From assembly GCA_030068145.1 (NCBI GenBank), contig JAPJBO010000483.1, positions 106,490-170,489 on the forward strand: 64,000 bases of DNA. Reading direction: 5' to 3'. The position numbers and the translations under genes are program-made. Shown here piece by piece: positions 1 through 64,000 of the stretch. Each line of letters opens with the position of its first letter. Within the stretch, counting starts at the first letter, position 1. The notes beneath the pieces are model-generated. The model searched no databases. It was given only the letters and a program-made list of their open reading frames with translations, and was not told the DNA's origin. Source of the stretch: Diplonema papillatum. Its lineage: Eukaryota; Euglenozoa; Diplonemea; Diplonemida; Diplonemidae.

Positions 1-1
1 T

Positions 2-1160
2 GATGTCATCCCACGCCTGCAGCTCCGCCTCCGCCATTCTGCTGCCCAACCTGCCCGCGAACGCCAAGAGGGCCGCGAAATGGCACCGCGGCACGCCGAG
101 TATGTCAGTGGCCCAAACGGCCCCCCCGAAGACCGAAGCAAACTGTCTCGCCGTCGCCTTGCCCGCCAGCACAGCCTTCATGCCGCCCGCCGCCGCCCAC
201 TTCGACGCCCACGCCGGGTCCAGCCGGTGCCTCTGCTCGTCCGCCGCGAGGTCGAACTCGATCCCTACGCAAACGAAACGCGTCTGGACCTCCCACAGGG
301 TGTCCCCGCCTTCCGCCCGCACTTCGACCCGCGCCGCCGCCGCCCGGTCCCGGAACGTCGCCACCTTCTGCTCGGCCTCGTCCCTCGTGCCGCCCAGCAC
401 CAAAAAGTTATCGACCCACGCCAGCCCGAGGCCCTGCACGAGAACGTTCGACGCCCGCTGGGCGATGCAGGGCGCCCACGACCACCCCATACACAACACG
501 CGCAACAACATGTCCCGTCCATTCATCCCAATTCCAAAATACCGCGAAATACTCGCGTGTACCGGGAACTGGTAAAAATATGACACGCCGTCGCACTGCA
601 TCGCGTAGCGGTGTCGCTTCACCTCCCTCACGAACCCGTGTATCGCCGGCAGGTCCATGGCGGGCGGCCTCTGCATCGCGTCGTTGAGCGGCCGCGCATC
701 TAGGACCAGCCGCGCAGACCTTCCGTCCTTCTTCGCCGTCGTGAACGCCTTCATAGCAAACACTGGCCGCGACCCCGCGTCCTCCGCCACGCCAAACGAC
801 CGCATCGCGCCTCGGTGTCCTTCCATCCCTCGCGACCTCAGCCTGCATCCGCGCCTTCCGCCCGGCGTGAACATCCCTTCAAAGGCCGCCGGATCTGTCA
901 GCATCGGCATCACTTCCCGAAACCGGCCGCCGCCGTCCATCGCCGCCAGCGCGTGGAGGTCGATCCGGTTCTTCGTCACCCGGGCCAGCGGCAGCCCCAC
1001 TTCCCCCCGCGCCTGTGGTGCGACCTTGCAGCCCGGCAGCGACGCCGTCGACGAGTACACCGACGACGAAGACCCTGCGTCCCCCTCCGCGGCGTCGTCG
1101 TACCCCCCGCGTCCGCCCTGCAGCCACCTCCTCAACGTCCCGACGAGCCTAGCCGTCTCC
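2..1160 (-). CDS. Reverse transcriptase of a YR retrotransposon (partial, runs off left edge)
   Basis: The minus-strand frame ending at base 2 is open across the whole interval and continues off the window. It shows a DIRS-type reverse transcriptase: a RLVLDARPLND segment (about 712-680) for the first catalytic Asp region, then VSYFYQFPVHASISRYFGIG, LCMGWSWAPC, and AWVDNFLVLG, which is the YVDD-box equivalent with the second Asp replaced by Asn, as in other copies in this window (WIDN). A post-RT segment with AGRLGSRM follows. RNase H is not reached, so it should lie left of the window. The element order on the minus strand is Gag, YR, RT. The start is unclear because the same frame stays open into the recombinase gene; 1160 is only where YR ends. 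Base composition is very GC-rich compared with the host genes. Confidence 0.8.
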
Positions 1161-1164
1161 CGCC

Positions 1165-2037
1165 TTACCGCGATCCTCCGGCTAGGACCGCCGACAGCGG
1201 CGCCGCCCCCCGCGCCGTCGGCAGCTCCGCGAGCGGCAGGTACCGCACGAGGTCCCTCACCGACTTGTGTCGGGAGATCTTGAGGATCTCCAACGGCAAG
1301 AAACCACGTCGGAGAAGGTGCGTCAGCGCCCCGCGCCTCACGGAGTGCGCGCTGTACGCCTCCCGCACCCGCTTCAGCGCCGCCACCACCCGCGCCACCG
1401 GCACGCCCTCGAACAGCCGCGCCCCCGCCCGCGTCACCCGCCGCAGCTCCCGCAGCTCCGCCGCGAAGGCTTCCGGCAGTTCCACGATCACAGCCAGCTC
1501 CGTGTGGAACGGGTCGCTTTTTGACCCAGCGAACCAGGCCAAAAAGTCCGTCCCCCCCGGCTGTGGCCGGAGCAGCTCGGCCGTCAACATCGCCACGTCC
1601 GCGAACCTGCCGGCCGCGCACCACATCACGACGAGGACGAGACGTACCTTCGCGTCCTGCTCCGCCCGCACCGCCGCCCACAGGTCCTCCTCCGAGATCG
1701 TCAGCGCCTGCCTCGTCGGTCGCCGGGCGCCCATCTTCCCCAACGCCCGCCGCAGGTCGGAGATGAGCACGTCGCCGCCCACCTCCACGCCCATCCTGCG
1801 CAAAGTCGACACCGCGGTGTTGGCGTAGTTGAGCAGGGTGGACGGCAACAACCCCCGCTCCAAATGCGCCGCCACGTACAGCACCACGGTCGTCGTCCAC
1901 GAGGGCGTCGGGTAACACGCCCCCCGGTAAGCGGCCAACTGCGCGTACACGCTCCCCAGCCGCGCCCAGTACCCCCCGGATAGGGCTCGCGACAGGATCT
2001 GCCTCGCCGATGCTACGTGGCTGGCCCGCGGCTGCAT
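1165..2037 (-). CDS. Tyrosine recombinase (integrase) of YR retrotransposon
   Basis: About 290 residues. The C-terminal half carries the tyrosine recombinase signature: an Arg in the CAAGRFADV region, the box-II motif YSAHSVRRG (HxxR), a downstream H in KISRHKSV and a tyrosine in LVRYL. These enzymes integrate the circular cDNA of DIRS/Ngaro-type retrotransposons, so such elements usually leave no target duplication. I chose the Met at 2037 (MQPRAS) because it starts 18 bases after the Gag stop; the frame is open further upstream to 2916, but that part overlaps Gag in another frame and looks like a GC-rich shadow. The reverse transcriptase follows on the same strand. Enzyme class is seen directly; activity cannot be judged. 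Confidence 0.85.
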   Translation of the reverse strand: MQPRASHVASARQILSRALSGGYWARLGSVYAQLAAYRGACYPTPSWTTTVVLYVAAHLERGLLPSTLLNYANTAVSTLRRMGVEVGGDVLISDLRRALGKMGARRPTRQALTISEEDLWAAVRAEQDAKVRLVLVVMWCAAGRFADVAMLTAELLRPQPGGTDFLAWFAGSKSDPFHTELAVIVELPEAFAAELRELRRVTRAGARLFEGVPVARVVAALKRVREAYSAHSVRRGALTHLLRRGFLPLEILKISRHKSVRDLVRYLPLAELPTARGAAPLSAVLAGGSR

Positions 2038-2054
2038 GACGATCCTCGGCGCGA

Positions 2055-3071
2055 TCAGCGTTTCGAGCACCGCTGGGCGAAATGCCCCGTCTCGCCGCAG
2101 CGAAAGCAGCGCATCCCCTCCCGCTGTCCGCCCCGGCCGCGTCTCCAGCCCCCGGCATCGCTTCTGGTTCCGCCGCCGCCGCCACCTCCGCCTTTCGCCG
2201 GCACCGGCACCGCCGCCGCCGCCTGCAACGCCCCCCTCATGAACTGCGGGACGCTGTCGTCCGTCCTCGGCGCCTCCGCGACCACCGGCAGCGGCTGCAG
2301 CGTCAGCTGGCCCACCATCGCGTCCGAGAAAGCCGCCGCCCGCTTCCAGCCCTCCTCGGCCGCCATCCGGTGCGTCGTCAGGCGCGCGGCCACCGCCTCC
2401 GCGCAGACCCTCACGGCGGGCGAGTCGGGCACCTCCGCCAAAGCGCGCGCCATCCGGTCCGCCAGCATCGACAGGAACGCGGACTCCCTCACCTGCGCCC
2501 CGCCACCAACCCCGGCCTCCCGCAACGTGCGCTTCCACTCCGCCTCCAGCTCCCCGACGGCGAACCCGCTCCACGAACCCGGGTCGCGTACGTCGCGGCG
2601 AAAATGGCGTCCGCCTCCGTCCCCCGCAGCCGGCGCGCGACCCCCGCTTCCGTCCGGCGTCGGCAACCGCGGCGACGGCGACTCCCGACCCCGCCACGGC
2701 GACGGTGACGCCGCGCCCATCAGCACCTCGGCCTCGCTCATCTCGTCGTCGTCGTCGTCCTCGGCCTCCACCCACCAACCCTTCTGCCGCAAGGCGTCCG
2801 CGGTCAGGAGGTCCACCGGCAAGTGCGCCAGCACCCAGTGAACCTGCCACGCGACGAGGCACCTCGGGACCACGATCCCCAGGGTGCCCTCCGCCGCCGC
2901 CCGCGCAGTCGCCCACGCGTCACCGGCCTCGGCCAGGACCCCGTGCACCCGCCGCACTGCCTCGTCGTGCCTGTCGAAGGCGGCGGGCTCCGTCCCCTGG
3001 CGCTGCGTCTCGGCCCACCCCGCCTTCTCGAGCGTGGCGAGCGCCCGCGCGTGCGTCCACGTCGTCGGCAT
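2055..3071 (-). CDS. Gag-like protein with CCHC zinc knuckle
   Basis: 338 residues. It ends in a single retroviral-type zinc knuckle, CFRCGETGHFAQRC (C-x2-C-x4-H-x4-C), after a Gly-rich and basic stretch. The N-terminal half is helical and Ala/Arg-rich, with a short acidic run (about residues 105-113). By position (first ORF, just upstream of the recombinase and reverse transcriptase) and by the knuckle it is the nucleocapsid protein of the element. The other two Gag copies in this window (32102-33196 and 54617-55609) show no knuckle, so this GC-rich element belongs to a distinct family. The flanking DNA after 3071 no longer has the GC-rich composition, placing the element's 5' end within a few hundred bases of 3100. 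Confidence 0.85.
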   Translation of the reverse strand: MPTTWTHARALATLEKAGWAETQRQGTEPAAFDRHDEAVRRVHGVLAEAGDAWATARAAAEGTLGIVVPRCLVAWQVHWVLAHLPVDLLTADALRQKGWWVEAEDDDDDEMSEAEVLMGAASPSPWRGRESPSPRLPTPDGSGGRAPAAGDGGGRHFRRDVRDPGSWSGFAVGELEAEWKRTLREAGVGGGAQVRESAFLSMLADRMARALAEVPDSPAVRVCAEAVAARLTTHRMAAEEGWKRAAAFSDAMVGQLTLQPLPVVAEAPRTDDSVPQFMRGALQAAAAVPVPAKGGGGGGGGTRSDAGGWRRGRGGQREGMRCFRCGETGHFAQRCSKR

Positions 3072-3188
3072 CGTCCCTTTCTTTGGCCTGAAAGCTGTGA
3101 GGCGGTTAGTCTCGCCTTAGCAGTCCCAGGGCCTTTCCCCACCTACCTGTATGTGTTCTCGTGGTCACCGCTACCGCGTTGACCTTTC

Positions 3189-3189
<1 letters not shown>

Positions 3190-3260
<71 letters not shown>
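3190..3260. repeat. (GA)n microsatellite and attached dispersed repeat
   Basis: About 70 bases of pure GA dinucleotide. The bases that follow (CGAGTTAGAGTGCAGG, then a CCATCTCTCCG block, to about 3310) recur after a shorter GA run at 25418-25480 with a few substitutions. The pair therefore marks a dispersed repeat whose left part is the microsatellite. Confidence 0.85.
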
Positions 3261-3261
<1 letters not shown>

Positions 3262-3344
3262 GAGTTAGAGTGCAGGGACCATCTCTCCGAGGAGTATCCG
3301 GTCGCCCCACTACTATCCCGTACTACTACGGCGGGCGGAAGTCG

Positions 3345-3440
3345 TTGCGCCGTAGGCGCGGAGCGAGCCGTGGCCCTGTCAAAGATGATTGTTGCACCGA
3401 TGGTGGCGCAGCCGGGGGCGTTCTGACTGAAAAAGATAGA
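3345..3440. repeat. Dispersed block shared with the foldback centres
   Basis: The words GATGGTGGCGCAGCCGG and GGGGCGTTCTG recur nearly unchanged at 45015-45055 (foldback B) and 57545-57580 (foldback A). Read on the minus strand, all three copies can encode a similar peptide containing QNAPGCA followed by several Ile residues, so this may be a remnant of a coding sequence. I do not recognise the protein. The host stretch around it (3440-3640) shows nothing else. Confidence 0.5.
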
Positions 3441-3644
3441 CACGTCCAGGAGCCAGAGTAATGCTCAGGTCCTGAGGTTGTGTGCAGCTTTCTAGACACT
3501 GCGGTATCCCGAATCTGCCTCCGTCGGATTGGGCCTTTTCCAATCACGGTCGCCATAGGGATGTGATCAGGCGGTTGACCATACCCCCACGACGCCTTGT
3601 GCACAACACGGCTACAAGACGCCCTACTTAGGTGTGCTCAGCCA

Positions 3645-3848
3645 TCACAGAGTCTCAGAGCTCGCCACTTGACCTGTCACAGCTGCCACCCTGGTGGCCG
3701 CAGCACCAATCTTGGCAACGAAAGCGTTGGTGTGTACGTAGGCATTCCGTACAACAGCTGCATCAGACGCAGCTTGATCCGAGAGTTCGCTAGAGAGATG
3801 GCGCTGCTCGCCTGCCAGTCTCGCAACTGACTGCTGCCCCTCATAAGG
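3645..3848 (-). CDS. Possible downstream exon (unassigned)
   Basis: A minus-strand open stretch just downstream of the EGF gene encodes an Ala/Val/Ser-rich helical peptide with the words LAGEQRHLSSEL and VAAVTGQVASSETL, ending at 3645. It is preceded by a pyrimidine-rich stretch and a possible acceptor AG, and before that by a short hydrophobic run (TLTLTLVCLLYFFA). It could be a 3' exon of the EGF-repeat gene (membrane anchor and tail) or a chance ORF. I could not build a frame-consistent junction with the donor at 4494, so this is a weak call. Confidence 0.2.
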   Translation of the reverse strand, partial: PYEGQQSVARLAGEQRHLSSELSDQAASDAAVVRNAYVHTNAFVAKIGAAATRVAAVTGQVASSETL

Positions 3849-4277
3849 ATGTTGCGCAAAGAAATAAAGAAGGCATACCAGTGTCAGAGTCAGGGTCAAG
3901 GTCTCGGACGGGCCCGTTTTACATCGGGGATACTCTTCGTCACCACGACAAGCCCTGTGTGCGTGTGTCTTTTTCAATTTTTTTTTCGTCAGCATTCCAG
4001 AGCAATCGTGGGGAGAACTCGTGGGGAGCTGTAGAAGTTGTTACGGGCTTCGCACCGCACTCGCGCTCAACAAGTACAACACAAGGGCAGTCCTCCAACG
4101 TAGTTTGAGAGTGAAAGAAAAGCCATGTCGTGTCACACGGACTTCTCCCCGACTTCCGTGGCCCTGGGCCAGCCTGTAAGAGTCGCCTTTGATAAAATCA
4201 TTGGACGGTTTTCCGCGCGCGAGCACGGAACGTGCATACGTAAACGTTACAATAAAGTATCCAGCTTCCACGAGAGT

Positions 4278-7200
4278 TTATATATCACCTTCGGTCCGGA
4301 AATTGTGGCCGTATTTTTTGAGACAAGTGAGAGGGTGCTGCTCGTTTCGGGTGATGTCAACGTTGTGAAACCTTGTGGAGTCTCCTAACGCGTTCAGCGG
4401 GAGTTTTTCCTTCGGCCCCGCGCGGTACCCGCGCGGTATTTCTGTGTGATACGGTGTTCTCGGGATCGACAGAGGCAGAAAGAAAGAGAGATACCCGCAG
4501 TCCAAGTCCTCGTCGTACTCCTCCGGGCAGATGTTGCAAAGCTCCCCGACCCACGAGTTCGGACACAAGCAGACACAGATGTTGTCGACCACTGCGACGC
4601 GCGCTGCGGCAGACGTGCAGTCGGTTCCCAGAGAGCACGACCTGCAGAACTGCTGGCCCTCAATTTCTCCCAACACTGCATCTGCAGCGCACTGATCGCA
4701 GAACTCCCCTGCATGGGGCGGCTTGCACACATCGCACGACGGCCCGTCCCAGTCTCCGATGCAGTCACACGAACACGAATCCGCAGCAAATCGAACGGAA
4801 TTTGCGTTCCCACTGCAGTTGAGGTCGACACTGCAGGGTCTACAATCCGGGTAGTCAAAGAACCCATCCGCGCAAGTATTGCATCCTGGGCCGCTGTACG
4901 GCAGAGGACAGATGTTGCAGGTATCTCCCTCCCAATTGTCGGCGCACGAGCAGTCGCACGAGTCCACATTCGGGAAGAAAGCCTTCGCGTGGAAGGAACA
5001 ATCCGCAGACGTGCACAGCCCGCACGTAGGGTACTTCACAAATCCCTCCGCGCACGCATCGCAATCCGGGCCGTAAAACATCGCAGGACACACATCACAC
5101 ATGGTACCGTCCCATTGATTATCACAGGTACACTTGCACGAGCTCCTTGACCCGTCATCAGTCACGTTAACCGCATTACCGCTGCAATGCTCGGAAACGC
5201 TGCACATAAGGCAGTGCGGGTAGTTGATGTGCCCCACCTCGCAGCTGTCGCAAGACGTCTGATTAAACCTACTGGGGCACACATCACATGCAGGACCTTC
5301 CCACATGTTCATGCAGGCGCATGCACAGGTGTCGTTCTGAGAGACCCAATCAACCGAAGTTGCGTGGGTGCAGTTGTTATTGACGGTGCACGAAGGCTTG
5401 CACAGGGGAAACATCATCCGCCCCGGCGCGCAAGCTTCGCAATCGTCCCCTGAGTACCGGGTTGGGTCACAAACCGCGCAGGTATCGCCTGACCACCCGT
5501 TGGTGCAATCACACTCGCATTGGTCAGCCGTCCCGTGAACACTGGACGCTCTTCCGTTGCAGTGTGTTGCTGTACTGCATAGCTTACAGTCTGGTGCAAC
5601 ACCCATGTAATCCGCAGCGCATTGCTTGCACGTGGCTGCATCGTACTTCATCGGGCAAGACTCACACGTTTCACCTTCCCAGAAATCTCTACACGTGCAC
5701 ATGCACTGGTCTCCGGACGCCTTCGATGCGACAGTGGATGCTCTATCGTTGCAGTGCTCACTGTTAGTGCACTCAGTGCAGTTCGGGTACGCGATAAACC
5801 CGTCCGCGCAGAAATCGCAACCGACCTGATTGTACTTCGCATCGCATATGTCACACGCGTCCCCAGACCACGAACCCATGCACATGCAGCTACAGGTTCC
5901 GCCGGTCGCGTCGAACGTAACAGAATCGGCGTTTCCGCTGCAGTTATAGTCTACGTGGCACGCGTCACCACAGAGGGGGTAGTTCGTGTGCCCGACGGCG
6001 CAGCGGTTGCAGTCGTCGCCGGCATATTTGCTTGCCTCGCAAACGTCGCACGTGTCACCGGTCCACTGGTTCGCACAATTGCACACACACTCGGTCTTTG
6101 CGGCGTTACTAGTCACGTTCGCCTCGTGCCCATTGCAATCTGATGACGAGCATTGTCGGCAGTCGGGGAACCCCACGTGCCCGTCTGCACAGCGGTCGCA
6201 CGTGTTCTGGTCGTACTTGGCTTCACATGTGTTGCAGCTGCTCCCGGTCCATTTCTCACTGCAGTTGCACACGCACAGCTTGCGGTCGCCATCGTCGGTG
6301 ACTGAAAGGGCATGTCCAGAGCAGTGTTGATCTTCATCGCACCTCGTGCACGTCGGATACCCAATCCGGCCCAGCGCGCAAGAATCGCAGTTAGCTCCTT
6401 CGAACTGCATGGGACACGTTCCGCAATGATCACCGACCCAGTTGCCTTTGCACTTGCAGACGCAGCTCGTTCTGTTGCCGTTGTCCGTCGCTGACGACCC
6501 GTGGCCGTTGCAGTGCACGCTCTCATTACAGACTGTGCACGTCGGGTAATCGATCGTTCCCACCGCGCATTCGTTACACTCCGTCCCGGCGTGAGGGTAC
6601 GGGCATTCGTCACACTCCGAACCGCTCCACATATTCTCACAAACGCACACGCATGCTGCACGGCTGCCATCGTCGGTGACTGCCTTCGCTCTCCCGCTAC
6701 AGTGCTGCGCTACGGTGCACTCGGTGCATGTAGGGTAATCGATGTGATTCACTGCACACTTGCCGCAGTGTGCCCCTCCGTACGCGGGAGGGCACACGGA
6801 ACAGTCGTCTTTTGTCCACTGGTTCTCACACTTGCACACGCAAGAGCTTCGGTTTCCGTCATCCGTTACCGACTCTGCGTTCCCCAAGCAGAAGGCGTCG
6901 ACAGTGCACTTCGTACAAGTTGGGTAGCCAATGTGGCCTTCCGCGCATTTGTCACAATTGACGCCATCAAAATTGCTATCGCATGTCTCGCACTGCAAAC
7001 CTGACCACGCGTTCTCGCACTGGCACACGCAATGGTCGCGCGTCCCATCGTCAGTAACCTGCGTCGCATGTCCCGAGCAGTGCGTGGATGAATCACACTG
7101 GGTACACTTCGGGTATTCGATGCGATCGGCAGCGCACTTGTTGCAATCAGCCCCGACAAACATGTCAGGACACTCCCCGCAATCGTCGCTGGTCCATTGG

Positions 7201-10200
7201 TTGGAACACGAGCACACGCACGTCGTCCGGTTGCCATTATCTGTCACACTGTCGGCATGCCCACTGCAATGTTTAGACGTAGAGCACTGAGTGCACTGCG
7301 GGTAGCCGATGTGCCTCACTGCGCACGTGTTGCAGTCACTCCCGCCGAACTTGGTCGGGCAGGTTTGGCACTTATCACCCTCCCACTGGTTCTCGCAGGT
7401 GCACACGCACTTCGTTTGACTCGCGTCGGTTTCAACCTTTTCGGCGTGACCGGAGCACGATTCGGCAAACGTACAGCTACCACATGTTGGGTAGCTCACA
7501 CCGCCGGACGCACATTTGTCGCAATCGGTGCCGCTGTATTTGGAAGGGCATGTCTCGCAGCTGTCGCCAGTCCACTGGTTGGAGCATTTGCAGACGCACG
7601 AGGTCCTCGTCCCGTCGTCGTTCACGGATGTAGCGTGCCCGCTGCAGCTCGTGGCGATCGAGCACGACGCGCACGCGGGGAACGGTTTGGTGTGATTCGC
7701 CGCGCACTCGCCGCAGTCATTCGCGAAGCGTGGTTCGCAGGTGTCGCACGTGCTCCCGGTCCACTGATTCCGGCACGCGCAGACACAGTTTTCGCCCGCA
7801 GCGTCCGCAGCGACGCTGCCCGCATGGCCAGAGCAACTCGAAGTCGTCGTGCACAGAGTGCACAGCGGGTAGTCGATTCTATTCTCCGCGCAGCGGTTGC
7901 AGGCAGTGCCGTTGTACTTACTGGGACACTCACTGCAGGTCGGGCCCGTCCACGGGCTCTTACATTTGCACACGCAGGCGCTCTGGCTGCTATCGTCCTC
8001 GACTGAATCAGCGTGCCCGGAACAATGGATACCAACTTCGCACAGTGTGCAAGTTGGGTAGTCTATCCTGTTTTCTGCGCACTTGTTGCACTTCGTGCCT
8101 CCGTATGGTGAAAGGCAGTCTTTGCACGTAGAACCCGACCACTTGTTGGAGCACTTGCAACTGCATGACGTCCGCGTACCATCGTCCGTCGCTGAAGAAG
8201 CGTGCTCGTTGCAGTGGCTAGCGCTTGTGCACTGTGTACAAGAAGGATATTCAATGTGGCCCTCGGAGCATTTGTTGCACGTGGGGCCTTCGTACGCGCC
8301 GGAACAGGTGCATTTGCAGGATGTTCGCGTGCCGTCGTCTGTGGCGGAAGAAGCGTGGTCGTTGCAGTGATCTTTCGATGTGCATCGGGTGCACTGAGGA
8401 TATGTGATGTAGTGCTTCGCGCATGCGTCGCACGTCGTTGTTTCGTACTTCGCTGCACAGGTTGAACAGTCCGCGCTCCCCCACTGATCAGCGCACACGC
8501 AGACGCATTGATCGTTGACCGTGTCGGTTGCAACGGAGTCGGCGTGGTTTGAGCAGGCTTCCTTATCGTTGCACGCCGTGCATGTTGGATAGTTCACTCT
8601 GCCGCTCACACACGCGTTGCAGTCGCTCCCGCCGTAGATGCTGTCGCAGACATTGCACGTGGGGCCATCCCACTGGTTCCGGCACGTGCACACGCATTCC
8701 TTTCGTTTACCGTCATCCGTAACGCTTTTCGCGTGGTCGCTGCAGTGCGTCTCCTCGGTGCACTTCGTACACGTCGGATATCCAACGTATCCCGCTGCGC
8801 AGTCGTTGCAGTCGGAACCACCATACTTAGTGGGACACACGTCGCACGTGTCGCCCTGCCACTGGTTCTTGCACTCGCAGAGGCACGACTTCCGCATGCC
8901 ATCGTCGGTGACTGTATCTGCGTGTCCAGAGCAGTGTTTCGCGCTGGTGCACTGAACGCAAGACGGGTACGTGATGTGGTTGGCGGAGCATTTGTCGCAG
9001 TCGGCACCTGTCCAGCGTCCCGGGCACGTGCCGCAGTCGCCGCCGGACCACTTGTTGGTGCAGGTGCATTTGCACGAGCTTCGCGTCCCATCGTCGACCA
9101 CGGCCGTCGCGTGATCGGAACACGAGTCTTTAACCGTACACTCCGTGCAAGTAGGGTAATCGATGTAGTTCGCAAGGCACGTGGAACAGGAGTCCCCCGC
9201 GTAGGGCGCCGGGCAATTGTTGCACGTCGACCCGAGCCACTTGTTGGCGCACGTGCAAACGCACGTCAAACGAGAGCCGTCGTCCGTGACCGATTTGGCG
9301 TGGCCGTTGCAATCTGTTTCACTGGTACATTTCCGACAATTGGGGTACCCGATGTAGTCTTCGCTGCACTTGTCGCAAGCTGGTCCTGTGTACCCGGTAG
9401 CGCAACTGCAGACGCATGATTTCCGAGTCCCATCGTCCGTTACTGTTTTCGCGTGTCCACTGCAGTGAGCCGCGGAAGTGCACTCGGTGCAGGTTGGGTA
9501 CGTTATCCGGCCTTCTGCGCAGTCTGAGCAGCTACTTCCACCGAACGGGGAGGGGCAGGTCTGGCACTTCGTGCCTTCCCAGTGGTTTTCGCACTTGCAG
9601 ACACAGGTTGTCCGCGTGCCGTCATCGTTCACAGACTCCGCGTGGCTGCTGCAGTGCGTTTCCTTGCTGCAGGCCGTGCACGTCGGGTACGAAATGCGTC
9701 CCTCCAAGCACGCATCGCAGTCTGTCCCACCGAACGGAGAGAGGCAGTCTTTGCAGGTCGATCCAGACCACTGGTTTTCGCAGACGCATGTACATTTGTC
9801 GCCCGTGGACCAGGTGACCGACGAAGAGTGCCCGCTGCAAGACTTTTCATCCGTGCACACGGCACCGCAGGCAGGGTAGGCGCTGGCAGTGTATCCGTCG
9901 TTGCATTCGTCGCACATTCCTTTGTACTGCTCCGTGCAGTCGCAATCGCAATCGCCGTATGTCTCGCAGACCCCGTTCTCATGGTAGTATGGTTCCTTGC
10001 AAGATGCATCCGCAACGTATCTAACAGACGTGGCATGTTGGTTGCAGGCGGTCACTGTGCTACAGTACACGTCGCACCTTGGCTCGTCTTTCCCTTCTCC
10101 GGTTTCGTGCCTGCACATCTCCGCCGCAGCGCACGTAATCTGGTCCGCTGCATACCCGCATTTTCCTTCGCCCGCCACCTCTTTCACGGCAACCAGCCAT

Positions 10201-10226
10201 AGGGCAATCGGAAGCAAGCGTCTCAT
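4278..10226 (-). CDS. Secreted or cell-surface protein with about 26 EGF-like repeats
   Basis: The ORF encodes 1982 residues. It opens with a classic signal peptide (MRRLLPIALWLVAV, cleavage likely near AGEG). From about residue 95 to 1890 it is a tandem array of about 68-residue units rich in Cys, each with the pattern C-x-C-x-C..W.G..C..C..Y.G..C..CA, then YPTC, then HCSGHA and SVTDDG. This is a laminin/tenascin-like EGF arrangement, expected to form an extended extracellular rod; adhesion is the usual role of such rods and is an inference here. There are no introns inside the array. The last ~70 codons (4494-4278) lose all Cys and start at a GTATCT, so I think the true exon ends near 4495 at a splice donor and the annotated tail is intron read-through. 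The Met at 10226 is chosen because the signal peptide follows it directly. Confidence 0.85.
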   Translation of the reverse strand: MRRLLPIALWLVAVKEVAGEGKCGYAADQITCAAAEMCRHETGEGKDEPRCDVYCSTVTACNQHATSVRYVADASCKEPYYHENGVCETYGDCDCDCTEQYKGMCDECNDGYTASAYPACGAVCTDEKSCSGHSSSVTWSTGDKCTCVCENQWSGSTCKDCLSPFGGTDCDACLEGRISYPTCTACSKETHCSSHAESVNDDGTRTTCVCKCENHWEGTKCQTCPSPFGGSSCSDCAEGRITYPTCTECTSAAHCSGHAKTVTDDGTRKSCVCSCATGYTGPACDKCSEDYIGYPNCRKCTSETDCNGHAKSVTDDGSRLTCVCTCANKWLGSTCNNCPAPYAGDSCSTCLANYIDYPTCTECTVKDSCSDHATAVVDDGTRSSCKCTCTNKWSGGDCGTCPGRWTGADCDKCSANHITYPSCVQCTSAKHCSGHADTVTDDGMRKSCLCECKNQWQGDTCDVCPTKYGGSDCNDCAAGYVGYPTCTKCTEETHCSDHAKSVTDDGKRKECVCTCRNQWDGPTCNVCDSIYGGSDCNACVSGRVNYPTCTACNDKEACSNHADSVATDTVNDQCVCVCADQWGSADCSTCAAKYETTTCDACAKHYITYPQCTRCTSKDHCNDHASSATDDGTRTSCKCTCSGAYEGPTCNKCSEGHIEYPSCTQCTSASHCNEHASSATDDGTRTSCSCKCSNKWSGSTCKDCLSPYGGTKCNKCAENRIDYPTCTLCEVGIHCSGHADSVEDDSSQSACVCKCKSPWTGPTCSECPSKYNGTACNRCAENRIDYPLCTLCTTTSSCSGHAGSVAADAAGENCVCACRNQWTGSTCDTCEPRFANDCGECAANHTKPFPACASCSIATSCSGHATSVNDDGTRTSCVCKCSNQWTGDSCETCPSKYSGTDCDKCASGGVSYPTCGSCTFAESCSGHAEKVETDASQTKCVCTCENQWEGDKCQTCPTKFGGSDCNTCAVRHIGYPQCTQCSTSKHCSGHADSVTDNGNRTTCVCSCSNQWTSDDCGECPDMFVGADCNKCAADRIEYPKCTQCDSSTHCSGHATQVTDDGTRDHCVCQCENAWSGLQCETCDSNFDGVNCDKCAEGHIGYPTCTKCTVDAFCLGNAESVTDDGNRSSCVCKCENQWTKDDCSVCPPAYGGAHCGKCAVNHIDYPTCTECTVAQHCSGRAKAVTDDGSRAACVCVCENMWSGSECDECPYPHAGTECNECAVGTIDYPTCTVCNESVHCNGHGSSATDNGNRTSCVCKCKGNWVGDHCGTCPMQFEGANCDSCALGRIGYPTCTRCDEDQHCSGHALSVTDDGDRKLCVCNCSEKWTGSSCNTCEAKYDQNTCDRCADGHVGFPDCRQCSSSDCNGHEANVTSNAAKTECVCNCANQWTGDTCDVCEASKYAGDDCNRCAVGHTNYPLCGDACHVDYNCSGNADSVTFDATGGTCSCMCMGSWSGDACDICDAKYNQVGCDFCADGFIAYPNCTECTNSEHCNDRASTVASKASGDQCMCTCRDFWEGETCESCPMKYDAATCKQCAADYMGVAPDCKLCSTATHCNGRASSVHGTADQCECDCTNGWSGDTCAVCDPTRYSGDDCEACAPGRMMFPLCKPSCTVNNNCTHATSVDWVSQNDTCACACMNMWEGPACDVCPSRFNQTSCDSCEVGHINYPHCLMCSVSEHCSGNAVNVTDDGSRSSCKCTCDNQWDGTMCDVCPAMFYGPDCDACAEGFVKYPTCGLCTSADCSFHAKAFFPNVDSCDCSCADNWEGDTCNICPLPYSGPGCNTCADGFFDYPDCRPCSVDLNCSGNANSVRFAADSCSCDCIGDWDGPSCDVCKPPHAGEFCDQCAADAVLGEIEGQQFCRSCSLGTDCTSAAARVAVVDNICVCLCPNSWVGELCNICPEEYDEDLDCGYLSFFLPLSIPRTPYHTEIPRGYRAGPKEKLPLNALGDSTRFHNVDITRNEQHPLTCLKKYGHNFRTEGDI

Positions 10227-11687
10227 GGCAGCGAACGTGCGAACGCGACGAATAGAGAGGGGAAGGGTGGGGCAGCGGTGTCGTCCTGGTAATGATGGCT
10301 GGTTCTTCTTTTCTCCTCAGTCCTCTAGGTCTGCTTCGCCCGCGGTGGTATTTAAACGTTTTGGGCACGCATGATTTCCCATGCATTGGCCATTGCGAGA
10401 ACGGGAACACCAGCTTGTTTTCTGGTCGCAGATTTTCGATCGGGAAGACGTGTGCCCACATGCAGGCGGAAAGCACGCAAGTCAGACAACTCAGCACCTC
10501 CGAGATGTTGGATAGACAGGGTTGGGTGAGGAAGTCCTCTCGGCCATGTCTTCGCCAAGGCCTAAATCCTAAACGCGTTTGCACAGCTCTCGATTAGAGC
10601 CGGTATTTTCTGGTCGTCCTTCCCGTGGCCGCGCAGAGGACTGCGGGACGTGAGATAGAGGGGTCGACAGAAAGGAATGAGCAAAGCTGTGAACAGCTCC
10701 GTTGTGGCTCCCATACGGGTCGATATCATGCTAGGTGATTCCAGACACGTCTCCTGTGCCCTCGTCAGCAACCTAATAGGCCCCCGGGGACTACCGATAT
10801 CTGCACAGAGCGTGGCGGAATTTCGGTATTTCGCAGTCAGGAACTGAAGAAGGATAGAAAGCGGGCGTAAGTAGCGGGCGGCACACCTCCCGCGTGTAGA
10901 GGAGAGCGGGGGTATGTTAAGTTTGATAGCCCGTGAGGGCGAACACGAATGTAAATGGTTTAGTTTGGGTGCTTGAAAACTTGAATGAAAAGTGCAAATA
11001 AAAAATCGGCGACTGCATCGCAGGAGGGAGACTAACAATCCGAGATCGGCGATCGGGCGACTGCTAACGGGTTGCACAATCGAGAAGCTTCTGCAATTCG
11101 ATGGTTCATTTTGACCGGCAAAGCGTCGGTTTTTGACATCCCTCTTTCAGCAGAGCTGAGTAGAAACGCGAGTAACCCGAAGCCTCAGCTCCTAGGTGAG
11201 CGTGTGGTGAGCGTTCGCTTCGAGAGTTTCTGCTGCCACGCAGAAGTAGAAGTGCGACCTCCTTGGTCCATTCGCGTGTTTTCGCAAAAAACTGTGGTCT
11301 CTACAGTGGCTCCTGTGTGCTTCCCGATAGGACCAGGCTTGGAACTTTGAAATCCCGGTGGCCCCAGCCTCTGACGACTCGGTTTGGAATTACGAAGAAC
11401 TGCGCAGCTTTGGCGTATTATTTTACTTGTGTTGAGGTCATTTGGATGGTAATTTAGATCTAAAGCCGGCCACGAACAAAAGCCCGGCAGGTACACCGCA
11501 GCATCTCGCTTCACAGCGTTTGACTAGCGCACGTTACCTGAAGGTCGACGCTGAGAGATCAAGGTCAAGCGCGGGTAAAACGCGCCAAATCCGCAAACCC
11601 GAAGAAGCAGCCGCAGATGAGGCCGTGGGCGTCATGGGCCCATTGCGGACCTGCGGAGAACGCGCGCACGCCAGCACCAGTCCGAAG
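10227..11687. other. Intergenic, no gene recognised
   Basis: Upstream side of the EGF gene and downstream side of the SPRY gene. The longest ORF (10562-11077, minus, 171 codons) is rich in Ser/Arg/Leu with no domain pattern and no support. An AATAAA-like word is present near 11000. I see no repeats. Confidence 0.5.
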
Positions 11688-12533
11688 CTACTCAGCGCAG
11701 TCGTCGCCGGGCGCGCTGCAGCGGAGCGCGACACGGCCGTACGAGTCGTGCACAGTTTTGGGCCCGCCGAACCCCACTGCGAAGCGGAAGGATCCCTTGA
11801 GACCCGTGAACGCGTGTTTGTGCTTCAAGACGCCGTCCAGGTAGAAAGAGATCGACCCGCCGCTCACGAACACGCCGATGACCGAACCCAGCTGCCAGTC
11901 GCCCCCCGGAGGCCCGCGCGACTCGCCGTTGTTGACGAGGGAGGCCGTCCAGTATTTGTCGCTGCACCAGCCGTAGGAAAACGAGTGCTCCCCGATGGAG
12001 TCGGTGTTCAGGTTGACCTGCGGCAGCCCGCTGCAGAGGACGACGCCGATGCTGGAATACCGGCTGGGAAGCGCCTCCAGCACGAACTCGGCGTACGCAT
12101 CGCCGCCAGCGGGGCGCTCGGGCTCGGTGATGGCCAGTTTGTTGTACGCGTGCGTGGCCTCAGCGACGGTCTTCGTCAGGCTGACAGTGGTTCCGGTGAG
12201 CTCGTTGCAGAACCTGGTCCCGAGGGTGACGGCGGGCGATGCGTGGGGGGGGTCCGGCAGGGACGGGGGCGGGGCGGCGGGCACGCCTCCGCGGAGGACT
12301 CGTTCGAGGTCGTCGATGCGGGCCGTTTTGATCGCCAGCTCGCGGGCGAGGTCCTCGACCTGCCGGGAGAGCGACGCCTTCTCGTCGCCGGCGGCGGCGA
12401 GCAGCCGCCGCAGGTCGCGGTTCCTCGCCTGCAGCAGCTCGTGCGGGTCGTCCGCCGGCGGCGGCGGGACGGACGTACACGCCGGCTCGACGCCCTCCGC
12501 TCCCCATGCGAGAACACGGCGCTGGTCGTTCAT
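11688..12533 (-). CDS. Coiled-coil and SPRY-domain protein
   Basis: 281 residues from the Met at 12533 (MNDQRRVLAWG). Residues about 30-75 form a leucine/acidic-basic heptad stretch (LLQARNRDLRRLLAAAGDEK onward) predicted to be a coiled coil, followed by a Pro-rich linker. The C-terminal ~170 residues form a SPRY domain: YSSIGVVLCSG, then SFSYGWCSDKYW, then GSVIGVFVSGGSISFYLDGVLK and GSFRFAVGFGG. The signature is the Ig-like beta-sandwich pattern G-D-x-I-G-V/F followed by F-Y-x-D/N-G. SPRY domains bind short peptides, often as adaptor or ubiquitin-ligase substrate modules; no RING or B-box is seen here. The frame is open upstream to 12761 but that part is low-scoring and unlikely to be translated. 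A transposon begins only 270 bases upstream, at 12804, so promoter sequence may be displaced. Confidence 0.85.
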   Translation of the reverse strand: MNDQRRVLAWGAEGVEPACTSVPPPPADDPHELLQARNRDLRRLLAAAGDEKASLSRQVEDLARELAIKTARIDDLERVLRGGVPAAPPPSLPDPPHASPAVTLGTRFCNELTGTTVSLTKTVAEATHAYNKLAITEPERPAGGDAYAEFVLEALPSRYSSIGVVLCSGLPQVNLNTDSIGEHSFSYGWCSDKYWTASLVNNGESRGPPGGDWQLGSVIGVFVSGGSISFYLDGVLKHKHAFTGLKGSFRFAVGFGGPKTVHDSYGRVALRCSAPGDDCAE

Positions 12534-12937
12534 TCTTCTTCCGCTTTCGGGGTTCGTTTTTGTTTCTTGTATAAGCACCTGCTTTGTAGGAAATACTTGA
12601 GGAGACTGCCAGCTGCAAAAGATCAAGGAGGTAAATGTGCTGTAGCCCACACGAAACACAGGTGAATCTGGGTTCAGTAGCGGGCATAAGCGTTCAACAA
12701 AGAAGACCCACTTTGTAGTTGTAATGTTTTCTCCCCCTCTAGCCTCCTTCGAAATGAGCACAATGCAGTCCCTGAGTATTTCTTCTTCTATCTACAAATA
12801 TACCATGCAGGGTCAAAACCTTGTGTCTTTTTGGTAAACGCTGCCGCGGGGCCGATGGCCACTAAGAAAAAACTTTGGAAGAAAAAGAATTGCTCAACTT
12901 CATCAAAAATCACCGCGGTTTTTGTTCGAAATTTATT

Positions 12938-13085
12938 GGTAAATTTCCCTTATATCCCACCCCAAACAAATTTGTGCCCTTATATCCCACTTCAAACAAA
13001 TTTTGTGCCCTTATATCCCACTTCAAACAAATTTTGTGCCCTTATATCCCAGATTGGGATATAAGGGCACAAAATTTGTTTGGTC
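12938..13085. repeat. Minisatellite arm, left (GTGCCCTTATATCCCA unit)
   Basis: About four ~31-bp direct units, the last immediately followed by its reverse complement (ATTGGGATATAAGGGCAC), so the array ends in a local palindrome. The same unit in opposite orientation is found at 16058-16170, making these the inner arms of the composite. Confidence 0.9.
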
Positions 13086-13904
13086 GTGTAAAAAGTCTTT
13101 TGAGGGAACCGAACCGGCCACCTGTGGTGCCGGTGGCGTGCGTGCTTTGACTCGGCCCCAACGTCCAAAAATTCCAGTTCTGTTCTGTTCTGTAGGGCGG
13201 AACGAAGCCCGGGCAAGACGAGGCAAGACGGTCCCTAACGGGCAAGCGTACAGTGGTTCTTTGTGCCACCATTTACTCCGTTGTGTTGTTTGTGATGGAG
13301 TGATGACTGCTACTTGTTCGTTTATCGGTTTTTTGTTTCACGTAAATTTTTTTCCTTCTGGCTGGTTCTCGTTATTGGGTTCGCTTTCTGGTAATGGTTT
13401 TCGGTTTACGTAAATTGGTTCACTCTCTGATAACGGTTTTCGGTTCACGTAAAAGTTTGAGGTCCTTCTCCAAGTCCGAGGGCGTGGTCAGGGCGCGCAG
13501 CTTTTCATGTTTCAATGCTGTCTCCTCCGAGCCGTACCTTCTCGGGTGAGCATCGGACCTCAGTTTTGTTTGCGATGATAACGGGTTCATGTTCTCTTCT
13601 TCTCTTGTTCGCCGTTTGTTTTTCGCTTCGCTTTGCCTTCATTTCGTCGCTCTTCGTGGTTGCTTCGACGTCGGGGGTCGGCCGTCACGCAGTCACGGTC
13701 GTGACTGTTCCTCGGACGCGCTCTCGTGGGCCGGGGGGGTTGTCCCTCCGACGGACGAGGCGGGGCCCAGTATGCGGTGGTTGAGTCGGGGCCGAGTCCG
13801 ATTACGGGCGTGCAAAACCGCTGGCCTCGAGTTCGCGTGTTCGTGTCGCGGTTCTCGTGGCGGGCGGGCGGGATTCGGTGGGCTACTCGTCGGGTGTGGC
13901 TTTT

Positions 13905-14295
13905 CCAGGCCAAAATTTTCGACCAAAATTTGCCCCAACATTTTGCCCACAAATTTTTGTCCAACGAGATTTTGACCAAAAATCTGGACGCAAAAAAATC
14001 GACCAAAAATTTCGACCAAAAATGTCGACACCACAAAATTGGACCCCAAAAATTTGGACCCAAAATTTCGACCAAAAATTTCGATGCCAAAAAATCGGAC
14101 CCCAAAATTTTCGACCAGAAATTTGGACCAAAAAATTGGACCAAAAATCTCGACCAAAAATTTGGACCCAAAATTTCGACCAAAGATTTGGACCCCAAAA
14201 AATTGGACCAAAAATCTCGACCAAAATTTTCGACCCCAAAAATTTGGACCCCAGAAAATTCGACCAAAAAATTCGACCAAATTTTTTGACCCAGC
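13905..14295. repeat. Degenerate array of GACCAAAAATTT words
   Basis: Nearly 400 bases made of words such as TCGACCAAAAATTT, TTGGACCCAAAATTT and CGACCAAAATTT at 12-20 base spacing. The core AAAATTT is self-complementary, so both strands read alike, and all six frames give spurious low-complexity ORFs (runs such as FDQKFGPK). Confidence 0.9.
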
Positions 14296-15950
14296 CCCTT
14301 CCATTCGTTTTTGGTGTTTCCTTGTCTGTAGGCATAAAGCTGGCTTCAATACGCCACCCGAGACGTCTCAAGACGTTCTGGGTGCCTCAGAGCGACTGGT
14401 TGCACCGTTTCACAACTTCAAGCTGGCCACCGCAGCCACACTCGATCCCCGATCGGGTGCCTCAAGCAAGTACTCAAGAGAACCACATCAGAGCCAGGTG
14501 CCTGGCTGCACCGTCTGACCGTGCGGCGTGTCACGGAGTGCCACGCTGACGTTCGGGGCTATTCGCGGTGACAGAACTGTAGTAGCTGGCCAGATGCTAC
14601 GCGAGACAACTGATCTCATCAGACATGATCCGTTTCTTGGCCTGACATACCAGTGACCACGGTCATTCTCCACTGTCCTTGTTGAGGCTGTGTCACACTG
14701 TGACTGTCACACTCACAGTGTCAGTGACCGGACAGTGTCGCGGCAGCCGTAAACTGCACACCCACCTGCAGGATTCACCTCCAGAACACAGGATATCGCT
14801 ATAGCTGTCCGACTCCGAGTGCCTGGAGTGGAGAGGCTGGACAATGGAGCAGCAGCTGCAGCAAAGCAGCAGGACCGGGACTACTGGCTCAGTGCCAGTG
14901 GAGTGAAGGCGCCGCTGTCACACGGCTGTGAGTCAGCCACAGTCACAGCTGATTTCACTTACGCAGTGAAGCCTGCAGTGAAGGGAGCTGTGTCCACCGT
15001 CGTGCAAGGCGTTACCCCGCATGTCGGAGCACTGGGCAACGAGGCAGCTCTTGACTGCAGCTGGGCAAGGCGCGACGGAGTCCCAGAACGCGGACCAGGG
15101 CCGGATACGAACGAACCCGGTTTTAACATGCTTCCGATGAACTCGGAATCCAGTAACCATCGCATGTTGGTCCGGAGAGCGGGAAAATCGTGCAGGAGCG
15201 CTTCGTGACTGAACGGCGGAGCCGTCGAAGCTATTTCACCTTCATAGGATGCCTTCGTTACGCGTTTTCCACTGCTGGCGTCCAACCAACCGTTGGCGTA
15301 GTCGTAACCCTGGAGGATCTTGTCCAGGTGGCGCGGCCACAATGGAGCGGTCGTTCAGTCGGTTTTCTGCAGCAGGCGTGGGCACAACGACAGTTGATGA
15401 CTTCAGGAAGGAATCAGCCATTCTTGCGTGAGCTGCAGATTCCGTCTGTCGGCAACAGTGTCCGACTGTGTCGCTGTTAGCCCACCGTCCTCCGCGCTTC
15501 TGGCCATCTGTCTTGTAATCTGGGTTCAGTCCGAGTTTGGTTTCCTATCCGAGGCTATCGGGCACTGGTTCGGTTTCGGGTTCGGTTCTGCCACCATCAC
15601 TCCTCACCCGAACTTCTGGGTTCGGGTTCGATTTCGGGTTTGGCTCGCCGTGGGCGTCAACTCGCGACACGTGATGTCTCCATGTCACTGCCAATGTCAG
15701 CGTGGAATGGCAACGCCACCTTTAGCTGTTGTTCCTGTCTGAGCACTCAAACTTTGAGTCAAAGCGCACGCGCCCGCTCTCCTCCTTCGTTCGCTGCGAG
15801 TACGCACGAGACTGACACGTGGTCAAAGTTTTCGCTTGTCCAGCTATGCTGCGAGTCAGCACGACTGACAACGCGGGATGAAGTCCATCAACCGTGAGCT
15901 GACTCAAGGTCAGGGTTTGAACAAGGCCGCCTTTTTTTTCGCCGTAGGTA

Positions 15951-16022
15951 TCCGGATGGTCGAGCCAACCACCCTTGGGTTTCAAGGTGAGTGGTCGGGG
16001 GTTCAATCCCCTCCTCGGCAAG
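15951..16022 (+). repeat. tRNA-like (box A / box B) unit, probably SINE-derived
   Basis: The stretch has a Pol III box-A-like GGATGGTCGAGCC and a perfect box B (GGTTCAATCCC). A four-base-pair stem around GGGTTTC sits where an anticodon arm would be, but position 33 is not U and the acceptor ends do not pair well, so it is not a functional tRNA. Most likely the head of a tRNA-derived SINE or a tRNA pseudogene carried inside element C1. Confidence 0.5.
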
Positions 16023-16057
16023 TTTTCCAGCATTTTCCTCGATTCAAATTTGTCAAA

Positions 16058-16170
16058 ACAAATTTGTGCCCTTATATCCCAGTTTGGGATATAAGGGCAC
16101 AAAATTTGTTTGAAGTGGGATATAAGGGCACAAATTTGTTTTGAGTGGGATATAAGGGCATTACACCAAA
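16058..16170. repeat. Minisatellite arm, right (inverted copy of 12938-13085)
   Basis: Begins with one unit reading TTTGTGCCCTTATATCCCA, then switches to the reverse complement and runs as GGGATATAAGGGCAC units to the edge. It therefore mirrors the left arm, including the palindromic turn at its inner end. Confidence 0.9.
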
Positions 16171-16272
16171 TTTATTTTTTTCAAAACCCCAACTTTTTTC
16201 CAGAAGAAATGGGTGGCCATTTTTTTTTTGGGTCTAAATCCCTTTTACCAAAAAGACACAAGGACCCTGCAT

Positions 16273-17184
16273 AAGGTTATTGCGTGATTGCGTGAGGTCT
16301 TCTTGCCTATTGTCGCTCGTTAGTTCTCTGACCTGCAGTTGTGGGAGGCTTGGGGCCTCCTCGGCAGCGTTGCGGGTCCTTCAGACACCTGCCGTTTACG
16401 TTTTAGCATCCATTCCGTGCTTATTGGCCCAGTCTAGGGCCCGCTTGCTCCACCTAACCCATTCTGAAGCTGATCTGGCAGACTGTGGCAAAATAGTTAG
16501 TGCTGCCTGTTGTCAGCCCCCGTCGTGACCCCTCCCAGTACCAGCGGAGCGGTGGCCCGCCGCCTGGCCTCGCGAACCCCTACGAACGCCACGTTTTCGC
16601 GGCAGGCTTCAATGTTTCCAACTCTGAGCAGCATGACGGTAGGAGCCCCTGTGAGAACGATCTCACCTGGGCTTTTGGCTTTTTTCTAGTGAAACACGCG
16701 CCCCTAGCAGAGACACTTCAGCCCACCTACAACACCGCTGCAAGCGCTGAAAGAGCAAAAGAGGGGGATGAAATTCAGGAACACCTTCCCTGTTTTGTCG
16801 TCTTTCTGATTTCGGCCCGCAGCACTCCCTCCTTAGGCAATAAAGTGTTAAACAGAACCGAGCACAGGTATCCGGGTGGAAGCCAGGGTTAGCGCTGCGC
16901 TGCTCGGTGTAGTGGCGATGGAAGGGAGTCTCTGCCATTGCGTGCGGCTCTGCCACCTCGGATCTGTCCGGACGCGCCGGAGACATAACAGAAAAAAGGC
17001 AGGATTGTACACTGTGTTTGAGGGTGTTGCCACGCTCCTGACGAACTTTATCTGTGGATATTTCATTCTACTTCTTGGGCAGGGAGTATTCCAAGGTTCC
17101 GGGTCTGAATGACGTTCCGCAATGTTTTCTCGAGTTTTTTCTGCATCTGAGGATGCTCTTTCCCCCTACATGAGCACGGAATGC
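16273..17184. other. Intergenic, no gene recognised
   Basis: Mixed-composition sequence between two transposons. Only short ORFs (up to 130 codons) without domain patterns or signals. Nothing supported. Confidence 0.5.
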
Positions 17185-17190
17185 CGTACT

Positions 17191-18800
17191 CACGGTTGGC
17201 AGATAATCACGATTATTACCTATTATTAGATTTCCGAAATCCGCCCCAAATTATTAGATTTCATTAGAAATTATTAGATGTTATTACCTGATTATTAGAA
17301 ATTATTACCCATTCCGCGTAGGAGAGTTATTAGATATTATTACCAGGTAAAAATCCATTATTACCTGACTTTCCCATGCATTCTCACAGCAAAAGTGCCC
17401 CTAGGAGTGGAAGGTGATCGTCACGGTGGGTGTTCGTGCGTCCAAACCGTTCCTTTCACCCCGTTCGCAATTCCGTTTGTTGCTAAGTCGAAAAGGAAGG
17501 ATGCCAAAAGAGGTAGGAGAGGTTTGAGGCAAGATCCTGGCAGAGGACGATGATGTGGCATGTGGGGTATGCGACCTCTACCCGCCAGAACCCGTATTCT
17601 TCGGGCAGAATGGGGGTCTAACTCCATCTGGGAAACCTTCTTTTGAGCACGAATCCCGTTCGCTGGGCATACAGTCCGTTGCATGTGGCCTTTGATGATC
17701 GGCATTCGCTGGAACCCGACCGAAGCAGACAATAAGATCCTTTGTCATTTCACCTTCATTTGCACGCGGAATGTACGGCCTGCTTGTGATCTTCTGCCGG
17801 TTCTTCGGGCTGTCTTCTGCAAGCACCATAGTCACGTCCTGCCTTTTCACCGCGGCTTACCCACAACCGCTTTGATGAAGTGCTGGGACTTGCGGTGATT
17901 CGCACTGCCGGCCTCGATACGTTCATACCAAAGTGGTACGAAAAGAAAGGGTGCCCAAACGGTGGGACGGTTGGGCTGGGGGAAAGGTCGAGCTATCGCT
18001 GGGCGATCAGTACCACCGCGAAAGTACCGAGACAGCGAAACTACTGACAGAGCATCTGAGAGCTGGAAGTGCACGGCCAAGCTTTGTGCAAGCATTGCGC
18101 TCATTCGTTCGTTTTTTTTGGGAATCATCGGACCACGACAGAAGGCGCGAACACGCGAGCGAAGAAGGCTTAAATGCTTGAAGTACATTATGGGGCGACA
18201 TTAATACAATACCATTGCTTAAAAACACCTTGGCGTCACCGCTTGGCTTGCACTGCCAGTGTCGCCATTGAGCATCGTCCGGGACCGTGATGTTTTCTGG
18301 GCGGGCGCCGGGTTTTCGCTCCCAAACTCGCAGATTTTGAACTCGCATGTGAGTTTTGGGCTGAGTGCATAATCTGAGATTGGAGGAACAAACAGCAGAT
18401 CTTCACCGAAAGCTGAATCTGAGATTTTCACCGAGAGCTAAATCAGATATTTTCACTGAGTACAAGTCTGAGATTTGGGTGTAGCTACTTTGATTTCTGG
18501 GTTCCCTCCATTTTCACGGCTTCATTGCCTCCGACTGAGTAGTCGTTCCCGGATCCTCCCACATCCTGGGGACTCTCTACAGGCGATTATTAGATTATTA
18601 GAAATTATTAGAAATTATTCGATTTATTAGAAATTATTAGAAATTACTAGAAATTATTACCAGGTAATAATTATTATTAGAAATTATTAGAAATTATTAG
18701 TTATTGCCCATTATTAGATCTAATAATACGTAATAATCGGGCTAATAATATCTAAAAAAATCTAATCGAATCTAATAATAATTATTACATGCCAACCGTG
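17191..18800. mobile_element. TIR element with ATTATTAG-repeat arms and 6-bp target duplication
   Basis: Perfect 11-bp terminal inverted repeats CACGGTTGGCA (17191-17201) and TGCCAACCGTG (18790-18800), flanked by the direct repeat CGTACT (17185-17190 and 18801-18806). Just inside each end lies an AT-rich array of ATTATTAGAAATTATTACC-like words (about 17205-17370 and 18585-18789). The middle 1.2 kb is of normal composition and holds two adjacent minus-strand ORFs (17578-17850, 17847-18188) with no recognisable domain. A short repeat TCTGAGATTTTCACCGA occurs three times at 18370-18480. No transposase motif was found. Confidence 0.85.
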
Positions 18801-18806
18801 CGTACT

Positions 18807-19987
18807 GTACAATGGCAAACTGGGTGGCTGGTTTGCAAACTGCACCGACCGGTAAGCACTAAGGACTTCTGTCATATTCCGGGACATCCACCTTGGAATA
18901 ATACCTGCTGATTTGTCATCACAAAACCCCACCGTCGATCCGAAAAGCTAGGTATTCGAACGATGTCCGAGCGCAGAAGCTTGCCGGGTGGAAGAGCTAG
19001 CATTGCCACGCTCGGAGAGTGGCGATAGATGTGAAGGACTTTCGTTCTGTGGCATCGCTGGCGTATCGAGGAGACGCCGACGAAATTACGGAGGATTACG
19101 GAAAGGAGTGAACACTTCCGGGTTTTGGTCTCGCCTATCAAACAACAACAATCAACCCATGGGTGCTCGGACCGCGCCGAGGGTTCTGAAGAACGACCCC
19201 GAACGACCCCACGGAAGTGCGCCGGGAGTGTTCCATCTGTCGGCATATCTACGATATTTCGGGTTGATCGATATTCATGCACCGGTATGTGCGGATTGTC
19301 TCGTCGCGGGTGTTCGTCTCTTCGGTCAATTGTGATTTGTGATGTTGGAAAGAAAAGCTAGAAGACGCTTGGACGTAAGGTAGGAGGATCTGTCGTATTC
19401 TTGAAGCATGGGACGGGCGTACTCGAGTGACAGAAGCTTTAAACTTCCCGGTGCTTATATGATAACTCAGGGCCGCTGGTTATCAGATATCAACAGTTCG
19501 AGAGCTCGAGAGGCGAGGCGGTCCAGCCATCAGGGAGGAGAACGACTAGTTGGTAGTAACCTTAAACTTCTACAGGACACGGCACTACCGCACAAACAGC
19601 GTACACTCTCGGTGTACACTGTCTGCTTTATTGGTTGACACTTCGGCTTTTCACGGCTTACGGATGTCAGTATTCACAAGGTCAGGTGTGCCTGGGGGGA
19701 CGGACGCTGTTAGCTCACCTGGCAACAGCATTCTCCCGATGTTGGAGTGCAGGCGGAGAACTCTCTCAAACGGGTAGTTGAGGATCGCTGTATGCCATGG
19801 GCCGGCTGTGAGGCAGGATAACGCTGTTGCCCGAAGTTCACGGCGGCGACCCGACATGTGCGTGTCGACGACGTTGCTGCCGCAGCCTAATCTCGGCTGG
19901 ATACGCCTCAGTTTGCTCGCCTCAAAAAAAGGCCCGTGCGTACGCGGACTCTGACCACACGTGAGTGGACGATGGCCGTTCACTGAC
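18807..19987. other. Intergenic, no gene recognised
   Basis: The longest ORF (18872-19282, minus, 136 codons) lacks any domain pattern. It would lie downstream of the permease gene, so part of this stretch may be that gene's 3' UTR. Confidence 0.45.
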
Positions 19988-21415
19988 TCATCGGAACATA
20001 GAGACAAGTCCCAAAGGGATCAGCATAATCCCGAAAGTAATCAAAGCATAGCCCATGTGCCTGTAAACTCGGACATCGCTGCCATCTTCTAGAGCCGCGT
20101 CTTGGGGGGTGTGGTTGGTGGTGGGGGTGTCGTTTGTTGCGAGCAAAGGTAGAAGGGGGCCTGACTTGAGGGCCAAGATGAGGAGTCCCGGGGCGATCCA
20201 GGCGATGATGTTAGCCGGGATGGCGCCGATAAACGCGAAGACGAGGGAGAGATCGTCGAGGAAGTACGCGATGAGGTATGAGATCGCGAGCATGCACACA
20301 GTTTCGGCAATGCGCACGACCTTTTTGCAGTGCTCGTCCCCTGTCGCCACGAGATGAATCATATTGCGCGACTCGATCAAAAAAAACGGAATCGTAGTCA
20401 AGCATGACACGCCGAGCAGCGACTCTGTAACGTAAACACTCCACCGACGCCACTCAAGGCCCTTTCCACCTTTGTCCGTGTCGATACTCGACATGATGTC
20501 GTCCTTCACTTCCATTCCGTAGTACCTGTAAACAAAGACCCCAAAAGCAATATAAAGGCTCGTGGCAACTGCGGACATAATCCGACCCGACGTCGCTGCC
20601 GTCTTCGTGGTACGTGGGGTCAGCGAGCCGAACAAGGGCGCTGCGTTGAACTGAACAGTCCACGTTAAGTTCAACGCCGGGATCCCTTTGCCGAAGATGA
20701 CGTCGATGGCGGAGGCCGACCACAGCCAGTCGGTCGCGAGGTGTCCCCGGTGCGCGGCAACAAAAAAGTTAACAATCATCATGAATACGAAGGCGAGCCA
20801 CACGACAGTACAGACTGTCGCCAGCACTTGAATCTGATCGACGTGGGCTAGGCTCGCCAACGGCACGATGAGAGCCACAGAAGCACCGACTAGAACCGGC
20901 GCGAGCGTGTCACCCACGATTGCATCTCCAACGTCAAAGGCCACTTGGAGAAAGGCTACCAGAACGCTCCAGCCATTCACAGCAATCGCGATGCTGACAA
21001 CGACAGCCGGCCATCGGCCCAAAAGGTGTTCTGCGAGCAAATTCAAATTAAAGATGCCCGCTGCGTTGCACGCGCGGGCCAGACAAGCAAGAGACAGGAT
21101 GCTCATGGCTCCGAAAAGCAGCTCCGCGATCGCAAACGGGGCGATACCGAGGGACTTGGTGGCGTATGGCGTGGCAATGAGCGCGATACCACCACCGACG
21201 ACGGTGTTCACCAAAATCACGCTTCCGCCGAGGACGCCGAGTACGCCGGGTGCTTGATGCGAGTTGGGCCGCCCTGTCAGAATGGCTATGCTGCTCACGG
21301 TCGAGCGACCGCCAACCGATGATTCATCATCATCATCAGCGGCATTGAGTCCATGGACTGCTGTCATTCGGCCGACCGTCGGCACACCACCCACCTCTTT
21401 TCCTTCCCCGCCCAC
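19988..21415 (-). CDS. Amino-acid permease, AAAP (SLC32/36/38-like) family
   Basis: 475 residues, single exon. A ~55-residue acidic/Ser-rich cytosolic N-terminus (with a DDDDES run) is followed by about 11 hydrophobic helices. The first, GGSVILVNTVVGGGIALIATPYATKSLG, carries the unwound Gly-rich TM1 hallmark of amino acid/auxin permeases; later landmarks are the polar N/W stretch LNLTWTVQFNAAPLFGSL and the YVTESLLGVSCLTTIPFFLIESRNMI helix, matching the family's length and order. Such proteins move neutral amino acids with H+ or Na+ across the plasma or vacuolar membrane; substrate cannot be read from the sequence. The Met at 21415 gives the full N-tail; Met at 21367 is an alternative. No neighbouring gene is functionally linked. 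Confidence 0.9.
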   Translation of the reverse strand: MGGEGKEVGGVPTVGRMTAVHGLNAADDDDESSVGGRSTVSSIAILTGRPNSHQAPGVLGVLGGSVILVNTVVGGGIALIATPYATKSLGIAPFAIAELLFGAMSILSLACLARACNAAGIFNLNLLAEHLLGRWPAVVVSIAIAVNGWSVLVAFLQVAFDVGDAIVGDTLAPVLVGASVALIVPLASLAHVDQIQVLATVCTVVWLAFVFMMIVNFFVAAHRGHLATDWLWSASAIDVIFGKGIPALNLTWTVQFNAAPLFGSLTPRTTKTAATSGRIMSAVATSLYIAFGVFVYRYYGMEVKDDIMSSIDTDKGGKGLEWRRWSVYVTESLLGVSCLTTIPFFLIESRNMIHLVATGDEHCKKVVRIAETVCMLAISYLIAYFLDDLSLVFAFIGAIPANIIAWIAPGLLILALKSGPLLPLLATNDTPTTNHTPQDAALEDGSDVRVYRHMGYALITFGIMLIPLGLVSMFR

Positions 21416-22137
21416 CAGTAGTTGAGAGTGATCGAGGACAGTTGCCTTTCATAAAGAAGCCGAACAAAAGTAGTCCGTGTAAGTATTTGGAAGTCATCCC
21501 TCCGAAAATCCCAACCAATAGCTCCCGCACGGAGCGGAGAAGTTTAACTGTTACTACAGCCAGCTTTGAAATGGTGGCAAAAGAGTACTGAATATGTGAG
21601 AACTCGCGCGAATCGTTGACCTGCACCAACCGTGCACAGTAAGCCAATGAAGCAGCTCCAAGATAAAGAGAGACTTGACTTCCGTTGTTGGTGCGCACGC
21701 ATGTAATGCCTGGTGCAGAGGCGTCGAAAAGACAGTACTGTGCCACCTCGCCTTGGGCGCATTGGGGATCCATGCGGTGCCACGAAAGGGGGCCCATGGG
21801 TGTGGCACTGGGCTCGCCTGCATGCTCTTTCACCGCAACAACGAGTTGAATGCCAAGCGAACTTTCTTGAGTTCATCGAGCATCAGGAGGCTCCCGCTGT
21901 CAACAGGATTTTCAGTGACTGGGTCATGTTAAACAATGTAGCCTGCTCAGTTTCGTCGTCGGCTTTCCTTCGGCGGTACTCCCGGCATCAACTAAGGGTA
22001 GACGAGTTTTCACAGGATTTTCCGAGACTAGAGGTAATAGCTCTATCGAGCCAACCCCACTTTTTAGGGGATCCGGGCGAAGCCCGGGGCCACTTTTTTA
22101 TAGTGTTTTTTTGGGTCAGAATTTTTGTCAGCGGCCA
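21416..22137. other. Intergenic, possible upstream exon or 5' UTR
   Basis: A minus-strand ORF (21336-21833) overlaps the start of the permease gene in another frame and reads moderately protein-like around ASLAYCARLVQ, but has no domain and no clear splice link. A short hairpin with GATCCGGGCGAAGCCCGGGG lies near 22070. Confidence 0.3.
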
Positions 22138-23073
22138 TAAAGGGGGGGTAGACCTACTATCCAGGGGGACCTATTATCCTAGGATAATAGGTCGACTGGT
22201 TTCGGAAATAAATTTAACTTTTTAATTTTTCAGCGGCGAGTAAAAAATTTATGGAAGTGGGCCTACCCACCTGCTGTGAGTGTAACACCAGCATACCAAG
22301 TGAGAAGAAGTGTGGAAACAGCATAGAATGTAAATGTTGCCATCAAGCAAAAAGAGAGAGTGAAAAAAAGAAAAAAGAGCTGTTAAAACGGAAAAGAGGC
22401 TGATCAATGGTTTCTCAAAGGCCGCGGTTTGGTGTAGTGTGTTGTGAACCAGCACACTCTGCCGCCCTGTGGGTGCGCTTTGCTTTGCTGGTGCTGTGAA
22501 GAGGACGGCTGAAGCGCCGGCTGGTGTGGACTAGTTTCTGTTGTCTCAGTGCACTCAGCATTGGTCGGACCCGGTGCAGGTGCAACTGGTGCAGATACGG
22601 CTGGTATGTCAACCTGTGGGTTGTTCGGTGGCACTTCTTCCTTGAATTCTACCGCATCCAGTGCAGGGAACGTCGGCCAGGCGGTCGTGGGAGTGCCTTG
22701 TGATATCGAAATCCCTCAGTTATGTTAGGGATGAAGCCAGAGGTGACAGAAAGTTTTGCCACAGGGAAGGGGGCTTGTGGCAGCCAAGCGTTCATAGCAA
22801 TGTTGCTTTTCAATCCTTCGATGTCGGCTCTTCCTAACCTAGACAAGCAGAATTGTCAAAGGGCACCCACTAACACTCGAACGGACAGGTTGGTTTTCCC
22901 AAACAATAATCAATATCGCGCCGAAGGCGCGAAGGAAAAACACACCACCTGGATAGCCCTAGGATAAGCATTGGATAAAGCCTGGAGAATAGCAATTTTT
23001 AACGCCACTAGTTTTAATGTTCGCGGAATTTCCGGAAAAAAATCGGGTGGATAATAGGTCTACCCCCCCTTTA
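22138..23073. mobile_element. TIR element with TAAAGGGGGGGTAGACC ends
   Basis: The left end reads TAAAGGGGGGGTAGACCTAC then TATCC; the right end is the reverse complement with one mismatch (25 of 26 match by eye). The left TIR is followed by a second palindrome, TATTATCCTAGGATAATA. No target duplication is visible. The interior has two minus-strand open stretches (22649-22846 and 22404-22634) that look like one decayed coding region broken by a frameshift: an N-part with DIEGLKSNIAMNAW and a Pro/Thr/Ser-rich C-part. I do not recognise the protein; a transposase remnant or captured gene are both possible. Confidence 0.65.
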
Positions 23074-23096
23074 GCTTTTTTTGCCCCTGGAAATTG

Positions 23097-23175
23097 ACAC
23101 CGTGATGGCAGAGTGAACGGCGCCAGGTATTAGGGCTGGAGTTCCCGGGTTCGAACCCCGCCGAGGACCTTTTTT
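23097..23175 (+). repeat. tRNA-derived SINE-like unit with box A, box B and T-run
   Basis: Box A TGGCAGAGTGAACGG and box B GGTTCGAACCCC are spaced as in a tRNA gene and are followed by GAGGAC and a run of seven T, a Pol III terminator. The acceptor stem and anticodon arm do not fold as a normal tRNA, so this is best read as the head of a SINE or a tRNA pseudogene rather than a functional tRNA. Confidence 0.55.
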
Positions 23176-23269
23176 TGGTTCTCCTTGGTCTTCGGTCAAT
23201 TCCCTCGCTCCGGGGTTTTCTTGACCCGTGATTTGGCACCGGGTATTTGCATACTTCAGGCCCGGACGG

Positions 23270-24165
23270 AACGTAGCCTTACCAGAACTTAGCCTCGCCC
23301 GAACTTTGCTTTGCTTCGCCGGAACTTTGCTTTCAAGAATTAGCCTCCAGAACTTAGCTTCACCCGAACTTTGCTTTGACTTGGCTTCGCCCGAACTTGA
23401 CTTCACCAGAACTTAGCATCGCCCGAACTTTGCTTTGCTTCGCCCGTACTTTGCTTTCACCAGAACTTAGCCTCCCCGGAACTTAGCTTCACCAGAACTT
23501 TGCTTTGCTTTTCACCGAACTTAGCTTCACCAGAACTTAGCTTCGCCGAACTTTGCTTTGCTTCGTGTGCTTTCACTAGAACTTTGCTTCACCAGAACTT
23601 CCCCGGAACTTAGCTTCACCCGAACTTTGCTTTGCTTCGCCGAACTTAGCTTCACCAGAACTTAGCTTCGCCGGAACTTTGCTTTGCTTCGCCCGAACTG
23701 TGCTTTCACCAGAACTTTGCTTCACCAGAACTTCCCCGGAACTTAGCTTCACCCGAACTTTGTTTCGCCCGAACTTTGCTTCACCAGAACTTAGCCTCCC
23801 CAGAGCTTAGCTTCACCCGAACTTTGCTATGCTTCGCCGGAACTTTGCTTTCACCAGAACTTAGCCTCCCCAGAACTTAGCTTCACGGTGAAGTTCACCC
23901 GAACTTTGCTTTGACTTAGCTTCGCCCGAACTTGACTCACCAGAACTTAGCATCGCCCGAACTTTGCTGCCGAACTTTGCTTTCACCAGAACTTAGCTTC
24001 ACCCGAATTTTGCTTCGCCCGAGCTTTGCTTTCACCAGAACTTAGCTTCACCAGAACTTAGCATCGCCCGAACTTTGCTGCCGAACTTTGCTTTGACTTA
24101 GCTTCGCCGAACTTAGCTTCACCAGAACTTTGCTTCGCCAGAACTTTACTGTTTCCCGAACTTTA
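23270..24165. repeat. Degenerate minisatellite (CCAGAACTTAGCTTC / GAACTTTGCTTTG)
   Basis: About 900 bases built from two alternating words, ACCAGAACTTAGCTTC and GCCCGAACTTTGCTTTG, with frequent indels. No stable period, so units have diverged. The short ORFs on both strands here are products of the repeat. Confidence 0.9.
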
Positions 24166-24720
24166 ACTGCTGCCTCTGGTCTCGCTGGGCGCCGGTCTTT
24201 ACCGGCGCAAATGTACTTTGTCGCCACAGAGAGTGTTGCCACAGCCTCTTTCAAGACACAACAGTTTGTCTAAGGTCGACGTGTTCAATAGTACTGGCTG
24301 CGTGTGCCGCGGGCTTGGTCTGCAGCAGTGATAGACCGGTCATGTATGGGCCAAATGTGGCCGGCCAGCCTGTTGGACCTACAGACGGCCGGCCCTATGT
24401 GGCCGGTCAGTTTCCAGCGATGGACGTTTTGTCATGCTCCACAGGACCGGTATTTGTCTCGGTCGGCGCCAGCACTGGTCCAGAAGACTGTTTCTCGTCG
24501 TCTCATCGACGGGTAAACTCCTGACAAATGGACGAGGAAAGCAAACTCGCAATTGCTAAGTGTCTAATCTAGTATCTAGTGGCTAGTACAACAAAGGAGT
24601 AGAGGGACCAAAAGCACTCGTGTCGTGAACGATCGCAGGACCAATTGCAAGCTGCGCAGGTGCGTGAAAGCTGACGACAGTATTATATTTGCCTTTCAGG
24701 TATCGTTGAGAGTAAGAGTG
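24166..24720. other. Intergenic, no gene recognised
   Basis: Contains a cluster of GGCCGG palindromic words at 24350-24410; otherwise nothing notable. It adjoins the 3' side of the four-helix membrane protein gene. Confidence 0.45.
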
Positions 24721-25347
24721 TCACCACAGTCGGTTTCCAGTCCAGGTGCAGTACGACATGAAGAACAGGAGAACCGAGTCAATTGTTGTCAGCGCCCATC
24801 CATACGAAAGCTGATATCCGTCTGATATGACAAGACCGCACTGTTTGCGGCCCCACACGACAAGAAGGGCCAGCGCGACGATGAAGAGAGACAGCCCGGC
24901 TATGAAGAATATGGGCGAGATAGCGTACCGGTATCGCACTGACAGCCCGCCCGGTCGTGTCAATTCTATGCCTTCGATGATCATGGCAATGCCGACGGCA
25001 ATCAGATTGATGGCGGTCATCGCCTTGCAGATGCGGAGTGTAAGATTAAACGTATCACACGCCCCGTCGTTGCCAACGCTTCCTTCTAAAGACCCGCACC
25101 TCCATGTGAAGCAGCCGGTCATGCAACGCTGCTCTTGCTTTCCAACTGCATTCTCTCGGAACATGCTCGGGAACACTGCGATGATTACTTGCAGCAGGAA
25201 AACGATCATTAGGACCGAAAAAAAGATGCCATGAGTCTTCCTCGAGAATTCTTCTCCCGTTCGCTTCTTTCGGAACCAGACGTGCGACAGCAAGATTACA
25301 TCGGGGTCCTCGGGCTCCGGAGCTACGGGAGGCCCGGAGTTTTGCAT
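24721..25347 (-). CDS. Small four-helix membrane protein with Cys-rich outer loop
   Basis: 208 residues. Short cytosolic N-terminus rich in Pro/Asp, then TM1 (about 42-60, GIFFSVLMIVFLLQVIIAVF), a ~50-residue loop with five Cys including CMTGCFTWRC, TM2 (about 112-128), TM3 (about 144-166) and TM4 (about 185-202). This is the claudin/amastin/tetraspan topology. The loop pattern CFTW..C resembles, but does not match, the amastin signature, so I give only the architecture. The start is chosen because no other Met precedes TM1. No operon-like linkage; a GA-repeat block starts about 70 bases upstream. Confidence 0.65.
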   Translation of the reverse strand: MQNSGPPVAPEPEDPDVILLSHVWFRKKRTGEEFSRKTHGIFFSVLMIVFLLQVIIAVFPSMFRENAVGKQEQRCMTGCFTWRCGSLEGSVGNDGACDTFNLTLRICKAMTAINLIAVGIAMIIEGIELTRPGGLSVRYRYAISPIFFIAGLSLFIVALALLVVWGRKQCGLVISDGYQLSYGWALTTIDSVLLFFMSYCTWTGNRLW

Positions 25348-25417
25348 ATTGCTTGCACTTTGCCCCCCCCCCTCCTATATATTCTTTCTGGCAGGTAGAT
25401 GAGGTTCCAACGTTTAG

Positions 25418-25490
25418 AGAGAGAGAGAGAGACGAGTTAGAGTGCAGGTACCATCTCTCCGGGGAGTTTCCGGTCTCCTCACTTCAATCA
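25418..25490. repeat. Short GA run plus dispersed repeat, second copy
   Basis: GAGAGAGAGAGA followed by CGAGTTAGAGTGCAGG and the CCATCTCTCCG block, matching 3240-3310 with a few differences. The rest of 25491-26044 shows no gene. Confidence 0.8.
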
Positions 25491-26044
25491 CGTTTATTGT
25501 GGCTGAACTTCATGCAAAAAACTGCGGGTGTCCGCAGGCGACTCTTCTTAACTCAGACTCTGTGGATCTTGTGGGAAATTGCGGACACACAGTACGGTCG
25601 CGTGTCGTTCATAGGCCACATCCCTGTTCGCGAACTTCGCTGCCTTAAGAAGGTCCAGTTTCTCCTGCCGTTTACCTGCGCAAGCTGATGCTTCATTGTA
25701 GGCAAAACATGCCAACAGGAACGGAGGAGCCTAGGAGCCGCGGGTTTGCGGGAAGTTGGATCCTTGTCCGTTGCGCCGCAGAGAAACGCAAGCGAATTAT
25801 GGATTTGTAGAAGGCAAGGCCGTCTCGACGGCGAACAGTTGGGTTGTCTCGTCTCTAACGGTAGTCCGAGCTAGTGTCGTCGTCGCGACACGATGCTTGG
25901 AGCACGAACATGGGTAATGCAGCCAGTCGAGCGTGTTGGGATATCGAGCGAGCAAACGCGGCTCGATTCGAAAAGAGCTGTGTTGAAGAGGCCAGTAGCA
26001 TCCCACTAGATGCTGAGGAAACCGAACTGAATGGTTGGAGAATC

Positions 26045-27856
26045 TCACAAGCTATTGAGGAATTCTCCCGCATCTTGCATCAGATCCTGGGTAAACTCCC
26101 GCAGGCTTTCTTCGAACCTGCCGACTAAATAGGACGATATGCTCCCGTCCTCAATGTAAAAGAGCAGGCTCTTCTGCACGAAGTACAGACCCAATAGACT
26201 CGTCCACGATTGCAGCGTCGGTGCAATGGAAAGGTGCGCAGAGCGCAGGGAGCCTTTCAGAGACTGGTAAAGGAACGATTCGGCCAGCGAATCAGCGATG
26301 GCCGACACCTTGTGCCCACAACTCTGTGTGTAGTACGAGTAGCCATCCACAGATTCGTCAGAGGTGACGTCCTTGATCTCGCGGCAAAGTCGATACGCGG
26401 AGAAGTCCAATTTGTGGCGCAAGAGGTCGCTCAGGTATTGCGGATCTGACACATCAATGGCAGCCGGATTCAGACTGCCGACTCTCCACAACACCGGCAC
26501 GCGATCACGCCAGCGGATAGCAAGCGACCCCGTACCGGTGCCGTACAGCATCTTTCTGGCCGCGTCAAGGTAGTCCCGCGTAACGAGCTGCTTCAGGGAC
26601 GCATTGTGCCCTGGGAACACTTTGTACACTCCACCGACGTCATTGCTTGGATGTGTGCTGGCGTAAAAAGCTGCTCCTTCCAGTTCTGCCAGCATGGATG
26701 CGCAATCTGAAGACAGCTCGGACGCCGCAATTTTCAAGGCGCTGGCATACGTCTGCTGTTGCAGCTGACTCCCGTCTGGCGGTGATGCTGCCTGGCGCAG
26801 GGCCAAAGTCGACGCCGCGGTTCTCGCAATTAAGGGAGCGACCCTGTCCTGAACAGTGTTGTACCGCGCGATGGGCACAGTATGGTTTTGATCAGCATCG
26901 ATCCCGCGAATTCGCTCGATCAACGTAATTACCTCCTTCAGCGTCCGCTTCGCGTCTCCGAGGCACACTGCAGCACTACAAAGCTTCGAGAGTGTGAAAT
27001 CTGTGACAGACTCATACTTCGGCTCTGCTTCAATATCGAGTATTTGCGTGGACGATCCGTGGATCATGCGGCGACTTGATACGATACTCTCGCTCGGGAC
27101 TTCCAAGTTTTCAAAGAAGACCGCACGTGCTCCTAACTGCTGGGCTGCTGTCGCAAATCCTTTTGGAGCAGACTCCCTAACACGGCTTGAGTTGGCGAGC
27201 GGAGACGGGGGAAGATCTAACAGCTGGACGCCAGGGACCAGGTCCGACCCGGCTGCGGCCCTTATTTTGACTTTGACGAACACGAACGGCTCGTCTGGTC
27301 GCATCGCGCTGGCAGCAATATCATCCACAGGTTCGCACGCAACTATCGCATTCGTTATGGATGGATTGTCCGCTCCCGTGGCCCAGGTCTTTGCGTGCAA
27401 GGGGCTCGGTGTATTGATCACGAAGCCGGTGCCTTTGGTGGTAACCGTCGTACCCACGCAGTTCGCAGAGCCCCCACCGGTCACCTCCGTCATTAAGACA
27501 AGACCTTCTTTGGATGAAGTCGCGTTCTGCATATCGACGGGAAGGCCCTCCTCCCCGCAGGCTTCAGCATACATAACTCGGTTCGTTAGGTGGCGCAGGG
27601 CTTGAACTCCAAGCCCCTTTTCACCAGCAGCCCCAAACGCAATCAACAGCTTGGGGACGTTGCTCGCGCCGGCTGCTGGGTCTACTGCCGGAACCGAATT
27701 GCGCTCCAGTTCTTCTCTTTTGTAAAGGGCATATTCCGGCGTAAAGTGCTGCGCCATCGTCTTCCTCCCGAAGCGGGCGTTAGGCCGTTCCGGGAAGTGG
27801 TACGCTGCCTTTGCGGCCGGCTTTAGGTAGTTCGTGTTCAGCAGCTGCCTCTTCAT
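26045..27856 (-). CDS. Acyl-CoA oxidase-like flavoprotein, active-site Glu apparently missing
   Basis: 603 residues from the Met at 27856 (MKRQLLNTNY); the frame is open to 28018 but that extension is Cys/Arg-rich and unlikely. The middle resembles peroxisomal acyl-CoA oxidase: LVLMTEVTGGGSANCVGTTV (the flavin-binding MTE motif of the acyl-CoA dehydrogenase superfamily), FVINTPSPLHAKTWATGADN, FVFVKVKI and a PGVQLLDL segment. The C-terminal half is helical as in the family. In acyl-CoA oxidases the catalytic base is a Glu in an F-E-G-x-N motif; the best matching place here reads KVFPGHNASL, with Pro at that position. The last three residues are NSL, a poor peroxisomal PTS1. So the fold is likely but normal beta-oxidation activity and peroxisomal location are doubtful. 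Confidence 0.65.
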   Translation of the reverse strand: MKRQLLNTNYLKPAAKAAYHFPERPNARFGRKTMAQHFTPEYALYKREELERNSVPAVDPAAGASNVPKLLIAFGAAGEKGLGVQALRHLTNRVMYAEACGEEGLPVDMQNATSSKEGLVLMTEVTGGGSANCVGTTVTTKGTGFVINTPSPLHAKTWATGADNPSITNAIVACEPVDDIAASAMRPDEPFVFVKVKIRAAAGSDLVPGVQLLDLPPSPLANSSRVRESAPKGFATAAQQLGARAVFFENLEVPSESIVSSRRMIHGSSTQILDIEAEPKYESVTDFTLSKLCSAAVCLGDAKRTLKEVITLIERIRGIDADQNHTVPIARYNTVQDRVAPLIARTAASTLALRQAASPPDGSQLQQQTYASALKIAASELSSDCASMLAELEGAAFYASTHPSNDVGGVYKVFPGHNASLKQLVTRDYLDAARKMLYGTGTGSLAIRWRDRVPVLWRVGSLNPAAIDVSDPQYLSDLLRHKLDFSAYRLCREIKDVTSDESVDGYSYYTQSCGHKVSAIADSLAESFLYQSLKGSLRSAHLSIAPTLQSWTSLLGLYFVQKSLLFYIEDGSISSYLVGRFEESLREFTQDLMQDAGEFLNSL

Positions 27857-30722
27857 TGTTCGTTTCCTTTCGCAACCCCTCGGGCCTGGCAATGAGAATA
27901 ATGATATCCAACAGGAGCAAGAGAAGTCGGTTTGCAAGTGCCGGGCAGTGCCATCACGCCGGGGGTTGCCGTCCTTTACGTGACACCCCTCACCAAACCC
28001 AAGTCTGTACTTCTTCACTGAGAATCTTCAGAAATCGCCAGACAGATGAGGGCAAGAAATCTTGACTTGCCTTCGCAGAACCCTACGACCTACTTGGCAC
28101 GTTCTGGTCGTTGTACGACGGGTGCCTTTTAATCACGGGCTGTTTTTACCCCCGCAAATCGCTTTTCTGCCCCGCGAAAACAACTGTTTTTGACTCTGAA
28201 CTGTGAACAATTGCTATGGCTGACTGATGCAGGGGACAAACCAGGAGGGGTGTCTTCAGAGTCTGGCAATCTGACTGGTGACAAGCATTAACTTCGCCTC
28301 CACTCCCGTTATCGAAGCATAAAAAGAATGGACTCAACTTGAGCTCGCACCCTCACTGATGGGCTCCAACCTTGGATAGGTGGGACACGGGAGCAAAAGA
28401 TTGCACCTAAATTAGAAATGGAGCGCACTGGGCAGTGTCAGGCCGCCTATCTTGACAGTCTTTGGTAGGGCTTTGTGGTTGGTGTTCAGAAGCAATGAGG
28501 ACTAGTACGGGTAGAAAGCCAACAGGAACTAGACAGCGGTCTCTTGTTCCCGTTCTGCTGACCATTGCCAGTTCACGATCGTTCCCTGAGTCGGTTTCGC
28601 ACCGCTCACCTTTCGGACCGTGACGAAGTGCGTTCTTTTCATCTGCACATCGGCTAGTACGCGTATCGTTTCCTTGCTTCTTTGCGGTCTTCAGCGGCTC
28701 ACGCCCGCAGCTGGCGTTTTGAGCGGGAGCCCCAGTTTCCACTCGCAAACGAGTACGCTTTGCGGTGGTATGGTTTGGCGTCAAGGACAACCAGAACGTG
28801 CAAGAGAAAGGACTTCTCAGTAAAGACTGCTGTTCGTGGTACTTAATAGGCCCAATAAGGACGAGCGCCCGAACAAGCAGCAGAATAAGATGGCATCGGG
28901 GGGAGAAATGAGAACGAAGGGGAGGTAGGTGCCTTGTTGGTTTCGTTTTATTTTGGTCTTTGCATGGATGAGCGCTGACAACACAACAAGCTGCAAGCAG
29001 GCAAAATTCTAAAGCAAGACAATCGCAATGTTTTCAAAATGCTAAGCTCGAGCCAGGAAGTCTGCTTGTGTTCACGCGAAGACTCGCCATAAGATTTTAG
29101 AAAGGAGTCGGAACTGCTTTCGTCTCAGCAAACGACGCAAGGTCCTAAAGATCTATTTCCCGTTCCCCCACTGTTTGGTCCAATGCACCGTCTATATGGC
29201 CCGAGCGCCCGAGCGCAGCGGATACCCAGCACATACAACTCTCTCTAGCCTCGAACAAGCCAACCGAGTCGGCCATATTGTCACGCGGCTGGGAGAACCC
29301 TTCTTAGCCCGAGCGTGTTCGACTTGATCCAGACACATCTAGCCACAGAATTACTCTCAGGCCAGAGAAAGTTGCCGAACGTGAGGGTTGGTGGAGCGGT
29401 TTATTATACACCATCGCGTAAATACGTAGCATCATACGGTGTGAGATTGGTACATGTAGCAACTCGGATCCGAGGTTGGCATCAGAGCACCTCCAGGATA
29501 CAACCAGCACTCTGTACCTACAAGGGCCACCAGACGGGCATGCGGTATACTGTAAGATAAACACACACGCGAACCACGTAGATACTGTGGTACTCATTAT
29601 TTACCACCGTTGACTTGGGGCTTGTTTTGGACCTTCGCGTGCGGAGCTAAGATGGCGGAACGGGATAAGAACTTTAAAAGATTTTGGAGGCAAGGGGGGA
29701 ATTGCAAGGGGGTGGAGTGGCTGCTTCCATATATGTGCTGAACCGACATTTCGATTCAACGGCGGTACGTGAACCCTGAAAACCACAAGCGGAGGCCTGC
29801 TTCGGGGCGAGGGAACCCAAGGTGATGCTCAGCGCAGTGAGCGAAGGAGAAGACATTGTATAACCCATTCCACGAAAAGGTGTCACAAAAAGTGACGTCC
29901 AGATTTTGCCATCTGTAGGTAATGGTCGGTTCGGGGATTTTGAGGCCCCCCCCCAACGATCGAGGCTTATTTCCAAAGATCAGGGTCCCTCAGATCGATG
30001 CTTTACTCTCTGCATCTGATGCACGGTATTAGCTTCGTTTCTCTTGAAAATCCGTCCCGTCTGCTACTTTTCTGAGCTCCCATAAATCCCCTCTACGAAT
30101 TCCTGACCCCGGTTCTGCCTGTTTATGTGAGATGTGTCTCTGCGCTTTGTCAAACCCGAATACCGTTGATGACTCCTCTTTGCACGGTCCAACGTTTGGC
30201 ACGAGTTAGACACGAGTACAAACCTCGGTCGAACAGAAGCGACGCTTGCCGAGCCGGCAAGGTAAGGATTTAGGATTCTGGGTTGGTAAGCATATACAAG
30301 CTACTGGACGATATTGGGACGCATTGTCTCGGAATGGGCAACGGTCCATCCAGCACAAGCTCGTAAGGAGAGGCAGACGACAAACAAACAACTGTAAGTT
30401 CTGGTAACAGAGGATGGTATGGAGGCAGAAGCATGCAGTTTGAAAAGCGAATGATGTTCGTGTATGTATCTGAGCTCGGGCAAAACCGCATAACTCAGGA
30501 AGCATGTCTGAAGAATGTTCCCTTTCAGTAAATGTGTGTTCGGTGGATTCAGTCCGCCTGCTTACTCGAAATGCTCAAAGACACTGCATGTTCTCGCCAG
30601 AAGGGCTAACGTTTGTGGAAGACTCATTTTACGCAGGCAAGCTTTTCCCTTGACCGTCGCTGTGTAGTTCGCGTAATTGATCTCACTCAGAACCAACATC
30701 CTTCCTTAGCCGGAACAGCATC
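27857..30722. other. Long intergenic stretch, no gene recognised
   Basis: Almost 2.9 kb between the oxidase-like gene and the CCCH gene. ORFs are all shorter than 130 codons, on both strands, without domain patterns. No tandem repeat and no TIR pair was seen. Confidence 0.5.
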
Positions 30723-31219
30723 CTACCCATTGAGTCCGTAGCTACGACCTGCATGCTGTCGTAGATTCGACGACCGTCCCTTGCGAAAGCTACTTTTCGT
30801 TGAGCTGTCATGACTTTCACAGTGCAAGTCGATGAGTCCACCTTCATACGGCGAGAAACGCTGATGTTGTTGAGCCGGTGAACTCGCCTTGAAGATGCGC
30901 CTGACCGACCAGCAGCACAAATGGATTGGCGGCCGATCATTCAGGAAATGGAGGTAGGGTCTATCTACGACTGCAGCTCGCTTTCACCGTGGGCGAACCC
31001 ACAGAGTACACCAAACTTGCAATGGCCCTTGCACCAGTGACGGCAGATGGAAGTTTTGAGCATGGTTGGCTTCAAGCGAGCGCGCTGGCTGTTGACGTCG
31101 TCGGGGTTTTTCTTGCTTCGCTTCTTGGTCACCTCGAGGATGGTCTTGTCTGAGGCCCGCTCCATCGGCGGCCTCGCACGAAGGCCAGTGCCGTCAACGT
31201 TGAAGACTGATGTGACCAT
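30723..31219 (-). CDS. CCCH zinc-finger protein, two-exon model
   Basis: Exon 1 is 31219-30972 and exon 2 is 30900-30723, giving about 141 residues. Exon 1 ends with a CCCH finger, KTSICRHWCKGHCKFGVLC then GFAHGESEL (C-x7-C-x5-C-x3-H), the RNA-binding type found in TIS11-like and related proteins. The proposed intron (30971-30901, 71 bases) starts GT and ends CAG, and the join keeps the frame, continuing GESELQ into RIFKASSPAQQHQRFSPY. Without splicing the frame stops four codons after the finger. Exon 2 is Ser/His/Arg-rich and has no further domain. More 5' exons cannot be excluded. Role in mRNA binding is by family only. Confidence 0.6.
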
Positions 31220-31269
31220 CTTTGGGTGTCGTTTCTAATTTTGTCTTTGGAGAGAAACTCTATGGGTGT

Positions 31270-31975
31270 TCGTTAAATGACCAATTACCATCACGGATTT
31301 TCCAAGGCTGGCAAGGGAAAACAGGGAGAAGGTTGATCTTGCGGTGTTAAGGTTTCTCACAGGACCGGCGTAGTGGAGGCGGGACGCGACCTTGGGGGGG
31401 GAAAATGTTTCTTGGGTTTGAAGAGCGCGTGGTGCTTGCACCACTGAGGCCAGGGGGGGGGGGGGCAGGTGTTCACATAAGTAGGGGATCGGGCCCCTGG
31501 TTTTCAGCCTCAGTTTTCCCCCTGTACAATCTCTCATCAAGGGGTTGGCATTTTTTTTGCATTTTTGGCAGGGGCCGCACTTGGGGTCTGGGTCCAAACA
31601 TACTCGCTCTTTCCAAATACGTTGTTCTCGGAGAGAATAAAAATAGGGTGGTCCTGCAGTTCGATGTGCGCCGTGGACTACATGGTCCCTGGTCACCTGG
31701 TCTATTGTTGTGCAGTGTTGACTCTAGAAAGAAGCAGTGCGTGAAGAGCAGGCTCCTGAACGACTCCGTCGTTGGGGCCCTGCAGTATTTGCAAGACCGA
31801 AGATGTGCATTCTCACTCGAGTGGGTAAAGTCAGCATCCAATCCCGCCGACTTGCCATCACGGATTCCTCCAACGAGGATGACAAAGGAAAACAAGGAGA
31901 AGGTTACACTTGCGGTGTGGAGCTTTCTCACAGGACCAGCGTAGTGGAGGCGGGATGCGACCTTGTTGTTCGCAA
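31270..31975 (+). mobile_element. Degraded YR-retrotransposon 3' end with direct repeats
   Basis: Two diverged direct repeats (about 31280-31397 and 31850-31965) share the words CCATCACGGATT and TCACAGGACC..CGTAGTGGAGGCGGGA; the second one also covers the end of an RNase H frame (31742-31944, + strand, LLNDSVVGALQYLQDRRC then SASNPADLPSR). The RNase H begins after a deletion that removed the second catalytic Asp region. Similar words (GGACTGGCGTAGTGGAGGCGG) occur at 35900-35925 at the end of the downstream element. A run of 13 G lies at 31453-31466. Confidence 0.6.
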
Positions 31976-32101
31976 GGCTTTCTCGTTATTCTGCAGATTC
32001 ATCTGGGGAATCAACGACCCGAAGATTGCCACTCCGGTGTCGCTTTTCAACGAACCGTGATCCAGGAGGGCGGTGAAGGGGTGAAAACCGAAAGTTTTAA
32101 G

Positions 32102-33196
32102 ATGTTAGCAGCTTCTCCTGAACCACCTCGCTCTTCGTCAGAATCGGAAACTGAAAGAGCTCGCTCTGTTGCACCATCAGCCAGTGCTGGCCAGGCGGGA
32201 ATTCCAGCTCCACAGCACATGTCAGAACGGCAATTGCACGACCAGTGTCGTGTTTTGGTCGGAAAGGTGGTCGTGTACTCGCTAAGACCTGTGGGTTCCA
32301 ATGAGCCGTACAAGCTGCATGCAGGGCATCTGGCAACTAGTGGTGAACGGTATGAAGTGCGGGCATCAGTAGCAAATAACGAACTGCATGGGGTGGTTCA
32401 GCACACGGGCCCAGAGCAAGTCTATCCACTCCCTGCGGACGGGTACACATACAGCCGCATTCTGGATGCCACAGTGCATCAAACAGAGCAGGCAGTCAAT
32501 GTCATTGCTGGATTGAAAAGCGAAGCGGCTTTGAAGGATGAGCAACTCAAGGCCTTGCAGCTGCAAGTGACAGCTTTGTTGAACAAGCTTGAAGAACTGA
32601 CTCCACAGGGCAGTGGAATGGTGGCAGGCAACAAGGCGCCAGCAGAAGAGGACAACTCGAAGGTGGTGTTTCCGGCGGATGCTGATGATGTCGTGCAATG
32701 GGCTGATGACATTGGGGCGGACCCGCATCGGCTCATCTACCATCTGGAGTCAAGGTACCTGAGTGGCATGGCCCATCTGCCAGGTGGAGAGCAGTTGGAG
32801 GAGGCATTTCACAGTCTACGATTGTGGGTGATGGGGGTTGCGTACTTCGATGGATGGCAGGGGACTCCACAACGAGAAGCCGGCAACAATCTGTTGAGGT
32901 TGGTCCGCATGCAATACAACTATGTGCGGTACAAGGTCCCCAGACGCGAGTTGAAGGTCGAATTGGCGAAGCAGGGTGAGGGCCCTTCAGGTCCTACGAA
33001 CACCGTCGACAAAGCTGCGGCGGTTGTCATGCAGCGCATGAACAAGAAAGTGCAGCGTTCAACTCCAGCTTTCAGGGAAAAGCCACGGCCGGGGCGAAAT
33101 GACTGGGTCCGCTCCGGCTGCAACCAACAACGCCAGTATTCAACAACAACAACAACAAAACTATGCAATTCTTCCACGTCAGCAACGGCAAAGTGA
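32102..33196 (+). CDS. Gag-like protein of YR retrotransposon (copy 2)
   Basis: About 364 residues from the Met at 32102. It is clearly homologous to the Gag at 54617-55609: both have TERARSVAPSASAGQ / TARARSVSPSATAGQ near the start, a VGKVVVYS / VGKLIVYR strand, YSRILDATVHQTE / YSRVVEASVHQTE, a coiled-coil segment, and DPHRLIYHLESRY / DPHRLVLQLEGRW. There is no CCHC knuckle; the C-terminus is basic and Thr/Gln-rich. The frame is open upstream to 31910 through the preceding fragment, but the shared homology begins at about 32150, supporting the later Met. It overlaps the start of the recombinase ORF by 34 bases. Confidence 0.8.
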   Translation: MLAASPEPPRSSSESETERARSVAPSASAGQAGIPAPQHMSERQLHDQCRVLVGKVVVYSLRPVGSNEPYKLHAGHLATSGERYEVRASVANNELHGVVQHTGPEQVYPLPADGYTYSRILDATVHQTEQAVNVIAGLKSEAALKDEQLKALQLQVTALLNKLEELTPQGSGMVAGNKAPAEEDNSKVVFPADADDVVQWADDIGADPHRLIYHLESRYLSGMAHLPGGEQLEEAFHSLRLWVMGVAYFDGWQGTPQREAGNNLLRLVRMQYNYVRYKVPRRELKVELAKQGEGPSGPTNTVDKAAAVVMQRMNKKVQRSTPAFREKPRPGRNDWVRSGCNQQRQYSTTTTTKLCNSSTSATAK

Positions 33197-34308
33197 AAAG
33201 AAAGTCCGTAAGTTCCATGACGGCCTCAACGCCCTACAACGTATTACAAAGCGGGCTTCCAAGCGCGCCTGTGAATGCACGCTCGTGCCACTGCACTCTC
33301 GACACCAATCAACTCGGCCCTACATATGGCAACGGGGCCCCAGTCGAGGCTCAACCTACTACCCTTCTCGGACGTATGGTCCTTCAGCATCTTGCTGGAG
33401 GCATGAGCCCTACGACGGGTCGCAGAACTGGCGAGAACAAGACTACAACCGAGGTAGCGACAGCACGACTGCAAGAGCTCGTGGCACAGATGTGGGCACA
33501 TTCAACAACAGCCCAGCGCCGGCACCTGTGGAGGCGCTTTCAAGCTTGGACCACTTCCAACAACCTTCCGACCAATCCGGATTCAGCATGCCTTTTTGTG
33601 GCGGCTACCGGTATACGGAGACAGGGAATGCTGGCCTATGCGAAGAGCTTCTCCGGCATGTTTCGCCACATGGGAGTGCCCAACCAGCCTCTGCTGAGCA
33701 TGGCAGCCGCACTGCGGGCTGTCGGGGCCGCAGTTCCGATACGGCAGGCATTGCCGATGGAAAAGCATCTTCTGGGTGCGTGGGCATTCAGCCAGCAACC
33801 TCGGCTGTGTCTCGCGGCCTTGATAGCGTGGAAGTCAGCTTCACGGTGGGAGGAAGTGACAAAGTTGTCCACAGCGAACTTCCTTCTCGTCAGCCCCACC
33901 GAGATTGTGATCGACTGGTTTACTCTTCCAAAGGGACGCCGAGCAATGCCGTTCACACCCTCCAGGTGGACGGTCATCAAGGGCGACTGGACACAGGCAA
34001 TCTACGTGTTGCTGAAGTCGTTGTTGCCGTTCCAGAAACTCACAACTTGGACGACAGCGATGCTCATAGCAGAGTGGCGGAAAAGTCCCAACATGGTGGG
34101 GTACACAGCCCACAGCATCAAGAGGGGTGCGGTGACCCACCTTTTTCGCAAGGCCGACGAGGGCGAGCAGTTCCCAGTGGTGCTGATATCGAGGCTCGCG
34201 AAGCACAAGGCGCCGGAGCAAATCGCCGACACGACGCTGCGCTACGGGGGCGACCCTGTGGCAATGGCAAGATTGCTGGCCACCGCGACGGTTACCTCTC
34301 TCCTTTAG
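33163..34308 (+). CDS. Tyrosine recombinase of YR retrotransposon (copy 2)
   Basis: 381 residues. The N-terminal core-binding part includes LVAQMWAHSTTAQRRHLW and FVAATGIRRQGMLAYAKSF. The catalytic part has Arg in WKSASRWEEV, HxxR in YTAHSIKRG, a Lys/His pair in ISRLAKHK and the Tyr in TTLRYGGD, in the right order and spacing for an R-H-R-H-Y recombinase. It is homologous over its length to the recombinases at 53504-54394 and, more distantly, 1165-2037. The RT/RNase H frame (open from 33099) runs through this entire gene in another frame. Confidence 0.85.
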   Translation: MQFFHVSNGKVKRKSVSSMTASTPYNVLQSGLPSAPVNARSCHCTLDTNQLGPTYGNGAPVEAQPTTLLGRMVLQHLAGGMSPTTGRRTGENKTTTEVATARLQELVAQMWAHSTTAQRRHLWRRFQAWTTSNNLPTNPDSACLFVAATGIRRQGMLAYAKSFSGMFRHMGVPNQPLLSMAAALRAVGAAVPIRQALPMEKHLLGAWAFSQQPRLCLAALIAWKSASRWEEVTKLSTANFLLVSPTEIVIDWFTLPKGRRAMPFTPSRWTVIKGDWTQAIYVLLKSLLPFQKLTTWTTAMLIAEWRKSPNMVGYTAHSIKRGAVTHLFRKADEGEQFPVVLISRLAKHKAPEQIADTTLRYGGDPVAMARLLATATVTSLL

Positions 34309-34364
34309 ATGGGTTTCTGACTTCTTTTTCGCAACCTCTGTTCCAACAACATAGCAGGTTCTCT

Positions 34365-35912
34365 ATGCTGCATGTTTCAGGCATTCCGCCCATGGATGTC
34401 GAAGAGCTGAAGAGCAGAATGTCACCGTCAGCCCTTCGTAGATTCGAAAAAGTATGGCGCTTGACCTTTTTCTCTCAGGACTTCAAGAATGCCACACAGA
34501 GCTTTTACGATTGGCCATCGATGTTCACAAGATCACACGCTGTAACACTCTTTGAACGCGGCATCGTTTCAAAAGCCGAAGGGCCAGGACCGTATCAGAA
34601 TATCCCTTTCACTGTTCTTGAAGAGAAAGAGAGCGGTCTGCGTCAGAGATTCATCCTGTGGACGAGGGAGGCAAATGAACTTCTCGGAAATCAAGGATAT
34701 GAGGCACAAGTGCCGATTGAGCACATATCAGCTTACCTGCCTGCCGTAAACAGCGACAGCGGCACAACACGGGACTTTAGAACTGGGTTTTACGCAATTG
34801 AAATACCTGTTCAGTGCCGGTGGCTATTCCGCTTTTCCGATGCGGATGGCAATTGGTGGGTGATGAACCGCTTGCCGATGGGACACTGTTGTGCTCCCGA
34901 ATTGATGCACACACTAGCTGCTGTGGCAGCGGGTGATCCAGTTTATGTGCGACCAGCATATGCGGCCAAGGGTGTGACTGTACACGTATGGATTGACAAC
35001 ATCCGATACACTGGCCGAACCAATGCAGTGAAAAGGGAGTCAGCCCGCTTAGACAGAACAGCCGAGCAGTGTGCGATTTCATGGAAGCATGAAGACTCAC
35101 AGACAGATGCAAAGCAGTACACATTTTTAGGTGTAGACTGGGATCATCAACAAGGAGTCGTTCGGCCTTCTGCTAAAACGAGAGATAGACTCGAGGCAGT
35201 CGATGTGTCTGAAAAACTAACAGCCGCCGAGCTGGAGTCGCTAGGCGGCAGGTTGTTGCATGCTTCTGCTGTCTCTGGGGTGTTTCCGGGGACTTACTGG
35301 TTTGCCTTGAAGTTTTTACGGAGAGTGGTGAATCACTTGAACCGCGGCACAAGGCAACCAAACTCTTTGGTCCACATTCCACCCTCCGTCTCAGGCGAGT
35401 TAACAAGATGGCGGCGGGAAGCACAGCAGGAAAGAAAAGTCCACACCAAAGCCAAATCAGCGTTCACTGTTTTTGTGGATGCTAGCTTGAAAGGATGGGG
35501 AGGTGTCATCGTGAACAATGACACAATCGAAGTTTTTATTCACGGTGAAGAATGGTCGCCCTATTTCAAAACACGCCATATTAATGAGTTGGAAGCACGT
35601 GCCTTGTTTTGTGTTTTGCAGGTACTACCATGTCAGGCTGCTGGTTGTTCGATCAGTATTTTTGTCGACAACACGACAGTAGTGGGCGCAACGATAAAGA
35701 AACATTGCGCCAAAAGCAAGTTATTAAACGATTCGGTCGTTGGTGCGTTGCAACTGTTAAAGGATCGAAGGTGTGTGTTCTCCCTTCAGTGGGTGAAATC
35801 AGCATCCAATCCGGCGGATCTGCCTTCACGGGTTCATCCAGCAAAAATGTCAGAGGACAACGAGAAGGAGGTATCACTGGCGGTGAGGAGGTTTTTCTCG
35901 GGACTGGCGTAG
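34365..35912 (+). CDS. Reverse transcriptase / RNase H of YR retrotransposon (copy 2)
   Basis: About 515 residues from the Met at 34365, which lies 57 bases after the recombinase stop; the frame itself is open from 33099, giving a possible 937-residue product that overlaps YR. RT landmarks: MRQ-like LRQRFILWTREAN, TTRDFRTGFYAIEI, MNRLPMGHCCAPELMHT and VWIDNIRYTG (the YxDD box with Asn). A connection segment LESLGGRLLHASAVSGVFPG follows. RNase H has its four acidic residues in FVDASLKGWG, NELEARAL, IFVDNTTVVG and SNPADLPSR. No methylase or hydrolase domain follows. The frame is intact, so this copy may be recent. Confidence 0.85.
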   Translation: MLHVSGIPPMDVEELKSRMSPSALRRFEKVWRLTFFSQDFKNATQSFYDWPSMFTRSHAVTLFERGIVSKAEGPGPYQNIPFTVLEEKESGLRQRFILWTREANELLGNQGYEAQVPIEHISAYLPAVNSDSGTTRDFRTGFYAIEIPVQCRWLFRFSDADGNWWVMNRLPMGHCCAPELMHTLAAVAAGDPVYVRPAYAAKGVTVHVWIDNIRYTGRTNAVKRESARLDRTAEQCAISWKHEDSQTDAKQYTFLGVDWDHQQGVVRPSAKTRDRLEAVDVSEKLTAAELESLGGRLLHASAVSGVFPGTYWFALKFLRRVVNHLNRGTRQPNSLVHIPPSVSGELTRWRREAQQERKVHTKAKSAFTVFVDASLKGWGGVIVNNDTIEVFIHGEEWSPYFKTRHINELEARALFCVLQVLPCQAAGCSISIFVDNTTVVGATIKKHCAKSKLLNDSVVGALQLLKDRRCVFSLQWVKSASNPADLPSRVHPAKMSEDNEKEVSLAVRRFFSGLA

Positions 35913-36035
35913 TGGAGGCGGCATGTGACCTTGTTCTCCACAAGGCTTTCTTGTTTCTTCCACAACGTTTGTCTAAGATCCTGAGCTTGTTTCTCATTTG
36001 CCTTCTTCTTATTTCTACGTGGCTGAAAGCGCAGG

Positions 36036-36367
36036 GAATTCCATCTTGCATGCATGTGAACGGAAAGGGGACGCGCAGTAAAGAAGCGAAGGGGAAATCG
36101 TCTCGGCCGGGCAGGATGAACCTAACCTTCCGAACGAGAACGAACCAGGGTGGGGAGGGAGGGAAAAAGAAGAACGGGACGTGTTGTGTGTAAACGGGGA
36201 GGGGGAACCTGTGAAGGTATGCTTGCAATATCGGAATTCCCTCAGTCAAACTACGAGAATTCCATCTTGCATGCATGTGAACGGAAAGGGGACGCGCAGT
36301 AAAGAAGCGAAGGGGAAATCGTCTCGGCCGGGCAGGATGAACCTAACCTTCCGAACGAGAACGAACC
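36036..36367. repeat. Split-direct-repeat end of a third YR retrotransposon
   Basis: Two direct copies (36036-36147 and about 36258-36367) of a ~110-bp sequence that starts GAATTCCATCTTGCATGC, separated by about 108 different bases. An RNase H frame on the minus strand ends inside the second copy. This repeat-spacer-repeat order matches the 3' end of the complete element at 51300-51831 (A-B-A), so this is the 3' end of a minus-strand element. Confidence 0.75.
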
Positions 36368-36889
36368 CCATCGCGTGTAAAAAACTTCCGCAACGCTTGT
36401 TCAACTACCCTCTTTCCATTCCTGGAAGAAAGCAGCTGGGGCGACATGCGGGAAGGTAAATCCGCAATATTCGACGCAGAGCGCACCCAAGCAATTGTGA
36501 AGGTGGCCCCCACTTCACGCAGTCTTGACAAAGCTGCTACAATAGCCTCATTTAAGGGTTTTGAGGCCATGCACATACCCTTCCTTGCTGCGGATGCTAC
36601 AGTCGTGTTATCGACTTTGAAATGAACGTTATTACTCAGAAAAGCGGGAGGCAGAGCAAATATTGCGTTGCGGAACGCCAACGCTTCTAGAATGTTGATG
36701 TGCAACAAGGATTCAGCATCAGTCCATGAATTGCCTGCGACGATTACTTCCTTAGTAGTGTTGTCGATTGCAACCATGCCCCATCCTCGCAGTGAAGCAT
36801 CAACAAAAACATCAAATGGGGTGCATGGAAGGATATTTTGTACTTTGAGCGGTTTTCCAACAGCAGCACGCCAAACTTTTAACTCCTAG
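36343..36889 (-). pseudogene. RNase H fragment of third YR retrotransposon
   Basis: The minus-strand frame from about 36889 to 36343 encodes a complete RNase H-like module: FDVFVDASLRGWGM, then HINILEALAF, HFKVDNTTVASAARKG and SASNIADLPSRMSP, with all four acidic residues. The reverse transcriptase that should precede it is missing; the sequence breaks off about 36 bases before the CATGCAGGG element at 36926. The ORF Met at 36777 is internal and not the real start. Closest relative in the window is the copy at 51780-53375 (VRVDNTTVAAVARKKMC). Confidence 0.8.
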
Positions 36890-36925
36890 AGAAGACGATT
36901 CCACTTCGTTTGTTATTGTGTTTAC

Positions 36926-38254
36926 CATGCAGGGTCAAAACCTTGTGTCTTTTTGAAAATGGCAAAAAAAAAAATTCCGGAAAAAAATTGGGTTTTTTGA
37001 ATTTTAAAATTTTGGAACAAACTCTGCGGGAATTCTACTTCGGCACCTTGCACTTGTCACTTTGAACCAAGAAAGGTAGAAAGAGGAGCAGTGGCATTAC
37101 TAGCGATGGGGTAAACCCCGCAGAGGCCTTAGAGAGTGAGAGAAGATGGCTACTGCGAGGTCACCACCTACCCAAAAGCAAATTGATTTGCCCAAACAAC
37201 CCAAGTACCCTGTACGTTTAGGTGCCTCAAGGATTCCCTCGATGAATCGGGATAATTTTTGCGGAAGTTGAGCAAATTTTTTTTTTGCCAAAAAAAAATT
37301 ATGGTTAAAAAAAAAAACTGGATCAATTTTTTGATCCAGTTTGTGGTGTGTGTGTGGGTGTATTGTGAGCCTGGATCAAAAAAAACTGGATCAATGTCAT
37401 CAAAAAAACTGGAATAAAAACTGGATCAACTTTCCTGGTCAAAAAACTGGATCAAACTTTGATCCAGTTTTTTTCAGGTGGGTACACCTGGATCAAAAAA
37501 AACTGGATCAATAAAAACTGGATCAAAAAAAACTGGGTCAAAATAAACTGGATCAAAAAAAACTGGGTCAAAAAAAACTGGATCAGCTTTTTTGGTCAGT
37601 TTCTGGACCAAAAAGTTGTTAGAAGGGTCACTCAACAGCTCAGCACAAGTGCTGCCCATTCACACCCACCTCACTCAACCCACCCACCCCACTCACACCC
37701 ACCCACACCACAGCCACTCACACCCACACCACCCATTCACACCCACCTCACTCACACCCACACCACCCACCTCACCCACCCACACCACTTTCACCCACAG
37801 CCACTCACACCCACACCCCCCACACCACCCATTCACACCCACCTCACTCACCCTCACTCAACCCACCCACACCACTTTCACCCACAGCCACTCACACCCA
37901 CACCCACCTCACTCATCCTTTCACATCACCTCACTCACACCCCACACACCCACCTCACCCACCCCACACCCACACACCCACCTCACTCAACCCACCCACA
38001 TCACTCACTCCACCTCACAATACACCCACACACACACCACAAACTGGATCAAAAAATTGATCCAGTTTTTTTTTTGACCATAATGATCCAGCTTTTTTTG
38101 ATCATTGATCCAGTTTGTATTGATCCAGATTGGGTTGATCCAGACCTGCCTAATTTTTGATGAAGTTGAGCAATTTTTTTTCCAACTTTTTTTTTTGGGG
38201 TCCATCGGCTCTGCAGGAGCGTTTTAAAAAGACACAAGGTTTTGACCCTGCATG
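36926..38254. mobile_element. CATGCAGGG-family composite TIR element C2 (1.3 kb)
   Basis: Left end CATGCAGGGTC with the family's subterminal AAAATTTTGGAACAAACTCTG segment (37006-37026); right end GACCCTGCATG at 38254 preceded by the CATCGGC..GAGCGTTTTAAAAAGACAC segment. Flanks are TTAC and GTAA, which are inverted rather than direct repeats, so the ends may come from a recombined pair. The interior is an inverted minisatellite pair: AAAAAACTGGATCAA units (37300-37600) and GATCCAGTTTTTTTT units (38040-38145), surrounding a CACCCACCTCACTCAC array (37655-38030). No coding capacity. Confidence 0.8.
37655..38035. repeat. C-rich array (CACACCCACCTCACTCACC)
   Basis: About 380 bases of irregular CACCCACCTCACTCA and CCACACCACCCATT words with almost no G on this strand, lying between the two CTGGATC arms of element C2. 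Translated Pro/Thr/His ORFs here are artefacts of the repeat. Confidence 0.9.
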
Positions 38255-38261
38255 GTAATGA

Positions 38262-38530
38262 AAATGGCTTGCGACTCTAACCGAAGTTTTTCTCAATGAA
38301 AATGGCTTGCGACTCTAACCGAAGTTTTTTGTAATGGAAATGCTCTACGCGACTCTAACCGAAGTTTTTTGTAATGGAAATGCCTTGTGCGACTCTAACC
38401 GCAGTTTTTCTCAATGAAAATGGCTTGTGATTCTAACCGAAGTTTTTGTAATGGAAATGCCTTGTGTGACTCTAACCGAAGTTTTTCTTAATGAAAATGG
38501 CTTGCGACTCTAACCGAAGTTTTTTGAAAT
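38262..38530. repeat. Tandem repeat at the outer edge of foldback A
   Basis: About seven units of 38-42 bp with the words AAAATGGCTTGCGACTCTAA and CCGAAGTTTTTTGTAATGG. It lies between the end of C2 and the start of foldback A (38544) and is not found in the foldback itself. Confidence 0.9.
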
Positions 38531-38564
38531 GGCATCCATCGGGGCGGCGGTCCCGATAACGTCG

Positions 38565-38975
38565 CATGAGACCTTATCGGTACCTCTTTTGCCCATTTCT
38601 GGGTTGCGACCTTATCGGTACCTTTTGGGGGTTGCGACCTTATCGGTACCTTTTTGAGGTGCGACCTTATCGGTACCTTTTTGGGGTTGCGACCTTATCG
38701 GTACCTCTTTTGGAGGTTGCGACGTTATCGGTACCTCTTTTGGAGGTTGCGACCTTATCGGTACCTCTTTTGGAGGTTGCGACCTTATCGGTACCTTTTT
38801 GGGGTTGCGACCTTATCGGTACCTTTTTGAAGAAGAAAAAACGGAAAATTTTTTTTCGAGAAAAAAGCAGTCTGAAAAAAAGACGAGGTGCGACCTTATC
38901 GGTACCTTTTGAGAGTGCGACGTTATCGGTACCTATTTTTGAGGTTGCGACCTTATCGGTACCTTTTTCGGAGAA
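38565..38975. repeat. Left-arm terminal array of foldback A
   Basis: About 12 units of 27-29 bp with the core TTGCGACCTTATCGGTACC and a T-rich spacer, interrupted by a 60-base A-rich segment (38828-38888). The same array with one extra unit stands at 42420-42880 in foldback B. ORFs reading RPYRYLF or TLSVPLL come from this repeat. Confidence 0.95.
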
Positions 38976-39649
38976 AGTTCCGGAAAAATAATTGGGGGGG
39001 GAAAGGTGAAAAAATGTCGAGAAAAAACGTCGGAAAAAAAGAACTCTGAAAACGACAACTCTAAAAAAAGACCAGGTGCTTGTGATGATACTGCACAAAG
39101 CCGCTATCGACCTTAGAACTCTTTGCACGTGTCGTGTCATGCGGTCGTCTTGCTTTGTGTCCGGTGTGCGCTTCACGGCCGTAATAGTAGCAGTTTGCAC
39201 TTGAGCACTTGCAGCAATACTCTAGTCGTAGTCTGAAATGAAGTGATCCGAGGCAGACGACTTTAAAGTGTTGCAAACAGATCACAAACACGCTGAGCTC
39301 AAGTATACACTGCAATCAAGTGCTCCTAAACTGCTCGTGTTGCGAACGAATCAGCGGGATAGTGCACGAAAAGATGCTACAGCATACCACTGTTTAGCCA
39401 ACAAGAACTAAGGCCGGCACGTTTCCGAGGCCGTTTCAATGTCCTGTATGGTTTTTGCATATTGTATCAGCGAAAAGTGCACTTCAAAAAGTACCTGTAC
39501 CTTCCACAGATCGGCAATGACTCCCATACCGCTTCTGGGGGTGGCTTCTCTGCTTCCAACTTTCCTGTGTGGTGATGTAGGGGACCGCTTGTAGCCCACG
39601 AATCAGGGTTGTGCTGCCCCGACACTTAAACGACCTTCAAGGGCTTCAA

Positions 39650-41490
39650 GGCCAGACGACTGTTTAGTGTTGCAAACGAATCGCAAACACGCTGAAGTTG
39701 GGACTCCCACACACTGAAATCAAGTGCTCCTAGGCAGACGAACTGTTAGTGTTGTGAACGAATCGCAAACACGCTGAGATTGGGACCCCACACACTGAAA
39801 TCGACTGAGAACAACCTGAGCGATCTCTCTTAATAAAATATTTAAGCGCCGAAGGCGCAACCACCCAATCCAACTTTGTACACACGAAACAGAGATCTTA
39901 TGAATCAACGAAAAGCGAGCAAAAAGTAGCTTGTAAAACCGGAACAAGTCGGAAACCCCATCGGGGGAAAGCACGAGATGCAGGTGCTCCAAGGCCAGAC
40001 GACTGTATAGTGTTGCAAACGAATCGCAAACACGCTGAAGTTGGGACTCCCACACACTGAAATCAAGTGCTCCTAGGCAGACGAACTGTTAGTGTTGCGA
40101 ACGAATCGCAAACACGCTGAGATTGGGACCCCACACACTGAAATCGACTGAGAACAACCTGAGCGATCTCTCTTAATAAAATATTTAAGCGCCGAAGGCG
40201 CAACCACCCAATCCAACTTTGTACACACGAAACAGAGATCTTATGAATCAACGAAAAGCGAGCAAAAAGTAGCTTGTAAAACCGGAACAAGTCGGAAACC
40301 CCGTCGGGGGAAAGTACGACCTGCAAGTGCTCCAAGGCCAGACGACTGTATAGTTGCAAACGAATCGCAAACGCGCTGAAGTTGGGACTCCCACACACTG
40401 AAATCAAGTGCTCCTAGGCAGACGAACTGTTAGTGTTGCGAACGAATCGCAAACACACTGAGATTGGGACCCCACACACTGAAAGCGACTGGGAACAACC
40501 TGAGCGATCTCTCTTAATAAAAGATTGAAGCGCCGAAGCCAACCACCCAATCCGACTTTGTACACGACAACAGGGAATCAGCGGGAAAGTGCACGAAAAG
40601 ATGCTACGGCATACCACTGATCAGCCAACAAGAACTGGTTCCGAGGCTGTTTCAATGTCCTGTATGGTGCTTGCATATTGTATCAGCGAAAAGTGCACTT
40701 CAAAAAGTACCTGAACCTTCCACAGATCGGCAATGACTCCCATACCATGCAGGGTCAAAACCTTGTGTCTTTTTGAAAATGGCCAAAAAAAAAAAATCGG
40801 AAAAAAATGGGTTTTTTGAATTTTAAAAGTTTGGAACAAACTCTGCAGTAATTTTTGAGGAAGTTGAGCAAAATTTTTTTTTTCCAAATTTTTTTTTAGG
40901 GCTCCATCGGCCCCGACACAAGGTTTTGACCCTGCATGATACCGCTTCTGGTGCGGCTTCTCTGCTTCCAACATTCCTGTGTGGTGATGTAGGGGGGTTG
41001 GGTTTCATCCTCCAAGCGAGTGGATGCGAACACCGCTTGTAGCCCACGATATCAGGGTTGTGCTGCCCCGACACTCAAACGACCTTCAAGTGCTTCAAGG
41101 CCAGACGACAGTTTAATGTTGCAAACGAATCACAAACACGCTGAAGTTGGCACCCCACACACTAAAATCAAGTGCTCCTAGGCAGACGAATTGTTAGTGT
41201 TGCGAACGAATCGCAAACTAACTGATATTGGGACCCCACACACTGAAATCGACTGAGAACAACCTGAGCGATCTCTCTTAATAAAAGATTCTAGCGCCGA
41301 AGGCGCAAGCACCCAATCCGACTTTGTGTACAAAGTCGGATCGAAACAGAGATCTTATGAATCAACGAAAAGCGAGCAAAAAGTAGCCTGTAAAACCGGA
41401 ACAAGTCGGAAACCCCGTCGGGGAAAGTACGACCTTCAAGTGCTCCAAGGCCAGACGACTGTATAGTGTTGCGAACGAATCGCAAACTCA
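39650..41490. repeat. Left-arm ~345-bp tandem units of foldback A
   Basis: Units begin near GGCCAGACGACTG and include TCGCAAACACGCTGA, CACACACTGAAATC, CCTGAGCGATCTCTCTTAAT, the hairpin GCGCCGAAGGCGC and AACAGAGATCTTATGAATC. Three near-complete units occur, then a variant block interrupted by a short CATGCAGGG element. The right arms carry the same units in reverse orientation. Confidence 0.9.
40746..40938. mobile_element. Short CATGCAGGG-family element (193 bp)
   Basis: CATGCAGGGTC at the left, GACCCTGCATG at the right, flanked by ATAC on both sides (40742-40745, 40939-40942). The paralogous sequence at 39520-39535 shows the empty site CCCATACCGCTTC, which proves a 4-bp duplication. A short deletion removed part of the right subterminal region. 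Non-coding. Confidence 0.92.
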
Positions 41491-41735
41491 CTGAAACCAG
41501 CACTGTGCACCCACAACTTTCCCACAATGTGGGCAGAATAGCCACAACATTTACCCACAAAGTATTGTGGCTATTGTGGCTAGAATCTTTTTCATTGTGG
41601 TTCAGTGAAGATGGTCCAGAAAACAGCATTTCCAGGACAAAGACATGTTTATCCCACGTTTTTCGATGACGTATCGTGGTGTTTGAGCACGTCCCTGCTT
41701 TGAGCCAGGTCGAAGCGAGGTGGTGGGCTGCTATA

Positions 41736-41954
41736 CATGCAGGGTCAAAACCTTGTGTCTTTTTAAAACGCTCCCGCGGAGCCGATGGACCCCAAAAAAA
41801 AAGTTGGAAAAAAAAATTTTGCTCAACTTCCAATCAAAAATTGCTGCGAGCTTTGTGTCCATAATTTTTAAAGAAATTCAAATAAAACCAATTTTTTTCC
41901 AGAATTTTTTTTTTGGCCATTTCCAAAAAGAGCACAAGGTTTTGACCCTGCATG
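41736..41954. mobile_element. Short CATGCAGGG-family element (219 bp) in hAT 5' region
   Basis: Complete copy with CATGCAGGGTC and GACCCTGCATG ends and the family's internal words. The flanks TATA and GTAA do not match, so the target duplication has decayed or the copy is recombinant. It lies 64 bases upstream of the transposase start and could affect its promoter. Confidence 0.85.
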
Positions 41955-42018
41955 GTAATCGATTATTATCGTATGATATGCCTTAGCCATCATACACCAG
42001 GTTGTAACACCAAGCAAA

Positions 42019-42397
42019 ATGGCAAGCGCACAATGCTGCTGCATTAACTGCAAGACAAGAATGGAGATGCTGGATGTTAGCTACAAGAGGGCGGCGAAAG
42101 ATGTCGGAGGCTTCGAATGCGACGTTTGTGGGTACAAAAACGGCACCCGCAATCGGCGCCAACGTATCGGATGCAAGGCCTGTGACTTCGACCTGTGCTC
42201 GAAGTGTGGCAACAGCTGGGTGTTGAAGAAGCTCCTTCAGCCCTCGAGCAGTGGTGCACAGCAGGCTGATGCGCCCCAGGCCACAAACAGCGGCACAACA
42301 CAGGCCAGCGGTGGTGCAACTTCAGAACCTTTGGCACAGCAAGTTGCTGAGCAACCCATCACTGCTGAAAACATCCCTGCCGACCAGCCTTCACCTG
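42019..42397 (+). pseudogene. hAT transposase, N-terminal part
   Basis: 126 codons from the Met MASAQCCC. The first 75 residues hold a Cys-rich zinc-binding module: CCCINCKTR, CDVCGYKNGTRNRRQRIGC, KACDFDLCSKCGNSW (several C-x2-C pairs), followed by a Gln/Ala/Thr/Pro-rich linker. The frame is cut inside the codons for Pro-Ser-Pro by foldback B; as it stands the ORF ends in the foldback at 42423. The 10 bases CCTTCACCTG at 42388-42397 are repeated at 49127-49136 in the same reading frame, so the gene continues there. Confidence 0.85.
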
Positions 42398-42419
42398 GCG
42401 GCGGTCCCGATAACGTCGC

Positions 42420-42880
42420 ATGAGACCTTATCGGTACCTCTTTTGCCCATTTCTGGGTTGCGCCCTTATCGGTACCTTTTGGGGGTTGCGACCTTATCGG
42501 TACCTTTTTGAGGTGCGACCTTATCGGTACCTTTTTGGGGTTGCGACCTTATCGGTACCTCTTTTGGAGGTTGCGACGTTATCGGTACCTCTTTTGGAGG
42601 TTGCGACCTTATCGGTACCTCTTTTGGAGGTTGCGACCTTATCGGTACCTTTTTTGGAGGTTGCGACCTTATCGGTACCTTTTTGGGGTTGCGACCTTAT
42701 CGGTACCTTTTTGAAGAAGAAAAAACGGAAAATTTTTTTTCGAGAAAAAAGCAGTCTGAAAAAAAGACGAGGTGCGACCTTATCGGTACCTTTTGAGAGT
42801 GCGACGGTATCGGTACCTCTTTTGGAGGTTGCGACCTTATCGGTACCTATTTTTGAGGTTGCGACCTTATCGGTACCTTT
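42420..42880. repeat. Left-arm terminal array of foldback B
   Basis: About 13 units of 27-29 bp with the core TTGCGACCTTATCGGTACC, interrupted by the same A-rich segment as in foldback A. It differs from A by one added unit near 42645 and one near 42815. Confidence 0.95.
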
Positions 42881-43549
42881 TTCGGAGAAAGTTCCGGAAA
42901 AATAATTGGGGGGGGAAAGGTGAAAAAATGTCGAGAAAAAACGTCGGAAAAAAAGAACTCTGAAAACGACAACTCTAAAAAAAGACCAGGTGCTTGTGAT
43001 GATACTGCACAAAGCCGCTATCGACCTTAGAACTCTTTGCACGTGTCGTGTCATGCGGTCGTCTTGCTTTGCGCTTCACGGCCGTAATAGTAGCAGTTTG
43101 CACTTGAGCACTTGCAGCAATACTCTAGTCGTAGTCTGAAATGAAGTGATCCGAGGCAGACGACTTTAAAGTGTTGCAAACAGATCACAAACACGCTGAG
43201 CTCAAGTATACACTGCAATCAAGTGCTCCTAAACTGCTCGTGTTGCGAACGAATCAGCGGGATAGTGCACGAAAAGATGCTACAGCATACCACTGTTTAG
43301 CCAACAAGAACTAAGGCCGGCACGTTTCCGAGGCCGTTTCAATGTCCTGTATGGTTTTTGCATATTGTATCAGCGAAAAGTGCACTTCAAAAAGTACCTG
43401 TACCTTCCACAGATCGGCAATGACTCCCATACCGCTTCTGGGGGTGGCTTCTCTGCTTCCAACTTTCCTGTGTGGTGATGTAGGGGCCCGCTTGTAGCCC
43501 ACGAATCAGGGTTGTGCTGCCCCGACACTCAAACGACCTTCAAGGGCTT

Positions 43550-44350
43550 CAAGGCCAGACGACTGTTTAGTGTTGCAAACGAATCGCAAACACGCTGAAG
43601 TTGGGACTCCCACACACTGAAATCAAGTGCTCCTAGGCAGACGAACTGTTAGTGTTGTGAACGAATCGCAAACACGCTGAGATTGGGACCCCACACACTG
43701 AAATCGACTGAGAACAACCTGAGCGATCTCTCTTAATAAAATATTTAAGCGCCGAAGGCGCAACCACCCAATCCAACTTTGTACACACGAAACAGAGATC
43801 TTATGAATCAACGAAAAGCGAGCAAAAAGTAGCTTGTAAAACCGGAACAAGTCGGAAACCCCATCGGGGGAAAGCACGAGATGCAGGTGCTCCAAGGCCA
43901 GACGACTGTATAGTGTTGCAAACGAATCGCAAACACGCTGAAGTTGGGACTCCCACACACTGAAATCAAGTGCTCCTAGGCAGACGAACTGTTAGTGTTG
44001 CGAACGAATCGCAAACACGCTGAGATTGGGACCCCACACACTGAAATCGACTGAGAACAACCTGAGCGATCTCTCTTAATAAAATATTTAAGCGCCGAAG
44101 GCGCAACCACCCAATCCAACTTTGTACACACGAAACAGAGATCTTATGAATCAACGAAAAGTGAGCAAAAAGTAGCCTGTAAAACCGGAACAAGTCGGAA
44201 ACCCCGTCGGGGGAAAGTACGACCTTCAAGTGCTCCAAGGCCAGACGACTGTATAGTTGCAAACGAATCGCAAACACGCTGAAGTTGGGACTCCCACACA
44301 CTGAAATCAAGTGCTCCTAGGCAGACGAACTGTTAGTGTTGCGAACGAAT
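43550..44350. repeat. Left-arm ~345-bp tandem units of foldback B
   Basis: Near-identical to 39650-40440 in foldback A (same unit order, a few substitutions), showing the two foldbacks are recent relatives. Confidence 0.9.
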
Positions 44351-44842
44351 CGCAAACTCACTGAAATTGAGACCCCACACACTGAAATCGACTGGGAACA
44401 ACCTGAGCGATCTCTCTTAATAAAAGATTGAAGCGCCGAAGGCGCAACCACCGAAACCGACTTTGTACACACGAAACAGAGATCTTATGAATCAACGAAA
44501 AGCGAGCGAAAAAGAGCGTGAAAAACCGGAAGAAGTCAAAATAGTACCTGTATCTGCCACAAGACTCCTTCGCCAGCGCTGTTTGCGATGTGGTGTTTTC
44601 TCTGTTAACATTCCTGTGAGGTGGAGTTGGGGTTGGTTTACCATCCTCCAAGCGAATGGATTGGAACAGCAATTGTAGCCTACAAATCCGGTTTGTCCTG
44701 CTTCATCGTAGCTGGCTGCGCAACAAGAACAAAAGTGTGGAAAGTAAGTAACTATGTATTTCTTTGTCTCCCCATCCACCTATATGTGTGGCTGTCATCA
44801 GAGAGATTTTTGGAAAAACAGGTCGTTCGAATGAAACTCTCA

Positions 44843-44965
44843 CCGACCTCAGCTGTTGAAGATCTACGCGCTAAACTTAAGCATATCACTCAGCGCAGGA
44901 AAAGAAAGCAACAGCGATGCTCCTAGTAACGGCGAGTGAACAGGGCAGAGCCCAAGCCTGAACCG
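44843..44965 (+). rRNA. Decayed fragment of the 5' end of LSU (28S) rDNA
   Basis: The stretch CGACCTCAGCTG, then CGCTAAACTTAAGCATATC, AGGAAAAGAAA, CCTAGTAACGGCGAGTGAA and GAGCCCA..GCCTGAA follows, in order and spacing, the universally conserved start of eukaryotic LSU rRNA (GACCTCAGATCA..CCGCTGAACTTAAGCATATCA..). Substitutions at normally invariant sites (for example CTAAAC for CTGAAC) show it is not a working gene. It ends abruptly at 44965. The homologous centre of foldback A (57470-57493) has 24 unrelated bases in its place. Confidence 0.85.
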
Positions 44966-45249
44966 GTGCCGTGCGCCTACAACGACGCGGCCTTGTCGTA
45001 AACGATGATGATTGCGTCGATGATGGCGCAGCCGGGGGCGTTCTGGCTGGTGGGTGCGACCGCCTGCGAGTGTTAACAGGTTGTGTCGCTGGTTCTTTTT
45101 GATCGCTTGGCCCACGGCGGCGGCTAGCACCTTGGCAGAGACTCTCAACTCCCGCTGAACAATACGTCTTGCGGATACTCGGGCACCGCATCAGTGCTTG
45201 CCCAACATCCATTCGGCCTCCAGCAGCAAAGCGCTTGTGAGATCGCTGT

Positions 45250-47780
45250 TCAGTGTGGAGGTCGGATTGGGTGGTTGCGCCTTCGGCGCTTGAATCTTTT
45301 ATCAAGAGAGATCGCTCAGGTTCTTCTCAGTCGATTTCAGTGTGTGGGGTCCCGATCTCAGCGTGTTTGCGATTCGTTCGCAACACTAACAGTTCGTCTG
45401 CCTAGGAGCACTTGATTTCAGTGTGTGGGGGTCCCAACTTCAGCGTGTTTGCGATTCGTTTGCAACACTATACAGTCGTCTGGCCTTGGAGCACTTGAAG
45501 GTCGTATTTTCCCGTCTTTTTCCTAGTTTTTCGCCGACTGTCTTTCCGTCTTTTACCGGGTTTTACACGCTCTTTTTCGCTCGCTTTTCGTTGATTCATA
45601 AGATCTCTGTTTCGTGTGTACATAGTTGGATTGGGTGGTTGCGCCTTCGGCGCTTGAATCTTTTATCAAGAGAGATCGCTCAGGTTCTTCTCAGTCGATT
45701 TCAGTGTGTGGGGTCCCGATCTCAGCGTGTTTGCGATTCGTTCGCAACACTAACAGTTCGTCTGCCTAGGAGCACTTGATTTCAGTGTGTGGGGGTCCCA
45801 ACTTCAGCGTGTTTACGATTCGTTTGCAACACTATGCAGTCGTCTGGCCTTGGAGCACTTGAAGGTCGTATTTTCCCGTCTTTTTTCCAAGTTTTTCGCC
45901 GACTGTCTTTCCGACTTTTCCCGGGTTTTACACGCTCTTTTTCGCTCGCTTTTCGTTGATTCATAAGATCTCTGTTTCGTGTGTACAAAGTCAGATTGGG
46001 TGCTTGCGCCTTCGGCGCTTGAATCTTTTATTAAGAGAGATCGCTCAGGTTCTTCTCAGTCGATTTCAGTGTGTGGGGTCCCGATCTCAGCGTGTTTGCG
46101 ATTCGTTCGCGACACTAACAGTTCGTCTGCCTAGGAGCACTTGATTTCAGTGTGTGGGAGTCCCAACTTCAGCGTGTTTGCGATTCGTTTGCAACACTAT
46201 ACAGTCGTCTGGCCTTGGAGCACTTGAAGGTCGTATTTTCCCGTCTTTTTCCTAGTTTTTCGCCGACTGTCTTTCCGTCTTTTACCGGGTTTTTCACGCT
46301 CTTTTTCGCTCGCTTTTCGTTGATTCATAAGATCTCTGTTTCGTGTGTACATAGTTGGATTGGGTGGTTGCGCCTTCGGCGCTTGAATCTTTTATCAAGA
46401 GAGATCGCTCAGGTTGTTCTCAGTCGATTTCAGTGTGTGGGGTCCCGATCTCAGCGTGTTTGCGATTCGTTCGCAACACTAACAGTTCGTCTGCCTAGGA
46501 GCACTTGATTTCAGTGTGTGGGGGTCCCAACTTCAGCGTGTTTACGATTCGTTTGCAACACTATGCAGTCGTCTGGCCTTGGAGCACTTGAAGGTCGTAT
46601 TTTCCCGTCTTTTTTCCAAGTTTTTCGCCGACTGTCTTTCCGACTTTTCCCGGGTTTTACACGCTCTTTTTCGCTCGCTTTTCGTTGATTCATAAGATCT
46701 CTGTTTCGTGTGTACAAAGTCAGATTGGGTGCTTGCGCCTTCGGCGCTTGAATCTTTTATTAAGAGAGATCGCTCAGGTTCTTCTCAGTCGATTTCAGTG
46801 TGTGGGGTCCCGATCTCAGCGTGTTTGCGATTCGTTCGCAACACTAACAGTTCGTCTGCCTAGGAGCACTTGATTTCAGTGTGTGGGAGTCCCAACTTCA
46901 GCGTGTTTGCGATTCGTTTGCAACACTATACAGTCGTCTGGCCTTGGAGCACTTGAAGGTCGTATTTTCCCGTCTTTTTCCTAGTTTTTCGCCGACTGTC
47001 TTTCCGACTTTTCCCGGGTTTTACACGCTCTTTTTCGCTCGCTTTTCGTTGATTCATAAGATCTCTGTTTCGTGTGTACATAGTTGGATTGGGTGGTTGC
47101 GCCTTCGGCGCTTGAATCTTTTATCAAGAGAGATCGCTCAGGTTGTTCTCAGTCGATTTCAGTGTGTGGGGTCCCGATCTCAGCGTGTTTGCGATTCGTT
47201 CGCAACACTAACAGTTCGTCTGCCTAGGAGCACTTGATTTCAGTGCTGTGGTTTGGGTCCCAACTTCAGCGTGTTTGCGATTCGTTTGCAACACTATGCA
47301 GTCGTCTGATCTTGGAGCACTTCAAGGTCGTATTTTCCCTTCTTTTTTCCAAGTTTTTCGCCGACTGTCTTTCCGTCTTTTACCGGGTTTTACACGCTCT
47401 TTTTCGCTCGCTTTTCGTTGATTCATAAGATCTCTGTTTCGTGTGTACAAAGTCGGATTGGGTGGTTGCGCCTTCGGCGCTTGAATCTTTTATTAAGAGA
47501 GATCGCTCAGGTTGTTCTCAGTCGATTTCAAGCGTTATTTCAGTGTGTGGGGTCCCAACTTCAGCGTGTTCGTGATTCGTTTGCAACACTAAACAGTCGT
47601 CTGGCCTTGGAGCACTTGAAGGTCTTTTTCCCGTCTTTTTTCCAAGTTTTTCGCTGACTGTCTTTCCGACTTTTCCCGGGTTTTACACGCTCGTTTTCGC
47701 TCGCTTTTCGTTGATTCATAAGATCTCTGTTTCGTGTGTACATAGTTGGATTGGGTGGTTGCGCCTTCGGCGCTTGAATC
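45250..47780. repeat. Right-arm ~365-bp tandem units of foldback B
   Basis: Seven units starting near GGATTGGGTGGTTGCGCC at 45263, 45628, 45993, 46357, 46722, 47086 and 47454. Two variants alternate (GTTGGATTGGGTGG..TATCAAG and GTCAGATTGGGTGC..TATTAAG), giving a 729-bp higher-order period. Each unit carries the hairpin GCGCCTTCGGCGC and AAGATCTCTGTTTCGTGTG. They are the reverse complement of the left-arm units. Confidence 0.93.
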
Positions 47781-48261
47781 TTTTAGCGTTTATTGTGGTT
47801 TAGAGGTTCGGTGTTTTAGGGTCTCCGGTTGACCATTGAGGCTGTGAGGCGGGTGGTATGAGGGTAGTAGGTATGCTTATACACTTTAACTACGGCTAGC
47901 CATGTTTGTAAGTGTTGCGCTTTTATTAAGAGAGATCGCTCAGGTTGTTCTCAGTCGATTTCAGTGTGTAGGGTCCCGATCTCAGCGTGTTTGCGATTCG
48001 TTCGCAACACTAACAGTTCGTCTGCCTAGGAGCACTTGATTTCAGTGTGGGAGTCCCAACTTCAGCGCGTTTGCGATTCGTTTGCAACACTACAATCGTC
48101 TGGCCTTGGAGCACTTGAAGGTCTTTTTCCCGTCTTTTTTCCAAGTTTTTCGCCGACTGTTTTTTCCGACTTCCTCCAGGGTTTGTAAACACTCTTTTTT
48201 GCTCGCTTTTTCGCTGAATCGTAAGATCTCTGTTTCGTGTGTACATAGTTGGATTGGGTGG

Positions 48262-48777
48262 TTTCGGATTTTTTTTTTGGCCCAAAAAAATTTCGGAAAA
48301 TTTTCGGATTTTTTTTTTGGCCAAAAAAATTTCGGAAATTTTTCGGATTTTTTTTTTTGGCCCAAAAATTTTTCGGAAAATTTTTGGATTTTTTTTTTGG
48401 CCCAAAAAATTTTCGGATTTTTTTTTTGGCCCAAAAAAATTTCGGAAATTTTTCGGTTTTTTTTTTTGGCCCAAAAAATTTTTCGGAAAATTTTTGGATT
48501 TTTTTTTTGGCCCAAAAAAATTTTCGGATTTTTTTTTTTGGCCCAAAAATTTTTCGGAAAATTTCGGAAAAAATTTTTTGGATTTTTTTTTTGGCCCAAA
48601 AATTTTTCGGAAATTTTTCGGATTTTTTTTTTTTGGTCCAAAAATTTTCGGAAATTTCGGATTTTTTTTTTTGGCCCAAAAATTTTTCGGAAATTTTTTC
48701 GGATTTTTTTTTTTTGCCAAATTTTTTTGGAAAATTTTCGGATTTTTTTTTTGGCCTGAAAATATTTTCGGGAAAAT
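48262..48777. repeat. Poly-T / GGCCCAAAAATTTTTCGG array of foldback B
   Basis: About ten units of 30-60 bp alternating a run of 9-12 T, GGCCC, an A-run and TTTCGGAAAATTTT. The long Lys/Asn- and Phe-rich ORFs on both strands here come only from this repeat. The array reappears at 63863 in foldback A. Confidence 0.95.
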
Positions 48778-48784
48778 TTGGTCA

Positions 48785-49090
48785 CAATCCCAAAAAAGGT
48801 AGAGATAAGGGCGCAACCCCCAAAAAAGGTCGAGATAAGGGCGCAACCCCCAAAAAAGGTCGAGATAAGGGCGCAACCCTCAAAAAAGGTCGAGATAAGG
48901 GAACAACCCCCAAAAAAGGTCGAGATAAGGGAACAAGCCAAAAACGGACCAAAAAGGTAGAGATAAGGGCGCAGCTCAAAAAGGTAGAGATAAGGGCGCA
49001 TCTCAAAAAGGTCGAGATAAGGGCGCAACCCAAAAACGGGCCAAAAAGGTCGAGATAAGGGCGCAACCCAGAAATGGGCAAAAAAGGTAT
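48785..49090. repeat. Right-arm terminal array of foldback B
   Basis: About ten 30-bp units with the core AAAGGTCGAGATAAGGGC then GCAACCC. It is homologous, in reverse, to the left-arm array, but nearly all its units carry the variant GTCGAGATAAGGGCGC instead of the left arm's GGTACCGATAAGGTCGC. Confidence 0.95.
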
Positions 49091-49126
49091 CGATAAGGTC
49101 TCATGAGACGGTATCGGGACCGCCGC

Positions 49127-50291
49127 CCTTCACCTGCCGCAGATCCAGCACCAAACTTTGGTCCAAAGGGGTTTCCTGCAGGCACAGTGCTCGGGAACCT
49201 CACACAAGACGGACTTGCACGACCAGACGATCCGCGTTACACTAGTGCATCAAGCAAGACATGGGACTTCCATGTCTACTTTCAGGTTCTCGAAGACGGG
49301 CTAGCCATGTGTCGTTTGGAAGGGTGCACACACATGCCAAAGATGCGCAACGAGAAGGGAACACCAAAACGCCACTACGATACGTACCACAACCACGAGG
49401 CGATTGAGGCAGCAAAGCGAGGCATCCGGGAGAGGGCTGAAGAGAGAAAGAGAAAAGCGGAAGCAGCAGCAAACGAGAAGGCGAGCACCGCGAAGCAGCG
49501 TCGCATTGCTGTTTCGCCAACAGTGCGGGGGTTGCCACTGGATGAGCATGTTGTCTTCACGTTTGCCAAGCACCACCTCCCGTTCCACATCATTGAGTCG
49601 CCGGACTTTCGTTCTCTGCTCAAGGCAGATGTCATCATGACGAGACGCGAACTCAGCCAGAAGACAGCGCTGCTTGCAGAGAAGCTCATGACAGAGCTCT
49701 TCGCCTCACTTGCCGGGGAAGATGTCTGCCTCCTCGTGGATGCGGCAACGAAATGCCGCAGAACATTTCTTGGTGTGTCCCTCGCCTGTGGAAACACAGT
49801 GTATCACTACGGTGATATAGAGGTGAAGTGTTCAATGACTGCTGCAGCTATCGCTGGATGCCTGGACAAGATTCTGGATACACTCACCGAAGGGGGGATC
49901 ACCGTTGTTGGTGCTGTGGCGGACAACGCAGCGGCGATGCAGAGCGCACTGGACCAGCTGGGGGACGAAAGTGAATCGGACGAGTCGGAAGCAGAGCAAG
50001 ACGCAGACGGGATGCCTGCCGAGGATGCGCTGAATGCGACAAGAGAGCACCTTGCTTATCGTGGGCTCCTCGTCTTTCGGTGTGGGGCCCACAGCCTCCA
50101 GCTTGTCCTCAAGGACATCTTCGACATCGACCGCTTCTCAGCGTTCAAGAAAAGATTCCTTGTCGAAAACGAAAAGTACGTGCACAAGGAGGGGGCAGAA
50201 CAACTGAAGGCAGCCCAGGCAGAAGCTCAGGTTCCTAACACTCAGATCAAAGGACTTCGTTGCTTCACCACTGTGAGATGGAACAGTATGT
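49127..50291 (+). pseudogene. hAT transposase, BED finger and catalytic core
   Basis: Continues the frame of 42019-42397 through the duplicated Pro-Ser-Pro codons. A BED-type finger comes first: WDFHVYFQV, CRLEGC, then KRHYDTYHNH (C-x4-C and H-x4-H). A basic coiled stretch follows (REGAEERKRKAE-like). The hAT catalytic core has LLVDAATKCRRTFLGVSL (first Asp), GAVADNAAAM (second Asp, the T/VDNA motif) and FRCGAHSLQLVLKD (conserved C..H), ending with FTTVRWNS (RW motif). An acidic insertion with SESDESEAEQDADG separates them. The ORF's own Met at 49103 lies in the foldback end and is not genuine. The gene is cut again at 50292 by a short CATGCAGGG element. Confidence 0.88.
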
Positions 50292-50503
50292 CATGCAGGG
50301 TCAAAACCTTGTGTCTTTTTAAAACGCTCCCGCGGGGCCGATGGACCCCAAAAAAAAATTTTGGAAAAAAAAAATTTGCTCAACTTCCTCAAAAAGTACT
50401 GCAGAGTTTGTTCCAAACTTTTAAAATTCAAAAAACCCACTTTTTTTCCGGAAAATTTTTTTTTTGCCATTTTCAAAAAGACACAAGGTTTTGACCCTGC
50501 ATG
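50292..50503. mobile_element. Short CATGCAGGG-family element (212 bp) in hAT gene
   Basis: Perfect CATGCAGGGTC/GACCCTGCATG ends, flanked by ATGT on both sides (50288-50291, 50504-50507). Deleting the element and one ATGT restores an in-frame W-N-S-M-Y-D-A-M-L-R. As it stands the ORF runs into the element and stops at 50494. I found no convincing splice sites at its edges. Confidence 0.93.
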
Positions 50504-51195
50504 ATGTACGATGCCATGCTTCGCCAGAAAGAGCTCAGTGCCCACATCGAAACTGTGTCGGGAGACGGCACCAACTGGGAACGATACTGGTCCGACCTTA
50601 ACCAGTTGATCGACATCTGTGCCCCATTTGCCATTGCCACAGATGTTGTCCAATCGGACCGAATGACTTTGGAGGGACTTCTTGGGGTGCTCGCCTTCCT
50701 GGACCAGCATGCTGCAAAGATGCAAAGATCGCGAGAGCCAGGTAACCACCGAACTTACAACGTTCTGGAACCACGGGGTTGTTCCTGCTTGCGCAGGCTC
50801 GTTCCTCAAATACTGGAGCACCCACACACGCCGCCTTGACTTCCCCGTGTTGAGTTCCTTTGCCATTGCACTTGCCAACTGCACAACAACCGAGGCTGCG
50901 GTAGAACGGAACTTCAAGGTCCTCTCGCGGCAGTTAACGAAGCACCGCGCATCCTTAAAGTCGCAAAAAGCATCTTCTTTGGCGATCATCGCGATTAACT
51001 ATCCGAAGCTTGCTGCCGACCACTTTGCACCCGAATCTGAGAAGAAGGCAGCCACAGAAAAAAGAATGTTCACACGCCTTGCCATGCGGCTGTCCGAAGA
51101 GCAAAAGAGTTGCATTGCCCCGTGGTTCTCACTCAGCCCGCAGGGTACAAATGCCAGTCCACCCCAGAGTCAGACATCTTCTTCCAATGATGTAT
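50504..51195 (+). pseudogene. hAT transposase, C-terminal part with frameshift
   Basis: The frame restarts as MYDAMLRQKELSAHIETV and continues to about 50745 (LDQHAAKMQR). Near the duplicated CAAAGATGCAAAGATCG (about 50715-50735) it shifts by one base, and the adjacent frame carries VTTELTTFWNHGVVPACAG, LDFPVLSSFAIALANC and the hAT dimerisation motif TTEAAVERNFKVLSRQLTKHR. The frameshift is a real lesion or a short intron; GTAACC after CCAG at about 50741 could be a donor, but I see no matching acceptor. After removal of the insertion at 51196-55845, the last codons are at 55850-55884, ending RALY then a TGA stop. Confidence 0.8.
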
Positions 51196-51779
51196 CATGC
51201 AGGGTCAGAACCTTGTGTCTTTTTGGAAATGGCCAAAATTTTAGTTCCAGAAAAAAAATGGGTTTTTTGAATTTTAAAATTTTGGAACAAACTCTGCGGG
51301 AATAAGGCACTTCCTCGGAATCGCAGAACACCTTTTGGTCCATGTCGCGGGGGCTCCCAGGGAAACAGAGAGGTAGGAAGAAGGGAGCTGACAATATTTT
51401 ATTCTCTTGGGTGTCAACCCAAGCACTTGCTGAAGCGAATGGGGATCTTAACGGGGGAAAGGACGAGCGATGCCTTCTTGCGAGGCGCTGCAGTCATCCC
51501 AGGGATGGGTGGGTGGGAAAAACAAAAGAGTCGAGGGACGAGGAAACCTTTCGGTGTTTAGTATGTACACTAAAACAAGGATCAATCATCTCTGCTCTCG
51601 GTCGCTATTTATTCCCGCAGGGAGCCTGAGAGAATAAGCCACTTCCTCGGAATCGCAGAACACCTTTTGGTCCATGTCGCGGGGGCTCCCAGGGAAACAG
51701 AGAGGTAGGAAGAAGGGAGCTGACAATATTTTATTCTCTTGGGTGTCAACCCAAGCACTTGCTGAAGCGAATGGGGATC

Positions 51780-53375
51780 TTAACGGGGGAAAGGACGAGC
51801 GATGCCTTCTTGCGAGGCGCTGCAGTCATCCTCACCGCGCGTAAAGAAACCCCGTAACGCTCGTTCAACAGAATGCCTTCCCTCTCGGGAGGCAAAAACT
51901 TCCGGCGAGACTCTCGAAGGGACGTCCGCCGGGTTCTCCTTTGAGCGGACCCACGACACCGAGAACGGACAGTTCAACTCGTGTAAGCGTGTCATTGCCG
52001 ACACGACTGCGTCGTTCAAACGCTGGCTGGCAGTGCACATCTTCTTCCGTGCAACTGCGGCCACCGTTGTGTTGTCCACGCGGACATCGACGCTTCCGAC
52101 CCCGCTTTGCGGCAACACGGCTATGGCTCGCTCAAAAGCCAAGGCCTCGAGCTCGTTTATGTGCAGGGCACCTTCGGATTTAGTCCAGGACCCACCGAAG
52201 ACGTGCATCTCACCAGTCTCGCGCGAAACAATCACGGCACCCCAGCCCTTCAACGAGGCATCCACAAAAATAAGAAACGAAGGTCCATCGGACTCAGAGG
52301 GAGGCAGGGAGGGAGAAAGAACACGTGCCTTGTGAACCGAACGAATCCAATCTTTCAATTCAGAGGCTGCACAGCGGGGCACTTGAACTTTGTCAGCCGG
52401 TGTCCGCGAACATCGATTCAGCGAGTTCGTGACCCGCCGCAGAAACTTCAACGCCCACCAAAAGGAACCGGGAAACACTCCAGAGATTGAGCTTGCGTGA
52501 AGCAGCCGTCCCCCTAGAGACTCCAGTTCTCCAGCCGTGATGCAAGACAAGTCGGCCTTGTCAAGCTTCCCGAGCAGCTTCTCTGACGGGGCGACCGTGT
52601 TGGCGCCGTGATCGAAGTCGACTCCGATGAAGTCGTATCGACATACCCCGTCGTTGCTGTCTGCTTCTTTCCATGAGGCATTTGCCTCCTTCGCCAAACA
52701 ATCCATTTTCATTGTGTGGGCGGCGATCTCACGGGCGGAACCGTACAACCGGATGTTGTCAATCCAGGCATGTACACCCACGTTCTTTGCCGCGTGCTCT
52801 GGAGCAACAAAGGCCGGATCCGCGGCCAATACCGATGTCAGCGTGTGCATGATCTCTGGTGCACAGCTGTGGCCCATTGGCAACCGATTCATTTCGTACC
52901 AGGTCCCCGAGTCGTCTACGAAACGAAAATGCTTTCTTGACTCGGGTGGGATCTCTACCTGATAGAAACCTGTCCGCAGGTCGCGGGTTGTCGCACACTC
53001 GCCGAGTACCGCGTCGAGGTATTCTGACACGTGCCCCAGTGGGACATAGGCTTCATAGCCCTCGCTCTTTAGAGCGGAATTAGCTTCCTGGGTCCACAAA
53101 ATAAAACGCTGTCGCATTCCTGTCGGCTTTTCTTCCACGACAGTGAACGGGACAGTTTCCAAGGTTCCTGGGGCTTGCGCTACTGAAGCAATACCGTTCT
53201 CGACGAGGGTTCGCGCGTGCGACCCTTGGAACATAGAGCATCGGGGTGTCTCTTTTTGACGCACGTTTTCTTCTTTTTTCAAGCAGGTTTTTGGTTGGAA
53301 GGTGGTGTTCCACACGGACTCAAAACGATCGCGGACGCTTTTCCGCATCCGGTTCTTCAAGAAATCAACACGCAT
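51780..53375 (-). CDS. Reverse transcriptase / RNase H of the complete YR element
   Basis: About 531 residues from the Met at 53375 (MRVDFLKNRM), 129 bases after the recombinase stop; the frame is open up to 54905 (1041 residues), overlapping all of YR and the end of Gag. RT landmarks: MRQRFILWTQEAN, TTRDLRTGFYQVEI, MNRLPMGHSCAPEIMHT and AWIDNIRLYG. The conserved LESLGGRLLHASSISGVFPG connector follows. RNase H shows IFVDASLKGWGAVI, HINELEALAF, RVDNTTVAAVARKK and ENPADVPSRVSP. Its stop codon lies inside repeat A, as in the fragment at 36343. No methylase or esterase domain. Confidence 0.87.
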   Translation of the reverse strand: MRVDFLKNRMRKSVRDRFESVWNTTFQPKTCLKKEENVRQKETPRCSMFQGSHARTLVENGIASVAQAPGTLETVPFTVVEEKPTGMRQRFILWTQEANSALKSEGYEAYVPLGHVSEYLDAVLGECATTRDLRTGFYQVEIPPESRKHFRFVDDSGTWYEMNRLPMGHSCAPEIMHTLTSVLAADPAFVAPEHAAKNVGVHAWIDNIRLYGSAREIAAHTMKMDCLAKEANASWKEADSNDGVCRYDFIGVDFDHGANTVAPSEKLLGKLDKADLSCITAGELESLGGRLLHASSISGVFPGSFWWALKFLRRVTNSLNRCSRTPADKVQVPRCAASELKDWIRSVHKARVLSPSLPPSESDGPSFLIFVDASLKGWGAVIVSRETGEMHVFGGSWTKSEGALHINELEALAFERAIAVLPQSGVGSVDVRVDNTTVAAVARKKMCTASQRLNDAVVSAMTRLHELNCPFSVSWVRSKENPADVPSRVSPEVFASREGRHSVERALRGFFTRGEDDCSASQEGIARPFPR

Positions 53376-53503
53376 GGGTGTAATGCTAGCAACGTGTAGC
53401 GGTGATTCCCGTTCCTCTGCCGTTCGAGGCAGGCGGGTCGCATGAGAGCGCCGTGTGATTGTATGGCGAGTTTTGAGAGGAGAGGGAGAGGCAGGAGGAG
53501 GAA

Positions 53504-54394
53504 TCACAAGAGGGCCGTCGCGTGGGCTGTTCCCAACGCTTCGGCCATTGCTACCGAATCGCTTCCGTAACGGAGCGTCATGTCGGGAATCCCACTCCCT
53601 TGGCCTTCTTTGTGTTTCGCGAGCCGTCCAATCAACTCTAGAGGCAACCTGGCCCCTTGCTCTACCGCCTTGAAAAGGTGTGTTGTGGCTCCCCGCTTGA
53701 TGCTGTGACCTGTAAAGCCGCGCATCTGGGGGTCTTTCTGCCACAAAAGTGCTAATTCTGCGGTTGTTACGGGACAGAGTTGATGGAACGGCTGCAGTGT
53801 TTGGAATAGGGAGGCGATCTCGGATGTCAAATCCCCAACCACCACAGCCCACCTTGAACGAGTGAACGGGTTGGATCTTCGCGACTTCGGAACTGAGGCC
53901 CAGTCTAAGACCACTTTTGAGTTTGTCACTTTCAAGAACTGGTGTGATCCTAACTGGGTCACTTCCCCCCAACGACTTGCGGTTTTCCACGCAAGAAGGG
54001 CCGCCAGCTGCAGCTCGGGTACTTGACGGCGTGCCCAAGCCACCAACTTTAATTTGGTTACCGGCCGGGCCTGGTGCACAGGAATGGCTCCCCCGACCGC
54101 TCTTAGTGCCCCCGCAAGACTGTGCAGGGACTGGGCAGGCATGCCGATATGCCGGAATGTCCCCGCTAATGCTTTTGCATAGGCGAGCTGTCCTTGCCGG
54201 CTGACCTTTGTAGCCAATACAAACAGAGCCGCCGAATCCGCGGTCAACTGCAATTTGTTTGCGGCTGTCCATCGGACTAACCGGGCCCACAAATACTGGC
54301 GCTGGGTCGAAGTGGACCTGGCCCACATTCGACTCACCAGCGATTCCAACTCTCCCCAGGCTTCCTTTGCTGGAACCACTGCTTCGTTGTTCAC
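53504..54394 (-). CDS. Tyrosine recombinase of the complete YR element
   Basis: 296 residues. Arg in WKTASRWGEV, HxxR in FTGHSIKRGATTHLF, then IGRLAKHKEG and the Tyr in DMTLRYGSDSVAM. It aligns along its length with 33163-34308 (shared SRQGQLAYAKA / IRRQGMLAYAKS and FRHIGMPAQSL / FRHMGVPNQPL). The RT frame stays open across it. It starts 222 bases after the Gag stop. Confidence 0.87.
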   Translation of the reverse strand: MNNEAVVPAKEAWGELESLVSRMWARSTSTQRQYLWARLVRWTAANKLQLTADSAALFVLATKVSRQGQLAYAKALAGTFRHIGMPAQSLHSLAGALRAVGGAIPVHQARPVTKLKLVAWARRQVPELQLAALLAWKTASRWGEVTQLGSHQFLKVTNSKVVLDWASVPKSRRSNPFTRSRWAVVVGDLTSEIASLFQTLQPFHQLCPVTTAELALLWQKDPQMRGFTGHSIKRGATTHLFKAVEQGARLPLELIGRLAKHKEGQGSGIPDMTLRYGSDSVAMAEALGTAHATALL

Positions 54395-54616
54395 TCTGGA
54401 GGCACGAGTAGGGGTGATTCTGTTTTCTTTTCCTTTTTCTTCTTTTCCTATTCGACTTTGAACAAGACGAAGGACTGCTCGTCCGAAGAGAGAAACGTTT
54501 GGCGGTGAGCCTTCGTCGAATGCGCCGAAGGGCGGGGTGCTCCTTCTTCTGCGGGACGTCGAGCGTAGCCGAGGAAACGCCCTTGCGCGTGCCGGGTGAA
54601 GCGGGGAAGAAGCTAG

Positions 54617-55609
54617 TCAATGCCTCCCCCCCGCCTCTGCGTTTCCCGTCCGTGTTCGCGGTTTGGCCGTCTTCTGACGAGAAGGGAAAGCTGGCACGTT
54701 CTTGGCGGGGGAACACGACGCAGCTGCACGCAGCACCTCGTGAATCGAGGTGTCCTCCTTCTCCAAGCGCTGTTGCAGCACTGCCCGTGGAACCCTGTCC
54801 CGCACGAAACAGAACTGCAGCAACACTTGCCGCAAAAGGAAGTTGCCCAGAGTCAAATGGTGGGTTTTCCACCAATCCTCCATCTCCGAGGCGGCGAAGA
54901 TCCAATGGCGAAGAGCAGTGAACGCGTCTTGGAGGATTTTACCCCCCGTCGAGCTGAGATACGGCACGACCCATCGGCCCTCTAGCTGCAAGACCAGACG
55001 GTGGGGATCATCTTCAACTTCGTTCACCCACTCCTTCACACCTGCAACGTCTGCAGGGTGTCTCCGAGGAACCTCTCCCATCATCGCATCGCGGGGTCCG
55101 TCTACAGCTTGCTGCTGAACCAGGGCCTCCATCGCCGCAAGTCGCTGCCGCAGACTAGCAACCTCGTGTTGCTGTCGCTCCTGCGATTTCCGCACGAACG
55201 CCTCTGCCGCCTCCGTCTGGTGGACCGACGCCTCCACCACGCGGCTGTACTCCCACTCGGGGTGCGGCATCTGGACCGTTTCCTCGGGTCCGTCGTGGGG
55301 CTCTACCGTGTCAAGGTAGTTGAAAGCCTCACTCCGCCGCACAACATACGGAGGAACTGCCGCACCTCCCTCACTACGTCCCAAGACCCCAGCGTACATG
55401 CCGTAGTCCACGGTGCCCTTTCTTCTACACCGGTACACGATCAGCTTCCCCACCAAGGCTTCCACCTGGTCGCGCAACATGCGTTCCGACATGCTCATAG
55501 GGGCTGGCATTCCTTGCCCTGCTGTTGCCGATGGAGAGACCGACCGGGCCCGTGCAGTCTGCACTTCGCTCATCGAAAAAAGCTGGGCAATATCTGGTTC
55601 ATCTTCCAT
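54617..55609 (-). CDS. Gag-like protein of the complete YR element
   Basis: 330 residues, starting at the Met MEDEPDIAQLFSM immediately inside repeat B. It carries the same blocks as the Gag at 32102: TARARSVSPSATAGQ, MLRDQVEALVGKLIVYR, YSRVVEASVHQTEAAE, a Gln/Arg/Glu coiled coil (residues about 155-190) and DPHRLVLQLEGRW. The C-terminus is basic (SRQKTAKPRTRTGNAE) without a zinc knuckle. It is the presumed nucleic-acid-binding structural protein of the element. Confidence 0.82.
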   Translation of the reverse strand: MEDEPDIAQLFSMSEVQTARARSVSPSATAGQGMPAPMSMSERMLRDQVEALVGKLIVYRCRRKGTVDYGMYAGVLGRSEGGAAVPPYVVRRSEAFNYLDTVEPHDGPEETVQMPHPEWEYSRVVEASVHQTEAAEAFVRKSQERQQHEVASLRQRLAAMEALVQQQAVDGPRDAMMGEVPRRHPADVAGVKEWVNEVEDDPHRLVLQLEGRWVVPYLSSTGGKILQDAFTALRHWIFAASEMEDWWKTHHLTLGNFLLRQVLLQFCFVRDRVPRAVLQQRLEKEDTSIHEVLRAAASCSPAKNVPAFPSRQKTAKPRTRTGNAEAGGRH

Positions 55610-55884
55610 ATTGGGTGGATGGGAAAAACAAAAGAGTCGAGGGACGAGGAAACCTTTCGGTGTTTAGTATGTACACTAAAACAAGGATCAATCATCTCTG
55701 CTCTCGGTCGCTATTTATTCCCGCAGGGAGCCTGAGATAATTTTTGCGGAAGTTGAGCAATTTTTTTTTTTGCCAAATTTTTTTTTTGGGGTCCATCGGC
55801 CCCGCGGGAGCGTTTTAAAAAGACACAAGGTTTTGACCCTGCATGGTATCACCGCCTAACAATGTTGCCCGGGCTCTTTACTGA

Positions 55885-56467
55885 GTCATAATTACTGGCA
55901 ATCACACCCATCCAAAATCCCCCTGTTCTCATTATGAATATCTCTTGCATAAACTCAGTGAAGTACCTCTCCTCCGCCAGACTGCTGCTTGCCAGTGCCC
56001 TGGCAGGGGTGAGGGGTGGTGCTTACCACCTCGAATGTATCAGCTCTGTTCCCCTTACTTCTGGTGAAGCTCCGAACTTCACTCTAATTCCTCTCTGTTC
56101 TCGATCTGAATTCGCCAAGAAAGCCCAAAAAAATGTTCTTCAGTTCCCTCACCAACTTTTCTACAGTAAGCACAGCACCCCAGGAGGATGCCGCCAGTAC
56201 CCCAGTCAGGGTGGCCCCAGGCTGACAAGCACACAGAGACATACCAGATAGTCCAAACACAGGTGGGGACACGAGAACAACACGATACATCATCGAAAAA
56301 CGTATGTATAATTGTGTTGTGTTGGTGTCCAGAAAACGCTGTTTTCTGGACCAGTTCCACGGGGCCACAATAAAAAAGATTCTAGCCACAATAGCCACAA
56401 TACTTTGTGGGTAAATGTTGTGGCTATTCTGCCCACATTGTGGGAAAGTTGTGGGTGCACAGTGCTG
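55885..56467. other. hAT 3' non-coding region
   Basis: Between the restored transposase stop (55882-55884) and the right terminus. It carries subterminal repeats inverted to 41500-41660: TTTTCTGGACC, TAGCCACAATAGCCACAATAC and TTGTGGCTATTCTGCCCACA. No gene. Confidence 0.75.
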
Positions 56468-57233
56468 CTGAAACTGAGACCCCACACACTGAAATCGACT
56501 GAGAGCAACCTGAGCGATCTCTCTTAATAAAACATTGAAGCGCCGAAGGCGCAACCACCCAATCCGACTTTGTACACACGAAACAGAGATTTTATGAATC
56601 AACGAAAAGCGAGCAAAAAGTAGCCTGTAAAACCGGAACAAGTCGGAAACCCCATCGGGGGAAAGTACGACCTTCAAGTGCTCCAAGGCCAGACGATTGT
56701 AGTGTTGCAAACGAATCGCAAACACGCTGAAGTTGGGACTCCCACACACTGAAATCAAGTGCTCCTAGGCAGACGAACTGTTAGTGTTGCGAACGAATCG
56801 CAAACTCACTGAAATTGAGACCCCACACACTGAAATCGACTGGGAACAACCTGAGCGATCTCTCTTAATAAAAGATTCAAGCGCCGAAGGCGCAACCACC
56901 GAAACCGACTTTGTACACACGAAACAGAGATCTTATGAATCAACGAAAAGCGAGCGAAAAAGAGCGTGAAAAACCGGAAGAAGTCAAAATAGTACCTGTA
57001 TCTGCCACAAGACTCCTTCGCCAGCGCTGTTTGCGATGTGGTGTTTTCTCTGTTAACATTCCTGTGAGGTGGAGTTGGGGTTGGTTTACCATCCTCCAAG
57101 CGAATGGATTGGAACAGCAATTGTAGCCTACAAATCCGGTTTGTCCTGCTTCATCGTAGCTGGCTGCGCAACAAGAACAAAAGTGTGGAAAGTAAGTAAC
57201 TATGTATTTCTTTGTCTCCCCATCCACCTATAT

Positions 57234-57446
57234 CATGCAGGGTCAGAACCTTGTGTCTTTTTGGAAATGGCCAAAATTTTATTTCCAGAAAAAAAATGGG
57301 TTTTTTTGAATTTTAAAAGTTTGGAACAAACTCTGCGGTAATTTTTGCGGAAGTTGAGCAAAATTTTTTTTTGCCAATTTTTTTTTTTGGGGTCCATCGG
57401 CCCCGCGGGAGCGTTTTAAAAAGACACAAGGTTCTGACCCTGCATG
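57234..57446. mobile_element. Short CATGCAGGG-family element (213 bp)
   Basis: Flanked by ATAT on both sides (57230-57233, 57447-57450). Foldback B has the empty site CCACCTATATGTGTGG at 44776-44792. The left half uses GTCAGAACC and the right half GTTCTGACC, a subfamily variant shared with 58001 and 51196. Confidence 0.94.
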
Positions 57447-57779
57447 ATATGTGTGGCTGTCATCAGAGAGAGAATCATTGTAAACGTTGTTGGTGCCGTG
57501 CGCCTACAACGACGCGGCCTTGTCGTAAACGATGATGATTGCGTCGATGATGGCGCAGCCGGGGGCGTTCTGGCTGGTGGGTGCGACCGCCTGCGAGTGT
57601 TAACAGGTTGTGTCGCTGGTTCTTTTTGATCGCTTGGCCCACGGCGGCGGCTAGCACCTTGGCAGAGACTCTCAACTCCCGCTGAACAATACGTCTTGCG
57701 GATACTCGGGCACCGCATCAGTGCTTGCCCAACATCCATTCGGTCTCCAGCAGCAAAGCACTTGTGAGATCGCTGTTCA

Positions 57780-59821
57780 GTGTGGAGGTCGGATTGGGTG
57801 GTTGCGCCTTCGGCGCTTGAATCTTTTATCAAGAGAGATCGCTCAGGTTCTTCTCAGTCGATTTCAGTGTGTGGGGTCCCGATCTCAGCGTGTTTGCGAT
57901 TCGTTCGCAACACTAACAGTTCGTCTGCCTAGGAGCACTTGATTTCAGTGTGTGGGGGTCCCAACTTCAGCGTGTTTGCGATTCGTTTGCAACACTATAC
58001 CATGCAGGGTCAGAACCTTGTGTCTTTTTAAAACGCTCCTGCGGAGCCGATGGCCTCCAAAAAAAAAAGTTGGAAAAAAAAAATTTTGCTCAACTTCCTC
58101 AAAAATTACTGCAGAGTTTGTTCCAAACTTTTAAAATTCAAAAAACCCAATATTTTTCCGGAAATAAAATTTTGGCCATTTCCAAAAAGACACAAGGTTA
58201 TGACCCTGCATGATACAGTCGTCTGGTCTTGGAGCACTTGAAGGTCGTATTTTCCCGTCTTTTTCCTAGTTTTTCGCCGACTGTCTTTCCGTCTTTTACC
58301 GGGTTTTACACGCTCTTTTTCGCTCGCTTTTCGTTGATTCATAAGATCTCTGTTTCGTGTGTACATAGTTGGATTGGGTGGTTGCGCCTTCGGCGCTTGA
58401 ATCTTTTATCAAGAGAGATCGCTCAGGTTGTTCTCAGTCGATTTCAGTGTGTGGGGTCCCGATCTCAGCGTGTTTGCGATTCGTTCGCAACACTAACAGT
58501 TCGTCTGCCTAGGAGCACTTGATTTCAGTGTGTGGGGGTCCCAACTTCAGCGTGTTTGCGATTCGTTTGCAACACTATGCAGTCGTCTGGCCTTGGAGCA
58601 CTTGAAGGTCGTATTTTCCCGTCTTTTTTCCAAGTTTTTCGCCGACTGTCTTTCCGACTTTTCCCGGGTTTTTCACGCTCTTTTTCGCTCGCTTTTCGTT
58701 GATTCATAAGATCTCTGTTTCGTGTGTACAAAGTCAGATTGGGTGCTTGCGCCTTCGGCGCTTGAATCTTTTATTAAGAGAGATCGCTCAGGTTCTTCTC
58801 AGTCGATTTCAGTGTGTGGGGTCCCGATCTCAGCGTGTTTGCGATTCGTTCGCAACACTAACAGTTCGTCTGCCTAGGAGCACTTGATTTCAGTGTGTGG
58901 GAGTCCCAACTTCAGCGTGTTTGCGATTCGTTTGCAACACTATACAGTCGTCTGGCCTTGGAGCACTTGAAGGTCGTATTTTCCCGTCTTTTTCCTAGTT
59001 TTTCGCCGACTGTCTTTCCGACTTTTCCCGGGTTTTACACGCTCTTTTTCGCTCGCTTTTCGTTGATTCATAAGATCTCTGTTTCGTGTGTACATAGTTG
59101 GATTGGGTGGTTGCGCCTTCAGCGCTTGAATCTTTTATCAAGAGAGATCGCTCAGGTTGTTCTCAGTCGATTTCAGTGTGTGGGGTCCCGATCTCAGCGT
59201 GTTTGCGATTCGTTCGCAACACTAACAGTTCGTCTGCCTAGGAGCACTTGATTTCAGTGTGTGGGGGTCCCAACTTCAGCGTGTTTGCGATTCGTTTGCA
59301 ACACTATACAGTCGTCTGGCCTTGGAGCACTTGAAGGTCGTATTTTCCCGTCTTTTTCCTAGTTTTTCGCCGACTGTCTTTCCGACTTTTCCCGGGTTTT
59401 ACACGCTCTTTTTCGCTCGCTTTTCGTTGATTCATAAGATCTCTGTTTCGTGTGTACATAGTTGGATTGGGTGGTTGCGCCTTCGGCGCTTGAATCTTTT
59501 ATTAAGAGAGATCGCTCAGGTTGTTCTCAGTCGATTTCAGTGTGTGGGGTCCCGATCTCAGCGTGTTTGCGATTCGTTCGCAACACTAACAGTTCGTCTG
59601 CCTAGGAGCACTTGATTTCAGTGTGTGGGGGTCCCAACTTCAGTGTGTTTGCGATTCGTTTGCAACACTATGCAGTCGTCTGGCCTTGGAGCACTTGAAG
59701 GTCGTATTTTCCCGTCTTTTTCCTAGTTTTTCGCCGACTGTCTTTCCGACTTTTACCGGGTTTTACACGCTCTTTTTCGCTCGCTTTTCGTTGATTCATA
59801 AGATCTCTGTTTCGTGTGTAC
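57780..59821. repeat. Right-arm ~365-bp tandem units of foldback A
   Basis: Units starting near 57791, 58373, 58736, 59099 and 59463 in the same orientation as 45250-47780. The two unit variants alternate at first and then the GTTGGATTGGG variant repeats. The first unit is interrupted by a CATGCAGGG element at 58001. Confidence 0.93.
58001..58212. mobile_element. Short CATGCAGGG-family element (212 bp)
   Basis: Flanked by ATAC on both sides (57997-58000, 58213-58216). Neighbouring tandem units show the empty site AACACTATACAGTCGTC, so the 4-bp duplication is certain. Non-coding. Confidence 0.95.
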
Positions 59822-60414
59822 CATGCAGGGTCAAAACCTTGTGTCTTTTTGGAAATGGCAAAAAAAAAAAATTCCGGAGAAAATTTGGGTTATTTGAATT
59901 TTAAAATTTTGGAACAAACTCTGCGGTAATTTTTGAGGAAGTTGAGCAAATTTTTTTTTCCCCAAAATTTTTTCTCTCACTCTGAGAAGTTTTTTTCACT
60001 GGCAGTGGGCAAAAAACCAATTTTACCCACTGTGTTTTTTTCACTAGTGAAAAAAAAAATTTTTTTTTCACTAGTGAAAAAAAACACCCAGTTTTTTTTT
60101 CACTAGTGAAAAAAAAACTTTTTTTCTTCACTAGGGAAGGTGTAAAAAACATTTTGGTAAACACTGTTTACCGATTTTTCAGAAAAGGGGGGGGGGGGTC
60201 GGTAAACATTCACTGTACTGTGGGTCGGGCCTGGCGTGTCGCTCTCTATAGTGCGTCTTCGTCACAACCACGTAGCCTGTTTGAGGCGGGGGGGCCTCCA
60301 AGCGAACACTTTTGAAGCCGGACAACCTGCATACGTCTGTTTTTCAGTGGGGACAACCTCCGAACCTTGGCCTTGGACGTGCGGTAACAACGTCCCAACA
60401 TTGGATAGGTAGGA

Positions 60415-61490
60415 TTTAGAGGTTGTCCCATCTCGAAAACAAGGTTTTAGAGGTTGTCCCACTTCGAAAACAAACCTTTAGAGGTTCTCCCACCTCGAAA
60501 ACAAACTTTTAGAGGTTGTCCCACCTCGAAAACAAACTTTTAGAGGTTGTCCCACCTCGAAAGCAAGCTTTAAGAGGTTGTCCCACCTCGAAAACAAGCT
60601 TTTAGAGGTTGTCCCACCTCGAAAGCAAGCTTTTAGAGGTTGTCCCACCTCGAAAACAAACTTTTAGAGGTTGTCCCACTTCGAAAACAAGCTTTTAGAG
60701 GTTGTCCCACCTCGAAAACAAGCTTTTAGAGGTTGTCCCACCACGAAAACAAGCTTTTAGAGGTTGTCCCACTTCGAAAACAAGCTTTTAGAGGTTGTCC
60801 CACTTCGAAAACAAGCTTTTAGAGGTTGTCCCACCTCGAAAACAAGCTTTTAGAGGTTGTCCCACCTCGAAAACAAGCTTTTAGAGGTTGTCCCACTCGA
60901 AAACAAGCTTTTAGAGGTTGTCCCACCTCGAAAGCAAGCTTTTAGAGGTTGTCCCACTTCGAAAACAAGCTTTTAGAGGTTGTCCCACTTCGAAAACAAG
61001 CTTTTAGAGGTTGTCCCACCTCGAAAACAAGCTTTTAGAGGTTGTCCCACCTCGAAAACAAGCTTTTAGAGGTTGTCCCACTTCGAAAACAAGCTTTTAG
61101 AGGTTGTCCCACTTCGAAAACAAGCTTTTAGAGGTTGTCCCACCTCGAAAACAAGCTTTTAGAGGTTGTCCCACCACGAAAACAAGCTTTTAGAGGTTGT
61201 CCCACTTCGAAAACAAGCTTTTAGAGGTTGTCCCACTTCGAAAACAAACTTTTAGAGGTTGTCCCACCTCGAAAACAAGCTTTTAGAGGTTGTCCCACTT
61301 CGAAAACAAACTTTAGAGGTTGTCCCACCTCGAAAACAAACTTTTAGAGGTTGTCCCACCTCGAAAACAAGCTTTTAGAGGTTGTCCCACCTCGAAAGCA
61401 AGCTTTTAGAGGTTGTCCCACCTCGAAAACAAACTTTTAGAGGTTGTCCCACCTCGAAAACAAACTTTTAGAGGTTGTCCCACCGCGAAT
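60415..61490. repeat. 31-bp minisatellite, left arm
   Basis: About 35 near-identical head-to-tail 31-bp units beginning AGAGGTTGTCCCACCTCG and continuing with AAAACAAGCTTTT. Common variants are ACTTCG and ACCACG. There are no spacers between units, so it is not a CRISPR array. Confidence 0.97.
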
Positions 61491-61979
61491 ACAAGCTTTA
61501 TACGTAGGGCATAACAAATACACACCAGGATTCCTCTGCTGACTGGCGTGGAGACCCCTTTTTCTCCCCATGCGGGAGTAGGTGGCCGGCGAAGAATTTG
61601 CTGCGGTGGGACACTCACTATCCGAGGTGGGGCACGCTGCAAACCTAATCGTTCGAGGTGGGGCAACCTTCAACCATTGTTTTTCGAGATGGGACAACCT
61701 GCAAATCTTTGTTTCCTTGACGGGACAACCTTAAAAAAGATGTGGCAACCCACCAACCATTTTCTACGAACCTTAGTTTGGTAGTTGGTGCAACGTGCTA
61801 ACACTTGTTTCCTAGAGCCGTTTCCCATGGGACGACCTGCATACTTCAGTAGTTATTGAGCTCGGACAAAACTTCGAACTTGCACGTGGAATTGGCAATT
61901 CGTAGGGCTGGACATGCCGACATTCCCGGGCCGCAATTTTCTGCGAAGCTCAACTTGGAGGTGTGCCGTAATTGGATGC

Positions 61980-62460
61980 ATAGAACCTCTAAAAGCTTGT
62001 TTTCGAAGTGGGACAACCTCTAAAAGCTTGTTTTCGAAGTGGGACAACCTCTAAAAGCTTGTTTTCGAAGTGGGACAACCTCTAAAAGCCTGTTTTCGAG
62101 GTGGGACAACCTCTAAAAGTTTGTTTTCGAGGTGGGACAACCTCTAAAAGCTTGTTTTCGAGGTGGGACAACCTCTAAAAGTTTGTTTTCGAGGTGGGAC
62201 AACCTCTAAAAGTTTGTTTTCGAGGTGGGACAACCTCTAAAAGCTTGTTTTCGAGGTGGGACAACCTCTAAAAGCCTGTTTTCGAGGTGGGACAACCTCT
62301 AAACGTTTGTTTTCGAAGTGGGACAACCTCTAAAAGCTTGCTTTCGAGGTGGGACAACCTCTAAAAGCCTGTTTTCGAGGTGGGACAACCTCTAAAAGTT
62401 GGTTTTCGAAGTGGGACAATTTCTAAAACCTTGTTTTTGAAGTGGGACAACCTCTGAATC
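61980..62460. repeat. 31-bp minisatellite, right arm (inverted)
   Basis: About 15 units in the reverse orientation (GTGGGACAACCTCTAAAAGC). The ~490 bases between the two arms (61491-61979) contain degenerate related words (GGTGGGGCAACCTT, GATGGGACAACCTGC) and no gene. Confidence 0.96.
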
Positions 62461-62944
62461 CTGTCTTCCTTCTTCTTTTTTGCACCAGTGTGATGTACTT
62501 TCCTGTGCTCCTTTTGGTCTTTCTGAGCCCAAAACGCCTCAAAAAAAATTTCGCGCCTGCGGCGCGCTCTATCTCAGTCTACCTGGTAGTACCAGTGGGT
62601 CAGGTGAAAAACCGTGCCGTGCGCGGCAAACTATGCCGTGCGGCCAAGAGGGGGGGGGGGGGTCGGTAAACAATGTTTACCAAAATGTTTTTTACACCTT
62701 CCCCTAGTGAAAAAAAAAATTTTTTTTTTCACTGGTGCCAATTTTTTTTTTCCCCCATTTTTTTGGCTGAAAGTGGTCAAGAACAGGTCAAAAGTGCAGT
62801 TGTATGCAGTTTTGGCTGCCCCGGCTAAATCATGCTGAACCACGCCCCCCCCACCCAAACACACTACCAAACCAGCACTATCTGGTGGTGTGGCAAACCT
62901 GGCACCTGCCAGTTCAAAAAACTTCCATTGTGAGAGAAAAAAAG

Positions 62945-63238
62945 TCTCTCACTGGTCAAATGTGGTCGGAAATTGGGGAAAAATCCCCACTGTGCGTTCG
63001 TTTCTTGTTTTTCGGGTTTCGGGGGCCTTTCCGAGGTCCCTCGGGGGTGGAAAAGGCCTCTCGGCAGGGAAAACGGTCGCCACTCGGGACCCCTTCGGGG
63101 CCCCTCGTGGCGACCGTTTTCCCTGCCTCGAGGCCTTTTCCACCCCCTCGGGACCTCTACAAGGCCCCCTCAACCCGAAAAACAAAAACTCACTACAGTG
63201 GGTTTTCCCCAATTTCTCCCACTTTGACCAGTGAGAGA
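62945..63238. repeat. 294-bp hairpin (near-perfect palindrome)
   Basis: Outer stem TCTCTCACTGGTCAAA / TTTGACCAGTGAGAGA, then AATTGGGG..CCCCAATT, GGAAAAGGCCT..AGGCCTTTTCC and GGGAAAACGGTCGCCAC..GTGGCGACCGTTTTCCC, closing on ACCCCTTCGGGGCCCC near 63092. Both strands therefore give similar ORFs. It looks like a MITE-type foldback lodged in C3. No flanking duplication identified. Confidence 0.85.
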
Positions 63239-63312
63239 ACGTATATTTTTGGGGTCCATCGGCCCCGCGGGAGCGTTTCAAAAAGACACAATGTTTTGAC
63301 CCTGCATGGTAC

Positions 63313-64000
63313 ATAGTTGAATTGGGTGGTTGCGCCTTCGGCGCTTGAATCTTTTATTTTATCAAGAGAGATCGCTCAGGTTGTTCTCAGTCGATTTCAG
63401 TGTGTGGGGTCCCGATCTCAGTGTGTTTGCGATTCGTTCGCAACACTAACAGTTCGTCTGCCTAGGAGCACTTGATTTCAGTGTGTGGGAGTCCCAACTT
63501 CAGCGTGTTTGCGATTCGTTTGCAACACTATGCAGTCGTCTGATCTTGGAGCACTTCAAGGTCGTATTTTCCCGTCTTTTTTCCAAGTTTTTCGCCGACT
63601 GTCTCCGACTTTTCCACGCTCTTTTTCGCTCGCTTTTCGTTGATTCATAAGATCTCTGTTTCGTGTGTACAAAGTCTGTGATTCGTTTGCAACACTACAA
63701 TCGTCTGGCCTTGGAGCACTTGAAGGTCTTTTTCCCGTCTTTTTTCCAAGTTTTTCGCCGACTGTTTTTCCCGACTTCCTCCAGGGTTTGTAAACACTCT
63801 TTTTTGCTCGCTTTTTCGCTGAATCGTAAGATCTCTGTTTCATGTGTACATAGTTGGATTGGGTGGTTTCGGTTTTTTTTTGGCCCAAAAATTTTCGGAA
63901 ATTTTTCGGAATTTTTTTTTTGGCCCAAAAAATTTTCGGAAATTTTCGGATTTTTTTTTTTTGGCCCAAAAAATTTTCGGAAATTTTCGGTTTTTTTTTT
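63313..64000. repeat. Foldback A right arm resumes; poly-T/GGCCC array from 63863
   Basis: After C3 the ~365-bp unit continues, is shortened by deletions near 63600 and 63675, and passes at 63863 into units of TTTTTTTTGGCCC and AAAATTTTCGGAAA like those at 48262-48777. The window ends inside this array. Confidence 0.9.

Follow-up and report, generated by a model that had tools for sequence, protein, structure and literature searches.

Mutator-like elements of Aedes aegypti, Muta1 among them, have been described as type 2 foldback elements with subterminal tandem repeats in their TIRs (PMC5225508), and in Galileo, a member of the P superfamily with long TIRs, transposase-binding sites were found within the TIR repeats (PMC3688188). 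For Diplonema papillatum the genome paper (PMC10161547) reports more than 60 open reading frames resembling TATE, MULE and Helitron proteins and a commonest dispersed repeat of approximately 6000 copies. The words mite and minisatellite are absent from the main text of that paper, and according to its authors the rigorous identification of transposons in Diplonema is still to come.

Here we report on a stretch of 64,000 nucleotides from this marine flagellate (contig JAPJBO010000483.1, positions 106,490 to 170,489; referred to as the window), in which long composite insertions occur together with short ones that share their ends. We conclude, with a probability of roughly 0.9, that the long composites are short MITEs invaded by elements that carry inverted arrays of short repeats at their own ends, i.e. 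independent transposons nested one within the other. The component elements seem to be new families, though of kinds already known.

A short MITE and its nine insertions in the window

Allowing for at most one mismatch, CATGCAGGGTC matches the window 19 times, whereas 100 shuffles average 1.01 matches and never exceed 4; 18 of the matches are termini of nine insertions, and the remaining one, at 30580, is unpaired. The genome as a whole has 4381 + 4407 exact matches (8,788 in total), compared to 37 + 29 when the pattern is reversed as a control. The nine insertions with these ends claimed in the initial annotation were all recovered: five are short (193-219 bp), a sixth is interrupted by a retroelement and three are long composites, each of the latter having the inverted pair of tandem repeats that had been noted inside it. 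The short copies are located at 40746..40938 (+ strand, duplication ATAC), 41736..41954 (- strand, flanks TATA/GTAA without duplication), 50292..50503 (- strand, ATGT), 57234..57446 (+ strand, ATAT; used as reference) and 58001..58212 (- strand, ATAC). Taken together, exact 4-bp target duplications are present at six of the nine insertions, the exceptions being 12804, 36926 and 41736.

After exclusion of 27 long or nested rows out of 133, a sample of 106 short copies from the genome remained, which is biased to young copies because L029-L058 are the best matches to one copy. Exact 4-bp duplications were found for 92 of these, 91 of which conform to NTAN, while shuffled pairing gave a mean of 9.2 and a maximum of 17; for other lengths there were 15 matches at 2 bp and none at 3 bp or 5-9 bp. 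The modal length is 212 bp (52 of 106 copies) and the ends, 29 bp long, are near-identical; 21 genomic ends differ from the MITE terminus at the inner base. The approximately 212-bp element with CATG ends is a genuine MITE, i.e. short, with inverted ends, present in many copies, and non-coding as judged by length alone. Halving the number of exact ends and multiplying by 212 bp, MITEs make up approximately 0.34% of the genome. No autonomous parent with a known superfamily was recognised among the loci fetched, and a literature search combining NTAN, target site duplication and transposon returned no paper.

Elements inside the split MITEs

The first long composite (12804..16273, - strand) is a MITE split by a Mutator-like element, with the halves 12804-12937 and 16168-16273 matching the MITE at both ends. 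Its left boundary is as initially annotated, whereas the right end, given before as 16272, is at 16273 and has one mismatch (TATGCAGGGTC); the outer 4-bp flanks, ATAC and AGGT, show no duplication. The interior (12938..16167) is a nested non-autonomous Mutator-like element of 3230 bp with the 9-bp duplication AAATTTATT on both sides and the termini GGTAAATTTCCCTTATATCCC and GGTGTAATGCCCTTATATCCC. The same pair of termini is present on an element elsewhere in the genome (L071), which is flanked by a different 9-bp duplication (GAAAAAAAA) and in which they enclose an open MULE frame of 1001 codons that matches PF10551 at 48.6 bits (cut-off 27.6); among the longest frames of the window copy no MULE transposase frame was recognised. 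Tandem Repeats Finder detected a 31-bp array forming the left subterminal repeat (12947..13051, + strand), the unit of which is the same in L071, and it pairs with the inverted array at the right end (16085..16160, - strand). Genome-wide, one terminus of this element is matched 164 + 185 times (0 for the reversed control), and none of 20 sampled copies lies inside a MITE. Given the MULE transposase in the family (L071) and a 9-bp duplication, which is within 8-11 bp, the interior belongs to the Mutator superfamily.

The composite at 59822..63308 (+ strand, duplication GTAC) is a MITE split near position 150 into the halves 59822-59973 and 63246-63308. A putative first nested layer (59974..63245, portions 59974-60133 and 62704-63245), read from the sequence, has CTCTCACT/AGTGAGAG ends and CACTAGTG palindromes. 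The second layer (60134..62703; 2570 bp) has the ends GGGAAGGTGTAAAAAAC and the 3-bp duplication CTA, and carries the 31-bp arrays, with the minisatellite at 60415-61499 inverted relative to that at 61984-62455. Among 38 other scored copies of this inner element, 34 start at query 230-235, corresponding to 60129-60134 in the window and thus at most five bases off, and 32 end at query 248-253 (window 62703-62708). An exact 3-bp duplication is present in 8 of 10 other copies as well as in the window copy (GTA, ATA, AAG, CTG, CAA, CGC, CCC, TTA and CTA), and two flank pairs have no exact match (C564, by one base, and C483); none of the ten is inside a MITE, as judged by eye from approximately 40-60 flank bases. 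The 3-bp duplication rules out the Mutator superfamily with its 8-11 bp. CACTA elements have a 3-bp target duplication and termini beginning CACTA or CACTG; the duplication of the inner element fits, its ends (GGGAAGGTG) do not. PIF/Harbinger elements have a TWA target duplication, a pattern that the set of duplications here does not follow. Contig C2901 repeats the composite, but as the MITE at 57234 is repeated there too, in identical flanks, this appears to be a duplicated stretch and not a second jump. Nesting of elements with ends of their own is established at both 12804 and 59822.

The third composite (36926..38254, flanks TTAC/GTAA, no duplication) consists of MITE positions 1-105, a 223-bp element, MITE 106-144, an array foldback and MITE 106-213. 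The 223-bp element (37030..37252; GAATTC...CGGGA) is dispersed, has no target duplication and is related to split repeats of a longer element. A further 13 scored matches run from query 26-31 to 253-259, and none of eight flank pairs (by eye, approximately 40-60 flank bases) places it inside a MITE. The CTGGATCAAAAAAAA array (37292..38150; Tandem Repeats Finder and sequence matches) has 72-bp inverted arms (97%), and the minisatellite pair of this composite is 37409-37585 with 38056-38144, inverted. Housing of the CTGGATCA array in MITEs was rejected for three of four other loci, where a whole MITE (duplications CTAA, GTAT and CTAC) is found with the array matches 34-310 bases outside it; at the fourth (C1275) the MITE is truncated. 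Because the target duplication is missing and MITE 106-144 is repeated, the halves at 36926 probably derive from two different MITEs that were joined.

The retroelement-split copy (51196..55845, + strand, duplication GTAT) is a MITE broken at CTCTGCGG/TAAT. Its insert (51300..55737, - strand) has two frames that overlap and share 40% and 49% identity with the frames of another element at 33042-35912, and from motif and architecture it is probably DIRS-like. Pfam matches to RT and RNase H are below the cut-off, the second frame has no Pfam match to a tyrosine recombinase, and a PDB sequence search with a DIRS-like frame gave no match.

Probable order of insertions and alternative explanations

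In all likelihood, a MITE of approximately 212 bp with a 4-bp NTAN duplication spread to approximately 4,400 copies (by exact ends), and Mutator-like elements with 9-bp duplications, the element with the 3-bp duplication and DIRS-like elements inserted into some of them afterwards. At 12804 and 59822 the minisatellites are part of the inserted DNA element, whose arrays of approximately 30-31 bp near each end show up as an inverted pair inside the MITE; by analogy, these arrays may bind transposase. One family for all interiors is ruled out, since the 9-bp MULE, the 3-bp element and the DIRS-like elements differ.

Foldback architecture, i.e. inverted ends with tandem repeats, is seen at 12804 and 59822 and at L009, L010, L020, L022 and L069-L072, and the long CATG elements L009, L020 and L022 have pieces of MULE transposase together with differing arrays of approximately 30 bp. 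The flanks of L010 are palindromic and its duplication match is weakly informative.

It is also conceivable, if somewhat unlikely, that capture went the other way, with MITEs jumping into MULE ends and their termini subsequently moving along with the MULE, so that palindromes with CATG flanks arise. In L070 a MULE frame of 1051 codons is enclosed by inverted arms of 1.5 kb (97%), each with a MITE (199/213 bp) nested in it, so that a MULE can take a MITE end along; L010 resembles two L070-like arms, and L072 has a partial MITE at the edge of MULE inverted repeats. At 12804, however, the 9-bp duplication of the MULE is inside the MITE, which does not agree with this course.

Insertion of foldback-type elements into the MITE had been considered in the initial annotation and is essentially right, except that a single favoured site, with the same break point in each composite, is contradicted by breaks that differ: the 11 placed on the MITE consensus are at approximately 32, 45-55, 66-84, 105 (two) and 131-157 (six). 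We consider it unlikely that the A/T runs of the MITE or its CTCTGCGG/TAAT motif act as a specifically favoured target, even though six of the breaks are in the T-run 131-157, both breaks at approximately 105, at the same base, belong to DIRS-like or related insertions, and 2 of 14 readable L009-type MULEs (L096 and L098; L009 not counted) are in a MITE compared with the genome share of approximately 0.34%. As L096 and L098 are also behind CATG ends, there may be some preference for the T-run. For the three other elements, on the other hand, copies in MITEs are 0/20, 0/10 and 0/8 (the last two by eye from approximately 40-60 flank bases), i.e. 2 of 52 for the four inserted element types, and the DNA flanking MULEs is for the most part A/T-rich and of diverse origin.

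That the CATG ends take up satellite arrays, or let them grow, and transpose with them as one unit, the MITE being a shell as initially proposed, is very improbable: NTAN duplications are often found outside long CATG pairs (L009, L010, L020, L022, 51196 and 59822) and 10 of 36 close CATG pairs among the first 100 ends listed exceed 260 bp, but outer duplications are equally expected from insertion after the MITE had landed, no composite was seen twice among the loci fetched except for C2901, which repeats the stretch in the window, L009, L096 and L098 have the same kind of MULE in different MITE sequence and with a different break, and at 12804 and 59822 the interior is bounded by ends and duplications of its own and is also found elsewhere with no shell around it, while the third composite looks like a two-MITE join. 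The order of insertions given above takes the place of a MITE that ferries satellites.

Array period and relation to known transposons

The arrays raise the tentative and rather doubtful idea that, at Diplonema transposon ends, subterminal arrays keep a period of approximately 30-31 bp (roughly three helical turns) while the unit sequence changes, as if a multimer of the transposase recognised the spacing. This period occurs in MULEs whose transposases share no more than 28-44% identity with the one in L022, and also in the unrelated element with the 3-bp duplication. We give the idea lower weight because L068 has only two units and because no inverted array of approximately 30 bp was found in the 9 kb of L067, a MULE locus whose transposase shares 98% identity with the L022 protein. 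If the rule were true, many genomic arrays of approximately 30 bp would be footprints of transposon ends. Eight array units, which we oriented inward, gave a summed score of 366 for a shared motif compared to 291 (sd 11.5) for plain letter shuffles, with 0 of 500 reaching it; the score leans on a few pairs, above all L022/L069, many pairs are no better than shuffles, and the pair L009/L069 scores equally high in the opposite orientation. This is only a hint of a common motif among the units.

End sequences and target duplications are now given for several Diplonema transposon families, and the data suggest a source for many of the approximately 30-bp minisatellites in Diplonema. With respect to known systems, the Tetris foldback of Drosophila virilis has building blocks with a link to satellite DNA (PMC4079207), and Rehavkus, an outgroup to MULEs, has a 9-bp duplication and a noted minisatellite; the latter is placed at the C terminus and the likeness is by description, not by sequence (PMC6446971). 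Galileo shares internally repeated TIRs but has a P-type transposase (PMC3688188). Tm1 Mutator/Foldback elements of root-knot nematodes are similar in having a 9-bp duplication, composite TIRs with tandem repeats and both MITE-like and transposase-bearing forms, a likeness again drawn from description and not from sequence, and differ in host and in a repeat of approximately 14 bp (PMC3169594). Muta1, finally, resembles the Diplonema elements in its MULE transposase, 8-9-bp duplication and many non-autonomous derivatives, whereas its repeats are 9-15 bp and those of Diplonema approximately 30-31 bp (PMC5225508).

An abundant MITE with a 4-bp target duplication

As had been proposed in the initial annotation, nine insertions with CATGCAGGGTC ends are present in the window, where the motif (≤1 mismatch) occurs 19 times compared to a mean of 1.01 in shuffled sequences. 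Genome-wide, i.e. in the 271 Mb eukaryotic assembly, exact CATGCAGGGTC was found 8,788 times vs 66 for the reversed control. Sampled loci plus the window yielded 133 start-to-end copies; after exclusion of 27 that were long or nested, the remaining 106 short copies (150-260 bp) have a modal length of 212 bp (52/106). Exact 4-bp repeats flank 92 of the 106 (9.2 expected from shuffled pairing), although this share of intact copies is biased upward since thirty sampled loci were picked as best matches to one MITE copy. The other flanks are off by one (9), two (3) or three bases (2), and no flanks match at 3 bp or 5-9 bp in any of the 106. The short element is therefore a MITE with a 4-bp duplication, which has the form NTAN in 91 of the 92 exact cases; six of the nine window copies have an exact duplication.

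Tandem MITEs exactly 4 bp apart, as if one copy had inserted into its neighbour's target duplication, were seen at L013:1571-1575, L031:3109-3113, L033:742-746, L034:1712-1716, L036:2042-2046, L049 (four places) and L051:2358-2362. In the window, satellite-like arrays with 343-364-bp units cover 39630-40565, 43533-44537, 45261-47530 and 58213-59821, with array sequence flanking the MITE at 58001-58212 on either side. The open frame at 49097-50494, the 3' part of which runs into the MITE at 50292, matches DUF659, a domain of hAT-type transposases, below the cut-off.

We found no published description of the ~212-bp MITE in literature on MITEs and Diplonema or in the main text of the D. papillatum genome paper (PMC10161547), which reports ORFs resembling MULEs and a repeat abundant at ~6000 copies, and where the words mite and minisatellite are absent from the main text. 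For other diplonemids, MITE-like origins of introns have been suggested (PMC12621601).

Nested insertions within the composites

The initial annotation described MITE ends enclosing unrelated tandem repeats and suggested that the MITE works as a shell for satellite arrays. The composites exist as described but a special cause is not needed, since nested insertions with their own ends and duplications explain the interiors of two of them, at 12804 and 59822; the cause is ordinary nested insertion.

The first composite is a real insertion, with its right end at 16273 (one mismatch) rather than 16272. The element nested in its MITE, 12938-16167, has the ends GGTAAATTTCCCTTATATCCC and GGTGTAATGCCCTTATATCCC with AAATTTATT on both sides. 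The same ends bound a copy at locus L071, there with the 9-bp repeat GAAAAAAAA, and this copy has an open frame of 1001 codons with a Mutator-like element (MULE) domain at 48.6 bits. The L071 transposase has 100% identity to a Diplonema papillatum record across 87% of the protein. The 31-bp minisatellite of the composite is the subterminal array of this MULE family. Genome-wide, GGTGTAATGCCCTTATATCCC occurs 164 + 185 times (reversed control 0); in the first 20 listed places none has a MITE match in the ~260-base flank, and the adjoining sequence is, by eye, mostly A/T-rich.

For the composite 59822-63308, the best 40 of 1574 candidates for the left interior were scored, giving 38 matches beyond the window and contig C2901. 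The left start falls at query 230-235 (window 60129-60134) in 34 of the 38 and at 212-226 in the other four, while the right interior ends at query 248-253 (62703-62708) in 32 of 38. With both ends read, 8 of 10 copies have an exact 3-bp duplication (CTA in the window copy), one is off by a base and one lacks a match; by eye, the ~40-60 bases of flank are free of MITE sequence in all ten. The element measures 2,570 bp in its window copy and ~3.7-10.2 kb elsewhere (places with both ends listed on one contig), and it is held in a putative outer layer (59974-60133, 62704-63245). The composite recurs on C2901, which we read as a duplicated stretch because MITE 57234 is repeated there with the same flanks. 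The insert at L021:1195-1436 is probably a further dispersed element, since by eye it resembles sequence flanking a copy of the 59822 inner element at C108:315769-321236 (L121, L122).

The composite 36926-38254 holds a 223-bp element (37030-37252; 13 other scored matches have both ends alike within a few bases), which has no target duplication and, by eye, lies within a MITE in none of eight flank pairs, and a CTGGATCAAAAAAAA foldback. MITE positions 106-144 are present twice and the outer flanks, TTAC/GTAA, do not match, so its halves probably derive from two MITEs. At three of four other CTGGATCAAAAAAAA-array loci read with a nearby MITE, the MITE is intact between matching duplications, 34-310 bases away from the array; at the fourth the MITE is a shortened copy. 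The insert 51300-55737, splitting the MITE 51196-55845, is putatively DIRS-like, a label based partly on its architecture; two frames are 40% and 49% identical to the element at 33042-35912, reverse transcriptase and RNase H score below the Pfam cut-off, and Pfam gave no recombinase match.

Break points and target preference

Among the first 100 listed MITE ends there are 26 short pairs, 10 pairs of 380-4026 bp and 28 unpaired ends. In three long pairs (L009, L020, L022) there are fragments of MULE transposase together with inverted ~30-bp arrays, whose units are of three different kinds, and L010 is a palindrome matching MULE arms in L070. In that MULE (L070:158-7198), a 1051-codon open frame lies between inverted arms of 1.5 kb with 97% identity, and each arm includes most of a MITE; L010 resembles a fusion of two such arms. 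L024 has a putatively recombinase-like frame, so called from a motif, and the other five (L012, L021, L023, L025, L027) carry short inserts. Among 245 candidates from a MULE-domain search of the genome, 150 were scored, and the matches listed exceed the cut-off.

A favoured site repeatedly hit by foldback elements had also been suggested; a single break point shared across composites was not found, the 11 breaks placeable in the MITE consensus being spread from ~32 to 157: ~32 (L021), 45-55 (L025), 66-84 (12804), 105 (36926 and 51196) and 131-157 (L009, L020, L023, L038, L098, 59822). Two diverged copies are broken at the same base (CTCTGCGG/TAAT; 37029/37030 and 51299/51300), by different elements, DIRS-like or related. 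There is a weak hint that the MITE as such is a favoured target: the left end is visible at 14 of 20 L009-type MULE places read, two of the 14 (L096, L098) sit behind MITE ends, and with three other elements (0/20, 0/10, 0/8) this gives 2/52, compared to a MITE share of ~0.34% of the genome (exact ends halved × 212 bp). The hint is post hoc, and T-runs by themselves may account for it.

Arrays of ~30 bp near transposon ends

Arrays with 30-31-bp units lie near MULE ends in L009, L020, L022 and L069-L072, and the 59822 element has them near its own ends too; L068 has, by eye, two 30-bp units near the MULE end, and none was seen at the MULE locus L067. Compared with the L022 transposase, those of L009, L020 and L068-L072 show 28-44% identity. 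CCTTATA, or a near match to it, occurs in several units, and comparison with shuffled units hints at a shared motif (plain letter shuffles, units oriented inward, few pairs dominating). Further 30-bp arrays outside the MITEs, at 38602-38968, 42456-42887 and 48789-49088, carry ACCTTATC on one strand or CCCTTATC on the other, and are possibly ends of further MULEs.

The families look new and belong to known kinds. Subterminal tandem repeats, as in the Diplonema MULE arrays, are reported for MULEs elsewhere (PMC5225508, PMC3169594), and in Galileo the transposase is reported to bind repeats within the element ends (PMC3688188).
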